Shown piece by piece: positions 1 to 64,000 of a DNA stretch of 64,000 bases (within the stretch, counting starts at the first letter, position 1; every line of letters starts with the position of its first letter). Position numbers and translations under genes: made by a program. The stretch comes from Platerodrilus igneus (lineage: Eukaryota > Arthropoda > Insecta > Coleoptera > Lycidae): positions 1-64,000 of the forward strand of contig JARFIW010000593.1 of assembly GCA_036346225.1 (NCBI GenBank). The letters are read 5' to 3'. The notes under the pieces are model-generated. The model searched no databases. It saw only the letters and a program-made list of their open reading frames with translations, and was not told where the DNA came from.

Positions 1-404
1 AATCCATGTAGCTGCAGTTTTGTTGTTGTACTTGTGTAAATATGCGATTTTGACTTTGTGGATGAGGTGTATAAATTATGAGCAAAAAGGATAAACTGGG
101 GAGAAAAGTTTCTGATCGAATATTTAATTTGAGTTATTTTCATTTTATTTGATGTGGAAATTTATGTTTAGAAATGTTTTATGGCATCTGTTACTAAGTA
201 CAAGGTAAGAGGGTCTTTTTGATTATTGGTGTGCATAATTAGCACGAAAAAATAGGTTTTACTATGAGCTCTTAATAAAACAAGGTGAGAGTAAGAAATG
301 TGTTGAAGTCCTATTACTTTTTTTTGTTGTATTGAAATTAATTGGATATGTTCTATTAAGATAAATATTGATCTTGAATTATACTGTTTATGGAGTATTT
401 TGAA
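1..404. other. Left flank, no gene seen
   Basis: AT-rich sequence outside the Polinton derivative. I see no open frame with family resemblance, no RNA gene and no clear repeat. It ends at the ATGGGA target-site duplication. Confidence 0.5.
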
Positions 405-410
405 ATGGGA
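405..410. repeat. Left 6-bp target-site duplication (ATGGGA)
   Basis: ATGGGA lies immediately before the terminal AGTAGGTAGG and recurs immediately after the other terminus at 24806-24811. A 6-bp duplication is what Polinton/Maverick integrases are known to produce. Confidence 0.85.
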
Positions 411-423
411 AGTAGGTAGGTAA

Positions 424-503
424 GGCCGGTCCTAATTCAAAACGCGACAGACGTATTTTCCATGTGTAGAATACGTCTGTCACGTTTTGAATTAGGATCG
501 GCC
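424..503. repeat. Terminal hairpin inside the left terminus
   Basis: An 80-bp near-perfect palindrome lies 13 bp inside the element end. GGCCGGTCCTAATTCAAAAC pairs with a mirror copy ending at 503 around a short centre. It recurs at 24713-24792. The segment GTTTTGAATTAGGATCGG is reused several times further in. Confidence 0.8.
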
Positions 504-910
504 CTATATAATTTCAATGTAAAATAGTCGTGAAAACATTTCAATGTAAAATAGTTGTGAAAACATGAATTCTTATATACTTTCAATGAAAGATATTTCA
601 AAACACACGTATGTTGAAAAATAAGTGCAGAGAAGAATGTGTGTAGCTGTTTTGAATTCGGTTTTCTAGCGAGAAGTTACACGTGCACCGTTTTGAATTA
701 GGATCGGCGTTATACACTTTTAATGTAAAATGTGAAAATCTAAATTCTTTTCAAATGTAAAATACTTATGGGCACGTTTTGAATTAGGATCGACTTTATA
801 TTACTTTTAATGGAACATACATACTTCAAAACACACGTATGTTGAAAAATGTAAGTGCAGAGAAAATGTGTGTAAATGTATTGAATTTGGTTTTCTAGCT
901 AGAAGTTATA
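504..910 (+). repeat. Subterminal repeat cluster, left
   Basis: Short modules alternate here. CGTTTTGAATTAGGATCG occurs near 483, 692 and 776. A module of about 80 bp beginning CAAAACACACGTATGTTG and ending GGTTTTCTAGC occurs at about 599-675 and 831-900. TTTCAATGTAAAATAGT is repeated near 510 and 539. No open reading frame is visible. Such arrays could be integrase-binding or replication sites, which is inference. Confidence 0.7.
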
Positions 911-946
911 AAGTATGACAGATGCAAAATATCGCATTCAAGTCAA

Positions 947-1165
947 TTGTGTTTAATTAAAGTGGATTCTGATTTGTTTAGAGGCTGCAAATACACATGG
1001 GCCGGTTTCAATTCAAAATGTGTTCACTCTTGTGATAGGTTGAAAAGTGGGTTGGCAAAGTACGCAGATGGTGGTAATCTGCTATATAAGGAGATTGCTC
1101 CTAATATTAATTTAATTAGTCGAAGTTTACTGCATATATTTACATACAAACATGTATATAATTGA
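947..1165 (+). CDS. Small open frame of 72 codons, unknown
   Basis: A 72-residue open frame lies just upstream of the better supported gene at 1152 and overlaps its start. The identical peptide is present in the opposite arm at 23994-24212. The arms are so similar that this conservation means little. It has several cysteines (GCKYTW, CVHSC) but no motif I recognise. It may be a spurious frame or an upstream piece of the neighbouring gene. Confidence 0.2.
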   Translation: MCLIKVDSDLFRGCKYTWAGFNSKCVHSCDRLKSGLAKYADGGNLLYKEIAPNINLISRSLLHIFTYKHVYN

Positions 1166-1350
1166 TATTCAGGGATTTAAATACAAGAAAAACGAGTTTG
1201 TGTGCAAAGAAATTGCGGTTTTGGACTTGTTGGAAGGTGTTGTTTGGCATCAAATTTTTAAACTGCCAATGCAGTCTAGTTGTTTGAGTCAAGATCATAT
1301 AAAACATAACAACTGGGTGACAAGGAATCTTCAACGGCTGGAATGGTGTT

Positions 1351-1399
<49 letters not shown>

Positions 1400-1668
1400 C
1401 GCTTTATTTGAAGCAAATTATCCGACCCGGTGAAGAAGTATTTGTGAAGGGTCTAGAAAAGAAGAAATTGATTGAAACCTATCTAATGCAAAAAAACGTT
1501 GTAACTGATATGCTTGCACGAGGTTGTCCTAAGCTATCGGAGTTAAAAATCAACAACCGTTTAAAATATAACATCCATTGTTGTAGACACAGCAATAATA
1601 ATCTGCAATGTGCAAAACAAAATACCTTGTTATTAAAAGAATGGCTTGATAATAATAAAAAACAATAG
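1152..1668 (+). pseudogene. Unnamed Polinton-associated gene, left copy A (broken)
   Basis: The peptide starts MYIIDIQGFKY and continues through VCKEIAVLDL, IFKLP and WVTRN. After the TA tract it reads GEEVFVKGLEKKKLIETY, then GCPKLSELKINNR and a Cys/His-rich end (CCRHSNNNLQCAKQ, LLKEWL). I recall this order of motifs from unnamed proteins scattered in arthropod genomes but cannot name a function. The N-terminal acidic DIQGF pattern could suggest an RNase H-fold nuclease, which is weak inference. The frame breaks near 1326-1400 because of a 25-bp deletion and a 45-bp TA expansion. The right-arm copy keeps the missing residues (HGLSWDESS). Confidence 0.6.
1354..1398. repeat. TA microsatellite
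   Basis: About 45 bp of pure AT repeats lie inside copy A of the unnamed gene. The matching place in the right arm (near 23775) has only a short TATATAT, so expansion happened in this arm alone. Confidence 0.95.
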
Positions 1669-1714
1669 AAAGATTGTGTCTGTATTATTTATTTTAATAT
1701 AATTTTACAATGTT

Positions 1715-1855
1715 TGCAAGCAAATTATCCGACCCGGTGAAGAAGTATGTGTGAAGGGTATAGAAAAGAAGAAATGGATGGAAACCTATCTATTGCAAAA
1801 ACAAAATACTTTGTTATTAAAAGAATGGTTTGATAATAATAAAAAACGATAGAAA
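1715..1855 (+). pseudogene. Short partial duplicate of the unnamed gene
   Basis: This repeats the GCAAATTATCCGACCCGGTG segment and the Lys-rich stretch, then jumps to the C-terminal LLKEW part and lacks the middle. It sits 50 bp after copy A. The frame is broken and it is not expected to encode a product. A mirror copy lies at 23323-23457. Confidence 0.6.
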
Positions 1856-4470
1856 AGATTGTGTATGTATTATTATTGTAGTCAGTAAGAAATTCTTTAA
1901 TGCTGATGTCTGCAGAAAAAACAATTAAACTCAGACAGCACGAATGGGACTCTCAACCCTGAAAGCAATTATAATTGATCAACGCAATAGCTCTTTACTG
2001 GTTTTACAACATTTAACAAATTGTACAGATATCTCAAAAAATTTGCCAAAGACAGACAAACAGATAGGCAGACTGACTGCACCAATTTTCTCATTCTCGC
2101 TTTTAAAGAATAACAAGTCGTAGTTATTTAAATCGCGAACTCAGTTTATCTGCAAGAAATATATAAACGTGGAAATTTATGAAATGCTCCAACTTTAAAA
2201 AAAGCCACTATCATTATTCTTTCCTGACGAAAGATACTTTTAACAAAAGTTTTCATTTTTTTTTTATTTGTTCTATAGAACACAACTACAACTTGACAAT
2301 AAAGATTGTGCGATTATCACACACTTATCTTGAGTATATATAAAGATATTAAACAATAAGAACAGCAGAAAATTCAACCCATGTCAGACAGCTTTTTTCT
2401 TGTCAACGATGGTCTAGTCTAATGCTTCTTCAGCATTTGCATTTTCATATTTACGTACTGAAGGCAACTCTGCAATTTTAGATCACATTCATTTCTAATT
2501 TCAATTACAAAAAATATGAAAGCATCTATTTGAAATGCATTTCTAACTTTAATCGCAAAAAAATGAGAGCATCTATTCGAAATATGCACTCAGATTAAAA
2601 GTCAAAAATTGTTTTACACCGTTCTGTAAACTGAGATTACGTAGTTATTAAATCGGGAGTAATGTGAAATGAAACACACAATGTATTTTTCTTTATTGTA
2701 ATCTATAAAATACATATATATAATGTTATGTACTCTAGAATAAACATACTATAATTCACTTAAGTTCCCAAATATAAAAGAACAGTTCTAACTCACTCCA
2801 ACTCTGAACGGTTAAAAAAAATATTGCATTATCAATTCTATGAGGGCTGTCTTCTTCATCTTTGACGCGCGGTCGTTTCTGGTTGTTCTTCTTCGTGTTA
2901 ACTAAAAAAAAGATTCAAATGAATATTATATCAAGTAAATGCATTAAGAAAATTAAATCTATATATTAAGCTAACGAATACATACTCTGTATTGGTGTCA
3001 TTAGGTCGTACGTTGCAATTGGTAGATCTGCTCACGGCGTCAACGATTTTTTTACCAGTACTTAATTTGGATTGACTATAAACTACTCAATAATTTTAGC
3101 CCAATCACTATCATTATTCTTTCCTGACAAGGACAATTTTTTTTAAAAAAAAAAGGTTTTCATTTTTGATTTGTTCTATAGAACACACAACTACAACTTG
3201 ACAATAAAGATTGAAGGATTATCACACACACACATATCTTGAGTATATAAGGATATTAAACAACAAGAACAGCAGAAAATTCAACTCATGTAAGCAAGAA
3301 TTTAATGCTAAGGTATTGTCTAGATAGCAATTGTAGCAAAATATGAAATCTATAGAAAATTTAATAAAGCCAGTCATGTATAAATTTTTTTTAATGCTGA
3401 CATCCACAGGAAAAATAAAAAGCGAGAAATTTAATGCTAACATCAACAGAATAATAAATAAATCCACTTAGTCAGCATTAATGGAAGACCGGTCTGGCTT
3501 GAAACTGTGCACGCAGATATACCATATTTTAAAATTAAAGTTGTCAATTGCAAAACAAAAAAATTAAATTTTACCTAGAAATCATTTTGAAATATTTACT
3601 TTTTTTTCAGTACAACTGAAAGAACTTGACTTTTATACATTTTTTTAATCGATATCATAGACTTTTTTCTATACTGTTGGTAAAAAATCTACGTGAAGTA
3701 TTTATATTAAATAATAAACTGACCTGTTAGAAAAAATTAAAAATTTGCATCGTTTTCTGAAAAAAAATTGCGTACTTTTTCAGTACAACTGAAAGAACTT
3801 GAGTTTATACATTTTTTAATCGATATCAGACTGTACAGAAACAGTAATGTTTAATTATATCAGTCAAAAACATGATGTGTTTACTATTAAACAAAACAAA
3901 ATTGTTCTTAATCCAAGTGATGATAAAAGAATTCTTAGTACCTCAACCACTGATATATACGACCAGCGAGTACTGTGTTAAAAATTGTTTTCGTTGCAGA
4001 AATTAACATCAATTCCCGTCAATATTACTGTATTAGTCGATTAAGGCATGAGTTAATTTTTTTACAACGTTTCTTTTTATTCGCTTAGGGCAATGCAGAT
4101 AAGAAGTTAGAATTGAACACATTTTTTTATAATAAAATAAACCTTGATACAAAATCACATTCAGTTTTACTGAAAAGTATAGGTACTGCTCAGCAGAAAT
4201 AATGAATTACATTCATTGACTGAAAAGAAATTGCAAGAAGGCGCATAATAAAACCTAAATTAGATTAATTTCGTTTTATATTACTGCTAGCATAATTTAT
4301 TTTCCATAAAAAATTAACAAAAATTGACTTTATATGCATATATAGGGATATAGTAATTTGTGCGGGTTTATGTTTTACGCTAATCATGCTGAATAAGAAA
4401 AATTCTTTAGTACTATCAACGTACTGGAAAATGTTTTTCTTAATATCGGGTTTTTAAAAAAACCATGAGT
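1856..4470. other. Arm sequence without a recognisable gene
   Basis: This is non-coding arm DNA made of short dispersed repeats. Two direct copies of about 190 bp lie at 2205-2392 and 3108-3296; both contain ATTCTTTCCTGAC, TTGTTCTATAGAACAC and ACAGCAGAAAATTCAAC. A 50-bp module (CAGTACAACTGAAAGAACTT followed by TTAATCGATATCA) occurs at about 3606-3656 and 3779-3829. The motif AATGCTGA(C/T)(A/G)TC recurs near 1900, 3395 and 3430. I see no RNA gene. Confidence 0.6.
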
Positions 4471-4725
4471 GCGTGTAAATTATAATATTTTTCTTTAGAT
4501 TAATTTTTCGTTCAAAATTTGCTTTGTTTTATTTAAAATATTTCATATAATCATAATAAAAAAATAGCGCTGTAATGATAGTGTGTATTTTCTGTACACA
4601 TCATAAATCAAAGGTCGTATAAAACATTTTTATTATTATACTGCAAACAAGAATTTTTTTTAAGTAAACGCAACTGAATGAAAAAAATGATGTTGTATGC
4701 TAATTCCTTTTGCAGTTGTTTTGCT

Positions 4726-4807
4726 CAGAGTTGCCTTCAGTATGTAAATATTGGAAATGCTTGCATAGCGAATTGTTTGTCATAGTTACGTACTGAAGGC
4801 AACTCTG
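4726..4807. repeat. Stem-loop of arm module
   Basis: CAGAGTTGCCTTCAGTATGT (4726-4745) is followed 40 bases later by its inverted copy ending at 4807, a stem of about 22 bp. One side of the stem also occurs alone near 2455. The mirror is near 10308-10390. The function is unknown. Confidence 0.7.
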
Positions 4808-5068
4808 CAATTTTTTAGATCGCATGCACGATTCAAGCTTGAAAATCGTCTTGAATAAAAACGTAAATATAGGAGATTTTTTAACAATTGCATTCAAAGC
4901 AATTCGCTATGCAATTATTTTGATTTGTATGCTATTTCTTTTACAGTTGTTTTTGCTTAAGCGTTTTTCCGTAAAACTCAGCTGAATGAAAAAATTATGT
5001 GAGATTGTTGTTATTGGAAAATTAAAATTCAGTATTAATTTTTCTGATGATGAACGTGCTTTGTTCAG

Positions 5069-5280
5069 GCAAGAAACGGCTGGAATGGTGTTATCATATA
5101 TATAGAGCTTTATTTGAATCAAATTATCCGACCGGTGAAGAAGTATTTGTGAAGGGTTTAGAAAATAAGAAATTGATTGAAACCTTCACAAGTACGCATT
5201 TTTTCGTTTTGGATTTATCTAAAAATAGGATACCTTTCAATCTACCCGAGTTTAACTATATTAGCATAAATGTATTGTAG
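5069..5280 (+). pseudogene. Unnamed gene, left copy B (3' part, different tail)
   Basis: This copy starts at the same internal point as the other partial copies (ACGGCTGGAATGGTG) and encodes RALFESNYPTGEEVFVKGLE. It then diverges after KKLIETF into a different tail with FVLDLSKNRIPFNLPEF, ending at a stop at 5280. It lacks the Cys/His-rich end. In the mirror copy (9783-10033) the TA tract is expanded to about 47 bp. Confidence 0.5.
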
Positions 5281-5477
5281 AGAAAATAGTAGTAGTAACC
5301 GTTCTGTTTAAAAATCCAGTTTGTTATTGTTTAAAGATGAGTTAGCATAAGGTTGATGAGTATGTTTTCAATATTAACAATTGCATTGCGAAGTAAACTT
5401 TTTCACGCACGTTCAGTATTTCACTATTCATTTTACATTTTAATTAAATAAATGCAGTCCTAACGATTGTAGAAACA

Positions 5478-5790
5478 ACGGCTGGAATAGTGTTATCATA
5501 TATAGCGCTTTATTTGAAACAAATTATCCGACCCGGTGAAGAAGTATTTGTGAAGGGTTTAGAAAAGAAGAAATTGATTGCAACCTATATATAATGCAAA
5601 AACATTGTAACTGATATGCTTACACTAGGTTGTCCTAAGCTATCGGAGTTAAAAATCAACAATCGTTTAAAATATAACATCCATTGTTGTAGACACCGCA
5701 ATAATAATCTGCAATGCACAAAAACAAAATACCTTTTTTTTATTAAAAGAATGGCTTGATAATAATAAAAAAACAATAGAAAGATTTTGT
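5478..5790 (+). pseudogene. Unnamed gene, left copy C (broken)
   Basis: It begins at the same breakpoint (ACGGCTGGAATAGTG) and contains the PGEEVFVKGLEKKKLI stretch, the GCPKLSELK segment and the Cys/His-rich end. Frameshifts lie near 5590 and 5710. It directly abuts a truncated integrase fragment on the opposite strand. Mirror copy: 9283-9592. Confidence 0.55.
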
Positions 5791-5794
5791 CTGT

Positions 5795-5925
5795 GTTTAC
5801 TAATCCTCACACTGTCTTTAATTGAATATTTTTGGTATTTTGGTTGCAAGTTTGATGTGGGTAAATGATGATTTAAGAATAGTTTTTTTCATTTGATTTA
5901 TCAACTTTTACTAAAAGTGCGTGTA
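5795..5925 (-). pseudogene. Integrase C-terminal fragment
   Basis: A short minus-strand piece encodes KYSIKDSVRISKH, matching the more complete integrase at 6955-7075. It stops abruptly at both sides (next to copy C, and at a junction with GTGCGTGTAAAAATT), so it is a duplicated fragment. The mirror copy is at 9153-9273. Confidence 0.6.
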
Positions 5926-6284
5926 AAAATTAATAAACAACATTGACGGTTTTACTCTGAGACATTTTTTCAAAACTTGCTTTAATTTTTAATAAAATTT
6001 TTTATATATAATCATAAAAAATAGCGCTGTAATGATGGTGTATTTTCTGTACACACAGCATAAATCAAAGGTAGTATAAAAAACATTTGATTACTATACT
6101 GCAAGCAAGCAAATTTTTTCAGTAAACGCAGCTGAATGAAAAATAAGGTTAATGAGTATGTTTTTTTTTTCAATATTAACAATTTCATTGTCGAAGTAAA
6201 CTTTTTTTCACGCACGTTCAGTATTTCACTATTCATTTTACATTTTAATTAAATAAATGTAGTCCTAACGATTGTAGAAACAAC

Positions 6285-6640
6285 GGCTGGAATGAAGTTA
6301 TCATATAGCGCTTTATTTGAAGCAAATTATCCGACCCGGTGAAGAAGTATTTGTGAAGGGTTTAGAAAATAAGAAATTGATTGAAACCTATCTAATGCAA
6401 AACATTGTAACTGATATGCTTGCACTAGGTTGTCCTAAGCTATCGGAGTTAAAAATCAACAATCGTTTAAAATATAACATCCATTGTTATAGACACAGCA
6501 ATAATAATCTGCAATGCGCAAAACAAAAGAAAGATTTTGTCTGTATTATTTATTTTAATATAAGAATGGTTATATAATAATAAAAAAAAAACAATAGAAA
6601 AATTTTGTCTGTATTATTTATTTTAATATAATTTTACAAT
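6285..6640 (+). pseudogene. Unnamed gene, left copy D (3' part, open frame)
   Basis: This is the best preserved partial copy. The frame from about 6317 reads PGEEVFVKGLENKKLIETY, QNIVTDMLALGCPKLSELK and CYRHSNNNLQCAKQ, then runs into a diverged tail and stops at 6577. It lacks the N-terminal third seen in copy A (DIQGF to WVTRN) and begins at the same ACGGCTGGAATG breakpoint as copies B and C. Mirror copy: 8455-8785. Confidence 0.55.
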
Positions 6641-6725
6641 GTTAGCCTTACTAACTATTATTATTATAACAACTTCTAGCAAACATTATTTTTATCGATC
6701 CAGCTATTGTGTACGTTAGAGAAGC

Positions 6726-7625
6726 CTAACCATTTACAAAGACTTTATTTCCCCTCTTTCTTAGGACTTTTTCTACCAGGTAAATTCCTGGATGTTTAAC
6801 CTTTTGCAACTCCATTTCATAAAATGCACCTTTGATTTCTTTTTCGTCTTGATCTTCTAATATATATGTTGACGGATTGGTTACGTTTACCTTTTTAATC
6901 TTAAAAATTTCATTTGACCAGTTTGGCGTGTAACCTTTCGTAAATGCTTCCCTGTGTTTACTAATCCTCACACTGTCTTTTATTGAATATTTTGGTATTT
7001 TGCTTGCAAGTTTGATGTGGGTAAATGATGATTTAAGAATAGTTTTTTCAATTGATTTATCAACTTTTACAGGTTTGACTCCGATAGTATTGTGAACTGT
7101 ATTGTTGTATTGTTTCACAATATCGCTTAAATTTTTATCGAATTGTAAGAACCGTTCAGGTTAAACAAGCGCCACATTTTTCCTTTTAAAGTTCTAATTA
7201 CACGTTCCACAATGCATGCTTTCTTTGTAGAAAAAACACTATAATGGTTTATGCCATATGTCTGCATTAAGGATTGAAACTGTTTGTTATAATATTCTTT
7301 ACCAAAATCAGACTGCAAATTTCTTGGTGGATTTTTAAATTTATTTAAAATTGTTTTCATTGCAGCAGTAACATCAATACCCGTTTTACTTTTAAGTGGT
7401 ACAGCCCATACGTAATTGGAGAAACAATCAATAACTACTAAAATGTATTTAAATCCTTTGTTTGTTTGCGAATATGGTAGCATTTAAATCAAATCGGTCT
7501 GAAGAAGGTCATTTAAACCTTTTTTTACTATCACTTTGCGTCTCTTGAAATTTATTCTTGCTGGTTTATGAAGTTCATTTACTATATGCTCTTTCACTTT
7601 TGATTGAGCAACTATCATAATACTT
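6726..7625 (-). pseudogene. Polinton-type (retroviral-like) integrase, broken
   Basis: Read on the minus strand, the N-terminal part (about 7625-7487) encodes KEHIVNELHKPARINFKRRK and a segment ending LLQTDLI, which leads to the first catalytic Asp. The core (7483-7127) has YILVVIDCFSNYVWAVPLK, then LQSDFGKEYYN (second Asp) and ERVIRTLK (Glu), giving a DDE triad. The C-terminal part (7118-6726) has VRISKHREAFTKGYTPNW and a chromodomain-like YLVEKVLRKRGNKVFVNG that ends early. Frame breaks lie near 7485 and 7120. This type catalyses strand transfer of element ends and is typical of Polintons. Only the C-terminal part is duplicated in the right arm (7946-8338). Confidence 0.8.
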
Positions 7626-7928
7626 TTTTTTCTAATCAGGATTTATTAAATACAATTAATAAATACTTCCATGTTTGAATGTCGTGGGCCCACTTGCTTT
7701 GAAAGGAACTTTTAATATAAAATCAAGAAAGATTGTGGTATTGTTTATAAGTCCGGAACCGGAGCAAACGTTGAACACCCTCCTTTAAGTGGATCATGAT
7801 TGTTTATATTTACCTTCAAGTGTAAAACTTCTTGGATTGCCCAACCTGAATCCTTTTCGCTAAATTCCTATAATCGCTTCGAAATCTTGTCTAATAGGTT
7901 CTCCTTATACCACCGCTTGAAATTGGTA
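7137..7928. other. Asymmetric centre (loop) of the palindrome
   Basis: This 0.79-kb stretch has no inverted counterpart. The arms meet it at TTTTTATCG (left) and GGTAAAAATTTAAG (right). It carries the catalytic part of the integrase and a fragment of another Polinton protein, all on the minus strand, so it reads as a continuation of the left arm's coding strand. Confidence 0.75.
7787..7928 (-). pseudogene. Fragment of a Polinton polymerase-region protein
   Basis: The minus strand from about 7928 reads FKRWYKENLLDKISKRL, one stop, then EFSEKDSGWAIQEVLHLKVN and INNHDPLKGG before a stop near 7787. The pattern W-Y-x-E-N then SGW, L-x-V-N-I-N and P-L-x-G is one I associate with the N-terminal region of Polinton family-B DNA polymerase or its neighbouring protein. 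That assignment is from memory and moderate. The C-terminus is absent and integrase sequence follows after about 160 bases. Confidence 0.45.
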
Positions 7929-7945
7929 AAAATTTAAGCAATATT

Positions 7946-8338
7946 GTGAAACAATACAACAATACAGTTCACAATACTATCGGAGTCAAACCTGTAAAAG
8001 TTGATAAATCAAATGAAAAAACTATTCTTAAATCATTATTTACCCACATCAAACTTGCAAGCAAAATACCAAAATATTCAATTAAAAACAGTGTGAGGAT
8101 TAGTAAACACAGGGAAGCATTTACGAAAGGTTACACGCCAAACTGGTCAAATGAAATTTTTAAGATTAAAAAGGTAAACGTAACCAATCCGTCAACATAT
8201 ATATTAGAAGATCAAGACGAAAAAGAAATCAAAGGTGCATTTTATGAAATGGAGTTGCAAAAGGTTAAACATCCAGGAATTTACCTGGTAGAAAAAGTCC
8301 TAAGAAAGAGGGGAAATAAAGTCTTTGTAAATGGTTAG
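7946..8338 (+). pseudogene. Integrase C-terminal fragment, right arm
   Basis: An open frame of 130 codons is nearly identical to the minus-strand 6726-7118 frame (a few substitutions, such as SIEK versus SNEK and SIKD versus SIKN). It holds the post-catalytic region (VRISKHREAFTKGYTPNW) and the start of a chromodomain-like segment (YLVEKVLRKRGNKVFV). No catalytic core precedes it because the arm ends at 7929. Confidence 0.8.
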
Positions 8339-8454
8339 GCTTTTCTAACGTACACAATAGCTGGATCGATAAAAATAATGTTTGCTAGAAGTTGTTATAA
8401 TAATAATAGTTAGTAAGGCTAACATTGTAAAATTATATTAAAATAAATAATACA

Positions 8455-8785
8455 GACAAAATTTTTCTATTGTTTTTTTTTTTATTATTATATAACCATT
8501 CTTATATTAAAATAAATAATACAGACAAAATCTTTCTTTTGTTTTGCGCATTGCAGATTATTATTGCTGTGTCTATAACAATGGATGTTATATTTTAAAC
8601 GATTGTTGATTTTTAACTCCGATAGCTTAGGACAACCTAGTGCAAGCATATCAGTTACAATGTTTTGCATTAGATAGGTTTCAATCAATTTCTTATTTTC
8701 TAAACCCTTCACAAATACTTCTTCACCGGGTCAGATAATTTGCTTCAAATAAAGCGCTATATGATAACTTCATTCCAGCCGTTGT
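8455..8785 (-). pseudogene. Unnamed gene, right copy D
   Basis: Mirror of 6285-6640. The frame (8712-8488) keeps KGLENKKLIETY, GCPKLSELK and CYRHSNNNLQCAKQ. It is 5'-truncated like its partner. Confidence 0.55.
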
Positions 8786-9152
8786 TTCTACAATCGTTAG
8801 GACTACATTTATTTAATTAAAATGTAAAATGAATAGTGAAATACTGAACGTGCGTGAAAAAAAGTTTACTTCGACAATGAAATTGTTAATATTGAAAAAA
8901 AAAATATACTCATCAACCTTATTTTTCATTCAGCTGCGTTTACTGAAAAAATTTGCTTGCTTGCAGTATAGTAATCAAATGTTTTTTATACTACCTTTGA
9001 TTTATGCTGTGTGTACAGAAAATACACCATCATTACAGCGCTATTTTTATGGTTACATATAAAAAATTTTATTAAAAATTAAAGCAAGTTTTGAAAAAAT
9101 GTCTCAGAGTAAAACCGTCAATGTTGTTTATTAATTTTTACACGCACTTTTA

Positions 9153-9273
9153 GTAAAAGTTGATAAATCAAATGAAAAAAACTATTCTTAAATCATCATT
9201 TACCCACATCAAACTTGCAACCAAAATACCAAAAATATTCAATTAAAGACAGTGTGAGGATTAGTAAACACAG
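9153..9273 (+). pseudogene. Integrase C-terminal fragment (duplicate), right arm
   Basis: Mirror of 5795-5925, encoding KYSIKDSVRISKH followed by unrelated sequence. It is a truncated duplicate with no catalytic residues. Confidence 0.55.
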
Positions 9274-9282
9274 ACAAAATCT

Positions 9283-9592
9283 TTCTATTGTTTTTTTATT
9301 ATTATCAAGCCATTCTTTTAATAAAAAAAAGGTATTTTGTTTTTGTGCATTGCAGATTATTATTGCGGTGTCTACAACAATGGATGTTATATTTTAAACG
9401 ATTGCTGATTTTTAACTCCGATAGCTTAGGACAACCTAGTGCAAGCATATCAGTTACAATGTTTTTGCATTATATATAGGTTTCAATCAATTTCTTCTTT
9501 TCTAAACCCTTCACAAATACTTCTTCACCGGGTCGGATAATTTGTTTCAAATAAAGCGCTATATATGATAACACTATTCCAGCCGTTGTTTC
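9283..9592 (-). pseudogene. Unnamed gene, right copy C
   Basis: Mirror of 5478-5790 with the same frame breaks. It ends at the shared CCAGCCGT breakpoint (minus-strand ACGGCTGG). Confidence 0.5.
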
Positions 9593-9782
9593 TACAATCG
9601 TTAGGACTGCATTTATTTAATTAAAATGTAAATGAATAGTGAAATACTGAACGTGCGTGAAAAAGTTTACTTCGGCAATGCAATTGTTAATATTGAAAAC
9701 ATACTCATCAACCTTATGCTAACTCATCTTTAAACAATAACAAACTGGATTTTTTAAACAGAACGGTTACTACTACTATTTT

Positions 9783-9962
9783 TCTCTACAATATATTTAT
9801 GCTAATATAGTTAAACTCGGGTAGATTGAAAGGTATCCTATTTTTAGATAAATCCAAAACGAAAAAAATGCGTACTTGTGAAGGTTTCAATCAATTTCTT
9901 ATTTTCTAAACCCTTCACAAATACTTCTTCACCGGGTCGGATAATTTGATTCAAATAAAGTG

Positions 9963-10013
<51 letters not shown>

Positions 10014-10033
10014 AACACCATTCCAGCCGTTTC
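9783..10033 (-). pseudogene. Unnamed gene, right copy B
   Basis: Mirror of 5069-5280. The frame runs through an expanded TA tract, which gives an artificial Ile-Tyr repeat, into PGEEVFVKGLENKKLIETF. The diverged tail follows. Confidence 0.5.
9964..10010. repeat. TA microsatellite
   Basis: About 47 bp of TA repeats lie in right copy B. The left partner near 5096-5104 has only TATATATA. Confidence 0.95.
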
Positions 10034-10971
10034 TTGCCTGAACAAAGCACGTTCATCATCAGAAAAAATTAATACTGAATTTTAATTTTCCAATAACAAC
10101 AATCTCACATAATTTTTTTCATTCAGCTGAGTTTTACGGAAAAAAACGCTTAAGCAAAAAACAACTGTAAAAGAAATAGCATACAAATCAAAATAATTGC
10201 ATAGCGAATTGCTTTGAATGCAATTGTTAAAAAAAATCTCCTATATTTACGTTTTTATTCAAGACGATTTTCAAGCTTGAATCGTGCATGCGATCTAAAA
10301 AATTGCAGAGTTGCCTTCAGTACGTAACTATGACAAACAATTCGCTATGCAAGCATTTCCAATATTTACATACTGAAGGCAACTCTGAGCAAAACAACTG
10401 CAAAAGGAATTAGCATACAACATCATTTTTTTCATTCAGTTGCGTTTACTTAAAAAAAATTCTTGTTTGCAGTATAATAATAAAAATGTTTTATACGACC
10501 TTTGATTTATGATGTGTACAGAAAATACACACTATCATTACAGCGCTATTTTTTTATTATGATTACATATGAAATATTTTAAATAAAATTAAAGCAAATT
10601 TTGAACGAAAAATTAATCTAAAGAAAAATATCATAATTTACACGCACTCATGGTTTTTTTAAAAACCCGATATTAAGAAAAACATTTTCCAGTACGTTGA
10701 TAGTACTAAAGAATTTTTCTTATTCAGCATGATTAGCGTAAAACATAAACCCGCACAAATTACTATATCCCTATATATGCATATAAAGTCAATTTTTGTT
10801 AATTTTTTATGGAAAATAAATTATGCTAGCAGTAATATAAAACGAAATTAATCTAATTTAGGTTTTATTATGCGCCTTCTTGCAATTTCTTTTCAGTCAA
10901 TGAATGTAATTCATTATTTCTGCTGAGCAGTACCTATACTTTTCAGTAAAACTGAATGTGATTTTGTATCA

Positions 10972-10975
10972 AGGT
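10972..10975. repeat. Gypsy-1 target-site duplication, left (AGGT)
   Basis: AGGT precedes the LTR start and recurs at 21013-21016. The uninterrupted site is visible in the left arm near 4141 as the complement of ATCAAGGTTTATTT. Confidence 0.85.
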
Positions 10976-12759
10976 TGTAACAATTTTATTTTAGCAGTAA
11001 AAGAACCTATTCATTAAACGTACAATGAATATTGAAATACCTTTATTAACTAAAATAAAGATTCGAGTAACAATCAAATTTTTATAGTATTACTATATCT
11101 AGGATTAGTAGTCTATTTGTTTCGGAGTTCGGTGCAATTCCACAGCCACTGGCGCGCGTGTGAGAGGTTCAAGAACCCCACTTATGATCCTCCCACCATG
11201 CAAGAACGCAGCGAGCGCACTCGTCGATAGTTAAAGGCAGCGTGAAGATGCATTCAAAAAGAATGGCGAGTGACCTCCGGGTCGCCTTATTTTGGTGAAA
11301 CACTTCCTGAGTAACGGTTAGTACTTAATCCACATTTTGCATATTCGTTATCATATTAGCTAATTTAAAAATTTATTTAGCGCAACAATACGTCAGAAAT
11401 TGCAACGATAAATTAGAAACCGCACGACCACTTTGAAGTTACAATTTAGAAACCTTAACTTATGGACTACGCAATGAAAGATTATATTTGTAAATAGAAT
11501 TAGACAACGGAGGAGTACGCTATGAAGTAATGCTGCCGTGAACCAATGTGAGAAATCCGCTTCGCTCCTACATCTGTATTAAAGCATGGAAAACAAGCAT
11601 ATTTAGCTGCAGGCCCGCACTGCGAAGTTGTTTCCATTGCAACCAAGGACGACAGCCGGTATTGGGTTCGTAATAGAATTAAGAATTTCCTCAGTACTTC
11701 CTTCTGAAAGTACATTATTTCATTTTGTTTGTTGGATATACAAAATTGTTATTCAGTTTACCTGTGATTAGACTGGTTTTCCCAGTATCGGGTTTGATTT
11801 CACTTAGTTCCGTAAATATGTGACTACACGTGGCTACAACGTAAATTAACAGCTGCTATTACGTCACCTGTTTGTTTGAACAATGCCGTCAACAATTGCA
11901 CAATGGCTTACAGATGTTTAGCATTACAGTACTGCCACTTTTGATAAAATTAGAGAATATCTTGGTGATTCTTTTGACTTCAAACTAATATTAATTTTGT
12001 TAAATTAATGAGAAAATTTCGTATATTCATTTGTAAGTGACCTACACAGATCTGGTTGGGTTATAAAAACCTTAATATTGTTAGTTACACTGAACTGTAA
12101 TATATTTGAGTAAGGATCAGTTGATAAACCTTACAACAATTTTGCAAGAATATCAAATATTTATTTTATTTAATTATAATGAAATTTTATTTACTGAAAC
12201 AAAGAAAATTCTTTCTAGTAAATTAATAATCTACATTTAAAGTTTTTATTCTGATCTGGTTTGATCAGACCTGATAAACAAAAGACAGCAAGAGTTAAAT
12301 TTTTATGATTCCAGTATGTAGGAAATATTCTCTATGCATTTTAGGTATACTTGAGGGACGCAAATAGTGTTCCCATTTTTTAGGTGACTTAACTATTATT
12401 CTTTCTTACAGGAGCAGTGTCTTATTCTGTTAAGACAAGTTTGTATGTCAGCGAAGGCGATCTTTTTCTTTGGGTCTCCAAGTCCGCCCTTAGAAATTTG
12501 CTATGCCATTAATATAAATCAATCTGGACTTGGTGGCGCCTGTTTGTTTTAGTTTGAGTGTGACCCCCACAGATTTCGACTTACCCCCATTGCTCATAGC
12601 TCTACCCAAGGAATAGACCCTAGTTACGTCGGAAGATTTAGTTTTGCAGACACCTAACTTGAAGCATGGTGTTAATAAGGTTTCACTAGCGCCCATGCGT
12701 GTGGCAAGTTGAAGCCACTAGTAGTAGTAGTGTCAGCCCAAGCAAAAATATATGCAGCA
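10976..12759 (+). repeat. Gypsy-1 5' LTR
   Basis: A 1,784-bp LTR starting TGTAACAATT and ending TATGCAGCA. By eye it differs from the 3' LTR by about four substitutions and roughly eight single-base indels, mostly in homopolymers. Confidence 0.92.
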
Positions 12760-12760
12760 C

Positions 12761-12780
12761 TTGCGCCCAACGCTTGGGGC
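12761..12780 (+). promoter_or_regulatory. Gypsy-1 primer-binding-like site
   Basis: TTGCGCCCAACGCTTGGGGC starts one base after the 5' LTR, the position of a tRNA primer-binding site. The family pattern (TGGCGCCCAACG...GGGGC) is common in Gypsy elements. I cannot assign the tRNA. The second half (CAACGCTTGGGGCGTCGAAA) is repeated 30 bases downstream. Confidence 0.65.
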
Positions 12781-13170
12781 GTCGAAATTTGTTTGTTCAA
12801 CGCTTGGGGCGTCGAAATTTGTTTATTCAACGAGTGATTCGTCGAAATTCGTTCGTTCATAATTTAATTTAGCTCGAAATTTGTTTGTTCATAATTTGAT
12901 TTACCTCGAAATTTGTTTATTCAAAATTAATTTTACTTCGAGATTCGTTCGTTCAAAAATTATTTTTTACTCTGAAACTTGTTTGTTCAAAAATAATTTT
13001 ACTTTGAAATAGTCTGTTCAAAATTTATTTTTGCTTCGAAATTTGTTTATTCAAAATTTAATTTGCTTTGAAATTTGTTAGCTCAAAATTTATTTTGCTT
13101 TGAAGTCCATTTGTCCAAAAATTATTTTGTTCAAATTTGTTTGCTTAAAGTTTATTTGACATTTAGATTT
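12781..13170 (+). repeat. Gypsy-1 leader tandem repeats
   Basis: About eleven imperfect units of roughly 32-36 bp share the core CGAAATTTGTTTGTTCAAAA and become more diverged downstream. They lie between the primer site and gag in the untranslated leader. The first units include copies of the GCTTGGGGCGTCG primer-site sequence. Their role (packaging, translation or none) is unknown. Confidence 0.8.
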
Positions 13171-13429
13171 GTTTGTTTGCTTTTGATAAAGGATTGGTCG
13201 TAACGTTAATCCCAATACAGTCAAGTAATTAACTTGGTCAAATTTACTTTTTGACTTTAATTCTGTTTTGACCCCTTAAATTTTTTTTGATATTGTTTTG
13301 GCAAAAATAATTTTACCAAAAACATTTTTTTTGATTTTTACCTTTAGCAGTACGAATTTGTTTTGATAACTTTTATAAGATTCGGATCAGTTAGATTTAT
13401 CGGTTTGATTCCATTAGGCTGTAGTAATC

Positions 13430-14935
13430 ATGTCGGAAAAATTCCAAATTGTTTGTCTACTTAAAGAAGAATTGGAGTATGAACTAAGAATTAGAGGAGT
13501 GTTGAGTGAGAGGCCAGTGTTGGAGAAACGGAAAATTTTAGGTAGATTGTTAGCTAAAGAAATAGATAAGCCTGGTTGTTTGATTGACCTTTCGTGTTAT
13601 GAAGTAGATTTTGCAACAGAAAGTAAAGAAATTTCAGTTTCAGTTGAGTCAGTCCGTAATGTTGTGTCCGAGTTTGAAGGCGACTCATCAGACTCAATTT
13701 TTAGAAGAGCTTGTTCAAGGTTAAACCACCTTTCGGGGCGAGTTAAGCGCATGAAAATTCCTTCAATAAATCCCGATGAAGCAATTAAGTTTAGAAATGA
13801 GACAGTAGCAACGATATTAACCCTTGAAGCTGACTTATACGATAAAATCAATAAAAGTACAGAGTCCACCCATTTGGATCGGTCCGTTGTAGTATCTCCT
13901 TCAGTTGCTAGTGCACCTATTCATTCGACTTCGTATGTAACGCCTTCAGTACCTATAGGTTCATGGCCTGTAAAATTCTCAGGTGACCCCAAACAACTAC
14001 ATTCATTTTGGATAGAGTTAGTGATTTAGCACAATCACGTAAGGTATCCGAAGCTGATTTATTTGGATCAGCATGTGAACTTTTGTGGGTGACGCTTTAG
14101 TTTGGTTTAGAACAGTGAAAAATTCTTTGAGAGACTGGAACTCCTTGTTAGAACGTTTAAGGAAGATTTCTACCTGGTTCTTCAGATGATGACATTTGGG
14201 AAAAGATCAGAAATCGTCGTCAAGGTAAAGACGAAAAGATTATTTTATTTGTCGCGCATATGCAAACCCTCTTTAGTAGACTGACCAACGAGCCAGCGGA
14301 AGTTACTAAAGTTAAGATGATAAGAAGAAATTTGGTTCCTGAATATATTTCAGCACTTGCATTGTCGGACATTCAAGATTTGTCTACCTTAGTAAATTTG
14401 TGTAAGAGGTTAGAAGAGGCTTCTTTGATGAAAGTAAATTTGGTTTCAGCATCTTCTAGTAAACCTAACAAGAATTGCAACCTCTAAGCATCCATTTGAG
14501 AACAAACACCTCGGGTTGAATGAAAAAGTTTGTGCTGTTAAGAGTAGAGTATTTCAGAATAAATTAGTCAATTCTCACGTAACAGTAGCGGATAAGAGCT
14601 CTTTGGAGTCCTCAGTTTGTAATTCCTCTAGTCCCGATAAAAGGAATCACTTTGTTTGTTGGAATTGCTCCCGTAGTGGACATTGGTTTAGAGATTGTAG
14701 AGCAGCTAAAAAAATTTTTTGTTTTGGATGTGGTCGAAAAGGCGTTAAGGCAACGTCATGTCCACAATGTTCAAAAAAACCAGTAAGGCGGCAGGTACAT
14801 AGTGGTCGGTATCCTGTTCCGCGTCATAAGGCTACGGTTATGATTTGTAAACAAGAAAATATTTTTGTAAAGACGAGTGGTCGAGATGGCTTACAGTTGT
14901 TAAAAATTTTGTCAGGACTCTCCGAAGCCTAAGAA
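13430..14935 (+). pseudogene. Gypsy-1 gag (frameshifted)
   Basis: Gag forms the retrotransposon particle. It starts MSEKFQIVCLLKEELEYELR, like Gypsy-2 gag. A capsid-type segment follows (PVKFSGDPKQLHSF, then after a break FSRLTNEPAEVTK). A nucleocapsid zinc knuckle, CWNCSRSGHWFRDC (C-x2-C-x4-H-x4-C), and a second Cys cluster (CFGCGRKG...CPQC) lie in the 14516-14932 frame. Breaks occur near 14020, 14150 and 14485. The start codon sits about 670 bp after the LTR. A frame-restored protein is not expected from this copy as read, though some breaks could be sequencing indels. Confidence 0.85.
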
Positions 14936-16210
14936 TAATACTCTGTTTATTGAGAAGCAGTGTGATAATCGACCTTATATTATGGTGAAATTAATGGATA
15001 GAGACATTACCGGTCTTCTAGATTCGGGATGCACTACCTCAGTGGTAGGATCCTTAGCCCTTTCAATTGTTAGAGAATTAGACTTGAGAATTTTAGTTCA
15101 GCAAAACGGGTATCACTACAGCTGATGGTTCAATAAAGTCTGTTGTAGGCTCAGTAGATTTGCCAATTTGTATAGGTAATGATTGCCGCATCCTTAATGC
15201 ATTAGTGGTTCCATCCCTACCGCATACATTTATTTTCGGTAGTGACTTTGCAAAATTATTTGGTGTAGTTGCTGACTTTAGAAGTAATAATTGGTTTATC
15301 CAAAGTAATGCTGGGAACGACATAGGGTATATAGGTTCGTTTTCCATCCCTTTGAACACTGAAGATTCTTTATGTGGTTTACATGACCTTTCAGATGCTC
15401 AATGCGCAGGCACAAGAGTTAATAAATTCATTTAGTGAGATTAGCAGCGAAGATAGATTAGGACGAACTCACCTAATCGAATTGGACATAGACACAGGCA
15501 ATGCCAAACCCTTCCACAAGAAACCATATGTCATGTCACCATATATGGGTAAGATATTGAATGAGGAATTGGACGACATGCTTAGACTTAAAGTTATAGA
15601 ACCGTGTACTAGTCCGTGGTCCTCTCCAGTTTTGTTGGTTAAGAAGGCAGATGGAGAATATCGCTTCTGTTTTGATGGTAGAACCCTGAACGACTTAACT
15701 GTTCATGATTCGTACTTCTGAACGTAGATAGAATTCTCAATATGTTGAGAGGTGCGAACTACATTTCGTCACTGGATTTGAGAAAATCGTTTTGGCAAAT
15801 CCTCTTAGTGAGTCGTCTAAGGATAAGACTGCCTTCAGTGTTATTTCACGAGGACAATTTAGATTTACATGCATGCCATTTGGGTTGAAGAATGCTGCGC
15901 AGACGCAACAACGTTTAGTAGATGTAATTTTTGGTCCACGTTTTGAACCCCATGTATTTTGTTATTTGACGACATAATTTTATGTTCGTCATCTTTTGAA
16001 GAACATCTAAAGTTATTGGTAGAGGTTAAGCAACGGTTAAAGGAAGCTAACCTTACTATAAATATAAGTAAATGTGAATTTTTTAAAAAGACACTTAAAT
16101 TTTTGGGTTATATAGTAGGTTCTAACTCACTTCGTACAGATCCCGATAAGGTGTCGGCGATGGTTAACTTTCCCGTCCGAAAACCACAACGGAGATTAAA
16201 AGGTTTATAG
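14936..16210 (+). pseudogene. Gypsy-1 protease and reverse transcriptase (frameshifted)
   Basis: The protease active-site pattern LLDSGCTTSVVG is near 15017-15050 (Asp-Ser-Gly in place of the usual Asp-Thr-Gly). The polymerase follows: CFDGRTLND near 15670, LDLRKSFWQ near 15775, MPFGLKNAAQTQQR near 15874-15915. The catalytic Tyr-Leu-Asp-Asp box near 15961-15975 has lost one base, so the frame breaks exactly there. More breaks are near 15100, 15720, 15795 and 16175. The enzyme would copy element RNA into DNA in the particle. Confidence 0.85.
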
Positions 16211-18066
16211 GAATGTGCAGCTGGTACCGGCGCTTTATAAAGAATTTTTCGTCTTTAGTTTCGCCTATTAATGACCTCATTAAAAGTAAGAAAAAAGGTC
16301 AAACTGTGAACTGGAGTGCGGAAGCAGAAAATTCATTTGTGCTGATCAAGCAAGCATTAGTTTCTGCACCTCTTCTTTCGCAGCCAGACTACTCGGCACC
16401 CTTTATTGTGGAGTGTGACGCAAGCAACACTGGGTTAGAGCTGTGTTGATTCAGAATGTAAACGGAGAAGAGCGTGTAATTTCGACGCAAGCAAAACCCT
16501 GAGCCGATTGAGCGCAATTATTCCACCACTGAAAGAGAGTGTTTAGCAGTTATTTTTGCAATTGAGAAATTCCGTCCGTGGGTAGAAGGAGTTCGCTTCA
16601 CAGTTGTCACCGATCATTTTCGTTACTTTGGTTGAGTAATCTTCAGAATCCAACTGGAAAACTCGCCAGATGGTCAGTTCGATTAAGGCAACACTCATTT
16701 GATTTGGTGCATAGAAAAGGAAAGTTCAATATAGTTCCAGATTGTCTTAGTCGTGGTGTTCCTTTAGAAAATCCAGAAGTTAATTTAGTAGAGATTAAAC
16801 TTGATACAGTAGACTTGTGGTATGAATCTTTGAGAAAGAAAATTTTGTTGTCACCCAAAAGCTACCCCAGTGGAAAGTGGAAGATGGGTTTATTTATAAG
16901 TTTATACCTTCCTATTACCGCATTCGGCGAATGTTGTAGAGTGGAAACACTTAGTGCCAAAGTCTCAGCGTTTAGATGTCATTAAATCATGTCATGACCC
17001 CCTTCAGCAGGACATTTTGGTTCCTTAAAACTTTGTCTCGTGTTCAAGAATTATATTATTGGCCAAAGATGATCTTTGACGTACGTAAATTTTGTAGGAA
17101 ATGTTTGATTTGCGGTGCTCAAAACCACCCAATAAAGGTCCCTTGGGATGATGGGAAAGGAGAAAGAGGTTGGACTACCATTCCAAACCATTGCATTAGA
17201 TTTGATGGGTCCGTTTCCTCGTTCCAAACGCGGACATAAATGGCTCTTAGTTGTTGGTGATTGGTTCTCAAGTATTCGATTTTGCAACCTTTACGTAGTG
17301 CCACGGCACATTTGATCGAGAAATTTTGGAGGAAAAAGTATTTCTTGTCTATGGAGTACCACAGTTTGTTATTTGTGATAATGGTCCACAATTAATCGGA
17401 CGTATTTTTAAAGCTTTGTGTGCAAGGTACGAAATTCAAAAGATTTGGTATAATGCTGTTTATGCTCCTCAATGCAATTTTGTGGAAAGAATCAATAAGA
17501 CAGTTGGTACAGCAATCCGTTCATACGTAGAAGAACATGATACGTGGGATATGGAGATATCAAAGATCCAATACGCAATCAACTCAGCAAAACATGAGTC
17601 CACCAACTATTCGCCAAATTTTTAGTTTTTGGTCGTCAGGTACCTTTAAGTGGAAAAGCTTATAATGATAATTTTATACCGGGTGAAGATGTTGATGTCG
17701 TCTCCAGTAGTAGACCTTCTTATGTTTTGGATCGTCAACCTTTGTTTGATATTTTTGGAAATGTCCGTGAAAATTTGCATGTAGCTTACCAACGTTCGAG
17801 TAAACGCTACAATCTTAGGAGAAGAGACATTTCATTCCGAGTCGGAGAAAGTGTTTGGAGAGCTAATAAGGTCCTCTCGAGTGCTAGTGATAAATTTTCC
17901 GCTAAGTTAGCCCCTAAGTTCGTTATGAGTAAAGTTCGGAAAAACATTCCAATTTAGTATATGAGTTAGAGAACGAAGATGGGACAAGAGCAGGAAATGG
18001 CACGTAAAGGACTTGAAACCAGTTGAAGCGTCGTATCCAAAGGAAAATGATGATCCTGACGATTAA
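16211..18066 (+). pseudogene. Gypsy-1 RNase H and integrase (frameshifted)
   Basis: RNase H: ECDASNTG near 16410, [10 protein letters not shown] near 16535 and the VTDHF equivalent near 16610. Integrase zinc-binding region: AGHFGSL near 17010 and CRKCLICGAQ near 17095-17125. Integrase core: Asp in FDGSV/DLMG context near 17200, CDNGPQL near 17370 and QCNFVERINK (catalytic Glu) near 17470-17500. A basic C-terminal segment (RRRDISFRVGESVW) resembles the GPY/F region of Gypsy integrases. Breaks lie near 16440, 16500, 16620, 16990, 17245, 17620, 17950 and 17990. The stop is at 18064-18066. Confidence 0.85.
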
Positions 18067-19217
18067 TTCGGTCCGATCATCTCTTTGATATTAAGTAATG
18101 ACGTAGTGGTTTGTTTTGTTTTGTTCCGATTTTTAATTTAGTGTCGTTTCACTAATTTTGAGTATTTTATTTGAGAAGTGAAATAAGTGGTTAGAGATTT
18201 TGTAAATTTTGTAGGTTTGAGGTGTGCCTTGGTGTGCACGCTGGACATTTTGCTCAGCGTTGCTCAGAGATGTGTTTGGAGGATGTCTTTGACAGATATC
18301 CTTACAATGTAGAAGTAGGTGGGCTATTTAATTGTTGGTCCTGATTTCTACATATCGAGGTAGAGAGAATATTAGATTATTCTTTCCCTTGTTCCTTTTG
18401 ACCGTTCGAAGTTCTTTGATTTGATAAGGTCAAAGTTGGCTTGGTGAGTCTCACCATTTGCTCCATCACTAATGAGATCAGTTGTCTGTTAGAACTTAGT
18501 GATAGGATATTCAGTAGGGTGTAGGATAGTACAGCCCTGACTGGCTCAGTTTTGTATTTGAATTTGATAAGTAACCTTATGGTTAGGTTACCTTTGTTTT
18601 GATCATCTCTTTGCGATGAAGCGATGATATTTTGTATTTGGATTAGATAAGTAACCTTATGGTTAGGTCACTTTTGTTTTGATTATCACTTTGTGATGAT
18701 GGTGTTTAAATATAGACCTATTAGTAGGGTCTTACTTTTGATTATCACCTTGTAGTGATGATGTTTTGAATAGTTATGCTGTCTTGATGAGGAAGCATTC
18801 CTTTTTTTTGTAGATAGAGCTAAATGAGCTCCTGGAAGTGAAGTTTTTTTTGAAATTAGAAGTAAATCGTAAGTGTTTGGTTATAGGTAAGAAATATTAG
18901 CCTTGTTAGAAGTATGAATCTCAAGTCAGGAAATATTGTAAATTTGAATTTTTTGTCCCGTGGAGTGTTTGACTTTCTAATTTGACCCTCCCAATTTTGA
19001 TTATTACCGATTGTGACTCCCGATTTTGTCTCCGATGGACGTCAGGTACGCGTAGTTACCAACACACTCATTTGTAAATATTTGTCCCCCCCATTTAAAT
19101 AAATTTATAAAATTGCATAGTTAGTTAGGAAGGTAGGAAAGGCTAGTATTGTTATAAAAAATTTTTTTGTATTTGTTATATTTGAAGTTTTTCTAAAAAA
19201 AAAAAATTTTTTCTTTT
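18067..19217 (+). other. Gypsy-1 3' untranslated region with tandem repeats
   Basis: A non-coding stretch between the pol stop and the polypurine tract. Two and a half units of about 78 bp lie at 18550-18765, each with GATAAGTAACCTTATGGTTA followed by a TTTTGAT(C/T)ATC(A/T)CTTTG(C/T)GATGA block that can form small hairpins. No envelope-like gene is seen. Confidence 0.7.
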
Positions 19218-19230
19218 AGGAAAGGGGTAG
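19218..19230 (+). promoter_or_regulatory. Gypsy-1 polypurine tract
   Basis: AGGAAAGGGGTAG directly abuts the 3' LTR, the expected site for plus-strand priming. Confidence 0.8.
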
Positions 19231-21012
19231 TGTAACAATTTTATTTTAGCAGTAAAAGAACCTATTCATTAAACGTACAATGAATATTGAAATACCTTTA
19301 TTAACTAAAATAAAGATTCGAGTAACAATCAAATTTTATAGTATTACTATATCTAGGATTAGTAGTCTATTTGTTTCGGAGTTCGGTGCAATTCCACAGC
19401 CACTGGCGCGCGTGTGAGAGGTTCGAGAACCCCACTTATGATCCTCCCACCATGCAAGAACGCAGCGAGCGCACTCGTCGATAGTTAAAGGCAGCGTGAA
19501 GATGCATTCAAAAGAATGGCGAGTGACCTCCGGGTCGCCTTATTTTGGTGAAACACTTCCTGAGTAACGGTTAGTACTTAATCCACATTTTGCATATTCG
19601 TTATCATATTAGCTAATTTAAAATTTATTTAGCGCAACAATACGTCAGAAATTGCAACGATAAATTAGAAACCGCACGACCACTTTGAAGTTACAATTTA
19701 GAAACCTTAACTTATGGACTACGCAATGAAAGATTATATTTGTAAATAGAATTAGACAACGGAGGAGTACGCTATGAAGTAATGCTGCCGTGAACCAATG
19801 GAGAAATCCGCTTCGCTCCTACATCTGTATTAAAGCATGGAAAACAAGCATATTTAGCTGCAGGCCCCGCACTGCGAAGTTGTTTCCATTGCAACCAAGG
19901 ACGACAGCCGGTATTGGGTTCGTAATAGAATTAAGAATTTCCTCAGTACTTCCTTCTGAAAGTACATTATTTCATTTTGTTTGTTGGATATACAAAATTG
20001 TTATTCAGTTTACCTGTGATTAGACTGGTTTTCCCCAGTATCGGGTTTGATTTCACTTAGTTCCGTAAATATGTGACTACACGTGGCTACAACATAAATT
20101 AACAGCTGCTATTACGTCACCTGTTTGTTTGAACAATGCCGTCAACAATTGCACAATGGCTTACAGATGTTTAGCATTACAGTACTGCCACTTTTGATAA
20201 AATTAGAGAATATCTTGGTGATTCTTTTGACTTCAAACTAATATTAATTTTGTTAAATTAATGAGAAAATTTCGTATATTCATTTGTAAGTGACCTACAC
20301 AGATCTGGTTGGGTTATAAAAACCTTAATATTGTTAGTTACACTGAACTGTAATATATTTGAGTAAGGATCAGTTGATAAACCTTACAACAATTTTGCAA
20401 GAATATCAAATATTTATTTTATTTAATTATAATGAAATTTTATTTACTGAAACAAAGAAAATTCTTTCTAGTAAATTAATAATCTACATTTAAAGTTTTT
20501 ATTCTGATCTGGTTTGATCAGACCTGATAAACAAAAGACAGCAAGAGTTAAATTTTATGATTCCAGTATGTAGGAAATATTCTCTATGCATTTTAGGTAT
20601 ACTTGAGGGACGCAAATAGTGTTCCCATTTTTTAGGTGACTTAACTATTATTCTTTCTTACAGGAGCAGTGTCTTATTCTGTTAAGACAAGTTTGTATGT
20701 CAGCGAAGGCGATCTTTTTCTTTGGGTCTCCAAGTCCGCCCTTAGAAATTTGCTATGCCATTAATATAAATCAATCTGGACTTGGTGGCGCCTGTTTGTT
20801 TTAGTTTGAGTGTGACCCCCACAGATTTCGACTTACCCCCATTGCTCATAGCTCTACCCAAGGAATAGACCCCTAGTTACGTCGGAAGATTTAGTTTTGC
20901 AGACACCTAACTTGAAGCATGGTGTTAATAAGGTTTCACTAGCGCCCATGCGTGTGGCGAGTTGAAGCCACTAGTAGTAGTAGTGTCAGCCCAAGCAAAA
21001 AAATATGCAGCA
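19231..21012 (+). repeat. Gypsy-1 3' LTR
   Basis: A 1,782-bp near-identical copy of 10976-12759, TG...CA ended, followed by the AGGT target duplication and then resumed Polinton arm. Confidence 0.92.
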
Positions 21013-22418
21013 AGGTTTATTTTATTATAAAAAAATGTGTTCAATTCTAACTTCTTCTCTGCATTGCCCTAAGCGAATAAAAAGAAACGTTGTAAAAAAA
21101 TTAACTCATGCCTTAATCGACTAATACAGTAATATTGACGGGAATTGATGTTACTTTCTGCAACGAAAACAATTTTTAACACAGTACTCGCTGGTCGTAT
21201 GTATCAGTGGTTGAGGTACTAAGAATTCTTTTATCATCACTTGGATTAAGAACAATTTTGTTTTGTTTAATAGTAAACACATGTTTTTGACTGATATAAT
21301 TAAACATTACTGTTTCTGTACAGTCTGATATCGATTAAAAAATGTATAAACTCAAGTTCTTTCAGATGTACTGAAAAAGTACGCAATTTTTTTTTTCAGA
21401 AAACGATGCAAATTTTTTAATTTTTTCTAACAGGTCAGTTTATTATTTAATATAAATACTTCACGTAGATTTTTTACCAACAGTATAGAAAAAGTCTATG
21501 ATATCGATTAAAAAATGTATAAAAGTCAAGTTCTTTCAGTTGTACTGAAAAAAGTAAATATTTCAAAATGATTTCTAGGTAAAATTTAATTTTTGTTTTG
21601 CAATTGACAACTTTAATTTTAAAATATGGTATATACGCTGCACAGTTTCAAGCCAGACCGGTCTTCCATTAATGCTGACTAAGTGGATTTATTTATTATT
21701 CTGTTGATGTTAGCATTAAATTTCTCGCTTTTTATTTTTCCTGTGGATGTCAGCATTAAAAAAATTTATACATGACTGGCTTTATTAAATTTTCTATAGA
21801 TTTCATATTTTGCTACAATTGTTATCTAGACAATACCTTAGCATTAAATTCTTGCTTACATGAGTTGAATTTTCTGCTGTTCTTGTTGTTTAATATCCTT
21901 ATATACTCAAGATATGTGTGTGTGTGATAATCGTTCAATCTTTATTGTCAAGTTGTAGTTGTGTGTTCTATAGAACAAATCAAAAATGAAAACCTTTTTT
22001 TTTTTTAAAAAAATTGTCCTTCTCAGGAAAGAATAATGATAGTGATTGGGCTAAAATTATTGAGTAGTTTATAGTCAATCCAAATTAAGTACTGGTGAAA
22101 AAATCGTTGACGCCGTGAGCAGATCCACCAATTGCAACGTACGACCTAATGACACCAATACAGAGTATGTATTCGTTAGCTTAATATATAGATTTAATTT
22201 TCTTAATGCATTTACTTGATATAATATTCATTTGAATCTTTTTTTAGTTAACACGAAGAAGAACAACCAGAAACGACCGCGTCAAAGATGAAGAAGACAG
22301 CCCTCATAGAATTGATAATGCAATATTTTTTTAACCGTTCAGAGTTGGAGTGAGTTAGAACTGTTCTTTTATATTTGGGAACTTAAGTGAATTATAGTAT
22401 GTTTATTCTAGAGTACAT

Positions 22419-22465
<47 letters not shown>

Positions 22466-23320
22466 TTTTATAGATTACAATAAAGAAAAATACATTGTGT
22501 GTTTCATTTCACATTACTCCCGATTTAATAACTACGTAATCTCAGTTTACAGAACGGTGTAAAACAATTTTTGACTTTTAATCTGAGTGCATATTTCAAA
22601 TAGATGCTCTCATTTTTTTTTTGCGATTAAAGTTAGAAATGCATTTCAAATAGATGCTTTCATATTTTTTGTAATTGAAATTAGAAATGAATGTGATCTA
22701 AAATTGCAGAGTTGCCTTCAGTACGTAAATATGAAAATGCAAATGCTGAAGAAGCATTAGACTAGACTATCGTTGACAAGAAAAAAGCTGTCTGACATGG
22801 GTTGAATTTTCTGCTGTTCTTATTGTTTAATATCTTTATATGTACTCAAGATATGTGTGTGATAATCGCTCAATCTTTATTGTCAAGTTGTAGTTGTGTT
22901 CTATAGAACAAATAAAAAAAAAAAAACTTTTGTTAAAATTACCCTTGTCAGGAAAGAATAATGATAGTGGCTTTTTTTAAAGTTGGAGCATTTCATAAAT
23001 TTCCACGTTTATATATTTCTTGCAGATAAAATGAGTTCGCGATTTAAATAACTACGACTTGTTATTCTTTAAAAGCGAGAATGAGAAAATTGGTGCAGTC
23101 AGTCTGCCTATCTGTTTGTCTGTCTTTGGCAAATTTTTCGAGATATCTGTACAATTTGTTAAATGTTGTAAAACCAGTAAAGAGCTATTGCGTTGATCAA
23201 TTATAATTACTTTCAGGGTTGAGAGTCCCATTCGTGCTGTCTGAGTTTAATTGTTTTTTCTGCAGACATCAGCATTAAAGAATTTCTTACTGACTACAAT
23301 AATAATACATACACAATCTT
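21013..23320 (-). other. Right-arm sequence without a recognisable gene
   Basis: Mirror of about 1856-4141, starting with the AGGT duplication at 21013-21016. It carries the same dispersed direct repeats in inverse order and no gene. Confidence 0.6.
22432..22462. repeat. TA microsatellite
   Basis: About 31 bp of TA repeats. The left-arm partner near 2710-2720 is short, so the tract expanded only here. Confidence 0.95.
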
Positions 23321-23322
23321 TT

Positions 23323-23457
23323 CTATGGTTTTTTATTATTATCAAACCATTCTTTTAATAACAAAGTATTTTGTTTTTGCAATAGATAGGTTTCCATCCA
23401 TTTCTTCTTTTCTATACCCTTCACACATACTTCTTCACCGGGTCGGATAATTTGCTT
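23323..23457 (-). pseudogene. Short partial duplicate of the unnamed gene, right arm
   Basis: Mirror of 1715-1855 with the same internal deletion. Confidence 0.55.
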
Positions 23458-23507
23458 CGCAAACATTGTAAAATTATATTAAAATAAATAATACAGACAC
23501 AATCTTT

Positions 23508-24007
23508 CTATTGTTTTTATTATTATCAAGCCATTCTTTTAATAACAAGGTATTTTGTTTTGCACATTGCAGATTATTATTGCTGTGTCTACAACAATGG
23601 ATGTTATATTTTATACGGTTGTTGATTTTAACTCCGATAGCTTAGGACAACCTCGTGCAAGCATATCAGTTACAACGTTTTTTTGCATTAGATAGGTTTC
23701 AATCAATTTCTTCTTTTCTAGACCCTTCACAAATACTTCTTCACCGGTCGGATAATTTGCTTCAAATAAAGCGCTATATATGATAACACCATTCCAGCCG
23801 TTGAAGATTCATCCCAAGAAAGACCATGAATATTCCTTGTCACCCAGTCGTTATGTTTTATATGATCTTGACTCAAACAACTAGACTGCATTGGCAGTTT
23901 AAAATTTGATGCCAAACAACACCTTCCAACAAGTCCAAAACCGCAATTTCTTTGCACACAAACTCGTTTTTCTTGTATTTAAATCCCTGAATATCAATTA
24001 TATACAT
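23508..24007 (-). pseudogene. Unnamed Polinton-associated gene, right copy A
   Basis: The most complete version of the gene. It starts at the ATG of MYIIDIQGFKY (24007) and keeps WVTRNIHGLSWDESSTAG, which the left copy lost by a 25-bp deletion. It continues through KQIIRP, the Lys-rich segment, GCPKLSELK and the Cys/His-rich end. Single-base indels break the frame near 23900, 23745 and close to the 3' end. Function is unrecognised. Confidence 0.6.
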
Positions 24008-24212
24008 GTTTGTATGTAAATATATGCAGTAAACTTCGACTAATTAAATTAATATTAGGAGCAATCTCCTTATATAGCAGATTACCACCATCTGCGTACT
24101 TTGCCAACCCACTTTTCAACCTATCACAAGAGTGAACACATTTTGAATTGAAACCGGCCCATGTGTATTTGCAGCCTCTAAACAAATCAGAATCCACTTT
24201 AATTAAACACAA
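23994..24212 (-). CDS. Small open frame of 72 codons, right-arm copy
   Basis: The same 72-residue frame as 947-1165, upstream of and overlapping the start of right copy A. Doubtful as a gene; see the left copy. Confidence 0.2.
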   Translation of the reverse strand: MCLIKVDSDLFRGCKYTWAGFNSKCVHSCDRLKSGLAKYADGGNLLYKEIAPNINLISRSLLHIFTYKHVYN

Positions 24213-24299
24213 TTGACTTGAATGCGATATTTTGCATCTGTCATACTTTATAACTTCTAGCTAGAAAACCAAATTCAAAACATCTACACACATTTTCTC

Positions 24300-24712
24300 T
24301 GCACTTACATTTTTCAACATACGTGTGTTTTGAAGTATGTATGTTCCATTAAAAGTAATATAAAGTCGATCCTAATTCAAAACGTGCCCACAAGTATTTT
24401 ACATTTGAAAAGAATTCAGGTTTTCACATTTTACATTAAAAGTATATAACGCCGATCCTAATTCAAAACGGTGCACGTGTAACTTCTCGCTAGAAAACCG
24501 AATTCAAAACAGCTACACACATTCTTCTCTGCACTTACATTTTTCAACATACGTGTGTTTTGAAATATCTTTCATTGAAAGTAAAATAAAGCCGATTCTA
24601 ATTCAAAACGTGCCCACAAGCATTTTACATTGAAAGTATATAAGAATTCATGTTTTCACAACTATTTTACATTGAAATGTTTTCACGACTATTTTACATT
24701 GAAATTATATAG
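24300..24712 (-). repeat. Subterminal repeat cluster, right
   Basis: Mirror of 504-910, with the same CGATCCTAATTCAAAACG and CAACATACGTGTGTTTTGAA modules. Confidence 0.7.
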
Positions 24713-24792
24713 GGCCGATCCTAATTCAAAACGTGACAGACGTATCCTACACATGGAAAATACGTCTGTCGCGTTTTGAATTAGGACCGGCC
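24713..24792. repeat. Terminal hairpin inside the right terminus
   Basis: An 80-bp near-palindrome equivalent to 424-503, 13 bp inside the element end at 24805. Confidence 0.8.
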
Positions 24793-24805
24793 TTACCTAC
24801 CTACT

Positions 24806-24811
24806 ATGGGA
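24806..24811. repeat. Right 6-bp target-site duplication (ATGGGA)
   Basis: Exact copy of 405-410, directly after the terminal CCTACCTACT. Confidence 0.85.
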
Positions 24812-25049
24812 TGTATATAACTTGTATGAAAGAAGAATCTAATTTTTGATTTTGGCATATATATTCATTTTGGAGTGTTAATAAATGTAGGCTATTTACC
24901 ATAGCAGAGTTTTTTGAGTCGACAGTTTAATTTCGAGAAGGAGCAGAGCAGCCGTGGCAAAATTTTATAAGCAGAGATAGCATTTAAAATAGGTACACAT
25001 CATCACATTAACAGAAGGGTCGTAGCAATATCTAGGCTGTAGAAATAAA

Positions 25050-25655
25050 TGTCAGGGAACTGTGTATACTAGCTCAGAATAGAACTCAATGAAGGTACGC
25101 GTTCGACCAGTTCCAAGACGGAAAACCTAATGATGAAGAAATAATTGGACTTGAGCCTGATGAGTACAATAAACAAATACAGGTGTTGGTTTTGCATTAT
25201 TCTCAACTAATGGTAACTGTGCGAAAGGTTTTATTGGAAAACTACTAATTCGGCACATGTCTAAGTGTTGGGGGGATCTTGGTAGCAACAGGTTGCTTAA
25301 CCTCCTTCACAAAGCAATGGATATGTGAAATAGGGTATATATTTACAAAACAATGGAAGGGAACCAAGCTATATCCAGGTAGTGTGATCGAGAAACTGTG
25401 TTGGCTAGCTCAAAATAGAAATCAGTGGAGTTACGCATCCAACCAGTTCAAAGACTGAAAACCTAATGACAAAAAATAATTGCACTTAAACCTGATTGTT
25501 AATATAAACAACTACAGGTGTTGGTTTTGCAATATTTTCAACTAATCTTGATTGTGCAGAGAGATTTATTGGAAAACTACTAATTAGGTAAATGTCTAAG
25601 TGTTGGGGGAACTTGGTAGTCACAGGTTGCTTAACCCCCTTCACATTCACTGAAT
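25050..25655 (+). repeat. Two diverged tandem copies of a 0.32-kb repeat
   Basis: The segments at about 25055-25320 and 25385-25650 share AACTGTGT(A/T), TACAGGTGTTGGTTTTGCA(A/T)TAT, TTATTGGAAAACTACTAATT and CACAGGTTGCTTAACC-like blocks in the same order, with substitutions and small indels. No frame stays open across both. They lie just upstream of a LINE remnant and may be its untranslated sequence or an unrelated repeat. The rest of 24812-25050 shows nothing recognisable. Confidence 0.7.
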
Positions 25656-25714
25656 GTCAGTAAAATAAAGTATACATTTACAAAACAATAGAGGGAGAAC
25701 CGAACTGTATCTAA

Positions 25715-26035
25715 CAAGAAAGAGCAGCGGCTATGTTCAACGACAACAAACATAGAAAAAAGGACAAAAGTGTTGGAAGCATATGTGTGGAGCACAGCAC
25801 TGTACGCGTATGAAATAGGGACAGTAAGAGAAGCAGACAGGAAAAGAAAGAAGCCTTTTGAAATGTTATGCTTCAACATGGACAGTTAAAGTTAATAACA
25901 AAGAGGTTATAGAAATAATAGGGGAATAAAGATATGTCTGAAAAAATAGGAGAAATAGAAGGGCAGGTTATGTTTTAAGGCATTTTTGGGAAATAGTGCG
26001 GGCTATATTACAAGCGGATATAAAAATAAAGAGGT
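25715..26035 (+). pseudogene. LINE reverse-transcriptase ORF, C-terminal remnant
   Basis: The plus strand encodes KRTKVLEAYVWSTALYAYE, then KKPFEMLCFN and, after frame breaks and stops, NNKEVIEIIGE and AGYVLRHFWEIV. The order Y-V-W-S-x-A-L-Y, then F-E-M-x-C, then N-x-E-V and G-x-V-L-R-H is characteristic of the end of RTE/CR1-like LINE polymerases. The catalytic RT domain is not seen upstream, so this is a truncated fossil. A minus-strand open frame over the same bases is its shadow. Confidence 0.7.
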
Positions 26036-26496
26036 AAATGTAGACCTAGATCAAAATATTGCACGCAGATGGTGAAAGATGCAGACTGTGAAAATTTTAT
26101 TTCAATTTTTAACATTTGCTATTATTTATATCGAAGTATTTGTAAGGGTAATCAAAAATCTTTTGAAAATTTATGCAAATAGAAAGAAGGTCATTTGAAC
26201 GTTCAAAAGTGCTTCAAGTAAATTAAAGTGGTATTTTTGCTGGCTTTAAGGGAGTATGATTTTGGTGTAATCAGATAAATATCAATATTTCATTCAGGGG
26301 TTAATTTTTGAATACAAAATCAAAGTAAAAAGTTATTAAAATACAAAGTGTACATATTCTCGATTATTACACAAAATTTGGTTACTTTTGTTTTTATTAT
26401 TCTAACAGATAGGAGCTAGATATAAAGGGGATTGCACATTCTTTATTGTCGTGTCGTCAGGCACTCTGTGTCGATTAGACTGAGCTAGCCGTGGTA

Positions 26497-26539
<43 letters not shown>

Positions 26540-26585
26540 AGGTATAGGATTTAGATACGCAGAGTAGAACCGAGAACGAAAATAG

Positions 26586-26634
<49 letters not shown>

Positions 26635-26639
26635 CATAC
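26036..26639. other. Non-coding stretch with two TA microsatellites
   Basis: TA arrays lie at 26501-26536 and 26588-26630. The second sits in the predicted intron after the PHF7/G2E3-like exon 2. I could not find the next exon of that gene here. Confidence 0.6.
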
Positions 26640-27226
26640 CTTTACACAAACAATGTGTAAGAGAACATCATTTTTACAGCAATTCGCCCATATAACTTGT
26701 TCAAGGTCAAACTTTTTCTTCTTAAAACTTTCCGTACATATCAAACATGAGTGATTAATAATTTGGTTTTTAATTTTAGCAGGTATATTTGATGATTTAC
26801 GATGTGCATGGCAATAGGATACAAATTTATCCATATCATGCTGTGTTCTATTTACAATTCCACATGGTAAGTGGAATCTTCTTTTGCAACTTTTCCTATT
26901 ACATACTAATGTTGCTCCAAATTGTTGACAGTAATAACACAGCTTAGTTTTAGACTTTTCAACTTCTCGCATAATATCAGAATTCAAAAAACCCCAAATA
27001 CCTTGATTATCCTTCCCCGATTGACTAATGCTTTCACTTAACAACTAAAACATACAATTGAAATTAATCTCAAAATTTCGAAACATACCAAACAAAAGTG
27101 ATGAGCCTGAATAGTCTTTGTAGAAAGCAATCCACCAAAATCAAGTTCATCTTTAGTGGTCCGCTTACATAAAATACATCCCTGGTTTTGTTTACTATGT
27201 AATGTTGATTTTTTAAAAGGTGTCAT
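26640..27226 (-). CDS. PHF7/G2E3-like zinc-finger gene, first two coding exons
   Basis: Probable host gene. Exon 1 (27226-27089, 46 codons, from ATG of MTPFKK) encodes CILCKRTTKDELDFGGLL and AHHFCL. It ends at a GTATGT donor. A 44-base intron (27088-27045) ends in GTTTTAG. Exon 2 (27044-26640, 135 codons, in phase) begins LLSESISQSGKDNQGI and holds an extended-PHD pattern: CYYCQQFGATLVC, CKRRFHLPCG, YCHAHRK, then HSCLICTESF. It ends AAG/GTATGT. This Cys/His order matches PHF7, G2E3 and Drosophila Pinocchio-like proteins, some of which are ubiquitin ligases or histone readers; which applies here is open. A further acceptor (TTTTACAG, exon from 27236) suggests an upstream 5' exon. Later exons are not found. 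Confidence 0.75.
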
Positions 27227-27524
27227 TGTTGATGTTCTGTAAAAGAAATACGTAAGTAACAACAAAAATAATAAAAAAAGTCACATTTTCAGTACATAAT
27301 CTATATGTGACATTTTCAAAAAACAGAATTTTCGAATAAGTTTCTAAATCATGTATACCAAAAAAATTGAAAAAAATCAACAACATATCATTGTCAAAAG
27401 TCTTACCCTTTATCGTTTAGCAAAAGAAGACGTACCCCAAATAACAACAACTAAACAGTTTAAGTAGTCTCTGACAATTGTTACAAAAATGGGAGAATCT
27501 TGCAAATTTAATTCGACAAATAAA

Positions 27525-27970
27525 CCACTGGTGGTAATAGAAACATTTGCTGGATTCTTTCCCGTGTTTAATCATTCAGTAGCTGGAGTAAAAGATAGCA
27601 TTCTCTTTTTTTAGAAAACATAGACTTAAACAAATGCAGAGGCCAAGCTTATGGTGGTGCAAGTGTTATGTCATGTGTTTACAACGGGCTACAAGCACAA
27701 ATTGTAAATTTAGAAAAAAATGCAAAATCTGTTCATTGTGCAGCTCACAATATTCATCTAGTTGCGAATGATGCTGTAAAAAGTATTTCTGAGGCCACTG
27801 AATTTTTGATATCATATAACACCTTCATAGATATTCTTCATGACAGTGTAAAAAAAATGGGACGTTACATGAAAATGATATTCTCTCGCAAACCCCTAAG
27901 TGTTTATACCTGACAAGATGGGCACAACAAGATGCATCCTTGGCCATGGTTCGATTTGGCTACTAAAGAA
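27525..27970 (+). pseudogene. hAT-type transposase fossil, 5' portion
   Basis: In shifting frames the plus strand encodes ETFAGFFPVFNHSVAGVKDS, then LNKCRGQAYGGASVMSCVYN, then CAAHNIHLVANDAVKS and TRWAQQDASLAM. The patterns CRGQ-x-YDGAS-x-MSG, CxAH-x-L-x-L and TRW are hallmarks of the ZMYM1/52-kDa-repressor type of hAT transposase. Stops near 27614 and 27912 break it. It is cut at GTTAAGTC (27975-27982) by SINE and Gypsy insertions and resumes near 47054. The catalytic first Asp region is not found upstream. Confidence 0.8.
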
Positions 27971-27985
27971 GTGGTTAAGTCATGA
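27971..27985. repeat. SINE target sequence, copy 1
   Basis: GTGGTTAAGTCATGA precedes SINE-1. Near-identical GGTTAAGTCGTGAA follows SINE-1 (46729-46742) and SINE-2 (47040-47053). Confidence 0.7.
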
Positions 27986-28180
27986 GGCGTCGCAGTGGAT
28001 CAATGTAGTAAGCGTAAGACTACGGATTCCAAGGTCCTGGGTTCAAATCCTGACACGGCCGACTGCTTGAAAAATGGCAGGTGAGCATTTTTCACAAAAA
28101 TTATGCCCTCGTTCAAATGAAAGGTTAAATGGAGGACCCGTGTGCGTGTGTTGTCACGCATGTTAAAGATCCTTACCTTA
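27986..28180 (+). mobile_element. SINE-1, 5' portion (tRNA-derived)
   Basis: It starts GGCGTCGCAGTGGATC, a box-A-like sequence. Box B, GGTTCAAATCC, is at 28040-28050. A tail common to SINE-2 follows (GAGCATTTTTCACAAAAAT, GTTGTCACGCATG, AAAGATCC(T/C)TACCTT). It is interrupted at about 28181 by Gypsy-2 and continues at 46621. SINEs use internal pol III promoters and LINE enzymes. Confidence 0.8.
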
Positions 28181-28185
28181 CATCA

Positions 28186-30318
28186 TGAAATAGACTAGGT
28201 AACTAACTATAATTTAACTCAATTAAATAATCTGCACTAAAACTTCAGTCGAACAACGTCAATAGACTAAATTAATCTGAGGGTAAATGATTTACTAATC
28301 ACAAGTGTAAACAAGCAAAGTTAATCGAAGCCTGCACGTTATGTGCTTATACAATTGGTACAGCAATCGAGGCCTATACGTTGGGCGCTATTTATAGCCT
28401 TTTTCTAATTATGGGATTTTATTTAACGAGAATTTCCAATAAGCGAATAGAGCCCACGGCAAGTTCTGATGGAAAATGGCCCAAAGTTGTGGAAATCTCA
28501 AAGGCAAAGCGGCTAGTCAAACTATATGCTCTGGGTGGAACATGAGCTGTGGGTCGGGGTGGGATTGCGACCAAAATATGAAGAATAAGGCGCCACCGTA
28601 TTTTTCTATACAGAGAAGACCTTACTCAAGTCCCTTGTACAAGGCGAATGCGGAAACCTTTATTCTATAACCGCTATACAGTTTATTACAGACAACATAA
28701 TCCCTAAAGTTTCTTACCTTATGGCTCGACTTTGACCTTAGTAATTCACTGCTACACCTGTGAACAGATTAAACAAAGAATAGCACTGTTTGTGCATTTA
28801 TACTCAAAATTTTAAAATTCAAATGGAATCAACTTTCATTCATCCTAATTAAAAAGAATAGTCTTGTTCAAAAATAAAAATCTATTCCTCCAGTATTCAA
28901 TTATGTGCTTTTTTTACAAAATATCCTTTTTCTTTTTTTATATTTTGATTAATTTAATTTGTGAAAATTATTTACAAAGGCACTGGATAAAATCAGTACC
29001 AATCAAGTTAAATGTGGTTATTTCTGTAAGAAATAACTAGCCAATGTTTATTAACAAATTAATAAAGCATAAAGTTGCTTTCTAAACTGTTACTTACTGA
29101 TAACAAAAATGTTAGTTTGGGTAGATCTACTATAACCTTACAATACATAATTCCAGATAGTTATTAATGAAATAGCAAACATAGAAGTTTAATTTCTAAG
29201 TTCTCTTAAATAGAAGAATTTACTTTCTCTAACACGTAATGACATCTTCCGTAGTTTCATTGAATTAATAAAAGAATTAGAAATGTAGAAGTTACAGATT
29301 CCTATTGCTTAATATTGAAAAATATATTTGTGGTCTGTCCTTGACCTATTTTGAAGTTTAAATAACTTGATTAAACAAAAAAATTATCTAATTACTATGT
29401 CCATAGTTCAGCTAACATACGAAAACAATTTCTACATACCAGAACTCCGTCTGACTGAAAAATACCTGCTAGGAAGCTTACGTCAGCATTGAAATAAGGA
29501 AATCTCCAATTTAGAACAAATAATTTTACTGCATACTGAAACTCCACATTACTCGGCATCCATTTTGAGTAATTAAATTTCGCCAGGTCCACACTATGAA
29601 CAAAGCGTAAACTCCTATATTTTCTTCTTGCTTTTAATCAAAAATAACGTTAAACCAGTCTCCTGATTACCAATCTGCATGTTAATTTAAAGTTGCTTTA
29701 TGTATAAATTAAACCACGAAAATTATCAATCGTTGCATGATAATTTAGATTGAATACTATATGTAAAATTTCATGTTATATATAAATAAAGTTGCACTGA
29801 AAATCTTTACTTAATATGGTTACAGAATCAAATTTTACTTACTGTTACCACGGCCCTTCAACCAAAAAAATTTCACGTCATCTACGAGCTGTTCCAACAA
29901 GTGGACAACACAAAAATGCTTTTCGGAGATGACATTTTCCTCTAAGAACAACTTAAATCGTACGTGCTTCCAACACGAAAAAACAGTCAAAACCATTGTC
30001 CTCGGATTCAAGGAACAACTCGACCTGCTTTCACCACAGCTGTATTGGAAGTGTCAGGGTCAAGCGAGTTGCTGCCCGACAACAAGATTACTTCACAATT
30101 TCTTAATAGATGGAGCTCTAGGAATGATACTAAATGAAAGCTTTATTTTGTCACCGTGTAAATTAAATTTTAATTTGAATTGAATGCTAATATTTTATTG
30201 GGCAATAGGTAATATTTAATTAGTGGATTGAATAGCATTATTATGCATTATATTGTTTATTATTAAATAAAGAGATTAATTAAATGAACACATCTAGATA
30301 GAAAATAAAATTGCTACA
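28186..30318 (-). repeat. Gypsy-2 LTR A (downstream end)
   Basis: About 2,133 bp, from TGAAATAGAC at 28186 to GCTACA at 30318. It is long for a Gypsy LTR and contains no convincing gene; short open frames recur identically in all three LTRs. Confidence 0.88.
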
Positions 30319-30333
30319 CTGCCTCTTTCTAAG
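30319..30333 (-). promoter_or_regulatory. Gypsy-2a polypurine tract
   Basis: The minus strand CTTAGAAAGAGGCAG directly precedes LTR A (TGTAGCAATT). The same sequence occurs in copy 2b at 38479-38493. Confidence 0.7.
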
Positions 30334-31657
30334 AGAAAAAAATTCGAGAAAATATTCTGGAATAAATGCAAAGAATTTTTTTTTTATGAATTTACTACTA
30401 GTATTTACAACTTATTATTAATTTTTACATGCCAAAACAAAAATAACTTCTGAATCACCTAAGATACTGCATACTTGTAAATGAGTGACCAGTAACTACG
30501 CGTACTACACGCCACAAGGGCACAAATTCGGGAAGTCGTAATCGGTAAGGTTTCACTCTTATTTAACACATATTCGGGTTTATTTTATCACTCATTTTAC
30601 ACTCGAAACTTAAGAAACAAAACATAGAATACTGCCGTATTATATTTCCTTAATAAAGACTTAACTTATCATGACAAACATACTCTTACTTTACTAACCA
30701 AAATTTACATACTTACAAAAGAAAAAAAGGACTCCCACTACCCTTGGGATCCATAACAAACATATTTCCAAAATAACAAACATGTCTCGAAATCATGAAT
30801 GTTTAACTATCTACCGCATGCATATGCTAACAAAAATGTAGAAATATCTCTACCCATGAAGAGACAAGTAAAACGTCACCACGTCTTACTCCTCAAAAAT
30901 TTTCACTCACGCATGAATGAACAAAATAGAACATTGCTAACTCACACAATATTCATACGAAAATAGAACATTGCTACCTTACACAATATTCAAAATAACA
31001 TAGAACATTGTCAGCTCACACAATATTCAAAATAAACATAACTATTTTAGTTACTAACAATATTGGTCTCTTACCAATATCTAACTTGGACTCAAGCTAC
31101 TTGATTTCCAATATAATTTCAAGAACTACCATCAATCTCGGTTGTCCTCTCGACTACAAAATTACCTTCAAAAACAATTGTTCTCCACAGAAATTTTGAG
31201 AAGCTATGTTTCAGACTAATATAAACACTATATCCAACTCATTAACCAAACTAAACGAATTAAATGAAACAAGTGAATGATTTTATACCTAATTCACCAT
31301 AGATTGTAAATCCAAAAGAAAATATTAACTAAATATACAAAATTTATCAAAATTCATCACCAAAAGTATAAATAAACATTCCTTACTGACATTTGACCTA
31401 TGGAAACATTTGACCTATGGAAACATGCAACTTATAACATCTCAACTCAAACAAATAATTTGCAACTAACAATATCAGCGCAGACTAATATTAACCTTAC
31501 TGCACTACAATATTTCTTTATCCTTCTTTACTTCATATCCAATATCTAAATTTTAGATTACCAAACAGTATTCCAATACAATAAATAAATTCTTTACCAA
31601 AAATATAAGACAGAAATAATTCCTACTATCAACCATTAAACATTGCAACATTACTAA
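30334..31657 (-). other. Gypsy-2a 3' untranslated region
   Basis: 1.3 kb between the pol stop and the polypurine tract, without a recognisable gene. It has three imperfect units of about 37 bp containing ATAGAACATTG and CACAATATTCA at 30923-31030, and a perfect 17-bp direct duplication (CATTTGACCTATGGAAA) at 31390-31424. No envelope-like frame is seen. Confidence 0.65.
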
Positions 31658-34264
31658 TTAATGTTCAGAAACATCACCTTTCTCAATATCATTACTGAAC
31701 TCTGAATAAGGTTTTAAGTCCTTAACATGCCATCTGCCTGCCTTTGAACCATTTTCATTATTCAATTCATAAATCAAATTAGAAATCTTCTTTCTAACGA
31801 TACTCAAAACATATTTTGGCACAAGCTTAGCAGTAAACTTATCACTTGCTTTCGAAAGAACTTTATTTGACCTCCAAACTTTGTCACCTACTTCGAAAGA
31901 AATGTTACGTCTCCTTAAATTATATGAATTACTAGACTGCATGTAAGCTAAATGTAACCTTTTTTGTACGTCTATAAAAATATCAAATAGTCCTTGATGA
32001 TCTAACACATACGAAGGTCTATCACCAGAAATAATATCTATATCAACTGAGGGTTCCACATCAAGACCATAAAATCTTCCAGACACGGGAACATGTCTAC
32101 CAAAAACTAAGAAATTTGGCGAATAACCCGTGGCATGATGTTTTGCAGAATTAATCGCATACTGAATTCGGGGTAACTCAATATCCCAAGTATCATGTTC
32201 TTTAATATACGAACGTATAGCTGTTCCGACGGTTCGATTTATCCTTTCCACAAAATTACATTGGGGAGAGTAAACTGCATTAAACCAAATTTTTTGAACA
32301 TCATATTTTTTACATACTGCCTTAAAATTTCTTCCACTAAATTGTGAGCCATTATCACAAATAATGAATTTGGGGACACCATTAACTAAAAAAACTTTTT
32401 CGTCCAATACACGTTCTATTAAATGCGCTTTTGCACTACGTAACGGAAACATTAACGTAAATTTTGAGAACCAATCACCAATAACTAATAACCATCTGTG
32501 TCCAACCTTGGACCGTGGAAATGGGCCCATAAGGTCTATAGCAATAATCTGAAAGGGGAACTTCACTTCTTTTTCCTTTCCCATTAAACCAAGGGGTCCT
32601 CTATTCGATGCCTTCTGTGCACCACACGTTAAACAATTTTTACAAAATTTCAACACATCAATACGCATTTTTGGCCAATAAAAATTCTCTTGTATGCGTG
32701 CCAATGTTTTAAAAAAACCAAAATGTCCGGCCACTGAAGGGTCATGATTTATCCGAATAACCTCTTCCTTTTGTGATCTAGAAACTAAATATTTCCATTC
32801 CCTTACATTCGACGAGAGTGGTAAATTTGAAGAAAGAAATTTAAATACAAGGTTATCTTCTACCTTCCATTGTGGGTAATCATCAGGTGAAGATAAAATT
32901 TTTTCTCGAAGAGACACATACCAGGGATCCACATTATCTAACTTGATCTCAACTAAATTATCCACATGATTTAAGACTGGAACTGCACGACTAAGACAAT
33001 CTGGAACTACATTAAACTTTCCTTTTCGATGAACTAACTCAAAAGTATGCTGTCGTAAACGGACAGCCCATCTAGCTAATTTACCGGTTGGGTTTTGTAT
33101 ATTATTAAGCCATAACAATGAAAAGTGATCTGTGATAACAGTGAAACGGGTACCTTCTACCCAAGGTCGGAATTTTTCTATAGCGAAAATTACAGCAAGA
33201 CATTCTTTCTCCGTGACTGAATAATTTCGCTCAGTTCGGGTAAGTGATTTACTAGCATAAGAGATAACGTGCTCTACATCATCGATTTTTTGAACTAAAA
33301 CTGCTCCGAGTCCTGTATCACTGGCGTCGCATTCGACAATAAATGGAACTGAACAGTCCGGTTGTGATAACAATGGAGCGGAAACTAAAGCCTGTTTGAT
33401 CTGTACAAATAAGTCCTCAGCCTCGGACGTCCAAACAATAGATTGACCCTTTTTTCTTCCTTTTACTAAATCACTGATCGGTGACACTAAAGATGAAAAG
33501 TTTTTTATAAAACGACGATACCAACTACACATTCCCAAAAAACGTTTGACCTCAGTAGTGGTCTTAGGTCTGGGGAAATTTACCATAGCAGAAACCTTTT
33601 CGGGATCTGTACGAAGGGAATTTGATCCAACAATATAACCAAGAAATTTCAACGATTTCTTAAAGAATTCACACTTTTTCAAATTAATCGTAAGGTTTGC
33701 TTCCTTAAGACGTTCCTTCACCATTTCTAATAACTTTAAATGTTCCTCAAAAGATGCTGAACACAAAATAATGTCATCTAAATAACAAAAAACATGTGGT
33801 TCAAACTTCGGTCCAAAAATTGAATCAACCAAACGCTGTTGCGTCTGAGCAGCATTCTTTAATCCGAATGGCATGGTGACAAACCTATATTGTCCTCTTG
33901 AAATAACACTAAACGCTGTTTTATCCTTAGATGTTTCGGAAAGTGGGATTTGCCAAAAACTCTTTCTAAGGTCTAGACTAGAAATATAATTTGCACCTCT
34001 AAGTAAATTAATAATCCTATCGATATTTGGCAATGGGTAGCTATCATGTTTGGTAATATCATTGAGCGCTCTTCCTTCAAAACAAAATCTGTACTCGCTG
34101 TCTTGTTTTTTAACTAACAGTACAGGGGATGACCATGGACTCTGACATTCTTCCACTACTCCTAATCTCAACATCTCATCTAACTCTTTATCTAACATCT
34201 TGCTCATAAAGGGGGACATGACGTATGGTTTTTTTACGAAATGGTTTTGCATCACCAGTATCAA
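31658..34264 (-). pseudogene. Gypsy-2a pol: reverse transcriptase, RNase H, integrase (long open frame)
   Basis: An 868-codon frame is intact from the RT fingers to the end of pol. RT: LDLRKSFWQI near residue 97 and YLDD at 161-164. RNase H: ECDASD near 311, TEKECLA near 351, TDHF near 379. Integrase: zinc residues H507, H514, C541 and C544; catalytic D577, D637 and E673; C-terminal GPY/F-like region (FEVGDKVWRSN, WHVKDLKPY). It is disconnected from gag-protease upstream by one extra T in a T run near 34228-34234, so this frame has no proper start as read; the nominal ATG is fortuitous. The enzymes would copy and integrate the element. Confidence 0.85.
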
Positions 34265-35233
34265 TATCTAAAACAATTTTATCGGTACGCCCTAGTCTCT
34301 CTTCACTACTAATTTCATTGAAGGATTCTATTGCTATTCGTGCTTTTACTCGCTGCGTTTCCAACAAATCATCTAAACTAAGTAACTGATTACTACAACT
34401 TAAGGGTACTGACGAATGACCTATATACGAAATACTATTATTATCATAATCTTGAATATGCCATGTATTGTTTTTGAAATCTGCTATTAAACCAAAGGAT
34501 TTTGCGAAATCGCTACCAAAAATAAATGTGTGAGGAAGAGATGGTACAACCAAAGCGTTAACAATACGATATTGTCTTCCAATTCTAATAGGTAAATCAA
34601 CTGAACCAATAACTTCTTGAAGAGCACCATCAGCAGTGGAAACTTTTCTCTTTTCAGTTTTAAAAACTTTTAAATTTAATTCTTCAAGAACAGAAAATGC
34701 TAATGAACCAACCACGGTAGTAGTACAACCAGAGTCAAACAAACCCGTGACGTCTCTATCTAACAATTTTACCATAATGTACGGATGATTGTCCTGAGGT
34801 TTCCTTACAAATAACGCGTCAGCTTTTGGCTTGACGTTCCTTTGACAAAAATCTTTAACGATTCCTAGCCATCTTGACCAATCATCTTTATCAAAAAAAT
34901 TTTCCTGTTCACACAACATAACCGTAGCCTTTTGCATAAAAGCATGATGCCGGCCACTCTGCATCTGCCTACCTAACGAACTTGAACACGACGGACAAGT
35001 TATTGACTTAACTCCACTATATCCGCAGCTATAACAAAATATTTTACGAGGAATCTTACACCTCCAAAATGTATGACCTTCTTCTAAACAATTCCAACAT
35101 GTAAGTTTATTTATTTTAAATTTATTTACAGGGACTCTACTAGAAAGATTATTATTATTACTATTATTGTTACCAAGAGATTGTATTTGAGGAGGAAATG
35201 ATTGATTATAAAAACTGCGACCAGTTCGCTGAA
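34230..35233 (-). pseudogene. Gypsy-2a gag 3' part and protease
   Basis: This frame holds the nucleocapsid zinc knuckle CWNCLEEGHTFWRC (C-x2-C-x4-H-x4-C) and a second Cys cluster (CYSCGYSG...CPSC). The aspartic protease follows, with LFDSGCTTTVVG. It is separated from the upstream gag frame by a 2-base deletion near 35232 relative to copy 2b, and from pol by an extra T near 34230. Confidence 0.82.
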
Positions 35234-36348
35234 AAGTTTTTAACAGGAGCTGACCACTTATTTTCAACTTGAAATTTTGAATTTCTTAATGCTTTCGGAA
35301 CATATTTCACTGGACTTTGTACTAATTTATGCTTGGATGCATAAGCTTCTTCCAATTTCTTACACAACTTTATTAACGTTGACATACTATCAATTTCCGT
35401 TAGAGCTAATTGACAAATAAAATCAGGTAATAGATTCTTTTTTACCATTCTAACTTTTGTACATTCCGCAGGTGATTGTGGTAACCTACTAAACAAATTC
35501 TCCATATGAGCTATATATATGACTACAGATTCTCCTTTATGTTGATGACGCGACCTAATTTTTTCCCAAATCTCGTCCTCTGAGTGTGATGGTAAGAAAT
35601 CTTCCTTTAATCGAATAACCAAAGAACTCCAGTTTGTTAAAGAACTTCTAACACAACGATACCATTCTAAACCGTTACCTGTGAACAATTCTACAGAAGC
35701 ATTAAATAAATCTTCTTCAGATACTTTACGCGAGTGTGCTAACTCAGCTACTCTGTCCAAAAATTGATGAACCTGTCTTGGATCTCCAGAAAATTTTACT
35801 GACCACGAACCAATTGGAATAGGGGGTACTAAATATGAAACAGTATGAATAGGAGCACTGACAACAGCTGGAATGGTTTCTCTCATAGAAAATTCACCAT
35901 ATGCGCTTACATCATCATTCTTCTTAAGCTTTTCACGTAGCTCTGCCTCCATGGTAAGAATAGTTGCTAACGATTCATTCTTAAATAAAGTAACTTCATC
36001 CGAATTATCTAAAGGGATTTTCATTCTCCTAACTCGACCATCAAGATGTATTAATCTCGACTGTATCCTCTTAAATGTAGGGTCTGCTAATTCACCTTCA
36101 AATTCTAATAAAACATTTCTTACTGATTCTATCGAAACCTCAATCTCATCTCGTTCATCTGAATATTCTACGACATATGCGGAAAGATCAATTAAACGAC
36201 CAGGTACTGTTGTTTCTTTAGCTAATAATCGGCCTAACATTTTCCTCTTATCTTGCATCGGTCTGCTGCTAACAACTCCTCGGATTCTCAATTCATAATC
36301 CAATTCATCTCTATGCAAATAAACTACTTGATAAGTTTCCGCCATCAT
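35233..36348 (-). pseudogene. Gypsy-2a gag 5' part
   Basis: It starts MMAETYQVVYLHRDELDYEL; the first ATG overlaps the last base of LTR B. About residues 180-340 form a Ty3-type capsid region (WSVKFSGDPRQVHQFLDRV, LFNASVELF, EWYR, LEEAYASK). The frame breaks at KNFSA through a 2-base deletion near 35232. The reverse-strand frame 35873-36298 is a shadow of this gene. Confidence 0.82.
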
Positions 36349-38478
36349 GAAATAGACTAGGTAACTAACTATAATTTAACTCAATTAAATAATCTGCACT
36401 AAAACTTCAGTCGAACAACGTCAATAGACTAAATTAATCTGAGGGTAAATGATTTACTAATCACAAGTGTAAACAAGCAAAGTTAATCGAAGCCTGCACG
36501 TTATGTGCTTATACAATTGGTACAGCAATCGAGACCTATACGTTGGGCGCTATTTATAGCCTTTTTCTAATTATGGGATTTTATTTAACGAGAATTTCCA
36601 ATAAGCGAATAGAGCCCACGGCAAGTTCTGATGGAAAATGGCCCAAAGTTGTGGAAATCTCAAAGGCAAAGCGGCTAGTCGAACTATATGCTCTGGGTGG
36701 AACATGAGCTGTGGGTCGGGGTGGGATTGCGACCAAAAATATGAAGAATAAGGCGCCACCGTATTTTTCTATACAGAGAAGACCTTACTCAAGTCCCTTG
36801 TACAAGGCGAATGCGGAAACCTTTATTCTATAACCGCTATACAGTTTATTACAGACAACATAATCCCTAAAGTTTCTTACCTTATGGCTCGACTTTGACC
36901 TTAGTAATTCACTGCTACACCTGTGAACAGATTAAACAAAGAATAGCACTGTTTGTGCATTTATACTCAAAATTTTAAAATTCAAATGGAATCAACTTTC
37001 ATTCATCCTAATTAAAAAGAATAGTCTTGTTCAAAAATAAAAATCTATTCCTCTAATATTCAATTATGTGCTTTTTTACAAAATATCCTTTTTCTTTTTT
37101 TATATTTTGATTAATTTAATTTGTGAAAATTATTTACAAAGGCACTGGATAAAATCAGTACCAATCAAGTTAAATGTGGTTATTTCTGTAAGAAATAACT
37201 AGCCAATGTTTATTAACAAATTAATAAAGCATAAAGTTGCTTTCTAAACTGTTACTTACTGATAACAAAAATGTTAGTTTGGGTAGATCTACCATAACCT
37301 TACAATACATAATTCCAGATAGTTATTAATGAAATAGCAAACATAGAAGTTTAATTTCTAAGTTCTCTTAAATAGAAGAATTTACTTTCTCTAACACGTA
37401 ATGACATCTTCCGTAGTTTCATTGAATTAATAAAAGAATTAGAAATGTAGAAGTTACAGATTCCTATTGCTTAATATTGAAAAATATATTTGTGGTCTGT
37501 CCTTGACCTATTTTGAAGTTTAAATAACTTGATTAAACAAAAAATTATCTAATTACTATGTCCATAGTTCAGCTAACATACGAAAACAATTTCTACATAT
37601 CAGAACTCCGTCTGACTGAAAAATACCTGCTAGGAAGCTTACGTCAGCATTGAAATAAGGAAATCTCCAATTTAGAACAAATAATTTTACTGCATACTGA
37701 AACTCCACATTACTCGGCATCCATTTTGAGTAATTAAATTTTGCCAGGTCCACACTATGAACAAAGCGTAAACTCCTATATTTTCTTCTTGCTTTTAATC
37801 AAAAATAACGTTAAACCAGTCTCCTGATTACCAATCTGCATGTTAATTTAAAGTTGCTTTATGTATAAATTAAACCACGAAAATTATCAATCGTTGCATG
37901 ATAATTTAGATTGAATACTATATGTAAAATTTCATGTTATATATAAATAAAGTTGCACTGAAAATCTTTACTTAATATGGTTACAGAATCAAATTTTACT
38001 TACTGTTACCACGGCCCTTCAACCAAAAAAATTTCACGTCATCTACGAGCTGTTCCAACAAGTGGACAACACAAAAATGCTTTTCGGAGATGACATTTTC
38101 CTCTAAGAACAACTTAAATCGTACGTGCTTCCAACACGAAAAAACAGTAAAAACCATTGTCCTCGGATTCAAGGAACAACTCGACCTGCTTTCACCACAG
38201 CTGTATTGGAAGTGTCAGGGTCAAGCGAGTTGCTGCCCGACAACAAGATTACTTCACAATTTCTTAATAGATGGAAGCTCTAGGAATGATACTAAATGAA
38301 AGCTTTATTTTGTCACCGTAAATTAAATTTTAATTTGAATTGAATGCTAATATTTTATTGGGCAATAGGTAATATTTAATTAGTGGATTGAATAGCATTA
38401 TTATGCATTATATTGTTTATTATTAAATAAAGAGATTAATTAAATGAACACATCTAGATAGAAAATAAAATTGCTACA
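36348..38478 (-). repeat. Gypsy-2 LTR B (shared middle LTR)
   Basis: About 2,131 bp, nearly identical to LTRs A and C. It serves as 3' LTR of body 2b and 5' LTR of body 2a. On the minus strand it ends TTTCA directly at the gag start codon. Confidence 0.88.
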
Positions 38479-39815
38479 CTGCCTCTTTCTAAGAGAAAAA
38501 AATTCGAGAAAATATTCTGGAATAAATGCAAAGAATTTTTTTTTTATGAATTTACTACTAGTATTTACAACTTATTATTAATTTTTACATGCCAAAACAA
38601 AAATAACTTCTGAATCACCTAAGATACTGCATACATGTAAATGAGTGACCAGTAACTACGCGTACTACACGCCACAAGGGGACAAATTCGGGAAGTCGTA
38701 ATCGGTAAGGTTTCACTCTTATTTAACACATATTCGGGTTTATTTTATCACTCATTTTACACTCGAAACTTAAGAAACAAAACATAGAATACTGCCGTAT
38801 TATATTTCCTTAATAAAGACTTAACTTATCATGACAAACATACTCTTACTTTACTAACCAAAATTTACATACTTACAAAAGAAAAAAAGGACTCCCACTA
38901 CCCTTGGGATCCATAACAAACATATTTCCAAAATAACAAACATGTCTCGAAATCATGAATGTTTAACTATCTACCGCATGCATATGCTAACAAAATGTAG
39001 AAATATCTCTACCCATGAAGAGACAAGTAAAACGTCACCACGTCTTACTCCTCAAAAATTTTCACTCACGCATGAATGAACAAAATAGAACATTGCTAAC
39101 TCACACAATATTCATACGAAAATAGAACATTGCTACCTTACACAATATTCAAAATAACATAGAACATTGTCAGCTCACACAATATTCAAAATAAACATAA
39201 CTATTTTAGTTACTAACAATATTGGTCTCTACCAATATCTAACTTGGACTCAAGCTACTTGATTTCCAATATAATTTCAAGAACTACCATCAATCTCGGT
39301 TGTCCTCTCGACTACAAAATTACCTTCAAAAACAATTGTTCTCCACAGAAATTTTGAGAAGCTATGTTTCAGACTAATATAAACACTATATCCAACTCAT
39401 TAACCAAACTAAACGAATTAAATGAAACAAGTGAATGATTTTATACCTAATTCACCATAGATTGTAAATCCAAAAGAAAATATTAACTAAATATACAAAA
39501 TTTATCAAAATTCATCACCAAAAGTATAAATAAACATTCCTTACTGACATTTGACCTATGGAAACATTTGACCTATGGAAACATGCAACTTATAACATCT
39601 CAACTCAAACAAATAATTTGCAACTAACAATATCAGCGCAGACTAATATTAACCTTACTGCACTACAATATTTCTTTATCCTTCTTTACTTCATATCCAA
39701 CATCTAAATTTTAGATTACCAAACAGTATTCCAATACAATAAATAAATTCTTTACCAAAAAGATAAGACAGAAATAATTCCTACTATCAACCATTAAACA
39801 TTTCAACATTACTAA
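38479..39815 (-). other. Gypsy-2b 3' untranslated region and polypurine tract
   Basis: Equivalent to 30319-31657 in copy 2a, with the polypurine tract at 38479-38493 and the same AGAACATTG/CACAATATTCA repeats at about 39083-39190. Confidence 0.65.
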
Positions 39816-41830
39816 TTAATGTTCAGAAACATCACCTTTCTCAATATCATTACTGAACTCTGAATAAGGTTTTAAGTCCTTAACATGCCATCTGCCTGCC
39901 TTTGAACCATTTTCATTATTCAATTCATAAATCAAATTAGAAATCTTCTTTCTAACGATACTCAAAACATATTTTATGCAAGCTTAGCAGTAAACTTATC
40001 ACTTGCTTTCGAAAGAACTTTATTTGACCTCCAAACTTTGTCACCTACTTAAAGAAATGTTACGTCTCCTTAAATTATATGAATTACTAGACTGCATGTA
40101 AGCTAAATGTAACCTTTTTGTACGTCTATAAAAATATCAAATAGTCCTTGATGATCTAACACATACGAAGGTCTATCACCAGAAATAATATCTATATCAA
40201 CTGAGGATTCCACATCAAGACCATAAAATCTTCCAGACACGGGAACATGTCTACCAAAAACTAAGAAATTTGGCGAATAACCCGTGGCATGATGTTTTGC
40301 AGAATTAATCGCATACTGAATTCGGGGTAACTCAATATCCCAAGTATCATGTTCTTTAATATACGAACGTATAGCTGTTCCGACGGTTCGATTTATCCTT
40401 TCCACAAAATTACATTGAGGAGAGTAAACTGCATTAAACCAAATTTTTTGAACAACATATTTTTTACATACTGCCTTAAAATTTCTTCCACTAAATTGTG
40501 AGCCATTATCACAAATAATGAATTTGGGGACACCATAAACTAAAAAAACTTTTTCCTCCAATACACGTTCTATTAAATGCGCTTTTGCACTACGTAACGG
40601 AAACATTAACGTAAATTTTGAGAACCAATCACCAATAACTAATAACCATCTGTGTCCAACCTTGGACCGTGGAAATGGGCCCATAAGGTCTATAGCGATA
40701 ATCTGAAAGGGGAACTTCACTTCTTTTTCCTTTCCCATTAAACCAAGGGGTCCTCTATTCGATGCCTTCTGTGCACCACACGTTAAACAATTTTACAAAA
40801 TTTCAACACATCAATACGCATTTTTGGCCAATAAAAATTCTCTTGTATGCGTGCCAATGTTTTAAAAAAACCAAAATGTCCGGCCACTGAAGGGTCATGA
40901 TTTATCCAAATAACCTCTTCCTTTTGTGATCTAGGAACTAAATATTTCCATTCCCTTACATTCGACGAGAGTGGTAAATTTGAAGAAAGAAATTTAAATA
41001 CAAGGTTATCTTCTACCTTCCATTGTGGGTAATCATCAGGTGAAGATAAAATTTTTTCTCGAAGAGACACATACCAGGGATCCACATTATCTAACTTGAT
41101 CTCAACTAAATTATCCACATGATTTAAGACTGGAACTGCACGACTAAGACAGTCTGGAACTACATTAAACTTTCCTTTTCGATGAACTAACTCAAAAGTA
41201 TGCTGTCGTAAACGGACAGCCCATCTAGCTAGTTTACCGGTTGGGTTTTGTATATTATTAAGCCATAACAATGAAAAGTGATCTGTGATAACAGTGAAAC
41301 GGGTACCTTCTACCCAAGGTCGGAATTTTTCTATAGCGAAAATTACAGCAAGACATTCTTTCTCCGTGACTGAATAATTTCGCTCAGTTCGGGTAAGTGA
41401 TTTACTAGCATAAGAGATAACGTGCTCTACATCATCGATTTTTTGAACTAAAACTGCTCCGAGTCCTGTATCACTGGCGTCGCATTCGACAATAAATGGA
41501 ACTGAACAGTCCGGTTGTGATAACAATGGAGCGGAAACTAAAGCCTGTTTGATCTGTACAAATGAGTCCTCAGCCTCGGACGTCCAAACAATAGATTGAC
41601 CCTTTTTTCTTCCTTTTACTAAATCACTGATCGGTGACACTAAAGATGAAAAGTTTTTATAAAACGACGATACCAACTACACATTCTAAAAACGTTTGAC
41701 CTCAGTAGTGGTCTTAGGTCTGGGAAATTTACCATAGCAGAAACCTTTTCGGGATCTGTACGAAGGGAATTTGATCCAACAATATAACCAAGAAATTTCA
41801 ACGATTTCTTAAAGAATTCTCACTTTTTGC
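39816..41830 (-). pseudogene. Gypsy-2b pol 3' part: RT end, RNase H, integrase (frameshifted)
   Basis: Matches the 31658-33680 part of copy 2a but in pieces. A frame at 41676-40783 holds RNase H (ECDASD, TEKECLA, TDHF) and the integrase zinc region. A frame at 40738-40103 holds the integrase core (AIDLMG, CDNGSQF, CNFVERINR). The C-terminal segment follows to the stop at 39816. Breaks are near 41829 (extra G in the RT), 41690, 40790, 40118, 40050 and 39975, mostly single-base indels. Confidence 0.82.
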
Positions 41831-44499
41831 AAATTAATCGTAAGGTTTGCTTCCTTAAGACGTTCCTTCACCGTTTCTAATAACTTTAAATGTTCCTCAA
41901 AAGATGCTGAACACAAAATAATGTCATCTAAATAACAAAAAACATGTGGTTCAAACTTCGGTCCAAAAATTGAATCAACCAAACGCTGTTGCGTCTGAGC
42001 AGCATTCTTTAATCCGATTGGCATGGTGACAAACCTATATTGTCCTCTTGAAATAACACTAAACGCTGTTTTATCCTTAGATGTTTCGGAAAGTGGGATT
42101 TGCCAAAAACTCTTTCTAAGGTCTAGACTAGAAATATAATTTGCACCTCTAAGTAAATTAATAATCCTATCGATATTTGGCAATGGGTAGCTATCATGTT
42201 TGGTAATATCATTGAGCGCTCTTCCTTCAAAACAAAATCTGTACTCGCTGTCTTGTTTTTTAACTAACAGTACAGGGGATGACCATGGACTCTGACATTC
42301 TTCCACTACTCCTAATCTCAACATCTCATCTAACTCTTTATCTAACATCTTGCTCATAAAGGGGGACATGACGTATGGTTTTTTACGAAATGGTTTTGCA
42401 TCACCAGTATCAATATCTAAAACAATTTTATCGGTACGCCCTAGTCTCTCTTCACTACTAATTTCATTGAAGGATTCTATTGCTATTCGTGCTTTTACTC
42501 GCTGCGTTTCCAACAAATCATCTAAACTAAGTAACTGATTACTACAACTTAAGGGTACTGACGAATGACCTATATACGAAATACTATTATTATCATAATC
42601 TTGAATATGCCATGTATTGTTTTTGAAATCTGCTATTAAACCAAAGGATTTTGCAAAATCGCTACCAAAAATAAATGTTTGAGGAAGAGATGGTACAACC
42701 AAAGCGTTAACAATACGATATTGTCTTCCAATTCTAATAGGTAAATCAACTGAACCAATAACTTCTTGAAGAGCACCATCAGCAGTGGAAACTTTTCTCT
42801 TTTCAGTTTTAAAAACTTTTAAATTTAATTCTTCAAGAACAGAAAATGCTAATGAACCAACCACGGTAGTAATACAACCAGAGTAAAACAAACCCGTGAC
42901 GTCTCTATCTAACAATTTTACCATAATGTACGGACGATTGTCCTGAGGTTTCCTTACAAATAACGCGTCAGCTTTTGGCTTGACGTTCCTTTGACAAAAA
43001 TCTTTAACGATTCCTAGCCATCTTGACCAATCATCTTTATCAAAAAAATTTTCCTGTTCACACAACATAACCGTAGCCTTTTGCATAAAAGCATGATGCC
43101 GGCCACTCTGCATCTGCCTACCTAACGAACTTGAACACGACGGACAAGTTATTGACTTAACTCCACTATATCCGCAGCTATAACAAAATATTTTACGAGG
43201 AATCTTACACCTCCAAAATGTATGACCTTCTTCCAAACAATTCCAACATGTAAGTTTATTTATTTTAAATTTATTTACAGGGACTCTACTAGAAAGATTA
43301 TTATTATTACTATTATTGTTACCAAGAGATTGTATTTGAGGGGGAAATGATTGATTATAAAAACTGCGACCAGTTCGCGCTGAAAAGTTTTTAACAGGAG
43401 CTGACCACTTATTTTCAACTTGAAATTTTGAATTTCTTAATGCTTTCGGAACATATTTCACTGGACTTTGTACTAATTTATGCTTGGATGCATAAGCTTC
43501 TTCCAATTTCTTACACAACTTTATTAACGTTGACATACTATCAATTTCCGTTAGAGCTAATTGACAAATAAAATCAGGTAATAGATTCTTTTTTACCATT
43601 CTAACTTTTGTACATTCCGCAGGTGATTGTGGTAACCTACTAAACAAATTCTCCATATGAGCTATATATATGACTACAGATTCTCCTTTATGTTGATGAC
43701 GCGACCTAATTTTTTCCCAAATCTCGTCCTCTGAGTGTGATGGTAAGAAATCTTCCTTTAATCGAATAACCAAAGAACTCCAGTTTGTTAAAGAACTTCT
43801 AACACAACGATACCATTCTAAACCGTTACCTGTAAACAATTCTACAGAAGCATTAAATAAATCTTCTTCAGATACTTTACGCGAGTGTGCTAACTCAGCT
43901 ACTCTGTCCAAAAATTGATGAACCTGTCTTGGATCTCCAGAAAATTTTACTGACCACGAACCAATTGGAATAGGGGGTACTAAATATGAAACAGTATGAA
44001 TAGGAGCACTGACAACAGCTGGAATGGTTTCTCTCATAGAAAATTCACCATATGCGCTTACATCTTCATTCTTCTTAAGCTTTTCACGTAGCTCTGCCTC
44101 CATGGTAAGAATAGTTGCTAACGATTCATTCTCAAATAAAGTAACTTCATCCGAATTATCTAAAGGGATTTTCATTCTCCTAACTCGACCATCAAGATGT
44201 ATTAATCTCGACTGTATCCTCTTAAATGTAGGGTCTGATAATTCACCTTCAAATTCTAATAAAACATTTCTTACTGATTCTATCGAAACCTCAATCTCAT
44301 CTCGTTCATCTGAATATTCTACGACATATGCGGAAGGATCAATTAAACAACCAGGTACTGTTGTTTCTTTAGCTAATAATCGGCCTAACATTTTCCTCTT
44401 ATCTTGCATCGGTCTGCTGCTAACAACTCCTCGGATTCTCAATTCATAATCCAATTCATCTCTATGCAAATAAACTACTTGATAAGTTTCCGCCATCAT
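41809..44499 (-). pseudogene. Gypsy-2b gag-protease-RT in one open frame, protease Asp lost
   Basis: An 896-codon frame runs through gag, zinc knuckle (residues 418-431), protease and the RT fingers and palm including YLDDIIL, showing that this family encodes gag and pol in one uninterrupted frame. Copy 2b has LFYSGC where copy 2a has LFDSGC, so the protease catalytic Asp is replaced by Tyr (residue 539). MPFGL in the RT is changed to MPIGL. An extra G near 41829 ends the frame. The product would be protease-dead and truncated. Confidence 0.85.
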
Positions 44500-46620
44500 G
44501 AAATAGACTAGGTAACTAACTATAATTTAACTCAATTAAATAATCTGCACTAAAACTTCAGTCGAACAACGTCAATAGACTAAATTAATCTGAGGGTAAA
44601 TGATTTACTAATCACAAGTGTAAACAAGCAAAGTTAATCGAAGCCTGCACGTTATGTGCTTATACAATTGGTACAGCAATCGAGGCCTATACGTTGGGCA
44701 CTATTTATAGCCTTTTTCTAATTATGACATTTTATTTAACGAGAATTTCCAATAAGCGAATAGAGCCCACGGCAAGTTCTGATGGAAAATGGCCCAAAGT
44801 TGTGGAAATCTCAAAGGCAAAGCGGCTAGTCGAACTATATGCTCTGGGTGGAACATGAGCTGTGGGTCGGGGTGGGATTGCGACCAAAAATATGAAGAAT
44901 AAGGCGCCACCGTATTTTTCTATACAGAGAAGACCTTACTCAAGTCCCTTGTACAAGGAGAATGCGGAAACCTTTATTCTATAACCGCTATACAGTTTAT
45001 TACAGTCAACATAATCCCTAAAGTTTCTTACCTTATGGCTCGACTTTGACCTTAGTAATTCACTGCTACACCTGTGAACAGATTAAACAAAGAATAGCAC
45101 TGTTTGTGCATTTATACTCAAAATTTTAAAATTCAAATGGAATCAACTTTCATTCATCCTAATTAAAAAGAATAGTCTTGTTCAAAAATAAAAATCTATT
45201 CCTCTAATATTCAATTATGTGCTTTTTTACAAAATATCCTTTTATTTTTTATATTTTGATTAATTTAATTTGTGAAAATTATTTACAAAGACACGATATA
45301 ATCAGTACCAATCAAGTTAAATGTGGTTATTTCTGTAAGAAATAACTAGCCAATGTTTATTAACAAATTAATAAAGCATAAAGTTGCTTTCTAAACTGTT
45401 ACTTACTGATAACAAAATGTTAGTTTGGGTAGATCTACCATAACCTTACAATACATAATTCCAGATAGTTATTAATGAAATAGCAAACATAGAAGTTTAA
45501 TTTCTAAGTTCTCTTAAATAGAAGAATTTACTTTCTCTAACACGTAATGACATCTTCCGTAGTTTCATTGAATTAATAAAAGAATTAGAAATGTAGAAGT
45601 TACAGATTCCTATTGCTTAATATTGAAAAATATATTTGTGGTCTGTCCTTGACCTATTTTGAAGTTTAAATAACTTGATTAAACAAAAAATTATCTAATT
45701 ACTATGTCCATAGTTCAGCTAACATACGAAAACAATTTCTACATATCAGAACTCCGTCTGACTGAAAAATACCTGCTAGGAAGCTTACGTCAGCATTGAA
45801 ATAAGGAAATCTCCAATTTAGAACAAATAATTTTACTGCATACTGAAACTCCACATTACTCGGCATCCATTTTGAGTAATTAAATTTCGCCAGGTCCACA
45901 CTATGAACAAAGCGTAAACTCCTATATTTTCTTCTTGCTTTTAATCAAAAATAACGTTAAACCAGTCTCCTGATTACCAATCTGCATGTTAATTTAAAGT
46001 TGCTTTATGTATAAATTAAACCACAAAATTATCAATCGTTGCATGATAATTTAGATTGAATACTATATGTAAAATTTCATGTTATATATAAATAAAGTTG
46101 CACTGAAAATCTTTACTTAATATGGTTACAGAATCAAATTTTACTTACTGTTACCACGGCCCTTCAACCAAAAAATTTCACGTCATCTACGAGCTGTTCC
46201 AACAAGTGGACAACACAAAATGCTTTTCGGAGATGACATTTTCCTCTAAGAACAACTTAAATCGTACGTGCTTCCAACACGAAAAACAGCAAAACCATTG
46301 TCCTCGGATTCAAGGAACAACTCGACCTGCTTTCACCACAGCTGTATTGGAAGTGTCAGGGTCAAGCGAGTTGCTGCCCGACAACAAGATTACTTCACAA
46401 TTTCTTAATAGATGGAACTCTAGGAATGATACTAAATGAAAGCTTTATTTTGTCACCGTGTAAATTAAATTTTAATTTGAATTGAATGCTAATATTTTAT
46501 TGGGCAATAGGTAATATTTAATTAGTGGATTGAATAGCATTATTATGCATTATATTGTTTATTATTAAATAAAGAGATTAATTATATGAACACATCTAGA
46601 TAGAAAATAAAATTGCTACA
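44499..46620 (-). repeat. Gypsy-2 LTR C (upstream end)
   Basis: About 2,122 bp, ending GCTACA at 46620. It is the 5' LTR of body 2b and is followed on the plus strand by the rest of SINE-1. Confidence 0.88.
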
Positions 46621-46728
46621 AGCTGGAACAACAAGGGTTCGGCAAAATTCTAAATTTCCATGCAACAAAAACCTCACCCCCCGGCCATTGTAGTACCTTT
46701 GGGTGGAACATTAGAAATGTAAATGCAC
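46621..46728 (+). mobile_element. SINE-1, 3' portion
   Basis: It continues SINE-1 after the Gypsy-2 insertion: AGCTGGAACAACAAGGGTTC, then TGTAGTACCTTTGGGTGGA and CATTAGAAATGTAAATGCAC. The same order is seen in SINE-2 at 46930-47039 (CTTGGAACAGCAAGGGTTTG and TGTAGTACCTTCGGGTGGA). Confidence 0.78.
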
Positions 46729-46741
46729 GGTTAAGTCGTGA

Positions 46742-47039
46742 AGGCGGCTCTCCGTGACGTAGTTGGTATGTGTGTGACTACTATGCCCAAGGTCCCGAGT
46801 TCGAATCCCGACATGGTCCGCTTGAAAAATGTTAGGCGAGCATTTTTCACAAAAATACACCCTCGTTTGGATGAGAGGTAAAATGGAGGTCCCGTGTGTG
46901 TGTTGTCACGCATGGCAAAGATCCCTACCTTGCTTGGAACAGCAAGGGTTTGGCAAAATTCCAAATTTTCCAAGTAAAAAAAAAATGCTTCCTGGCCAAT
47001 GTAGTACCTTCGGGTGGAGCATTGGAAAATCACATGTAA
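46742..47039 (+). mobile_element. SINE-2, complete tRNA-derived SINE
   Basis: About 300 bp. The head has a box-A-like GTGACGTAGTTGGTATG and box B AGTTCGAATCC at 46798-46808. The body shares GAGCATTTTTCACAAAAAT, GTTGTCACGCATGG and TACCTTGCTTGGAAC with SINE-1. It is followed by GGTTAAGTCGTGAA (47040-47053), the same target sequence as on the other SINE junctions. I do not recognise the family name. Confidence 0.8.
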
Positions 47040-47053
47040 GGTTAAGTCGTGAA

Positions 47054-47892
47054 CTGAAATTATTTTAAAATCAAGTGCTAATGAGGAACATACAAGCAAA
47101 AGCCAAAAGACTTCAAATTCAAATTGAAAATTTTAATTTTATATTTTAGTTATAACATGGTACGAGTTATTTTCTTTAATTAACCCCCTTAATAAAATAT
47201 CTTCTATCAAAAACTACTGGATATGAAAGATGCTGAAACGTACTTTACTAACGTATATGTCGAATTAAGGCAATTAAGGGATTTATTCAAAGAAATTAAG
47301 AAGACAAGCGGAGAACTTGCTCTTTTCAGACAAAGAGGTATCGGCATGTTAAAATGCACTTTGATGAAATATGTCAAGAAGACAGCATACGAGATAATAA
47401 ACGAAAATTTAGAACAGAAGTATATCTTAAACTTTTTGACATACTAATTTCGCCAATGAAAAAACGCTTAGAGTCATTTAGATCGATCGTAAATAAGTTT
47501 AACGTGTTAAGTCTAAAAACTTTAAACACCATTAATGACGATGAACTTTATCATTTATCAAAATCTATTAGCAACAAATATGGTAAAGATCTAACAGATT
47601 CCTTTGCACAACAAATAGTTAGCCTTCGTTCAATTACGAAAACAGCAATTTCAAATTTTGAAAATATTAGACAGTTAGCAATACATATTCATGTAAAAAC
47701 TTTACTTTGTCTGCTAGCTATCCTGATGTTTGTACAGCATACATCTTATTTACAACATTGCCGGTGACAACTGCATCAACCGAGAAATCTTTTTCTAAAC
47801 TTAAGTTAGTTAAGAACTATCTTAGAAGCTCTATGTCACAGGATCGGCTTTCAGGACTTTCCATTGTAAGTATAGAAAATGATACTTATTGA
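47054..47892 (+). pseudogene. hAT-type transposase fossil, 3' portion
   Basis: Continues the fossil of 27525-27970. The frame 47354-47700 encodes KFRTEVYLKLFDILISPMKK and DDELYHLSKSISNKYGKDL. A second frame (47707-47892) encodes VTTASTEKSFSKLKLVKNYL, RSSMSQDRLSGLSIVSIEN and a stop. The last part is the C-terminal hAT dimerisation domain (T-x-A-S-x-E-R-S-F-S-K-L-K). Frameshifts and the 19-kb insertion show that it is dead. Confidence 0.82.
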
Positions 47893-50800
47893 AATATAAA
47901 TTTTGATGCCATAATCGATGCATTTGCTGCTTCAGTTTCGAAGAAAAAAATTCGCACAATTTTTTCAAATAAATTTTTAACTCTGTTGTACTTGCAGAGA
48001 ACAGGATACAAAATTACAACAGATCACTCTAAAATACATATAATTATATTTTGCATACACTTCGAGTTTGTATAATGACATTGTATTATGTACACAACTT
48101 GACAATAGTAAATTTTTACTTTCTTTAGAGCATTGTGTAAGGGGGTGTAATGTTCTGAATTGGCAGAAGAGCGCAATGGTAACAAGCTCCGTCACTGTCT
48201 AGCTATAGAATATAAAACAATTTAACAACAATGTTTCTATACAATCAAGAGTATTAAAAATACAACCAAATATCATAGCATTTAATACTATTAAAAAGTT
48301 ACAAGTACAGCAAGCAGAGAGTAGTTCTAAGGAGGAATATAAAGATCATAGCTTATCAAACCTGTTTTCCTTTATGCAGTATAAAAATATTTGTGTATTA
48401 TAATACATGACATTGCAAAATACTTTCATATTCTTAGTTCTATCAAAAGATAATAATATACAAAATGTTTGATAACTCTGCCTATTTGGTACACTAAGTT
48501 CCACATCCCAACCGTATAAGAACGCTAATCCTTCCACATTGGCATTGCAAAGAACGCGTGTTCCAATAAAAACATCATAAAATTAAAAACAATAAAGCCT
48601 AAGTAAGTTTTCCCGCCATAATTATAACAAATTTAAAGTTTTTCAATATTGAATGAATATCCTAATGCAAATTTACATTTCGTCAAAATTTTGGTTATAA
48701 AATATAGTAATTTTGACATCTAAACCACAAATAAATTTTAATGGTACATATACTTACACCTTTGCAAATAAAATAACTTATTCCACTAACCATAAAAAGT
48801 ACTAAAACTTTTTTTAAACAATTTCAGTTTAAGAACATTTGGAGCAACAAATATTTATAATTTAGATTATAAACTAAAGCAATAGGCTAGTTCAGTTCAC
48901 AAACAGCCGCCATATCTCTACATAGTTTCCCGACATACCCAAAAACTAAAAAGCTTTAAACGTATGAAGCTGCATCTCAACTGTTGGGTGTATGTCAATA
49001 TGAAGTCTAAAGAATTGCCAATACTCCAAACGAAAATTTACTATGGAAAACATATTGAGATGCGTTCAAAGTAGCATGTATTAAATAAATAACACAAATA
49101 TTGTACCGCAAATTTTATTGGTTAAAAAGTTTGAAATGTAGATAAAAAAACATTTTAACACATAATTATAGATAAAAATACGACAAATTATATAATAATA
49201 AAAACTTCAAATTACTTGCATTATTTAAAGTCTCATAACATGTAGTAGCGTGACTCACATCTCGTGCACTTAGAATTAAGAAAATAATGCAATTTTTAAA
49301 AACTTTATAGTCAAAGCAAGTTTTATTATTGAATAAGGTAAGTTCTTTATCCAAACCTCAACACCATACAAATTACAAAGTTAGTCTAGAAGAATTAGAG
49401 AAAACAAAGGCTTCTTTCTATTAACAAATATGCTGCTAAATTATCTGTACGGCAAGGTGCTTGCATATAACAGAGCATAAGGTAATTTACAAATGAACAA
49501 TTAAATATTACGTAAATTCACAGTGTACGGAATAAAATACAGCACATGCAGCAAAAATTTCAGGAATTCAAATGGGCTTACCCACCGGGCGTCAACAACC
49601 TAACAACCTGTCAGCACTTAATGCAACGTCACCATTCTGTCATGTGTCGGCACTTTCCAACAAATCTGCTTACGATTTTTGTACAAAATGAATTTCCATG
49701 TTGATAAATTTCATTTACACATCAACCAAGTAGAATAATCTTAATGTTTCATTAGAATATTTGTAGATTATGGAAGTTGCACGTTGTAAAGATCAAATTA
49801 CTTCATGTCTTTGTTGTCTTAGACAACTAAATTAAACTGTCTCGCTTATTTCGGTGCTTATACCAGAAAAACTTAATTTCCTGTATCATCTCGCCTGCTT
49901 TATTCCACAGACAAGTGACCTTTCGGTTTGACAAGAAGACAAAAAGTGACCACCTGTCACTAGTCGACAAACAACTTGAAATCTTAGATATTCTACTTAC
50001 AAGTAAGGAACACGCGCAAGGTTTGTAATAGTGTTATCAGCTGTAGTAATAAATGCTTTAATTTTATTGGTTTACCAAATATACAAAAGTACTAGAATTC
50101 ATACTGGGTAAAACGTTAAATAAATAAATACTAAATTAACGGGTTTGTAGCAGTAATGTTGACAAATAATTCAGTTTGGAATTTTGACGTTACAATTTCT
50201 CTTACCTTTTCTCAATCTCGCTTGTAGTTTTCTCCGTTGTTATTGGATGCAAAGTAGAGTTGCACCAACTTCCAAATAGTCTTCGGTTTTATCTTTAGTT
50301 CTTTTCATTTCCATAGAATTATCATTAACTTCAGGTGATACTAAAAAAAAAAATCAATGAAAAATAATAATATTTTTACTTTGATGAGACATCCAATTGA
50401 AATGTTGAATCTCTGTAGTCACATATTTTTTAAAGATATTCATAGGAAAACAATCTGTTTGTAACATAATTTTGTGTGAAATCGAAAGAAATAATATTGT
50501 TTGTTGTCTTAGAAAGATGTAACTACCAATTTCAGACAAAATAAAAAAGAATTTTTGTAAATGTTAATGTGTTGTTGGAAGAACAAAACTACTGCACTAG
50601 TCAAAAACAATTGAAATTGAGAGCTTTTTGATTATGTTTTAGTTTGGTTATGTTGCAAATTACTGTATTTTCATTTGTTTTATGCATCTTGCTTTTGTAA
50701 ATTGTAAAGTAAAACTGTTCCTTAATAAACACAAATTCTTCATAAACAATCGGTTCAAAGCATCAGTCTAACCTAAAACATCACCAATACAATGACAGGA

Positions 50801-53800
50801 AAACACCTAAACTCACAAACACACAAAGAGTTTTTATAGCTGCTTTTGGGATATTTTGAAAAAGAGAAAAGAGATGGCCATCCTACCACTCAATGTGTTT
50901 GTTCACATAGTAATAATTTAACATTTCCTAACTTGCTCTATAACTAATACAGCAAGTATTTTTTAGAGAGTGACTTGTATTTTCAGATTACAATTGTATT
51001 TACCATTGAATGATGAAAAATACAAAAATCCACTGTTACGCTTGTAACATGTCATTTTACCTATGGTAAATGCCACGTTTCAGCTTGATTTATCTCTCCC
51101 TTTAAACCTCAGATTTTACTTTAAAAAGTCCATTGAACCTTAATATACACTTTTACTTTTAATAGATTTATTATAATCTCAGAATATATAAAGGTTATAG
51201 TACTTCATAAAGTACCGTGTTTGTTTTCTAATGTTCATACTTGTTTGTAAAGTTGCCTGCAATCCAGTATTGTTAGTATTTATTTTCACACTTCTACTTT
51301 GCAAAAGAGCTCTGTAGTTTTCTTTCCTTACAATTCCAAATACCCCGCTTTGATATTTGAGACAGTTGGTTGCCTGTCAAAACTTTCTGATAAAGGATCA
51401 TTTCTTGTCTTGATTTTGTGCACAACAGGTCATTTTGAATTCCTGTTGAGAAGAATTGACCATGAGGTCGTATCAAGTATGTATTCTTTTGTTAAATAAT
51501 AAATGTGTAATCATTTAAATATTATTACAGATATCTTGCCTAGCGTTTCCTTTCCTTCATAAATTACAAATCCCACCGGATTACTTTTCCGATGGTAAGA
51601 ATTTAATAGATGTATTTTAAATTCCTTTTCACTTGGTTTTGCGTGTTAATTAATTCACGTATTATATTTTAGGGTCGTTCTCTACCCCCATGTCTTCGTA
51701 CTATTTATTTTACGTTCCGTAAAGATGCAGATTTGTTTTGCTGTCGCTTTACTATAAGATGACAATGCCGCAGTATTTTAAATTACGCTACCCCAACATA
51801 AATTTTAGTTTTGTTTATTATTTTCTTAAAATTTGGTTTAATATGGATCTATGAAGTTAAACACGGAATGTTTTTCAACTTGTTTGAATGCTAGCGAATT
51901 CTACCTCATCACTTGTTTTTGATGTTACCTGGGACTCCTGCAGTTTCTACACATTTGATTTGGATTTCTACAGATGTTCCGTTCAAAGAATTTCAGGGTA
52001 ACAAAATATGTTATTCAATGCACATGTCAGGTATGACAAATTAAAGTATTATTTATCTACTCAAAATTAAATGAACTGATTTATGCAATATTAAATTTTC
52101 TCTTTATTTTACACTTGTAAAACATATTAATCTTACAGATAATTTATCTAGTATTTACAAATAGTAATTCTTATTATACATAGTCTTACTGGACGCATAC
52201 TGTCCAAATGTAAGCCACATGTTTCATGAAACTTATGGTAGTCAAGTACATTTATTAATTTTGTTACGCATTTAAAAGCACAAGATACTTTTCTTAGAAC
52301 GTTTAGTTCACGTTAAATATTTTATCGACTTTTTATATGTTACGTTCACATATTTGGAAACTCTCTTAAACTTATATAGCTACATTTACTAGTTGCATAA
52401 AAACGAGTATCATAATCCTTACTAATCTATTTATTTTATAAGACTTCATAGAACATTTATGATGTTTTTGTTCAAAACTTTATTTCTATAAAATTTAATA
52501 AATACACTATATAACTTGTCATAGTTTCTCACAGTTGTTTATTTTACAGTCATTAATTCACAAATTTTCTCCCCTTCGAGATTTTAAGTCTCTTGCAGCC
52601 TCCGCAACCTCAACGGTCAATGCTAGCTGTGCTAGAGTGTAATTTTTTTATGCTCTGTCGTGCGCCTATCCTTTTTATAACACCTGAAAAAGGGTAGGGT
52701 GCACGCTTTCTGGAAATATGAAATTACACAGGAAACTAAACACATGTTATTTGCTAGATACCACAAACATGGAAGTTTAAAACATACTCTACAGCATACA
52801 AACATAAGATAAAAGCAATATATTTTGTTATAATTCAATTATAATATTATTGCAGGACAGCATATTATATTGAAGTCCCGACGCATGTGTTAGAAGATAA
52901 TGATGCTTCAAAAATAGGTATGCCATTTTTGGCAACCTTAATGTTATTAAAGGATATAGATTTTCCTGTACAAGGACAGAGTTGTTACAAACATACAGGA
53001 AAAATATCAATTCATCCACTCCACAGCAAGTGATATTTTCAGATGGGTCATGGATTTTTATAAAGGTTGCAAACATAAATCTTGAGAAATAGTAGCGTAT
53101 TAAAGAAATATTAAATGCTTCAGAGTTGTGCAAGGTGCTGGTTCTGGTGAAGTTGTTGAAGATGTAAGAATGTTTTCATCTAAATCTAAATTAAACAATG
53201 TAGACTATCAGGCTGAAATAAGCAGTATGCTGGTTACATACTGTTTACATACCCAAATTAGAACAATTGTCACAACAATAATAAATAATGCACACTTTCA
53301 GTGTTATTGTACACAAACCTGAAAATGCTTGATCTAAAAATCTTTAGAATTTTTAAAAATGTTTGCAAAATAACAAGATAGCATATGAGAATTTAATGCC
53401 AAAATGTGATCTGCTCAGAGTTATTAAAACTCGCCAAAAAGACAAAATGTATGTGGATATGAAGTTCTACAACTGACACCGTACTGCGAAGATTTCAATA
53501 GCATAAAGTTAATTTGAGCATAAAGTAAAGATTATTACAATAATTATACTGGTAAGTGTGGCTATGGAGATGCAAAGGCATTAAAAATGTGGCAGATATC
53601 TTTGCAAATATATAGAAGCCATGATTTGGAAGGCGTGTTTAGCACACTCTAAAAATGATTCGATTGGGAACAAGCGTTGGTGAATATGGAAGCTATTTCT
53701 TTAAAAAATAGCTGTTATCCATTCTAGTTTGGAATCTAAAAAGAGCCTACAAGTACATGTAATCAATCTGCTTACAGAAAGAAAATCACATAATGATGCA

Positions 53801-56800
53801 CTATCAGTTAAACTTTTATAGAATTTTTTTAGGTTATAATATACATCTTTGACTCAAGATAGTTACATGCTAAAAAGTCCTTGTTTAGCTAATGACCAAA
53901 AATAAAAATAAAAACCATCTATTGCATTATGCAAAATGTGTTTTAATTTTTTAACATGTAAAATAAAATTTAAATAAAATTGTGTGCATGTTTTCTAATG
54001 CAATTGCTGTATGTGATTCTAAGTAAATTGTATGCATTTTGTCTTTGAAGTTTCTCAGTATATCTAGATAAGTCTATGTCAACCTACTATGTTAATTTTG
54101 ATTTTTACTACATATTAGTGTGCCATTAGGCATCTCATTAAAATAATCTTCATAATGGGGCAAAATCAACATACAAAATATAGTATGTAGTCGTTTACTT
54201 CATTCAAACTTGTGAAACTGGTTTAATTCAACTACAAATAATCTTGATTCATATAAGGGTTTACTGATGAGTTGACTATAAAAATGTATATTTTACGCTA
54301 TGAATACATTATCCACAGTATCCATTGCAGGCATTTCTAAAAACCAAACACAATAATTGGAATTTATAATTAATTATTGTTTTGATGTGGTATCTATGTT
54401 GTCAATGAAAGTATTAGATTTAAGTGCCATATAATATTATACTTAAATATAATTTCCCAGAAAATGGTTAATCATAATGCAGATATACTTTGATGAATTT
54501 CGTTTCAGTGGTTTTATAAAGGCACTTAACGTCATACCATAATCTGAGCGATGACAAACCACTATTTAGAAAATTTTCATAGTTTCGTACCATAATCTGA
54601 AAAATGACAAGCCAGAATTTAAAAAAATTATATAGATCCTAACTAGTAATCTATTATAGTTTGAAATGTGATGGAGAAAAATGTAAAGTGTGCAATATGG
54701 AAAAAAGTTGGGCGGTAAGATTAAAAAATAGTTAGGCATCATATGGATATGCGAACAAAAATTTAACTCAGTTTGCCATAGTGTCAGGATTGGAAGTAAG
54801 TGATAATGACGATAAGCTTGAAATTAAATTTTACCACTTTATTTTTATATAGATTTCTATAAAAAATAATTTGTGCAATTGTGAAATGAGATATTCTAAC
54901 AACTGTGATATCTTTACAATGTTGATACTCATATATTTTTCTTGCAGCTTCAGCAATTCATTTTATAAATCCACTCTTTTGTAATAATCCTAGTTTATCT
55001 TTTGACTTGAAAAAAAATCTTTAGCTTTATTAAATTTTACATTTTCTTACGATATCAATTATTTTAGAAACAAACCATTGTATTCCATAAATGATATAAT
55101 AAAGAAAAATTCCTTATTTAACCTTTTATTATTAAACAGAAAGTTTGGTGATTGTCTACTAAAAGGTTATGTGAAGCTAGTTTACAAGGATTACTATGTC
55201 TGAAGTATAGATTGCAGATTTCTTACATGTAAATGTCAAATTATTTAATTTACAACATTTCTGTACAAAAAAATGTAACTGCATTATTCTTAAGCAAGTT
55301 AATACTTTTATACTGCGAATTGATGTCGTTAAGGAAATTATTTAAAAAGGACTCAAAATTATATATAAAAAACTTTACATAACTTTTAACCATACTATTG
55401 AAAAACGTTTTGTGTTTGTCTTAAAATTAATTTTAAAATAAGACTGATAAATTAGCAATATGTGGAGAAATATGATTTCCCATAATGCTGATCTAGGACA
55501 CATGAAGTGAAACAGCGTTGACATATTCATCTCAAGTGTTGATATCAATGAGCTAATATCATTCATTCAAGTTTTTATTCGTTCAAGATAACATATATCA
55601 TATTATTTAATAAATTCTAATGAATGTGTAGCTGACACTCAAATTTAATAAGGCAGCAAGTTTAATACTTGGCACATATGTCACTTTGATTTAACATGCG
55701 TTTTTTTGTGAGTTTAATTTTAAGATAAGATAGGAAGCAAGAATTTGAAAATTACCCGATAAATACAAATAAACAATTTGCAATATTAGCTGTAATACTA
55801 ACTAACTAACATTCAGCCTGCTCTTAATAATATTTAACATATTGAAACAAAGCCCATATTTATTTGATTGCCATGCCATATTCATTTTGAGATAAAAATC
55901 AATGTCACTGAGTATTTTTAACCTGAAACAGAGAATATCCTATGAAATATCAAAAACCTTAAATCTTGAAAAATATCTGAAATAGGAGAGGTTCCACTAT
56001 AGTTCAGTTAAGGAGTCAGATCTAACAAATTGGTCAGAGGCATATGTTTTAAGTGGCATTGGACAAAGGCTACTTCTGTAATGACCGGGTCTGACAAAAA
56101 TATGAAAATTATATCAAAATACCAAAAAACGTTAGCTTAATGCATAACATTGAAAATTACTGTTTTGAGTTGGGCATTAAAGGAAAACCCAAGGTGTAAT
56201 CTTCAAGTAAAAGTTTGACAGTAAGTGTTTTTATAAAACATAGTGCTGAAAAAGAGGCTGAGTAAAAGCAATGTTCATTATTGCCCACAAGATGGTTAAA
56301 GCAAACAAACTATTTGTGAATAATAAATATACAACAGTTTGTATGACGGAAGTGTGTTGTAGAGTTATTTATCAAGAAAAGCCTTCTAAGTGGATTGAGA
56401 TCTCAAATCCACAAACATTAGAAACATCCTTTAGTGTGTTAGTGTCTGACAAAGATTCCTTGCTCAGTCGCATTGTTATGGTGATAAAATATGTTTTATA
56501 AACATTTGTTATTGTTTCACTGTCACACTTGTGCCACCACATTGGTGACTCTGGTGTGATCACAAAAAAGAGTTGGTTACACATTTAAAGCGACACAGTT
56601 GTATAAGTGCTTAAAGACAATCTTAAAGTGTGTAAAAATGTTAAAAACCAAATAAACAACTAAAATGCAGGATCAAATTCTGCCAGGTGACATTCGGACT
56701 AAGTTAAAAATTATATCACAATAGGTGACACACAAAGTGATACTAAATATATCTAAGTAACTGAATAGTTTGAATCTAGAATTATAGAAGAGGTCGAAAG

Positions 56801-59339
56801 CATCATCATCAAACTCCTGAACAGGAAAAGTATGAAGAAATAAAAACTATATTAATAAAATAGTTAAACTAAATCTGTTCAAGTCACTCTTGAAAACAAC
56901 AAATGGTTAGCAGATGCAATCTATAAAACCAACTTCACTCACAGCAATAATCACCTCTAATAGTAGATTGATCAATAAACAAACTACTCTCAAAACAACT
57001 TCAAGTAGCACAAACACATCCAAACCATGCACTCGAAACCAAAACAAGTTGGTAACTCACAAAATTCGACATTAAAGTAAAAAAATGTTCATCGCCTGCA
57101 ATTATAACTCAAGAAAACATCAAAGTCAGGCAAGGCATTAGAGGCTGACAATGCTCTGTATTCAATTTGATGTCGTTCATATGTGAAAGATGGAGTCTCA
57201 TACACAATTTTGGGTCAACACTGATGCATGTCTGGATGTTTACAAAACAGCAGTGTAAGGTAAAACAAAGGTACAAATTACGAACTGTATACTGCAAAAA
57301 ACATCATCAATACATAAGGTGCTGTTACACTCGCATTGGATTCGAGACTAAGACGATATTTACATGGCAATTCATAGTCCTCGATGTCAAGAACTCTCTA
57401 TAATTGGATAGATTTTCTTGCACATCATGTACTTACTCCTGGTTGATGCAGACTCAGAAATTCTTTGCAAGAGGCCAGCATGTCAACAATAATTAATGCG
57501 ATAATGTGTTCATAATCAACTCAATGTATCATAAGATCCTTAGCAAATATTTGCATCTAACTCATCTAAGTGGTCTACCCAAATCAAAACATGAAACGAA
57601 ACACCATATCATAACTATCCTATTACAATATCGATACGCTTAAGTTCAACAATGATAAATTCACAACGGCCATTAGGAATCAATTAACCATCAATGAGTC
57701 TGTAGGCATCTTTGTTTTTAGTAGCCAAGAAAAACAAGGAATGGTAGACAAGCAGCATTCACAGAGTCCTTTAATGTTCAGACCAGCACAGATATACTTT
57801 CCAATATCATTTGCATAATACTTCACAAAAACTATATCGCAGTAAAACATTCTTTACAACTATCTGGCTAGAGCATATCACAATAAATTTAGTATTCGGT
57901 ATGTTATTCCCTTAAAATTTAGCATTTAACTGAACCCTTGTTCAACCGAGAAATGTAGGATTAATTACAGTGTGACTGTAGGGTGTTAATATTAAAACAA
58001 TTTGATACGTTTGGCATTGCCAGTGACAATTAAGGAGGCGAGAAGATAATGGAAAATGAGCAGCGATGTACCATCCATGGAGAACAATCAAGCTATCCAT
58101 TATTGTTATTTGATACTGCATCTCTTATAATATGGAGCTTTAACAAAGATAATTTAGAAACAACGCATGGTATCAGGTGTAAAAAACCAAAAACTAAGTT
58201 AGGTTATACACGTAGGTGCAATTAAAAAAAATTCAACAATAATAATTAAATTTAATCAGTAGTCAAGTTTACAGATGGACAGTGTTGCTAATTGGATGAA
58301 ATGGAAACAAAAATAATATGACAATAACAACTTACAGTTACAGATGGTGCAACCACCGCAGGAATTCAGTTTTCAGTTTACCTTAATTAATTTCGGGCAC
58401 TGTTGTACTCCAGGACGGTACATCAACCAACGGCTTAGAAAGGAGATGAAATTTGAATAAGCACCAAGAATCATGTGAGGTGGTCGTTGATATAATGAGC
58501 GGCAACTATTGGAATTTATCGGATTAAACTGGTTCGGATACCATTGGGATGGCCAACGAAGAATAAAATGCGATATGGTTCGCTGGTCCAGTTCTCTAAA
58601 TTTTCGGGTTAATAATTATCACTCGACACACATTAAGTTCTCTGATAAGCACTAAACTTATTATTAATCTTATAACGATAACAGTTTCCTAAATTGAAGT
58701 AAAACTAACTACGCGAGTCCGTTGGGCCAGGGTTTTATTTCTTCACAAAAACAATCTCAATGCAAAACGCCTCCGACGCAATTTAAATATTCCGTTACTT
58801 AATAACAACCAGTAACGTGTAGGTTTTACAACCATTTTATTCAACGCGCTTAAAATCCTCCTTAAAAAGAAATCTGGAGCAACTATGCCGTAAATAGAAA
58901 CCATTTGACTTTTACATGACCGAACCAATTAATTATGCACGTGAATGTTTATTGCACTTCGCCCCTAAAAGCTTTCTATAACTACATATTCGGAACCCTT
59001 CGAATACCCAATGTGAACTGAGCTTAAAACTACGACGATTAACCATCTTCCAATGCCCTCGCAAATTATCGGTAAGTGACACGAAACCCTCCAACTCTTG
59101 TATTCAAGTGAGATAGCAAACGTTAAACTATTTGAAACTAACATGCAGGTGTTGCGTGTTTTCTAGGAAACCGACCAAACACCTGCTTTACAATCCGGTA
59201 TTTTCCAAATCCTAACAGGTTTTAGAATATTACCTTAAAATACTATTATAAAAATATGAATTTTAGCATGAAATTATGTAGGGTAGTTGATGCGTATTTA
59301 TAAAATAAAACCGAAGGTTACAATATATAAATATATAAA
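47893..59339. other. 11.4 kb without a recognisable gene
   Basis: AT-rich intergenic or intronic DNA. Open frames are all under about 105 codons, overlap on both strands and show no family motif. One small feature is seen: two tandem units of about 60 bp at 54530-54650, each with TACCATAATCTGA and ATGACAA(A/G)CCA. I found no tRNA, rRNA or long repeat here, but diverged elements or short exons could be missed. Confidence 0.45.
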
Positions 59340-59345
59340 CAAAAC

Positions 59346-60144
59346 AAAACCATCCCTTTCATGGACATGCTCGTTACTTATAATTCTGCGGGAATAATTT
59401 CAACCAACTGGTACAGAAAAACCACCTGGAGTGGTAGATACCTTAACTTTAACTCCTATGTACCTAAACAATACAAAATAAATGTCATAAATAATTTAGT
59501 TGACAGGGCAATAAAACTTACACATAATCGATATCGACATCAAAATATAAAGTTAGTACGAAACATACTAGAAAATAATAATTATCCAAAATCGTTTTAC
59601 CAACCAATAATTAAAACAAAAATTCAAAGTGTTTAATAATTGTGATAAAAATAAACAACAAGTGAAAAAAGAGCGTATAAGTTTATTGTACAATCCGGGT
59701 TTATCAGAAAAAATTAAAAAATGCCGTAATGCCCACAATATACAAGTCATCCACAAACCCAACAACTCAACAAATCACTTTTTTACTAATCTTAAACCAC
59801 AAATTCATCACAATAACCGAACCCACACTATTTATCAAATTAATTGTTTAGAATGCGAAGGATGTTACATCGGAAACTCAAAACAATATATTCACAAACG
59901 CATATATGAACACAAATACTCTATAAGAACAAACAATAACAAAATTACAGCATTAGCGGCCCACACAATCGAAAAACTCCACCAATTCGACTTTAATAAT
60001 GTCAAAATTTTAGGTGTTGAAAATAACGATAAGAAAAGAAACATCTTAGAAACTATTAAAATACACAAACACCCGAACGCGATCAATTCAAAACTAGACC
60101 AGGATAATTTCATCAACATATATAACAATATAATTCGTTTTTAA
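59346..60144 (+). pseudogene. Penelope-like element, 3' end of RT and GIY-YIG endonuclease
   Basis: The first frame (to 59636) encodes FMDMLVTYNSAGIISTNWYR, SGRYLNFNS and NLVDRAIKL, the C-terminal end of a Penelope-type reverse transcriptase (WYRK...GRYLN...S). After one frame change near 59630, the frame to 60144 carries a Cys pair and a GIY-YIG nuclease: IYQINC (residues 68-73), GCYIG (78-82), R91, H95 and ETIKI with the catalytic Glu at 141. Penelope-like elements use this nuclease for target cutting. The RT catalytic part is missing upstream, so the copy is 5'-truncated. Confidence 0.85.
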
Positions 60145-60656
60145 AAAATGATTATGAAACTATTTCAACCTCAGATTCCTTTGCTTATTACAACACTGTA
60201 AAGATTCATACACTTAATACAAGCCTGGTTTAAAACAAATGCACACATTGCCGCTAAATATTTATCAATGATAACAATAAGTTTGTTGGTTACCTTAGCA
60301 TAATAATTTAGTTTAAGCAATTTAGTTCTTAAAAGAAGATGTGATACATTGTTAAATTTTGTTTATTATTTGTCTATTTTTAATCTTAGTTATTTTTACG
60401 ATAAATGTGTTTTATCTAACTGACTAAAATGTTCACATCCAATAGCAAACTCATTAATATCAAAAAGTTTTATATAATTTTGGGTATGTATAACAATTTT
60501 AAAAACCTTTTTGTAATAACTATGTAATATTGTAGGTGCTTAATGATTATGGTAGTTTGTACCGAAATGCGTATAGCAATTATGTAATATATTCATATAC
60601 GAAAAGTTTTCGTTTTTTTTTCAAGTTATTTGATGAACAAATTCCAGGAATAAGAA

Positions 60657-60706
<50 letters not shown>

Positions 60707-61990
60707 GGATTCAAAGGGTTAAATTTGGGGTAAACAATACAATTTCAACCATCCTGTATAGAGAAAGGAACAAATTATTTACGTGCAAAATTTATTTAAT
60801 TCATTTAGGGAAAACGGACAAGTATTGACGTATTTGTATATTTAATAATGGAGTGTTAGAAATTACATAAAGAAAAAACAGTTTTAAAGCAAATGGAAAT
60901 TCATACTTAATTTTAATTTATTTTAATCCAACACGTAAAAGCATAAGAAAACCCACTAGGGAATAAAATCAATAAATCCAAGGCAAAAGTTCGTTGTAAC
61001 AAGCAAATGTCAGTTGTATATGATACTACGAAATACAAAGTCTAAGAATTGTTGTGTTAAATGGTCTATAATTAACGAACACCTGCGTTTTTAAAAAGGT
61101 TACATTCGTCGAAATTATGAGCATATTAACACTGGAGTTCATAGAAAATATTTTCAACCGTCGGTTGGGTTTAAACCACAAGCTAACAGAGTTCTTAAAG
61201 AGCAAAGAAAATGCACAATAGGTTATATACTACAGAAGAGACAGAAATAAAAGCATAAATATTCAAAACGCACGTAGCATATCCACATGGAGTGAAGTGA
61301 GCTGTCGGCAATATCGATTTTCTATAACACAAGTGGGGTTTTGAACGCGACAGCAGACATGCATCAGACAGAGATAAAGATAGTACAGGCGGGGTTTTAT
61401 GACGACAGCAAATGCTATCATTGGTTAGGAACGGACAGTTCTCCAAACGTAGACAAACGCGACAGGTGGGAGCTTTCGCATACGTACGACAATTAGACGG
61501 AAGAAATTTAAGGAATTTTCAAAACAGGTGCATCAAAATTTGTAGAATTGAAATTTGAAAATAAGCTTTTCACGGGAAGTGTGTCCGGGGGTTGCATGTT
61601 GAAATAATATAAATACTGAAAGGAAATTATTAGAGCCTCGCTTCTCTTTTTGTCGTGTCTTCGAGTCGCTTCATAATACTTTACTAAAATAGAGTACTGA
61701 ATGCAGACCAACATTATAGTAGAGCTTTTTTAACGCGAAATACGTGTAGTGTATATGAAATTAATAGAAGTCTGGCTACTACGATACTAAGCTAAAAATC
61801 AATAAATGGAAGCTTAATATATGTGGGTAAACATCACAAACAACCAGAATTGTATGCTGTTATGGTATGGTACTATGAAACAAGGCGCTTGCTTGCAAAT
61901 GGGGTTATCGTCTGTGAACCTGCTGCGTATCACAGCGCATGGTCAAGAAGCCAAGGTGATCTGGTGATCGTCGTCGAAGGAATTAAAGCC
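60145..61990. other. No gene seen; contains a TA microsatellite
   Basis: Non-coding AT-rich DNA after the Penelope-like remnant. The only clear feature is a 42-bp TA array at 60660-60701. Short open frames on both strands show no motif. Confidence 0.5.
60660..60701. repeat. TA microsatellite
   Basis: About 42 bp of pure AT repeats. Confidence 0.95.
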
Positions 61991-61997
61991 TGAAACA

Positions 61998-62750
61998 ATC
62001 TCCAGGTAACTTATTTGAAATTTCTGTTGACTGATAAACTTTTGTAAAATTTTGGTGCTGTGTGAGTGAATTTTGGGGTTTATTTATGGTTATATAAACT
62101 TATTGAAAAACATACATGTACTGGACAATTTATTGGGATTTAAATATTGAAAAGGGGTGTATTTAAAACTTACTAATTTTTATTCTGAATATAAATTGGA
62201 TTGTAAAGGGTAAACGGGTCTATAACTTTGGTATTAATTTTAAGCAAGGTAAAAGGCATATCCTAAATAAACTGGGTTATTATGAGCTCACCATACTCCA
62301 GTGTACAGTAAATTTAGGGTATTATGAAGAGGCGGGCCCATCTACTCATATTTCATTAAATTTGTTTGCAAATCATTAGAACATCAAGGACTTTAAAACA
62401 TATAACATTTGAGTTTGTAATTAGAGCTCCAAACTGTTTTATACATGTGAGAATGTGTCTGTAAATAGCGGTAAATAAAAGATTGTATGATCGTGGTATT
62501 AGTTGGTGATTTTATTTAATGGTGAGCAAGTGTGAGGAAAGAATGGTTGTATATTTAGGTATCCAAGAAAAGGCACAGCTGAGCTAGCCAGGGAAGCAGC
62601 TGAAGATTTTTGAAGCAGAAATAAAAGAGGTAGGCAATTTTTTTTAAAGTGGTGCTTTTTTTTAAATTTATTTTATGAAACTGACGAAGGTTAAAAGTTT
62701 AAATCCTCTGACCATAGCACTCTTATGGCGCCCAATTCGTGGGGCTCAAA
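61998..62750 (+). mobile_element. LTR-and-leader-like segment, plus orientation
   Basis: It shares diverged blocks in the same order with the reverse complement of about 62880-63660: TCCAGGTAAC, AGTAAACGGGTCT-like, GAGCTCACCATA, GGGCCCATCTACTCATAT and GCAGAAATAAAAG. It is followed by TGGCGCCCAATTCGTGGGGC (62728-62747), which resembles a Gypsy primer-binding site. I read it as an old LTR plus leader with no coding body. Exact ends are undetermined. Confidence 0.45.
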
Positions 62751-62801
62751 TGGTTGTTAGGAAAAGGTTCGCATGTTCCTGAGATAATCCCTTGACCACG
62801 G

Positions 62802-62802
<1 letters not shown>

Positions 62803-62840
<38 letters not shown>
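62803..62840. repeat. TA microsatellite
   Basis: About 38 bp of TA repeats between the two inverted LTR-like segments, flanked by GACCACGGCAA. Confidence 0.95.
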
Positions 62841-62844
<4 letters not shown>

Positions 62845-62869
62845 TGTGAATTGCTATGGATAAGCTCTC

Positions 62870-63660
62870 TGGATTCCTGCCCCACGCTTGGGCCAACATA
62901 AATATTGCTGTGGTTTACAGGATTACCTTCGAGTCCCTCGCTTGGGAGCCATAAAATTAGCTGTGAATTACCTTAAAGACCACTCGTGTCCCACAAATTG
63001 GGCTGTCCTAAAATCTTTTCCTAAAAATAAAAAAAAATTTCCAATCTCTAGAACGCCCCCTTTTATTTCTGCATACCACGACTAGCTCTAAAATCTGCTT
63101 CTTCATAGATACTTACCATCTAAGTTCGCACTTTCTCACATTTACTGCCCAATAAAATTACCACTCAAATAATGCAACGAAACATACAAACTTTTATTCA
63201 TACAAATTAAAATTTTCCATTATCAAGTAAATATTTAAACATTCGGATATATAGCTTCATGAAATATTACAATCTCAATCATTATATCCTTTTAAAAATT
63301 TCATGACTTTATTTCGACAGTTTTTGTTTTATATGAGTAGATGGGCCCGTCTGGAAACGCTAAATTAACTTTTACTCTGGTCTATGGTGAGCTCAGTATA
63401 AACCCAGTTACTCTAAATGCCTAAATACATCGCATCTCTGTTTAAAACAACTCTAAAGACCCGTTTACTCTTTACATCAACCTTATATGTCATTTGTTTA
63501 CACCTTTAAATAATAAATACAAATTGTCCTTTACATATACCCTTTAAATGAGCTTTTATGTTCATAAAATACACACCCAATGTGTCAAATCACTCTAGCA
63601 CAAAAAAACAGCACAAAATATTCAAGCAATAGCAATAGAAATTAATTTCGTTACCTGGAG
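62870..63660 (-). mobile_element. LTR-and-leader-like segment, minus orientation
   Basis: Inverted, diverged counterpart of 61998-62750. On the minus strand its LTR-like part is followed by three primer-site-like motifs: CAGCCCAATTTGTGGGACAC near 63006-62987, TGGCTCCCAAGCGAGGGACT near 62951-62932 and TTGGCCCAAGCGTGGGGCAG near 62897-62878. Repeated primer-site-like modules in the leader recall the Gypsy-1 leader. Confidence 0.45.
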
Positions 63661-63828
63661 TAAGCTTTTTCCATCATCACCTCTAAAGATGTTGTCCAAA
63701 AACCTCGTCGTTGCTTCCATACACCTCTCTGCTATACATAGATCAAATTCATTTCCACTCGTTATCCAAGTCTCTGCAGACGCTTTCAATGTTTCTACCC
63801 AGATAATTGTCCAAACCAAGTCAATCAC
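63655..63828 (-). other. Exon-like open frame, unknown
   Basis: A minus-strand open stretch encodes ETWITSGNEFDLCIAERCME and FLDNIFRGDDGKSLLQ, ending at CAG/GTAAC, a plausible splice donor. However the TCCAGGTAAC sequence is shared with the inverted partner near 62001-62010, so it may be part of the repeat. I recognise no family. Confidence 0.2.
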
Positions 63829-64000
63829 CTTCTGTGTCTACCAAACACCAAGCATCCTCGTTCCAAAAATTTTTCGGCACGCTTACCTTAGTAAAATTCC
63901 TCCGTTAGTTCTTTGAATGTAGCTATAGCACCGTCTACTAAATAGCACCCACTCGTGCAATTCACACTTTTATTCAACTTTCGACGGACTGTACTAACAC

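What the first reader, a model, noticed from the sequence alone, without database searches (positions are those of the whole stretch)
405..24811. Giant palindromic Polinton integrated as a unit with a 6-bp target duplication
The element has perfect AGTAGGTAGG/CCTACCTACT termini and identical ATGGGA flanks. Inside, two 6.8-kb arms are inverted copies of the same, integrase-bearing end. A normal Polinton has two different ends joined by a capsid/polymerase body. Here one end is present twice, and the target duplication shows that the palindrome itself was the integrated molecule. I know of no named Polinton subfamily with this architecture.
Basis: partly seen in the sequence, partly recalled or inferred. 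Interest (0 to 1): 0.9.

Follow-up and report, generated by a model that had tools for sequence, protein, structure and literature searches.

The report
Palindromic Polinton that spread as unit
A virus-like DNA transposon (a Polinton) has lost most of its genes and become a near-perfect mirror image of one end, and this mirror-image form has inserted at several places in the host genome, which suggests that a DNA palindrome can travel as a mobile element.

Summary
The 24.4-kb interval is a ~14.35-kb palindromic element (two 6.7-kb arms, ~99.1% alike by substitutions; 0.79-kb single-copy loop) plus a younger 10.0-kb LTR retrotransposon in the right arm. Ends and the 6-bp duplication ATGGGA are exact. 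The integrase core is single copy, in the loop, and broken.

The duplication alone does not show that the palindrome integrated; any Polinton has inverted ends. The host genome does: 19 of 40 scored matches to a joint-spanning probe span the joint (window included). In the 11 loci I read, it falls at the same nucleotide, and three of them (window, C1311, C1030) have different perfect 6-bp duplications. Full-length Polintons with the same ends exist (one of 16.3 kb, 774-bp inverted repeats, with integrase, family B polymerase and capsid hits), and so do non-palindromic relatives with an integrase-polymerase deletion fusion and longer inverted repeats, the likely parents.

Best reading: a non-autonomous Polinton made palindromic by one fold-back template switch, then replicated and integrated in trans. 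New variant of a known kind. Copy-back on extrachromosomal DNA is inferred, not shown.

The parts
405..410 (.). left copy of the 6-bp target duplication ATGGGA
411..7137 (+). left arm of the palindrome (terminus AGTAGGTAGG)
424..503 (+). subterminal hairpin: 33 base pairs with one mismatch, 12-nt loop; the same sequence is at the right end (read, not folded)
   Evidence: DNA fold -35 kcal/mol, z -10.6; right end printed
6682..7633 (-). integrase gene, collinear with residues 4-319 of a 320-aa relative (P0130) but broken (in-frame stop, two frame breaks); core in the loop, C-terminal part and chromodomain in the left arm
7138..7926 (.). single-copy loop; 7138-7748 = integrase start and upstream, about 7741-7926 = piece from the N-terminal side of the polymerase gene, joined by an internal deletion
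7926..7927 (.). palindromic joint (ATTGG | TAAAAATTTAAGC); at the same nucleotide in the 11 joint loci read
7927..10975 (-). right arm, inner part (inverted copy of 4140-7137); holds the integrase C-terminal copy 7934-8382 (+)
10976..21012 (+). LTR retrotransposon inserted later in the right arm (not part of the Polinton); AGGT on both sides; RNase H hit above and zinc knuckle just below the Pfam cut-off, 66-69% DNA identity to the Gypsy-type elements at 31-47 kb
   Evidence: the site is uninterrupted in the C129 copy
21013..24805 (-). right arm, outer part (inverted copy of 411-4146), terminus CCTACCTACT
24806..24811 (.). right copy of the 6-bp target duplication ATGGGA

Best explanation
The element is a non-autonomous, palindromic derivative of a Polinton/Maverick family that is abundant in this genome. 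Steps: (1) a full Polinton (16.3 kb and 774-bp TIRs in the copy read end to end) lost its middle, so that the start of the integrase gene was fused to the N-terminal part of the polymerase gene; (2) its inverted ends grew to about 5 kb; (3) one fold-back template switch joined the polymerase piece to the inverted integrase C-terminus at a 2-nt (TA) match, giving 6.7-kb arms around a 0.79-kb loop; (4) this palindrome, whose own integrase is broken, was copied and integrated at new sites by proteins of other Polintons acting in trans, leaving 6-bp duplications. Shown: the structures, the shared joint, the distinct duplications, the presence of full-length relatives. Inferred: the order of steps, the trans supply, and that step 3 happened on extrachromosomal protein-primed replication intermediates (a displaced strand folding back), as in copy-back defective genomes.
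For: Joint: 19 of 40 scored matches (of 1377 candidates) span it at 93-100% identity, the window itself and C129 included; 20 stop at it and 1 lies on the arm side only. In the 11 joint-bearing loci read (window included) the joint is at the same nucleotide, with the 18 bases across it identical and the 48 bases around it differing at 0-5 places; 3 of 3 non-palindromic relatives lack it. Perfect, different 6-bp duplications at three joint copies: ATGGGA, C1311 GGTTGT, C1030 GGCGTG. Loop lies between both arms in 6 of 8 further joint loci read at the centre. Full-length Polinton C1233: 16,323 bp, TIR 774 bp at 97.5%, GTCATT on both sides, with rve, DNA_pol_B_2 and double-jelly-roll hits; C60 has double-jelly-roll and phospholipase A2-like hits and an A32-like ATPase hit just below the Pfam cut-off. 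Loop 1-611 matches the integrase side and loop 604-789 the polymerase side of C1233. The terminal 918 bp are no more diverged than the rest of the arms (8/918 against 44/5753, Fisher p 0.69), as expected if both arms arose by one copying. Arms are older than the nested LTR element (52/6671 against 4/1779, p 0.008).
Against: The tree of loops does not separate palindromic from non-palindromic copies (2 changes, one origin in 23% of bootstrap trees, 105 of 500 shuffles as low), so a single origin rests on the identical joint. C1124 carries the joint but has inverted host flanks and no target duplication, so that copy was reshaped on the chromosome or misassembled. For C926, C904 and C791 no terminus lay in the stretches I chose, and 8 of the 19 joint matches were not read at all. 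C1030 is asymmetric (9.3 kb). C129 is probably the other allele and its outer left arm is missing. No extrachromosomal form was observed. The chromodomain frame break is shared by both arms, so the parent was probably already damaged. The C1233 polymerase lies in pieces, so the helper supply is inferred, not shown.
Confidence: 0.8

Rival explanations
1. The palindrome first formed on the chromosome: a long-TIR Polinton already integrated had its inverted repeats extended inward by fold-back repair or break-induced replication, and was only later mobilised.
For: TIRs of many lengths exist in the genome: 0.77 kb (C361), at least 1.5 (C671), 2.2 (C565), about 3.5 (C1397), about 5 (C1369; right arm of C1420), 5.3-6.7 with indels (C1328), 6.7 kb (window). 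C1124 is a palindrome that runs into host DNA on both sides (218 of 218 bp of the fetched left flank, 99%). Streptomyces linear replicons lengthen TIRs by a break-induced-replication-like route (PMC7205883, passages).
Against: Would leave the old terminal TIR more diverged than the newly copied part; it is not, though gene conversion could hide that. Cannot by itself explain the same joint at loci with different target duplications.
Confidence: 0.25
2. Joint copies were spread by segmental duplication of host DNA, not by transposition.
For: C129 shares the right flank of the window (98.4% over 190 bp) and is an allele or duplicate; C1124 has duplicated flanks.
Against: Window, C1311 and C1030 have different flanks and different perfect 6-bp duplications.
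Confidence: 0.05
3. Assembly or read artefact (hairpin reads).
For: Artificial palindromes arise in whole-genome-amplified long-read libraries (PMC6218980, search listing).
Against: Arms differ at 0.8-0.9% of sites and by many indels, an LTR element sits in one arm only, flanks are different, and the joint recurs on many contigs.
Confidence: 0.02
4. Addition to the main reading rather than a contrary one: the palindrome is favoured because its single strands snap back into a self-complementary duplex, which would start a new round of protein-primed synthesis without a partner strand (a replication parasite of full Polintons).
For: 1503 places (up to 2 mismatches; 0 in the reversed control) match the polymerase-side pattern of the non-palindromic relatives, which also counts any full copies; long TIRs recur across members.
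Against: No functional evidence. The palindromic class may well be rarer than the non-palindromic one; its whole-genome count was never obtained.
Confidence: 0.3

Closest known systems
Polinton/Maverick (full-length elements of the same genome, e.g. C1233)
   Same: AGTAGG...CCTACT ends, 6-bp target duplications, integrase of about 300 aa, same subterminal sequence
   Different: Full element has 774-bp TIRs and capsid, polymerase and other gene hits; the palindrome has 6.7-kb arms and only a broken integrase and a polymerase fragment
Vertebrate Mavericks (PMC8097293, section 7 and passages)
   Same: End motifs of the (AGT)2//(ACT)2 kind, 6-bp duplications
   Different: Reported TIRs of intact elements 46-1447 bp, mean 402; here the arms make up about 94% of the element
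Cryptophyte Polinton-like viruses (PMC12220804, passages)
   Same: TIRs of hundreds to thousands of bp (search filter 100 bp to 8 kb), short duplications of 4-6 bp; so long TIRs as such are known
   Different: The word palindrome does not occur in the main text; whether any has arms close to half its length I could not see (supplements not available)
Insect Sf Mavericks (PMC5803895, passages)
   Same: Integrase with chromodomain; polymerase with a predicted endonuclease VII domain (weak hit also in C1233); capsid-type protein with PLA2 domain
   Different: No palindromic form appears in the passages read
Copy-back/palindromic defective genomes of protein-primed replicons (adenovirus incomplete particles, yeast pGKL1 hairpin plasmid; recalled, not read)
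   Same: One end present twice in mirror image; would arise by strand fold-back during protein-primed synthesis
   Different: Those are extrachromosomal; here the palindrome is a genomic family
Streptomyces linear replicon TIR expansion (PMC7205883, passages)
   Same: Terminal inverted repeats lengthened by recopying one arm
   Different: Bacterial replicon, not integrated
ODIRA hairpin-capped inverted fragments (PMC10766183, abstract and outline)
   Same: Template switch at short inverted repeats between strands
   Different: Host chromosome amplification, no transposon ends

Membership tests
Polinton/Maverick | 6-bp target site duplication | tested here: met
   Window ATGGGA. Ten further elements with both ends read: 9 perfect (C565, C1397, C1420, C361, C671, C1328, C1311, C1030, full copy C1233), C1369 with one mismatch; C1124 has none
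Polinton/Maverick | AG...CT terminal inverted repeats with AGT-type end motif | tested here: met
   AGTAGGTAGG/CCTACCTACT; published motif in PMC8097293
Polinton/Maverick | retroviral-type integrase with chromodomain, no N-terminal zinc finger | tested here: met
   rve E 3.9e-15; relatives about 310 aa with rve, many with Chromo; pieces collinear incl. chromodomain part. Gene broken here
Polinton/Maverick | protein-primed family B polymerase | tested here: not met
   Only a fragment in the loop, 92% identical over 39 residues to the N-terminal side of the C1233 polymerase region; C1233 has DNA_pol_B_2 hits, one above and one below the cut-off. So the window is a derivative, not an autonomous member
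Polinton/Maverick | capsid, ATPase and protease genes | tested here: not met
   None above cut-off in the arm ORFs scanned (17, part of the 77 ORFs of 60 aa or more listed); capsid and A32-like ATPase hits are in full relatives; no protease hit in the ORFs scanned there either
Ginger transposons | 4-bp duplication, TGTNR ends, integrase zinc finger (PMC2836005, passages) | tested here: not met
   6-bp duplication, AGT ends; five integrase relatives scanned show no zinc-finger domain and the N-terminal piece aligns to their start
Copy-back defective genome | extrachromosomal palindromic replication product | not testable with these tools
   Only a genome assembly was available

The most novel reading that the evidence does not exclude
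Palindromic geometry is itself an adaptation: a self-complementary Polinton whose single strands snap back to full-length duplex replicates faster than its helper, so that a defective-interfering genome has become a heritable, genome-spread transposon family, with step-wise growth of inverted ends as the path to it.
Probability: 0.3. Interest if true: 0.85.

Novelty: new variant of a known kind. Interest (0 to 1): 0.7.

Why it matters
Maverick particles have not been observed (abstract start of PMC8097293). A palindrome that integrates repeatedly through its two identical ends is a fossil of how Polinton DNA is copied: it is what fold-back during protein-primed strand-displacement synthesis predicts. 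The series of inverted-repeat lengths in one genome turns that idea into something that can be tested by counting, dating and looking for free DNA. It also suggests that a long palindrome, usually thought unstable (recalled), can persist and spread in a genome.

Tried and rejected
Rejected: Ginger or another integrase transposon (duplication length, ends, no zinc finger). Rejected: an autonomous palindromic Polinton (integrase broken, other genes not found). Rejected: the target duplication as proof of palindromic integration; the shared joint is the evidence. Rejected: read artefact.

Led nowhere: IMG/VR scans with the integrase piece, alignments A1 and A2 and the terminus pattern (none); phage records (none); homologues of the repeated piece 1321-1668 (none among the 8000 candidates scored); tRNA and Rfam scans of the window (none). 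The prokaryote collection gave one distant contig. Ten literature searches showed no paper on a palindromic Polinton among the titles and abstract starts listed; not every matching paper was listed, the library lacks most subscription papers, and Kapitonov and Jurka 2006 is not held. A whole-genome count of the joint was asked for eight times and never answered. The tree did not resolve palindromic from deletion copies.
Full report
1. Observation. A self-comparison shows two pairs of inverted segments, 411-4146/24805-21011 and 4140-7137/10976-7927, and a direct pair 10976-12759/19231-21012. The direct pair are LTRs of a retrotransposon with TG...CA ends and an AGGT duplication; inside it Pfam gives an RNase H hit and a zinc knuckle just below the cut-off, and its DNA is 66-69% identical to the Gypsy-type elements further right in the window. 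Taking the LTR element as a later guest, the two inverted pairs become one: arms 411-7137 and 7927-24805 with a single-copy loop 7138-7926; net size about 14.35 kb.

2. Age. Arms differ at 52 sites over 6671 bases (hand count without a misaligned AT-run stretch and edge columns; arm lengths as denominators; tested), LTRs at 4 of 1779; p = 0.008. The terminal 918 bp are no more diverged than the remainder (8/918 against 44/5753, p = 0.69). If a normal Polinton had integrated first and been made palindromic much later, its original terminal repeats should be the older part. Gene conversion between arms could hide this.

3. Genes. The loop carries the rve core. Its protein search gave 13 relatives among 15 candidates; the two species named by a source are Exocentrus adspersus and Molorchus minor (longhorn beetles, recalled). 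A second search with the Exocentrus protein gave 680 relatives, 120 listed. Against the 132 proteins so fetched, the N-terminal piece, core and C-terminal pieces hit 123, 132 and 120. The order is collinear through loop and left arm; the right arm has only the C-terminal part. There is an in-frame stop, a frame break close to the arm/loop border and a frame break at the chromodomain present in both arms; the last predates the palindrome unless spread by conversion. Seventeen other ORFs of the arms (7, 10; one search lists 77 ORFs of 60 aa or more in the whole interval) gave no Pfam family above its cut-off.

4. Ends. 424-503 can fold into a hairpin of 33 pairs with one mismatch (z -10.6); the same sequence is at the right end. 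A 20-base motif from it recurs, with up to 5 mismatches, at 11 places, all in the outer ~670 bp of the two ends, none elsewhere in the 64 kb. Whether other Polintons have such hairpins I did not establish.

5. The genome. After 12 unanswered tries, the host genome (2.71 Gb, 1723 contigs, unnamed) was searched. The terminal 856 bp gave 82 matches among 40 scored of 2913 candidates. I took 20 stretches and 15 smaller ones; 18 loci came with the searches.

6. Full-length Polintons. C1233 418458-434780 is 16,323 bp with 774-bp TIRs (97.5%) and GTCATT on both sides. Its ORFs give rve, double-jelly-roll capsid, and DNA_pol_B_2 in two separate ORFs, one above and one below the cut-off, the first with a weak endonuclease VII hit; the polymerase is thus in pieces. 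C60 gives double-jelly-roll and phospholipase A2-like hits and an A32-like ATPase just below the cut-off; C1365 a double-jelly-roll hit. In C1233, C1365 and C60 arm 1-1307 is followed by arm 5871-6724 and loop sequence up to 611; C1710 has arm 1-1307 and 5871-6644 but no loop match in the 9.95 kb read. Only C1233 was read to its other end.

7. Deletion class. C1420, C1369 and C1328 carry loop 1-789 and then continue into polymerase sequence instead of the palindromic joint. Loop 604-789 and the continuation match C1233's polymerase side (L033 1956-2142 and 2143-2716), loop 1-611 its integrase side; the short loop ORF is 92% identical over 39 residues. The fusion shares a few bases with both sides. 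Inverted matches: about 5 kb in C1369; 3.0 kb (left, lacking 2.5 kb of the right) against 5.5 kb in C1420; 5.3-6.7 kb with indels in C1328, by my reading of the pieces. Other relatives: 0.77 kb (C361), at least 1.5 (C671), 2.2 (C565), about 3.5 (C1397). A pattern of polymerase sequence running past the joint occurs at 1503 places with up to 2 mismatches (0 in the reversed control); it counts deletion copies and any full ones together. In a tree of the integrase segment the three full-length copies split from the six deleted or palindromic ones with 99/98 support (9 rows; the bootstrap had not settled).

8. Palindromic class. The joint probe spans in 19 of 40 scored matches: C593 (window), C129, C1311, C904, C975, C926, C1154 twice, C1030, C791, C1174, C195, C1032, C1124, C954, C1056, C187, C924, C1457; 20 stop at the joint and C1466 lies on the arm side. 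I hold sequence of 11 of the 19; in these the joint is at the same nucleotide (18 bases across it identical; 0-5 differences from the window in 48 bases), and the 3 deletion copies lack it. Around the centre, C1311, C904, C1154 twice, C1030 and C791 show arm-loop-inverted arm; C975 has a truncated loop and C926 has lost most of it. C1311 (437184-451328, 14.1 kb) is flanked by GGTTGT, C1030 (2006500-2015771, 9.3 kb, one arm much shorter) by GGCGTG. For C926, C904 and C791 the stretches I chose held no terminus. C129 shares the window's right flank (98.4% over 190 bp), is uninterrupted where the window has the LTR element, and its left arm stops at the equivalent of window 1530 next to unrelated sequence: an allele or duplicate, not an independent insertion. 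C1124 has inverted host flanks and no duplication. The loops do not group by class.

9. Mechanism. The same joint at sites with different 6-bp duplications means that the palindrome moved after it formed. Its own integrase is broken and its polymerase is a fragment, so the proteins most likely come from other Polintons. The joint (TA common to both parents) looks like one template switch onto an inverted copy. On a protein-primed linear molecule a nascent or displaced strand folding back would give this in one step; on a chromosome, fold-back repair would as well. The uniform divergence favours the first; C1124 and the range of TIR lengths keep the second alive. Precedents: terminal-protein plasmids proposed to replicate by snap-back (PMC1864894, passages), TIR growth in Streptomyces (PMC7205883, passages), ODIRA (PMC10766183, abstract), and recalled adenovirus and pGKL1 palindromes. 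Long TIRs as such are known in Polinton-like viruses (PMC12220804, passages).

10. Verdict. A Polinton derivative of a new shape, with likely parents in the same genome and evidence of spread as a unit at three sites with their own duplications. The shape and spread are well supported; the replicative origin and any advantage are hypotheses.

Noticed in passing
28181-46620: Two Gypsy-type LTR retrotransposons in tandem, 99.1% identical over 10.3 kb, sharing a middle LTR (LTRs 28181-30318, 36343-38478, 44494-46620).
   Followed up: partly
G000:C1124:771700-793000 (L017-L019): A joint-bearing copy with an extra arm, inside a palindrome that extends into host flanks (99% over 763 bp of L017 against L019, of which 218 bp are flank).
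   Followed up: partly
1354-1398, 9964-10010, 22422-22462: Three (AT)n runs, each present in one arm only.
   Followed up: no
26475-27044: Minus-strand ORF with a PHD-like zf-HC5HC2H domain, E 1e-14, near the element.
   Followed up: no
5790-5889 and 9175-9274: Weak integrase C-terminal remnants mirrored in both arms.
   Followed up: partly
25058-25711: Two direct copies of about 320-335 bp, 81% alike, beside the element.
   Followed up: no
L001 1-6591 (QIJL01000129.1): Contig in a Flavobacteriales MAG encoding a distant integrase of the same kind (30% identity); perhaps a Polinton-like virus binned with a bacterium.
   Followed up: partly
L027 5849-7233 (G000:C671): Centre of this relative matches its own reverse complement at 95-99% in several registers.
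   Followed up: no
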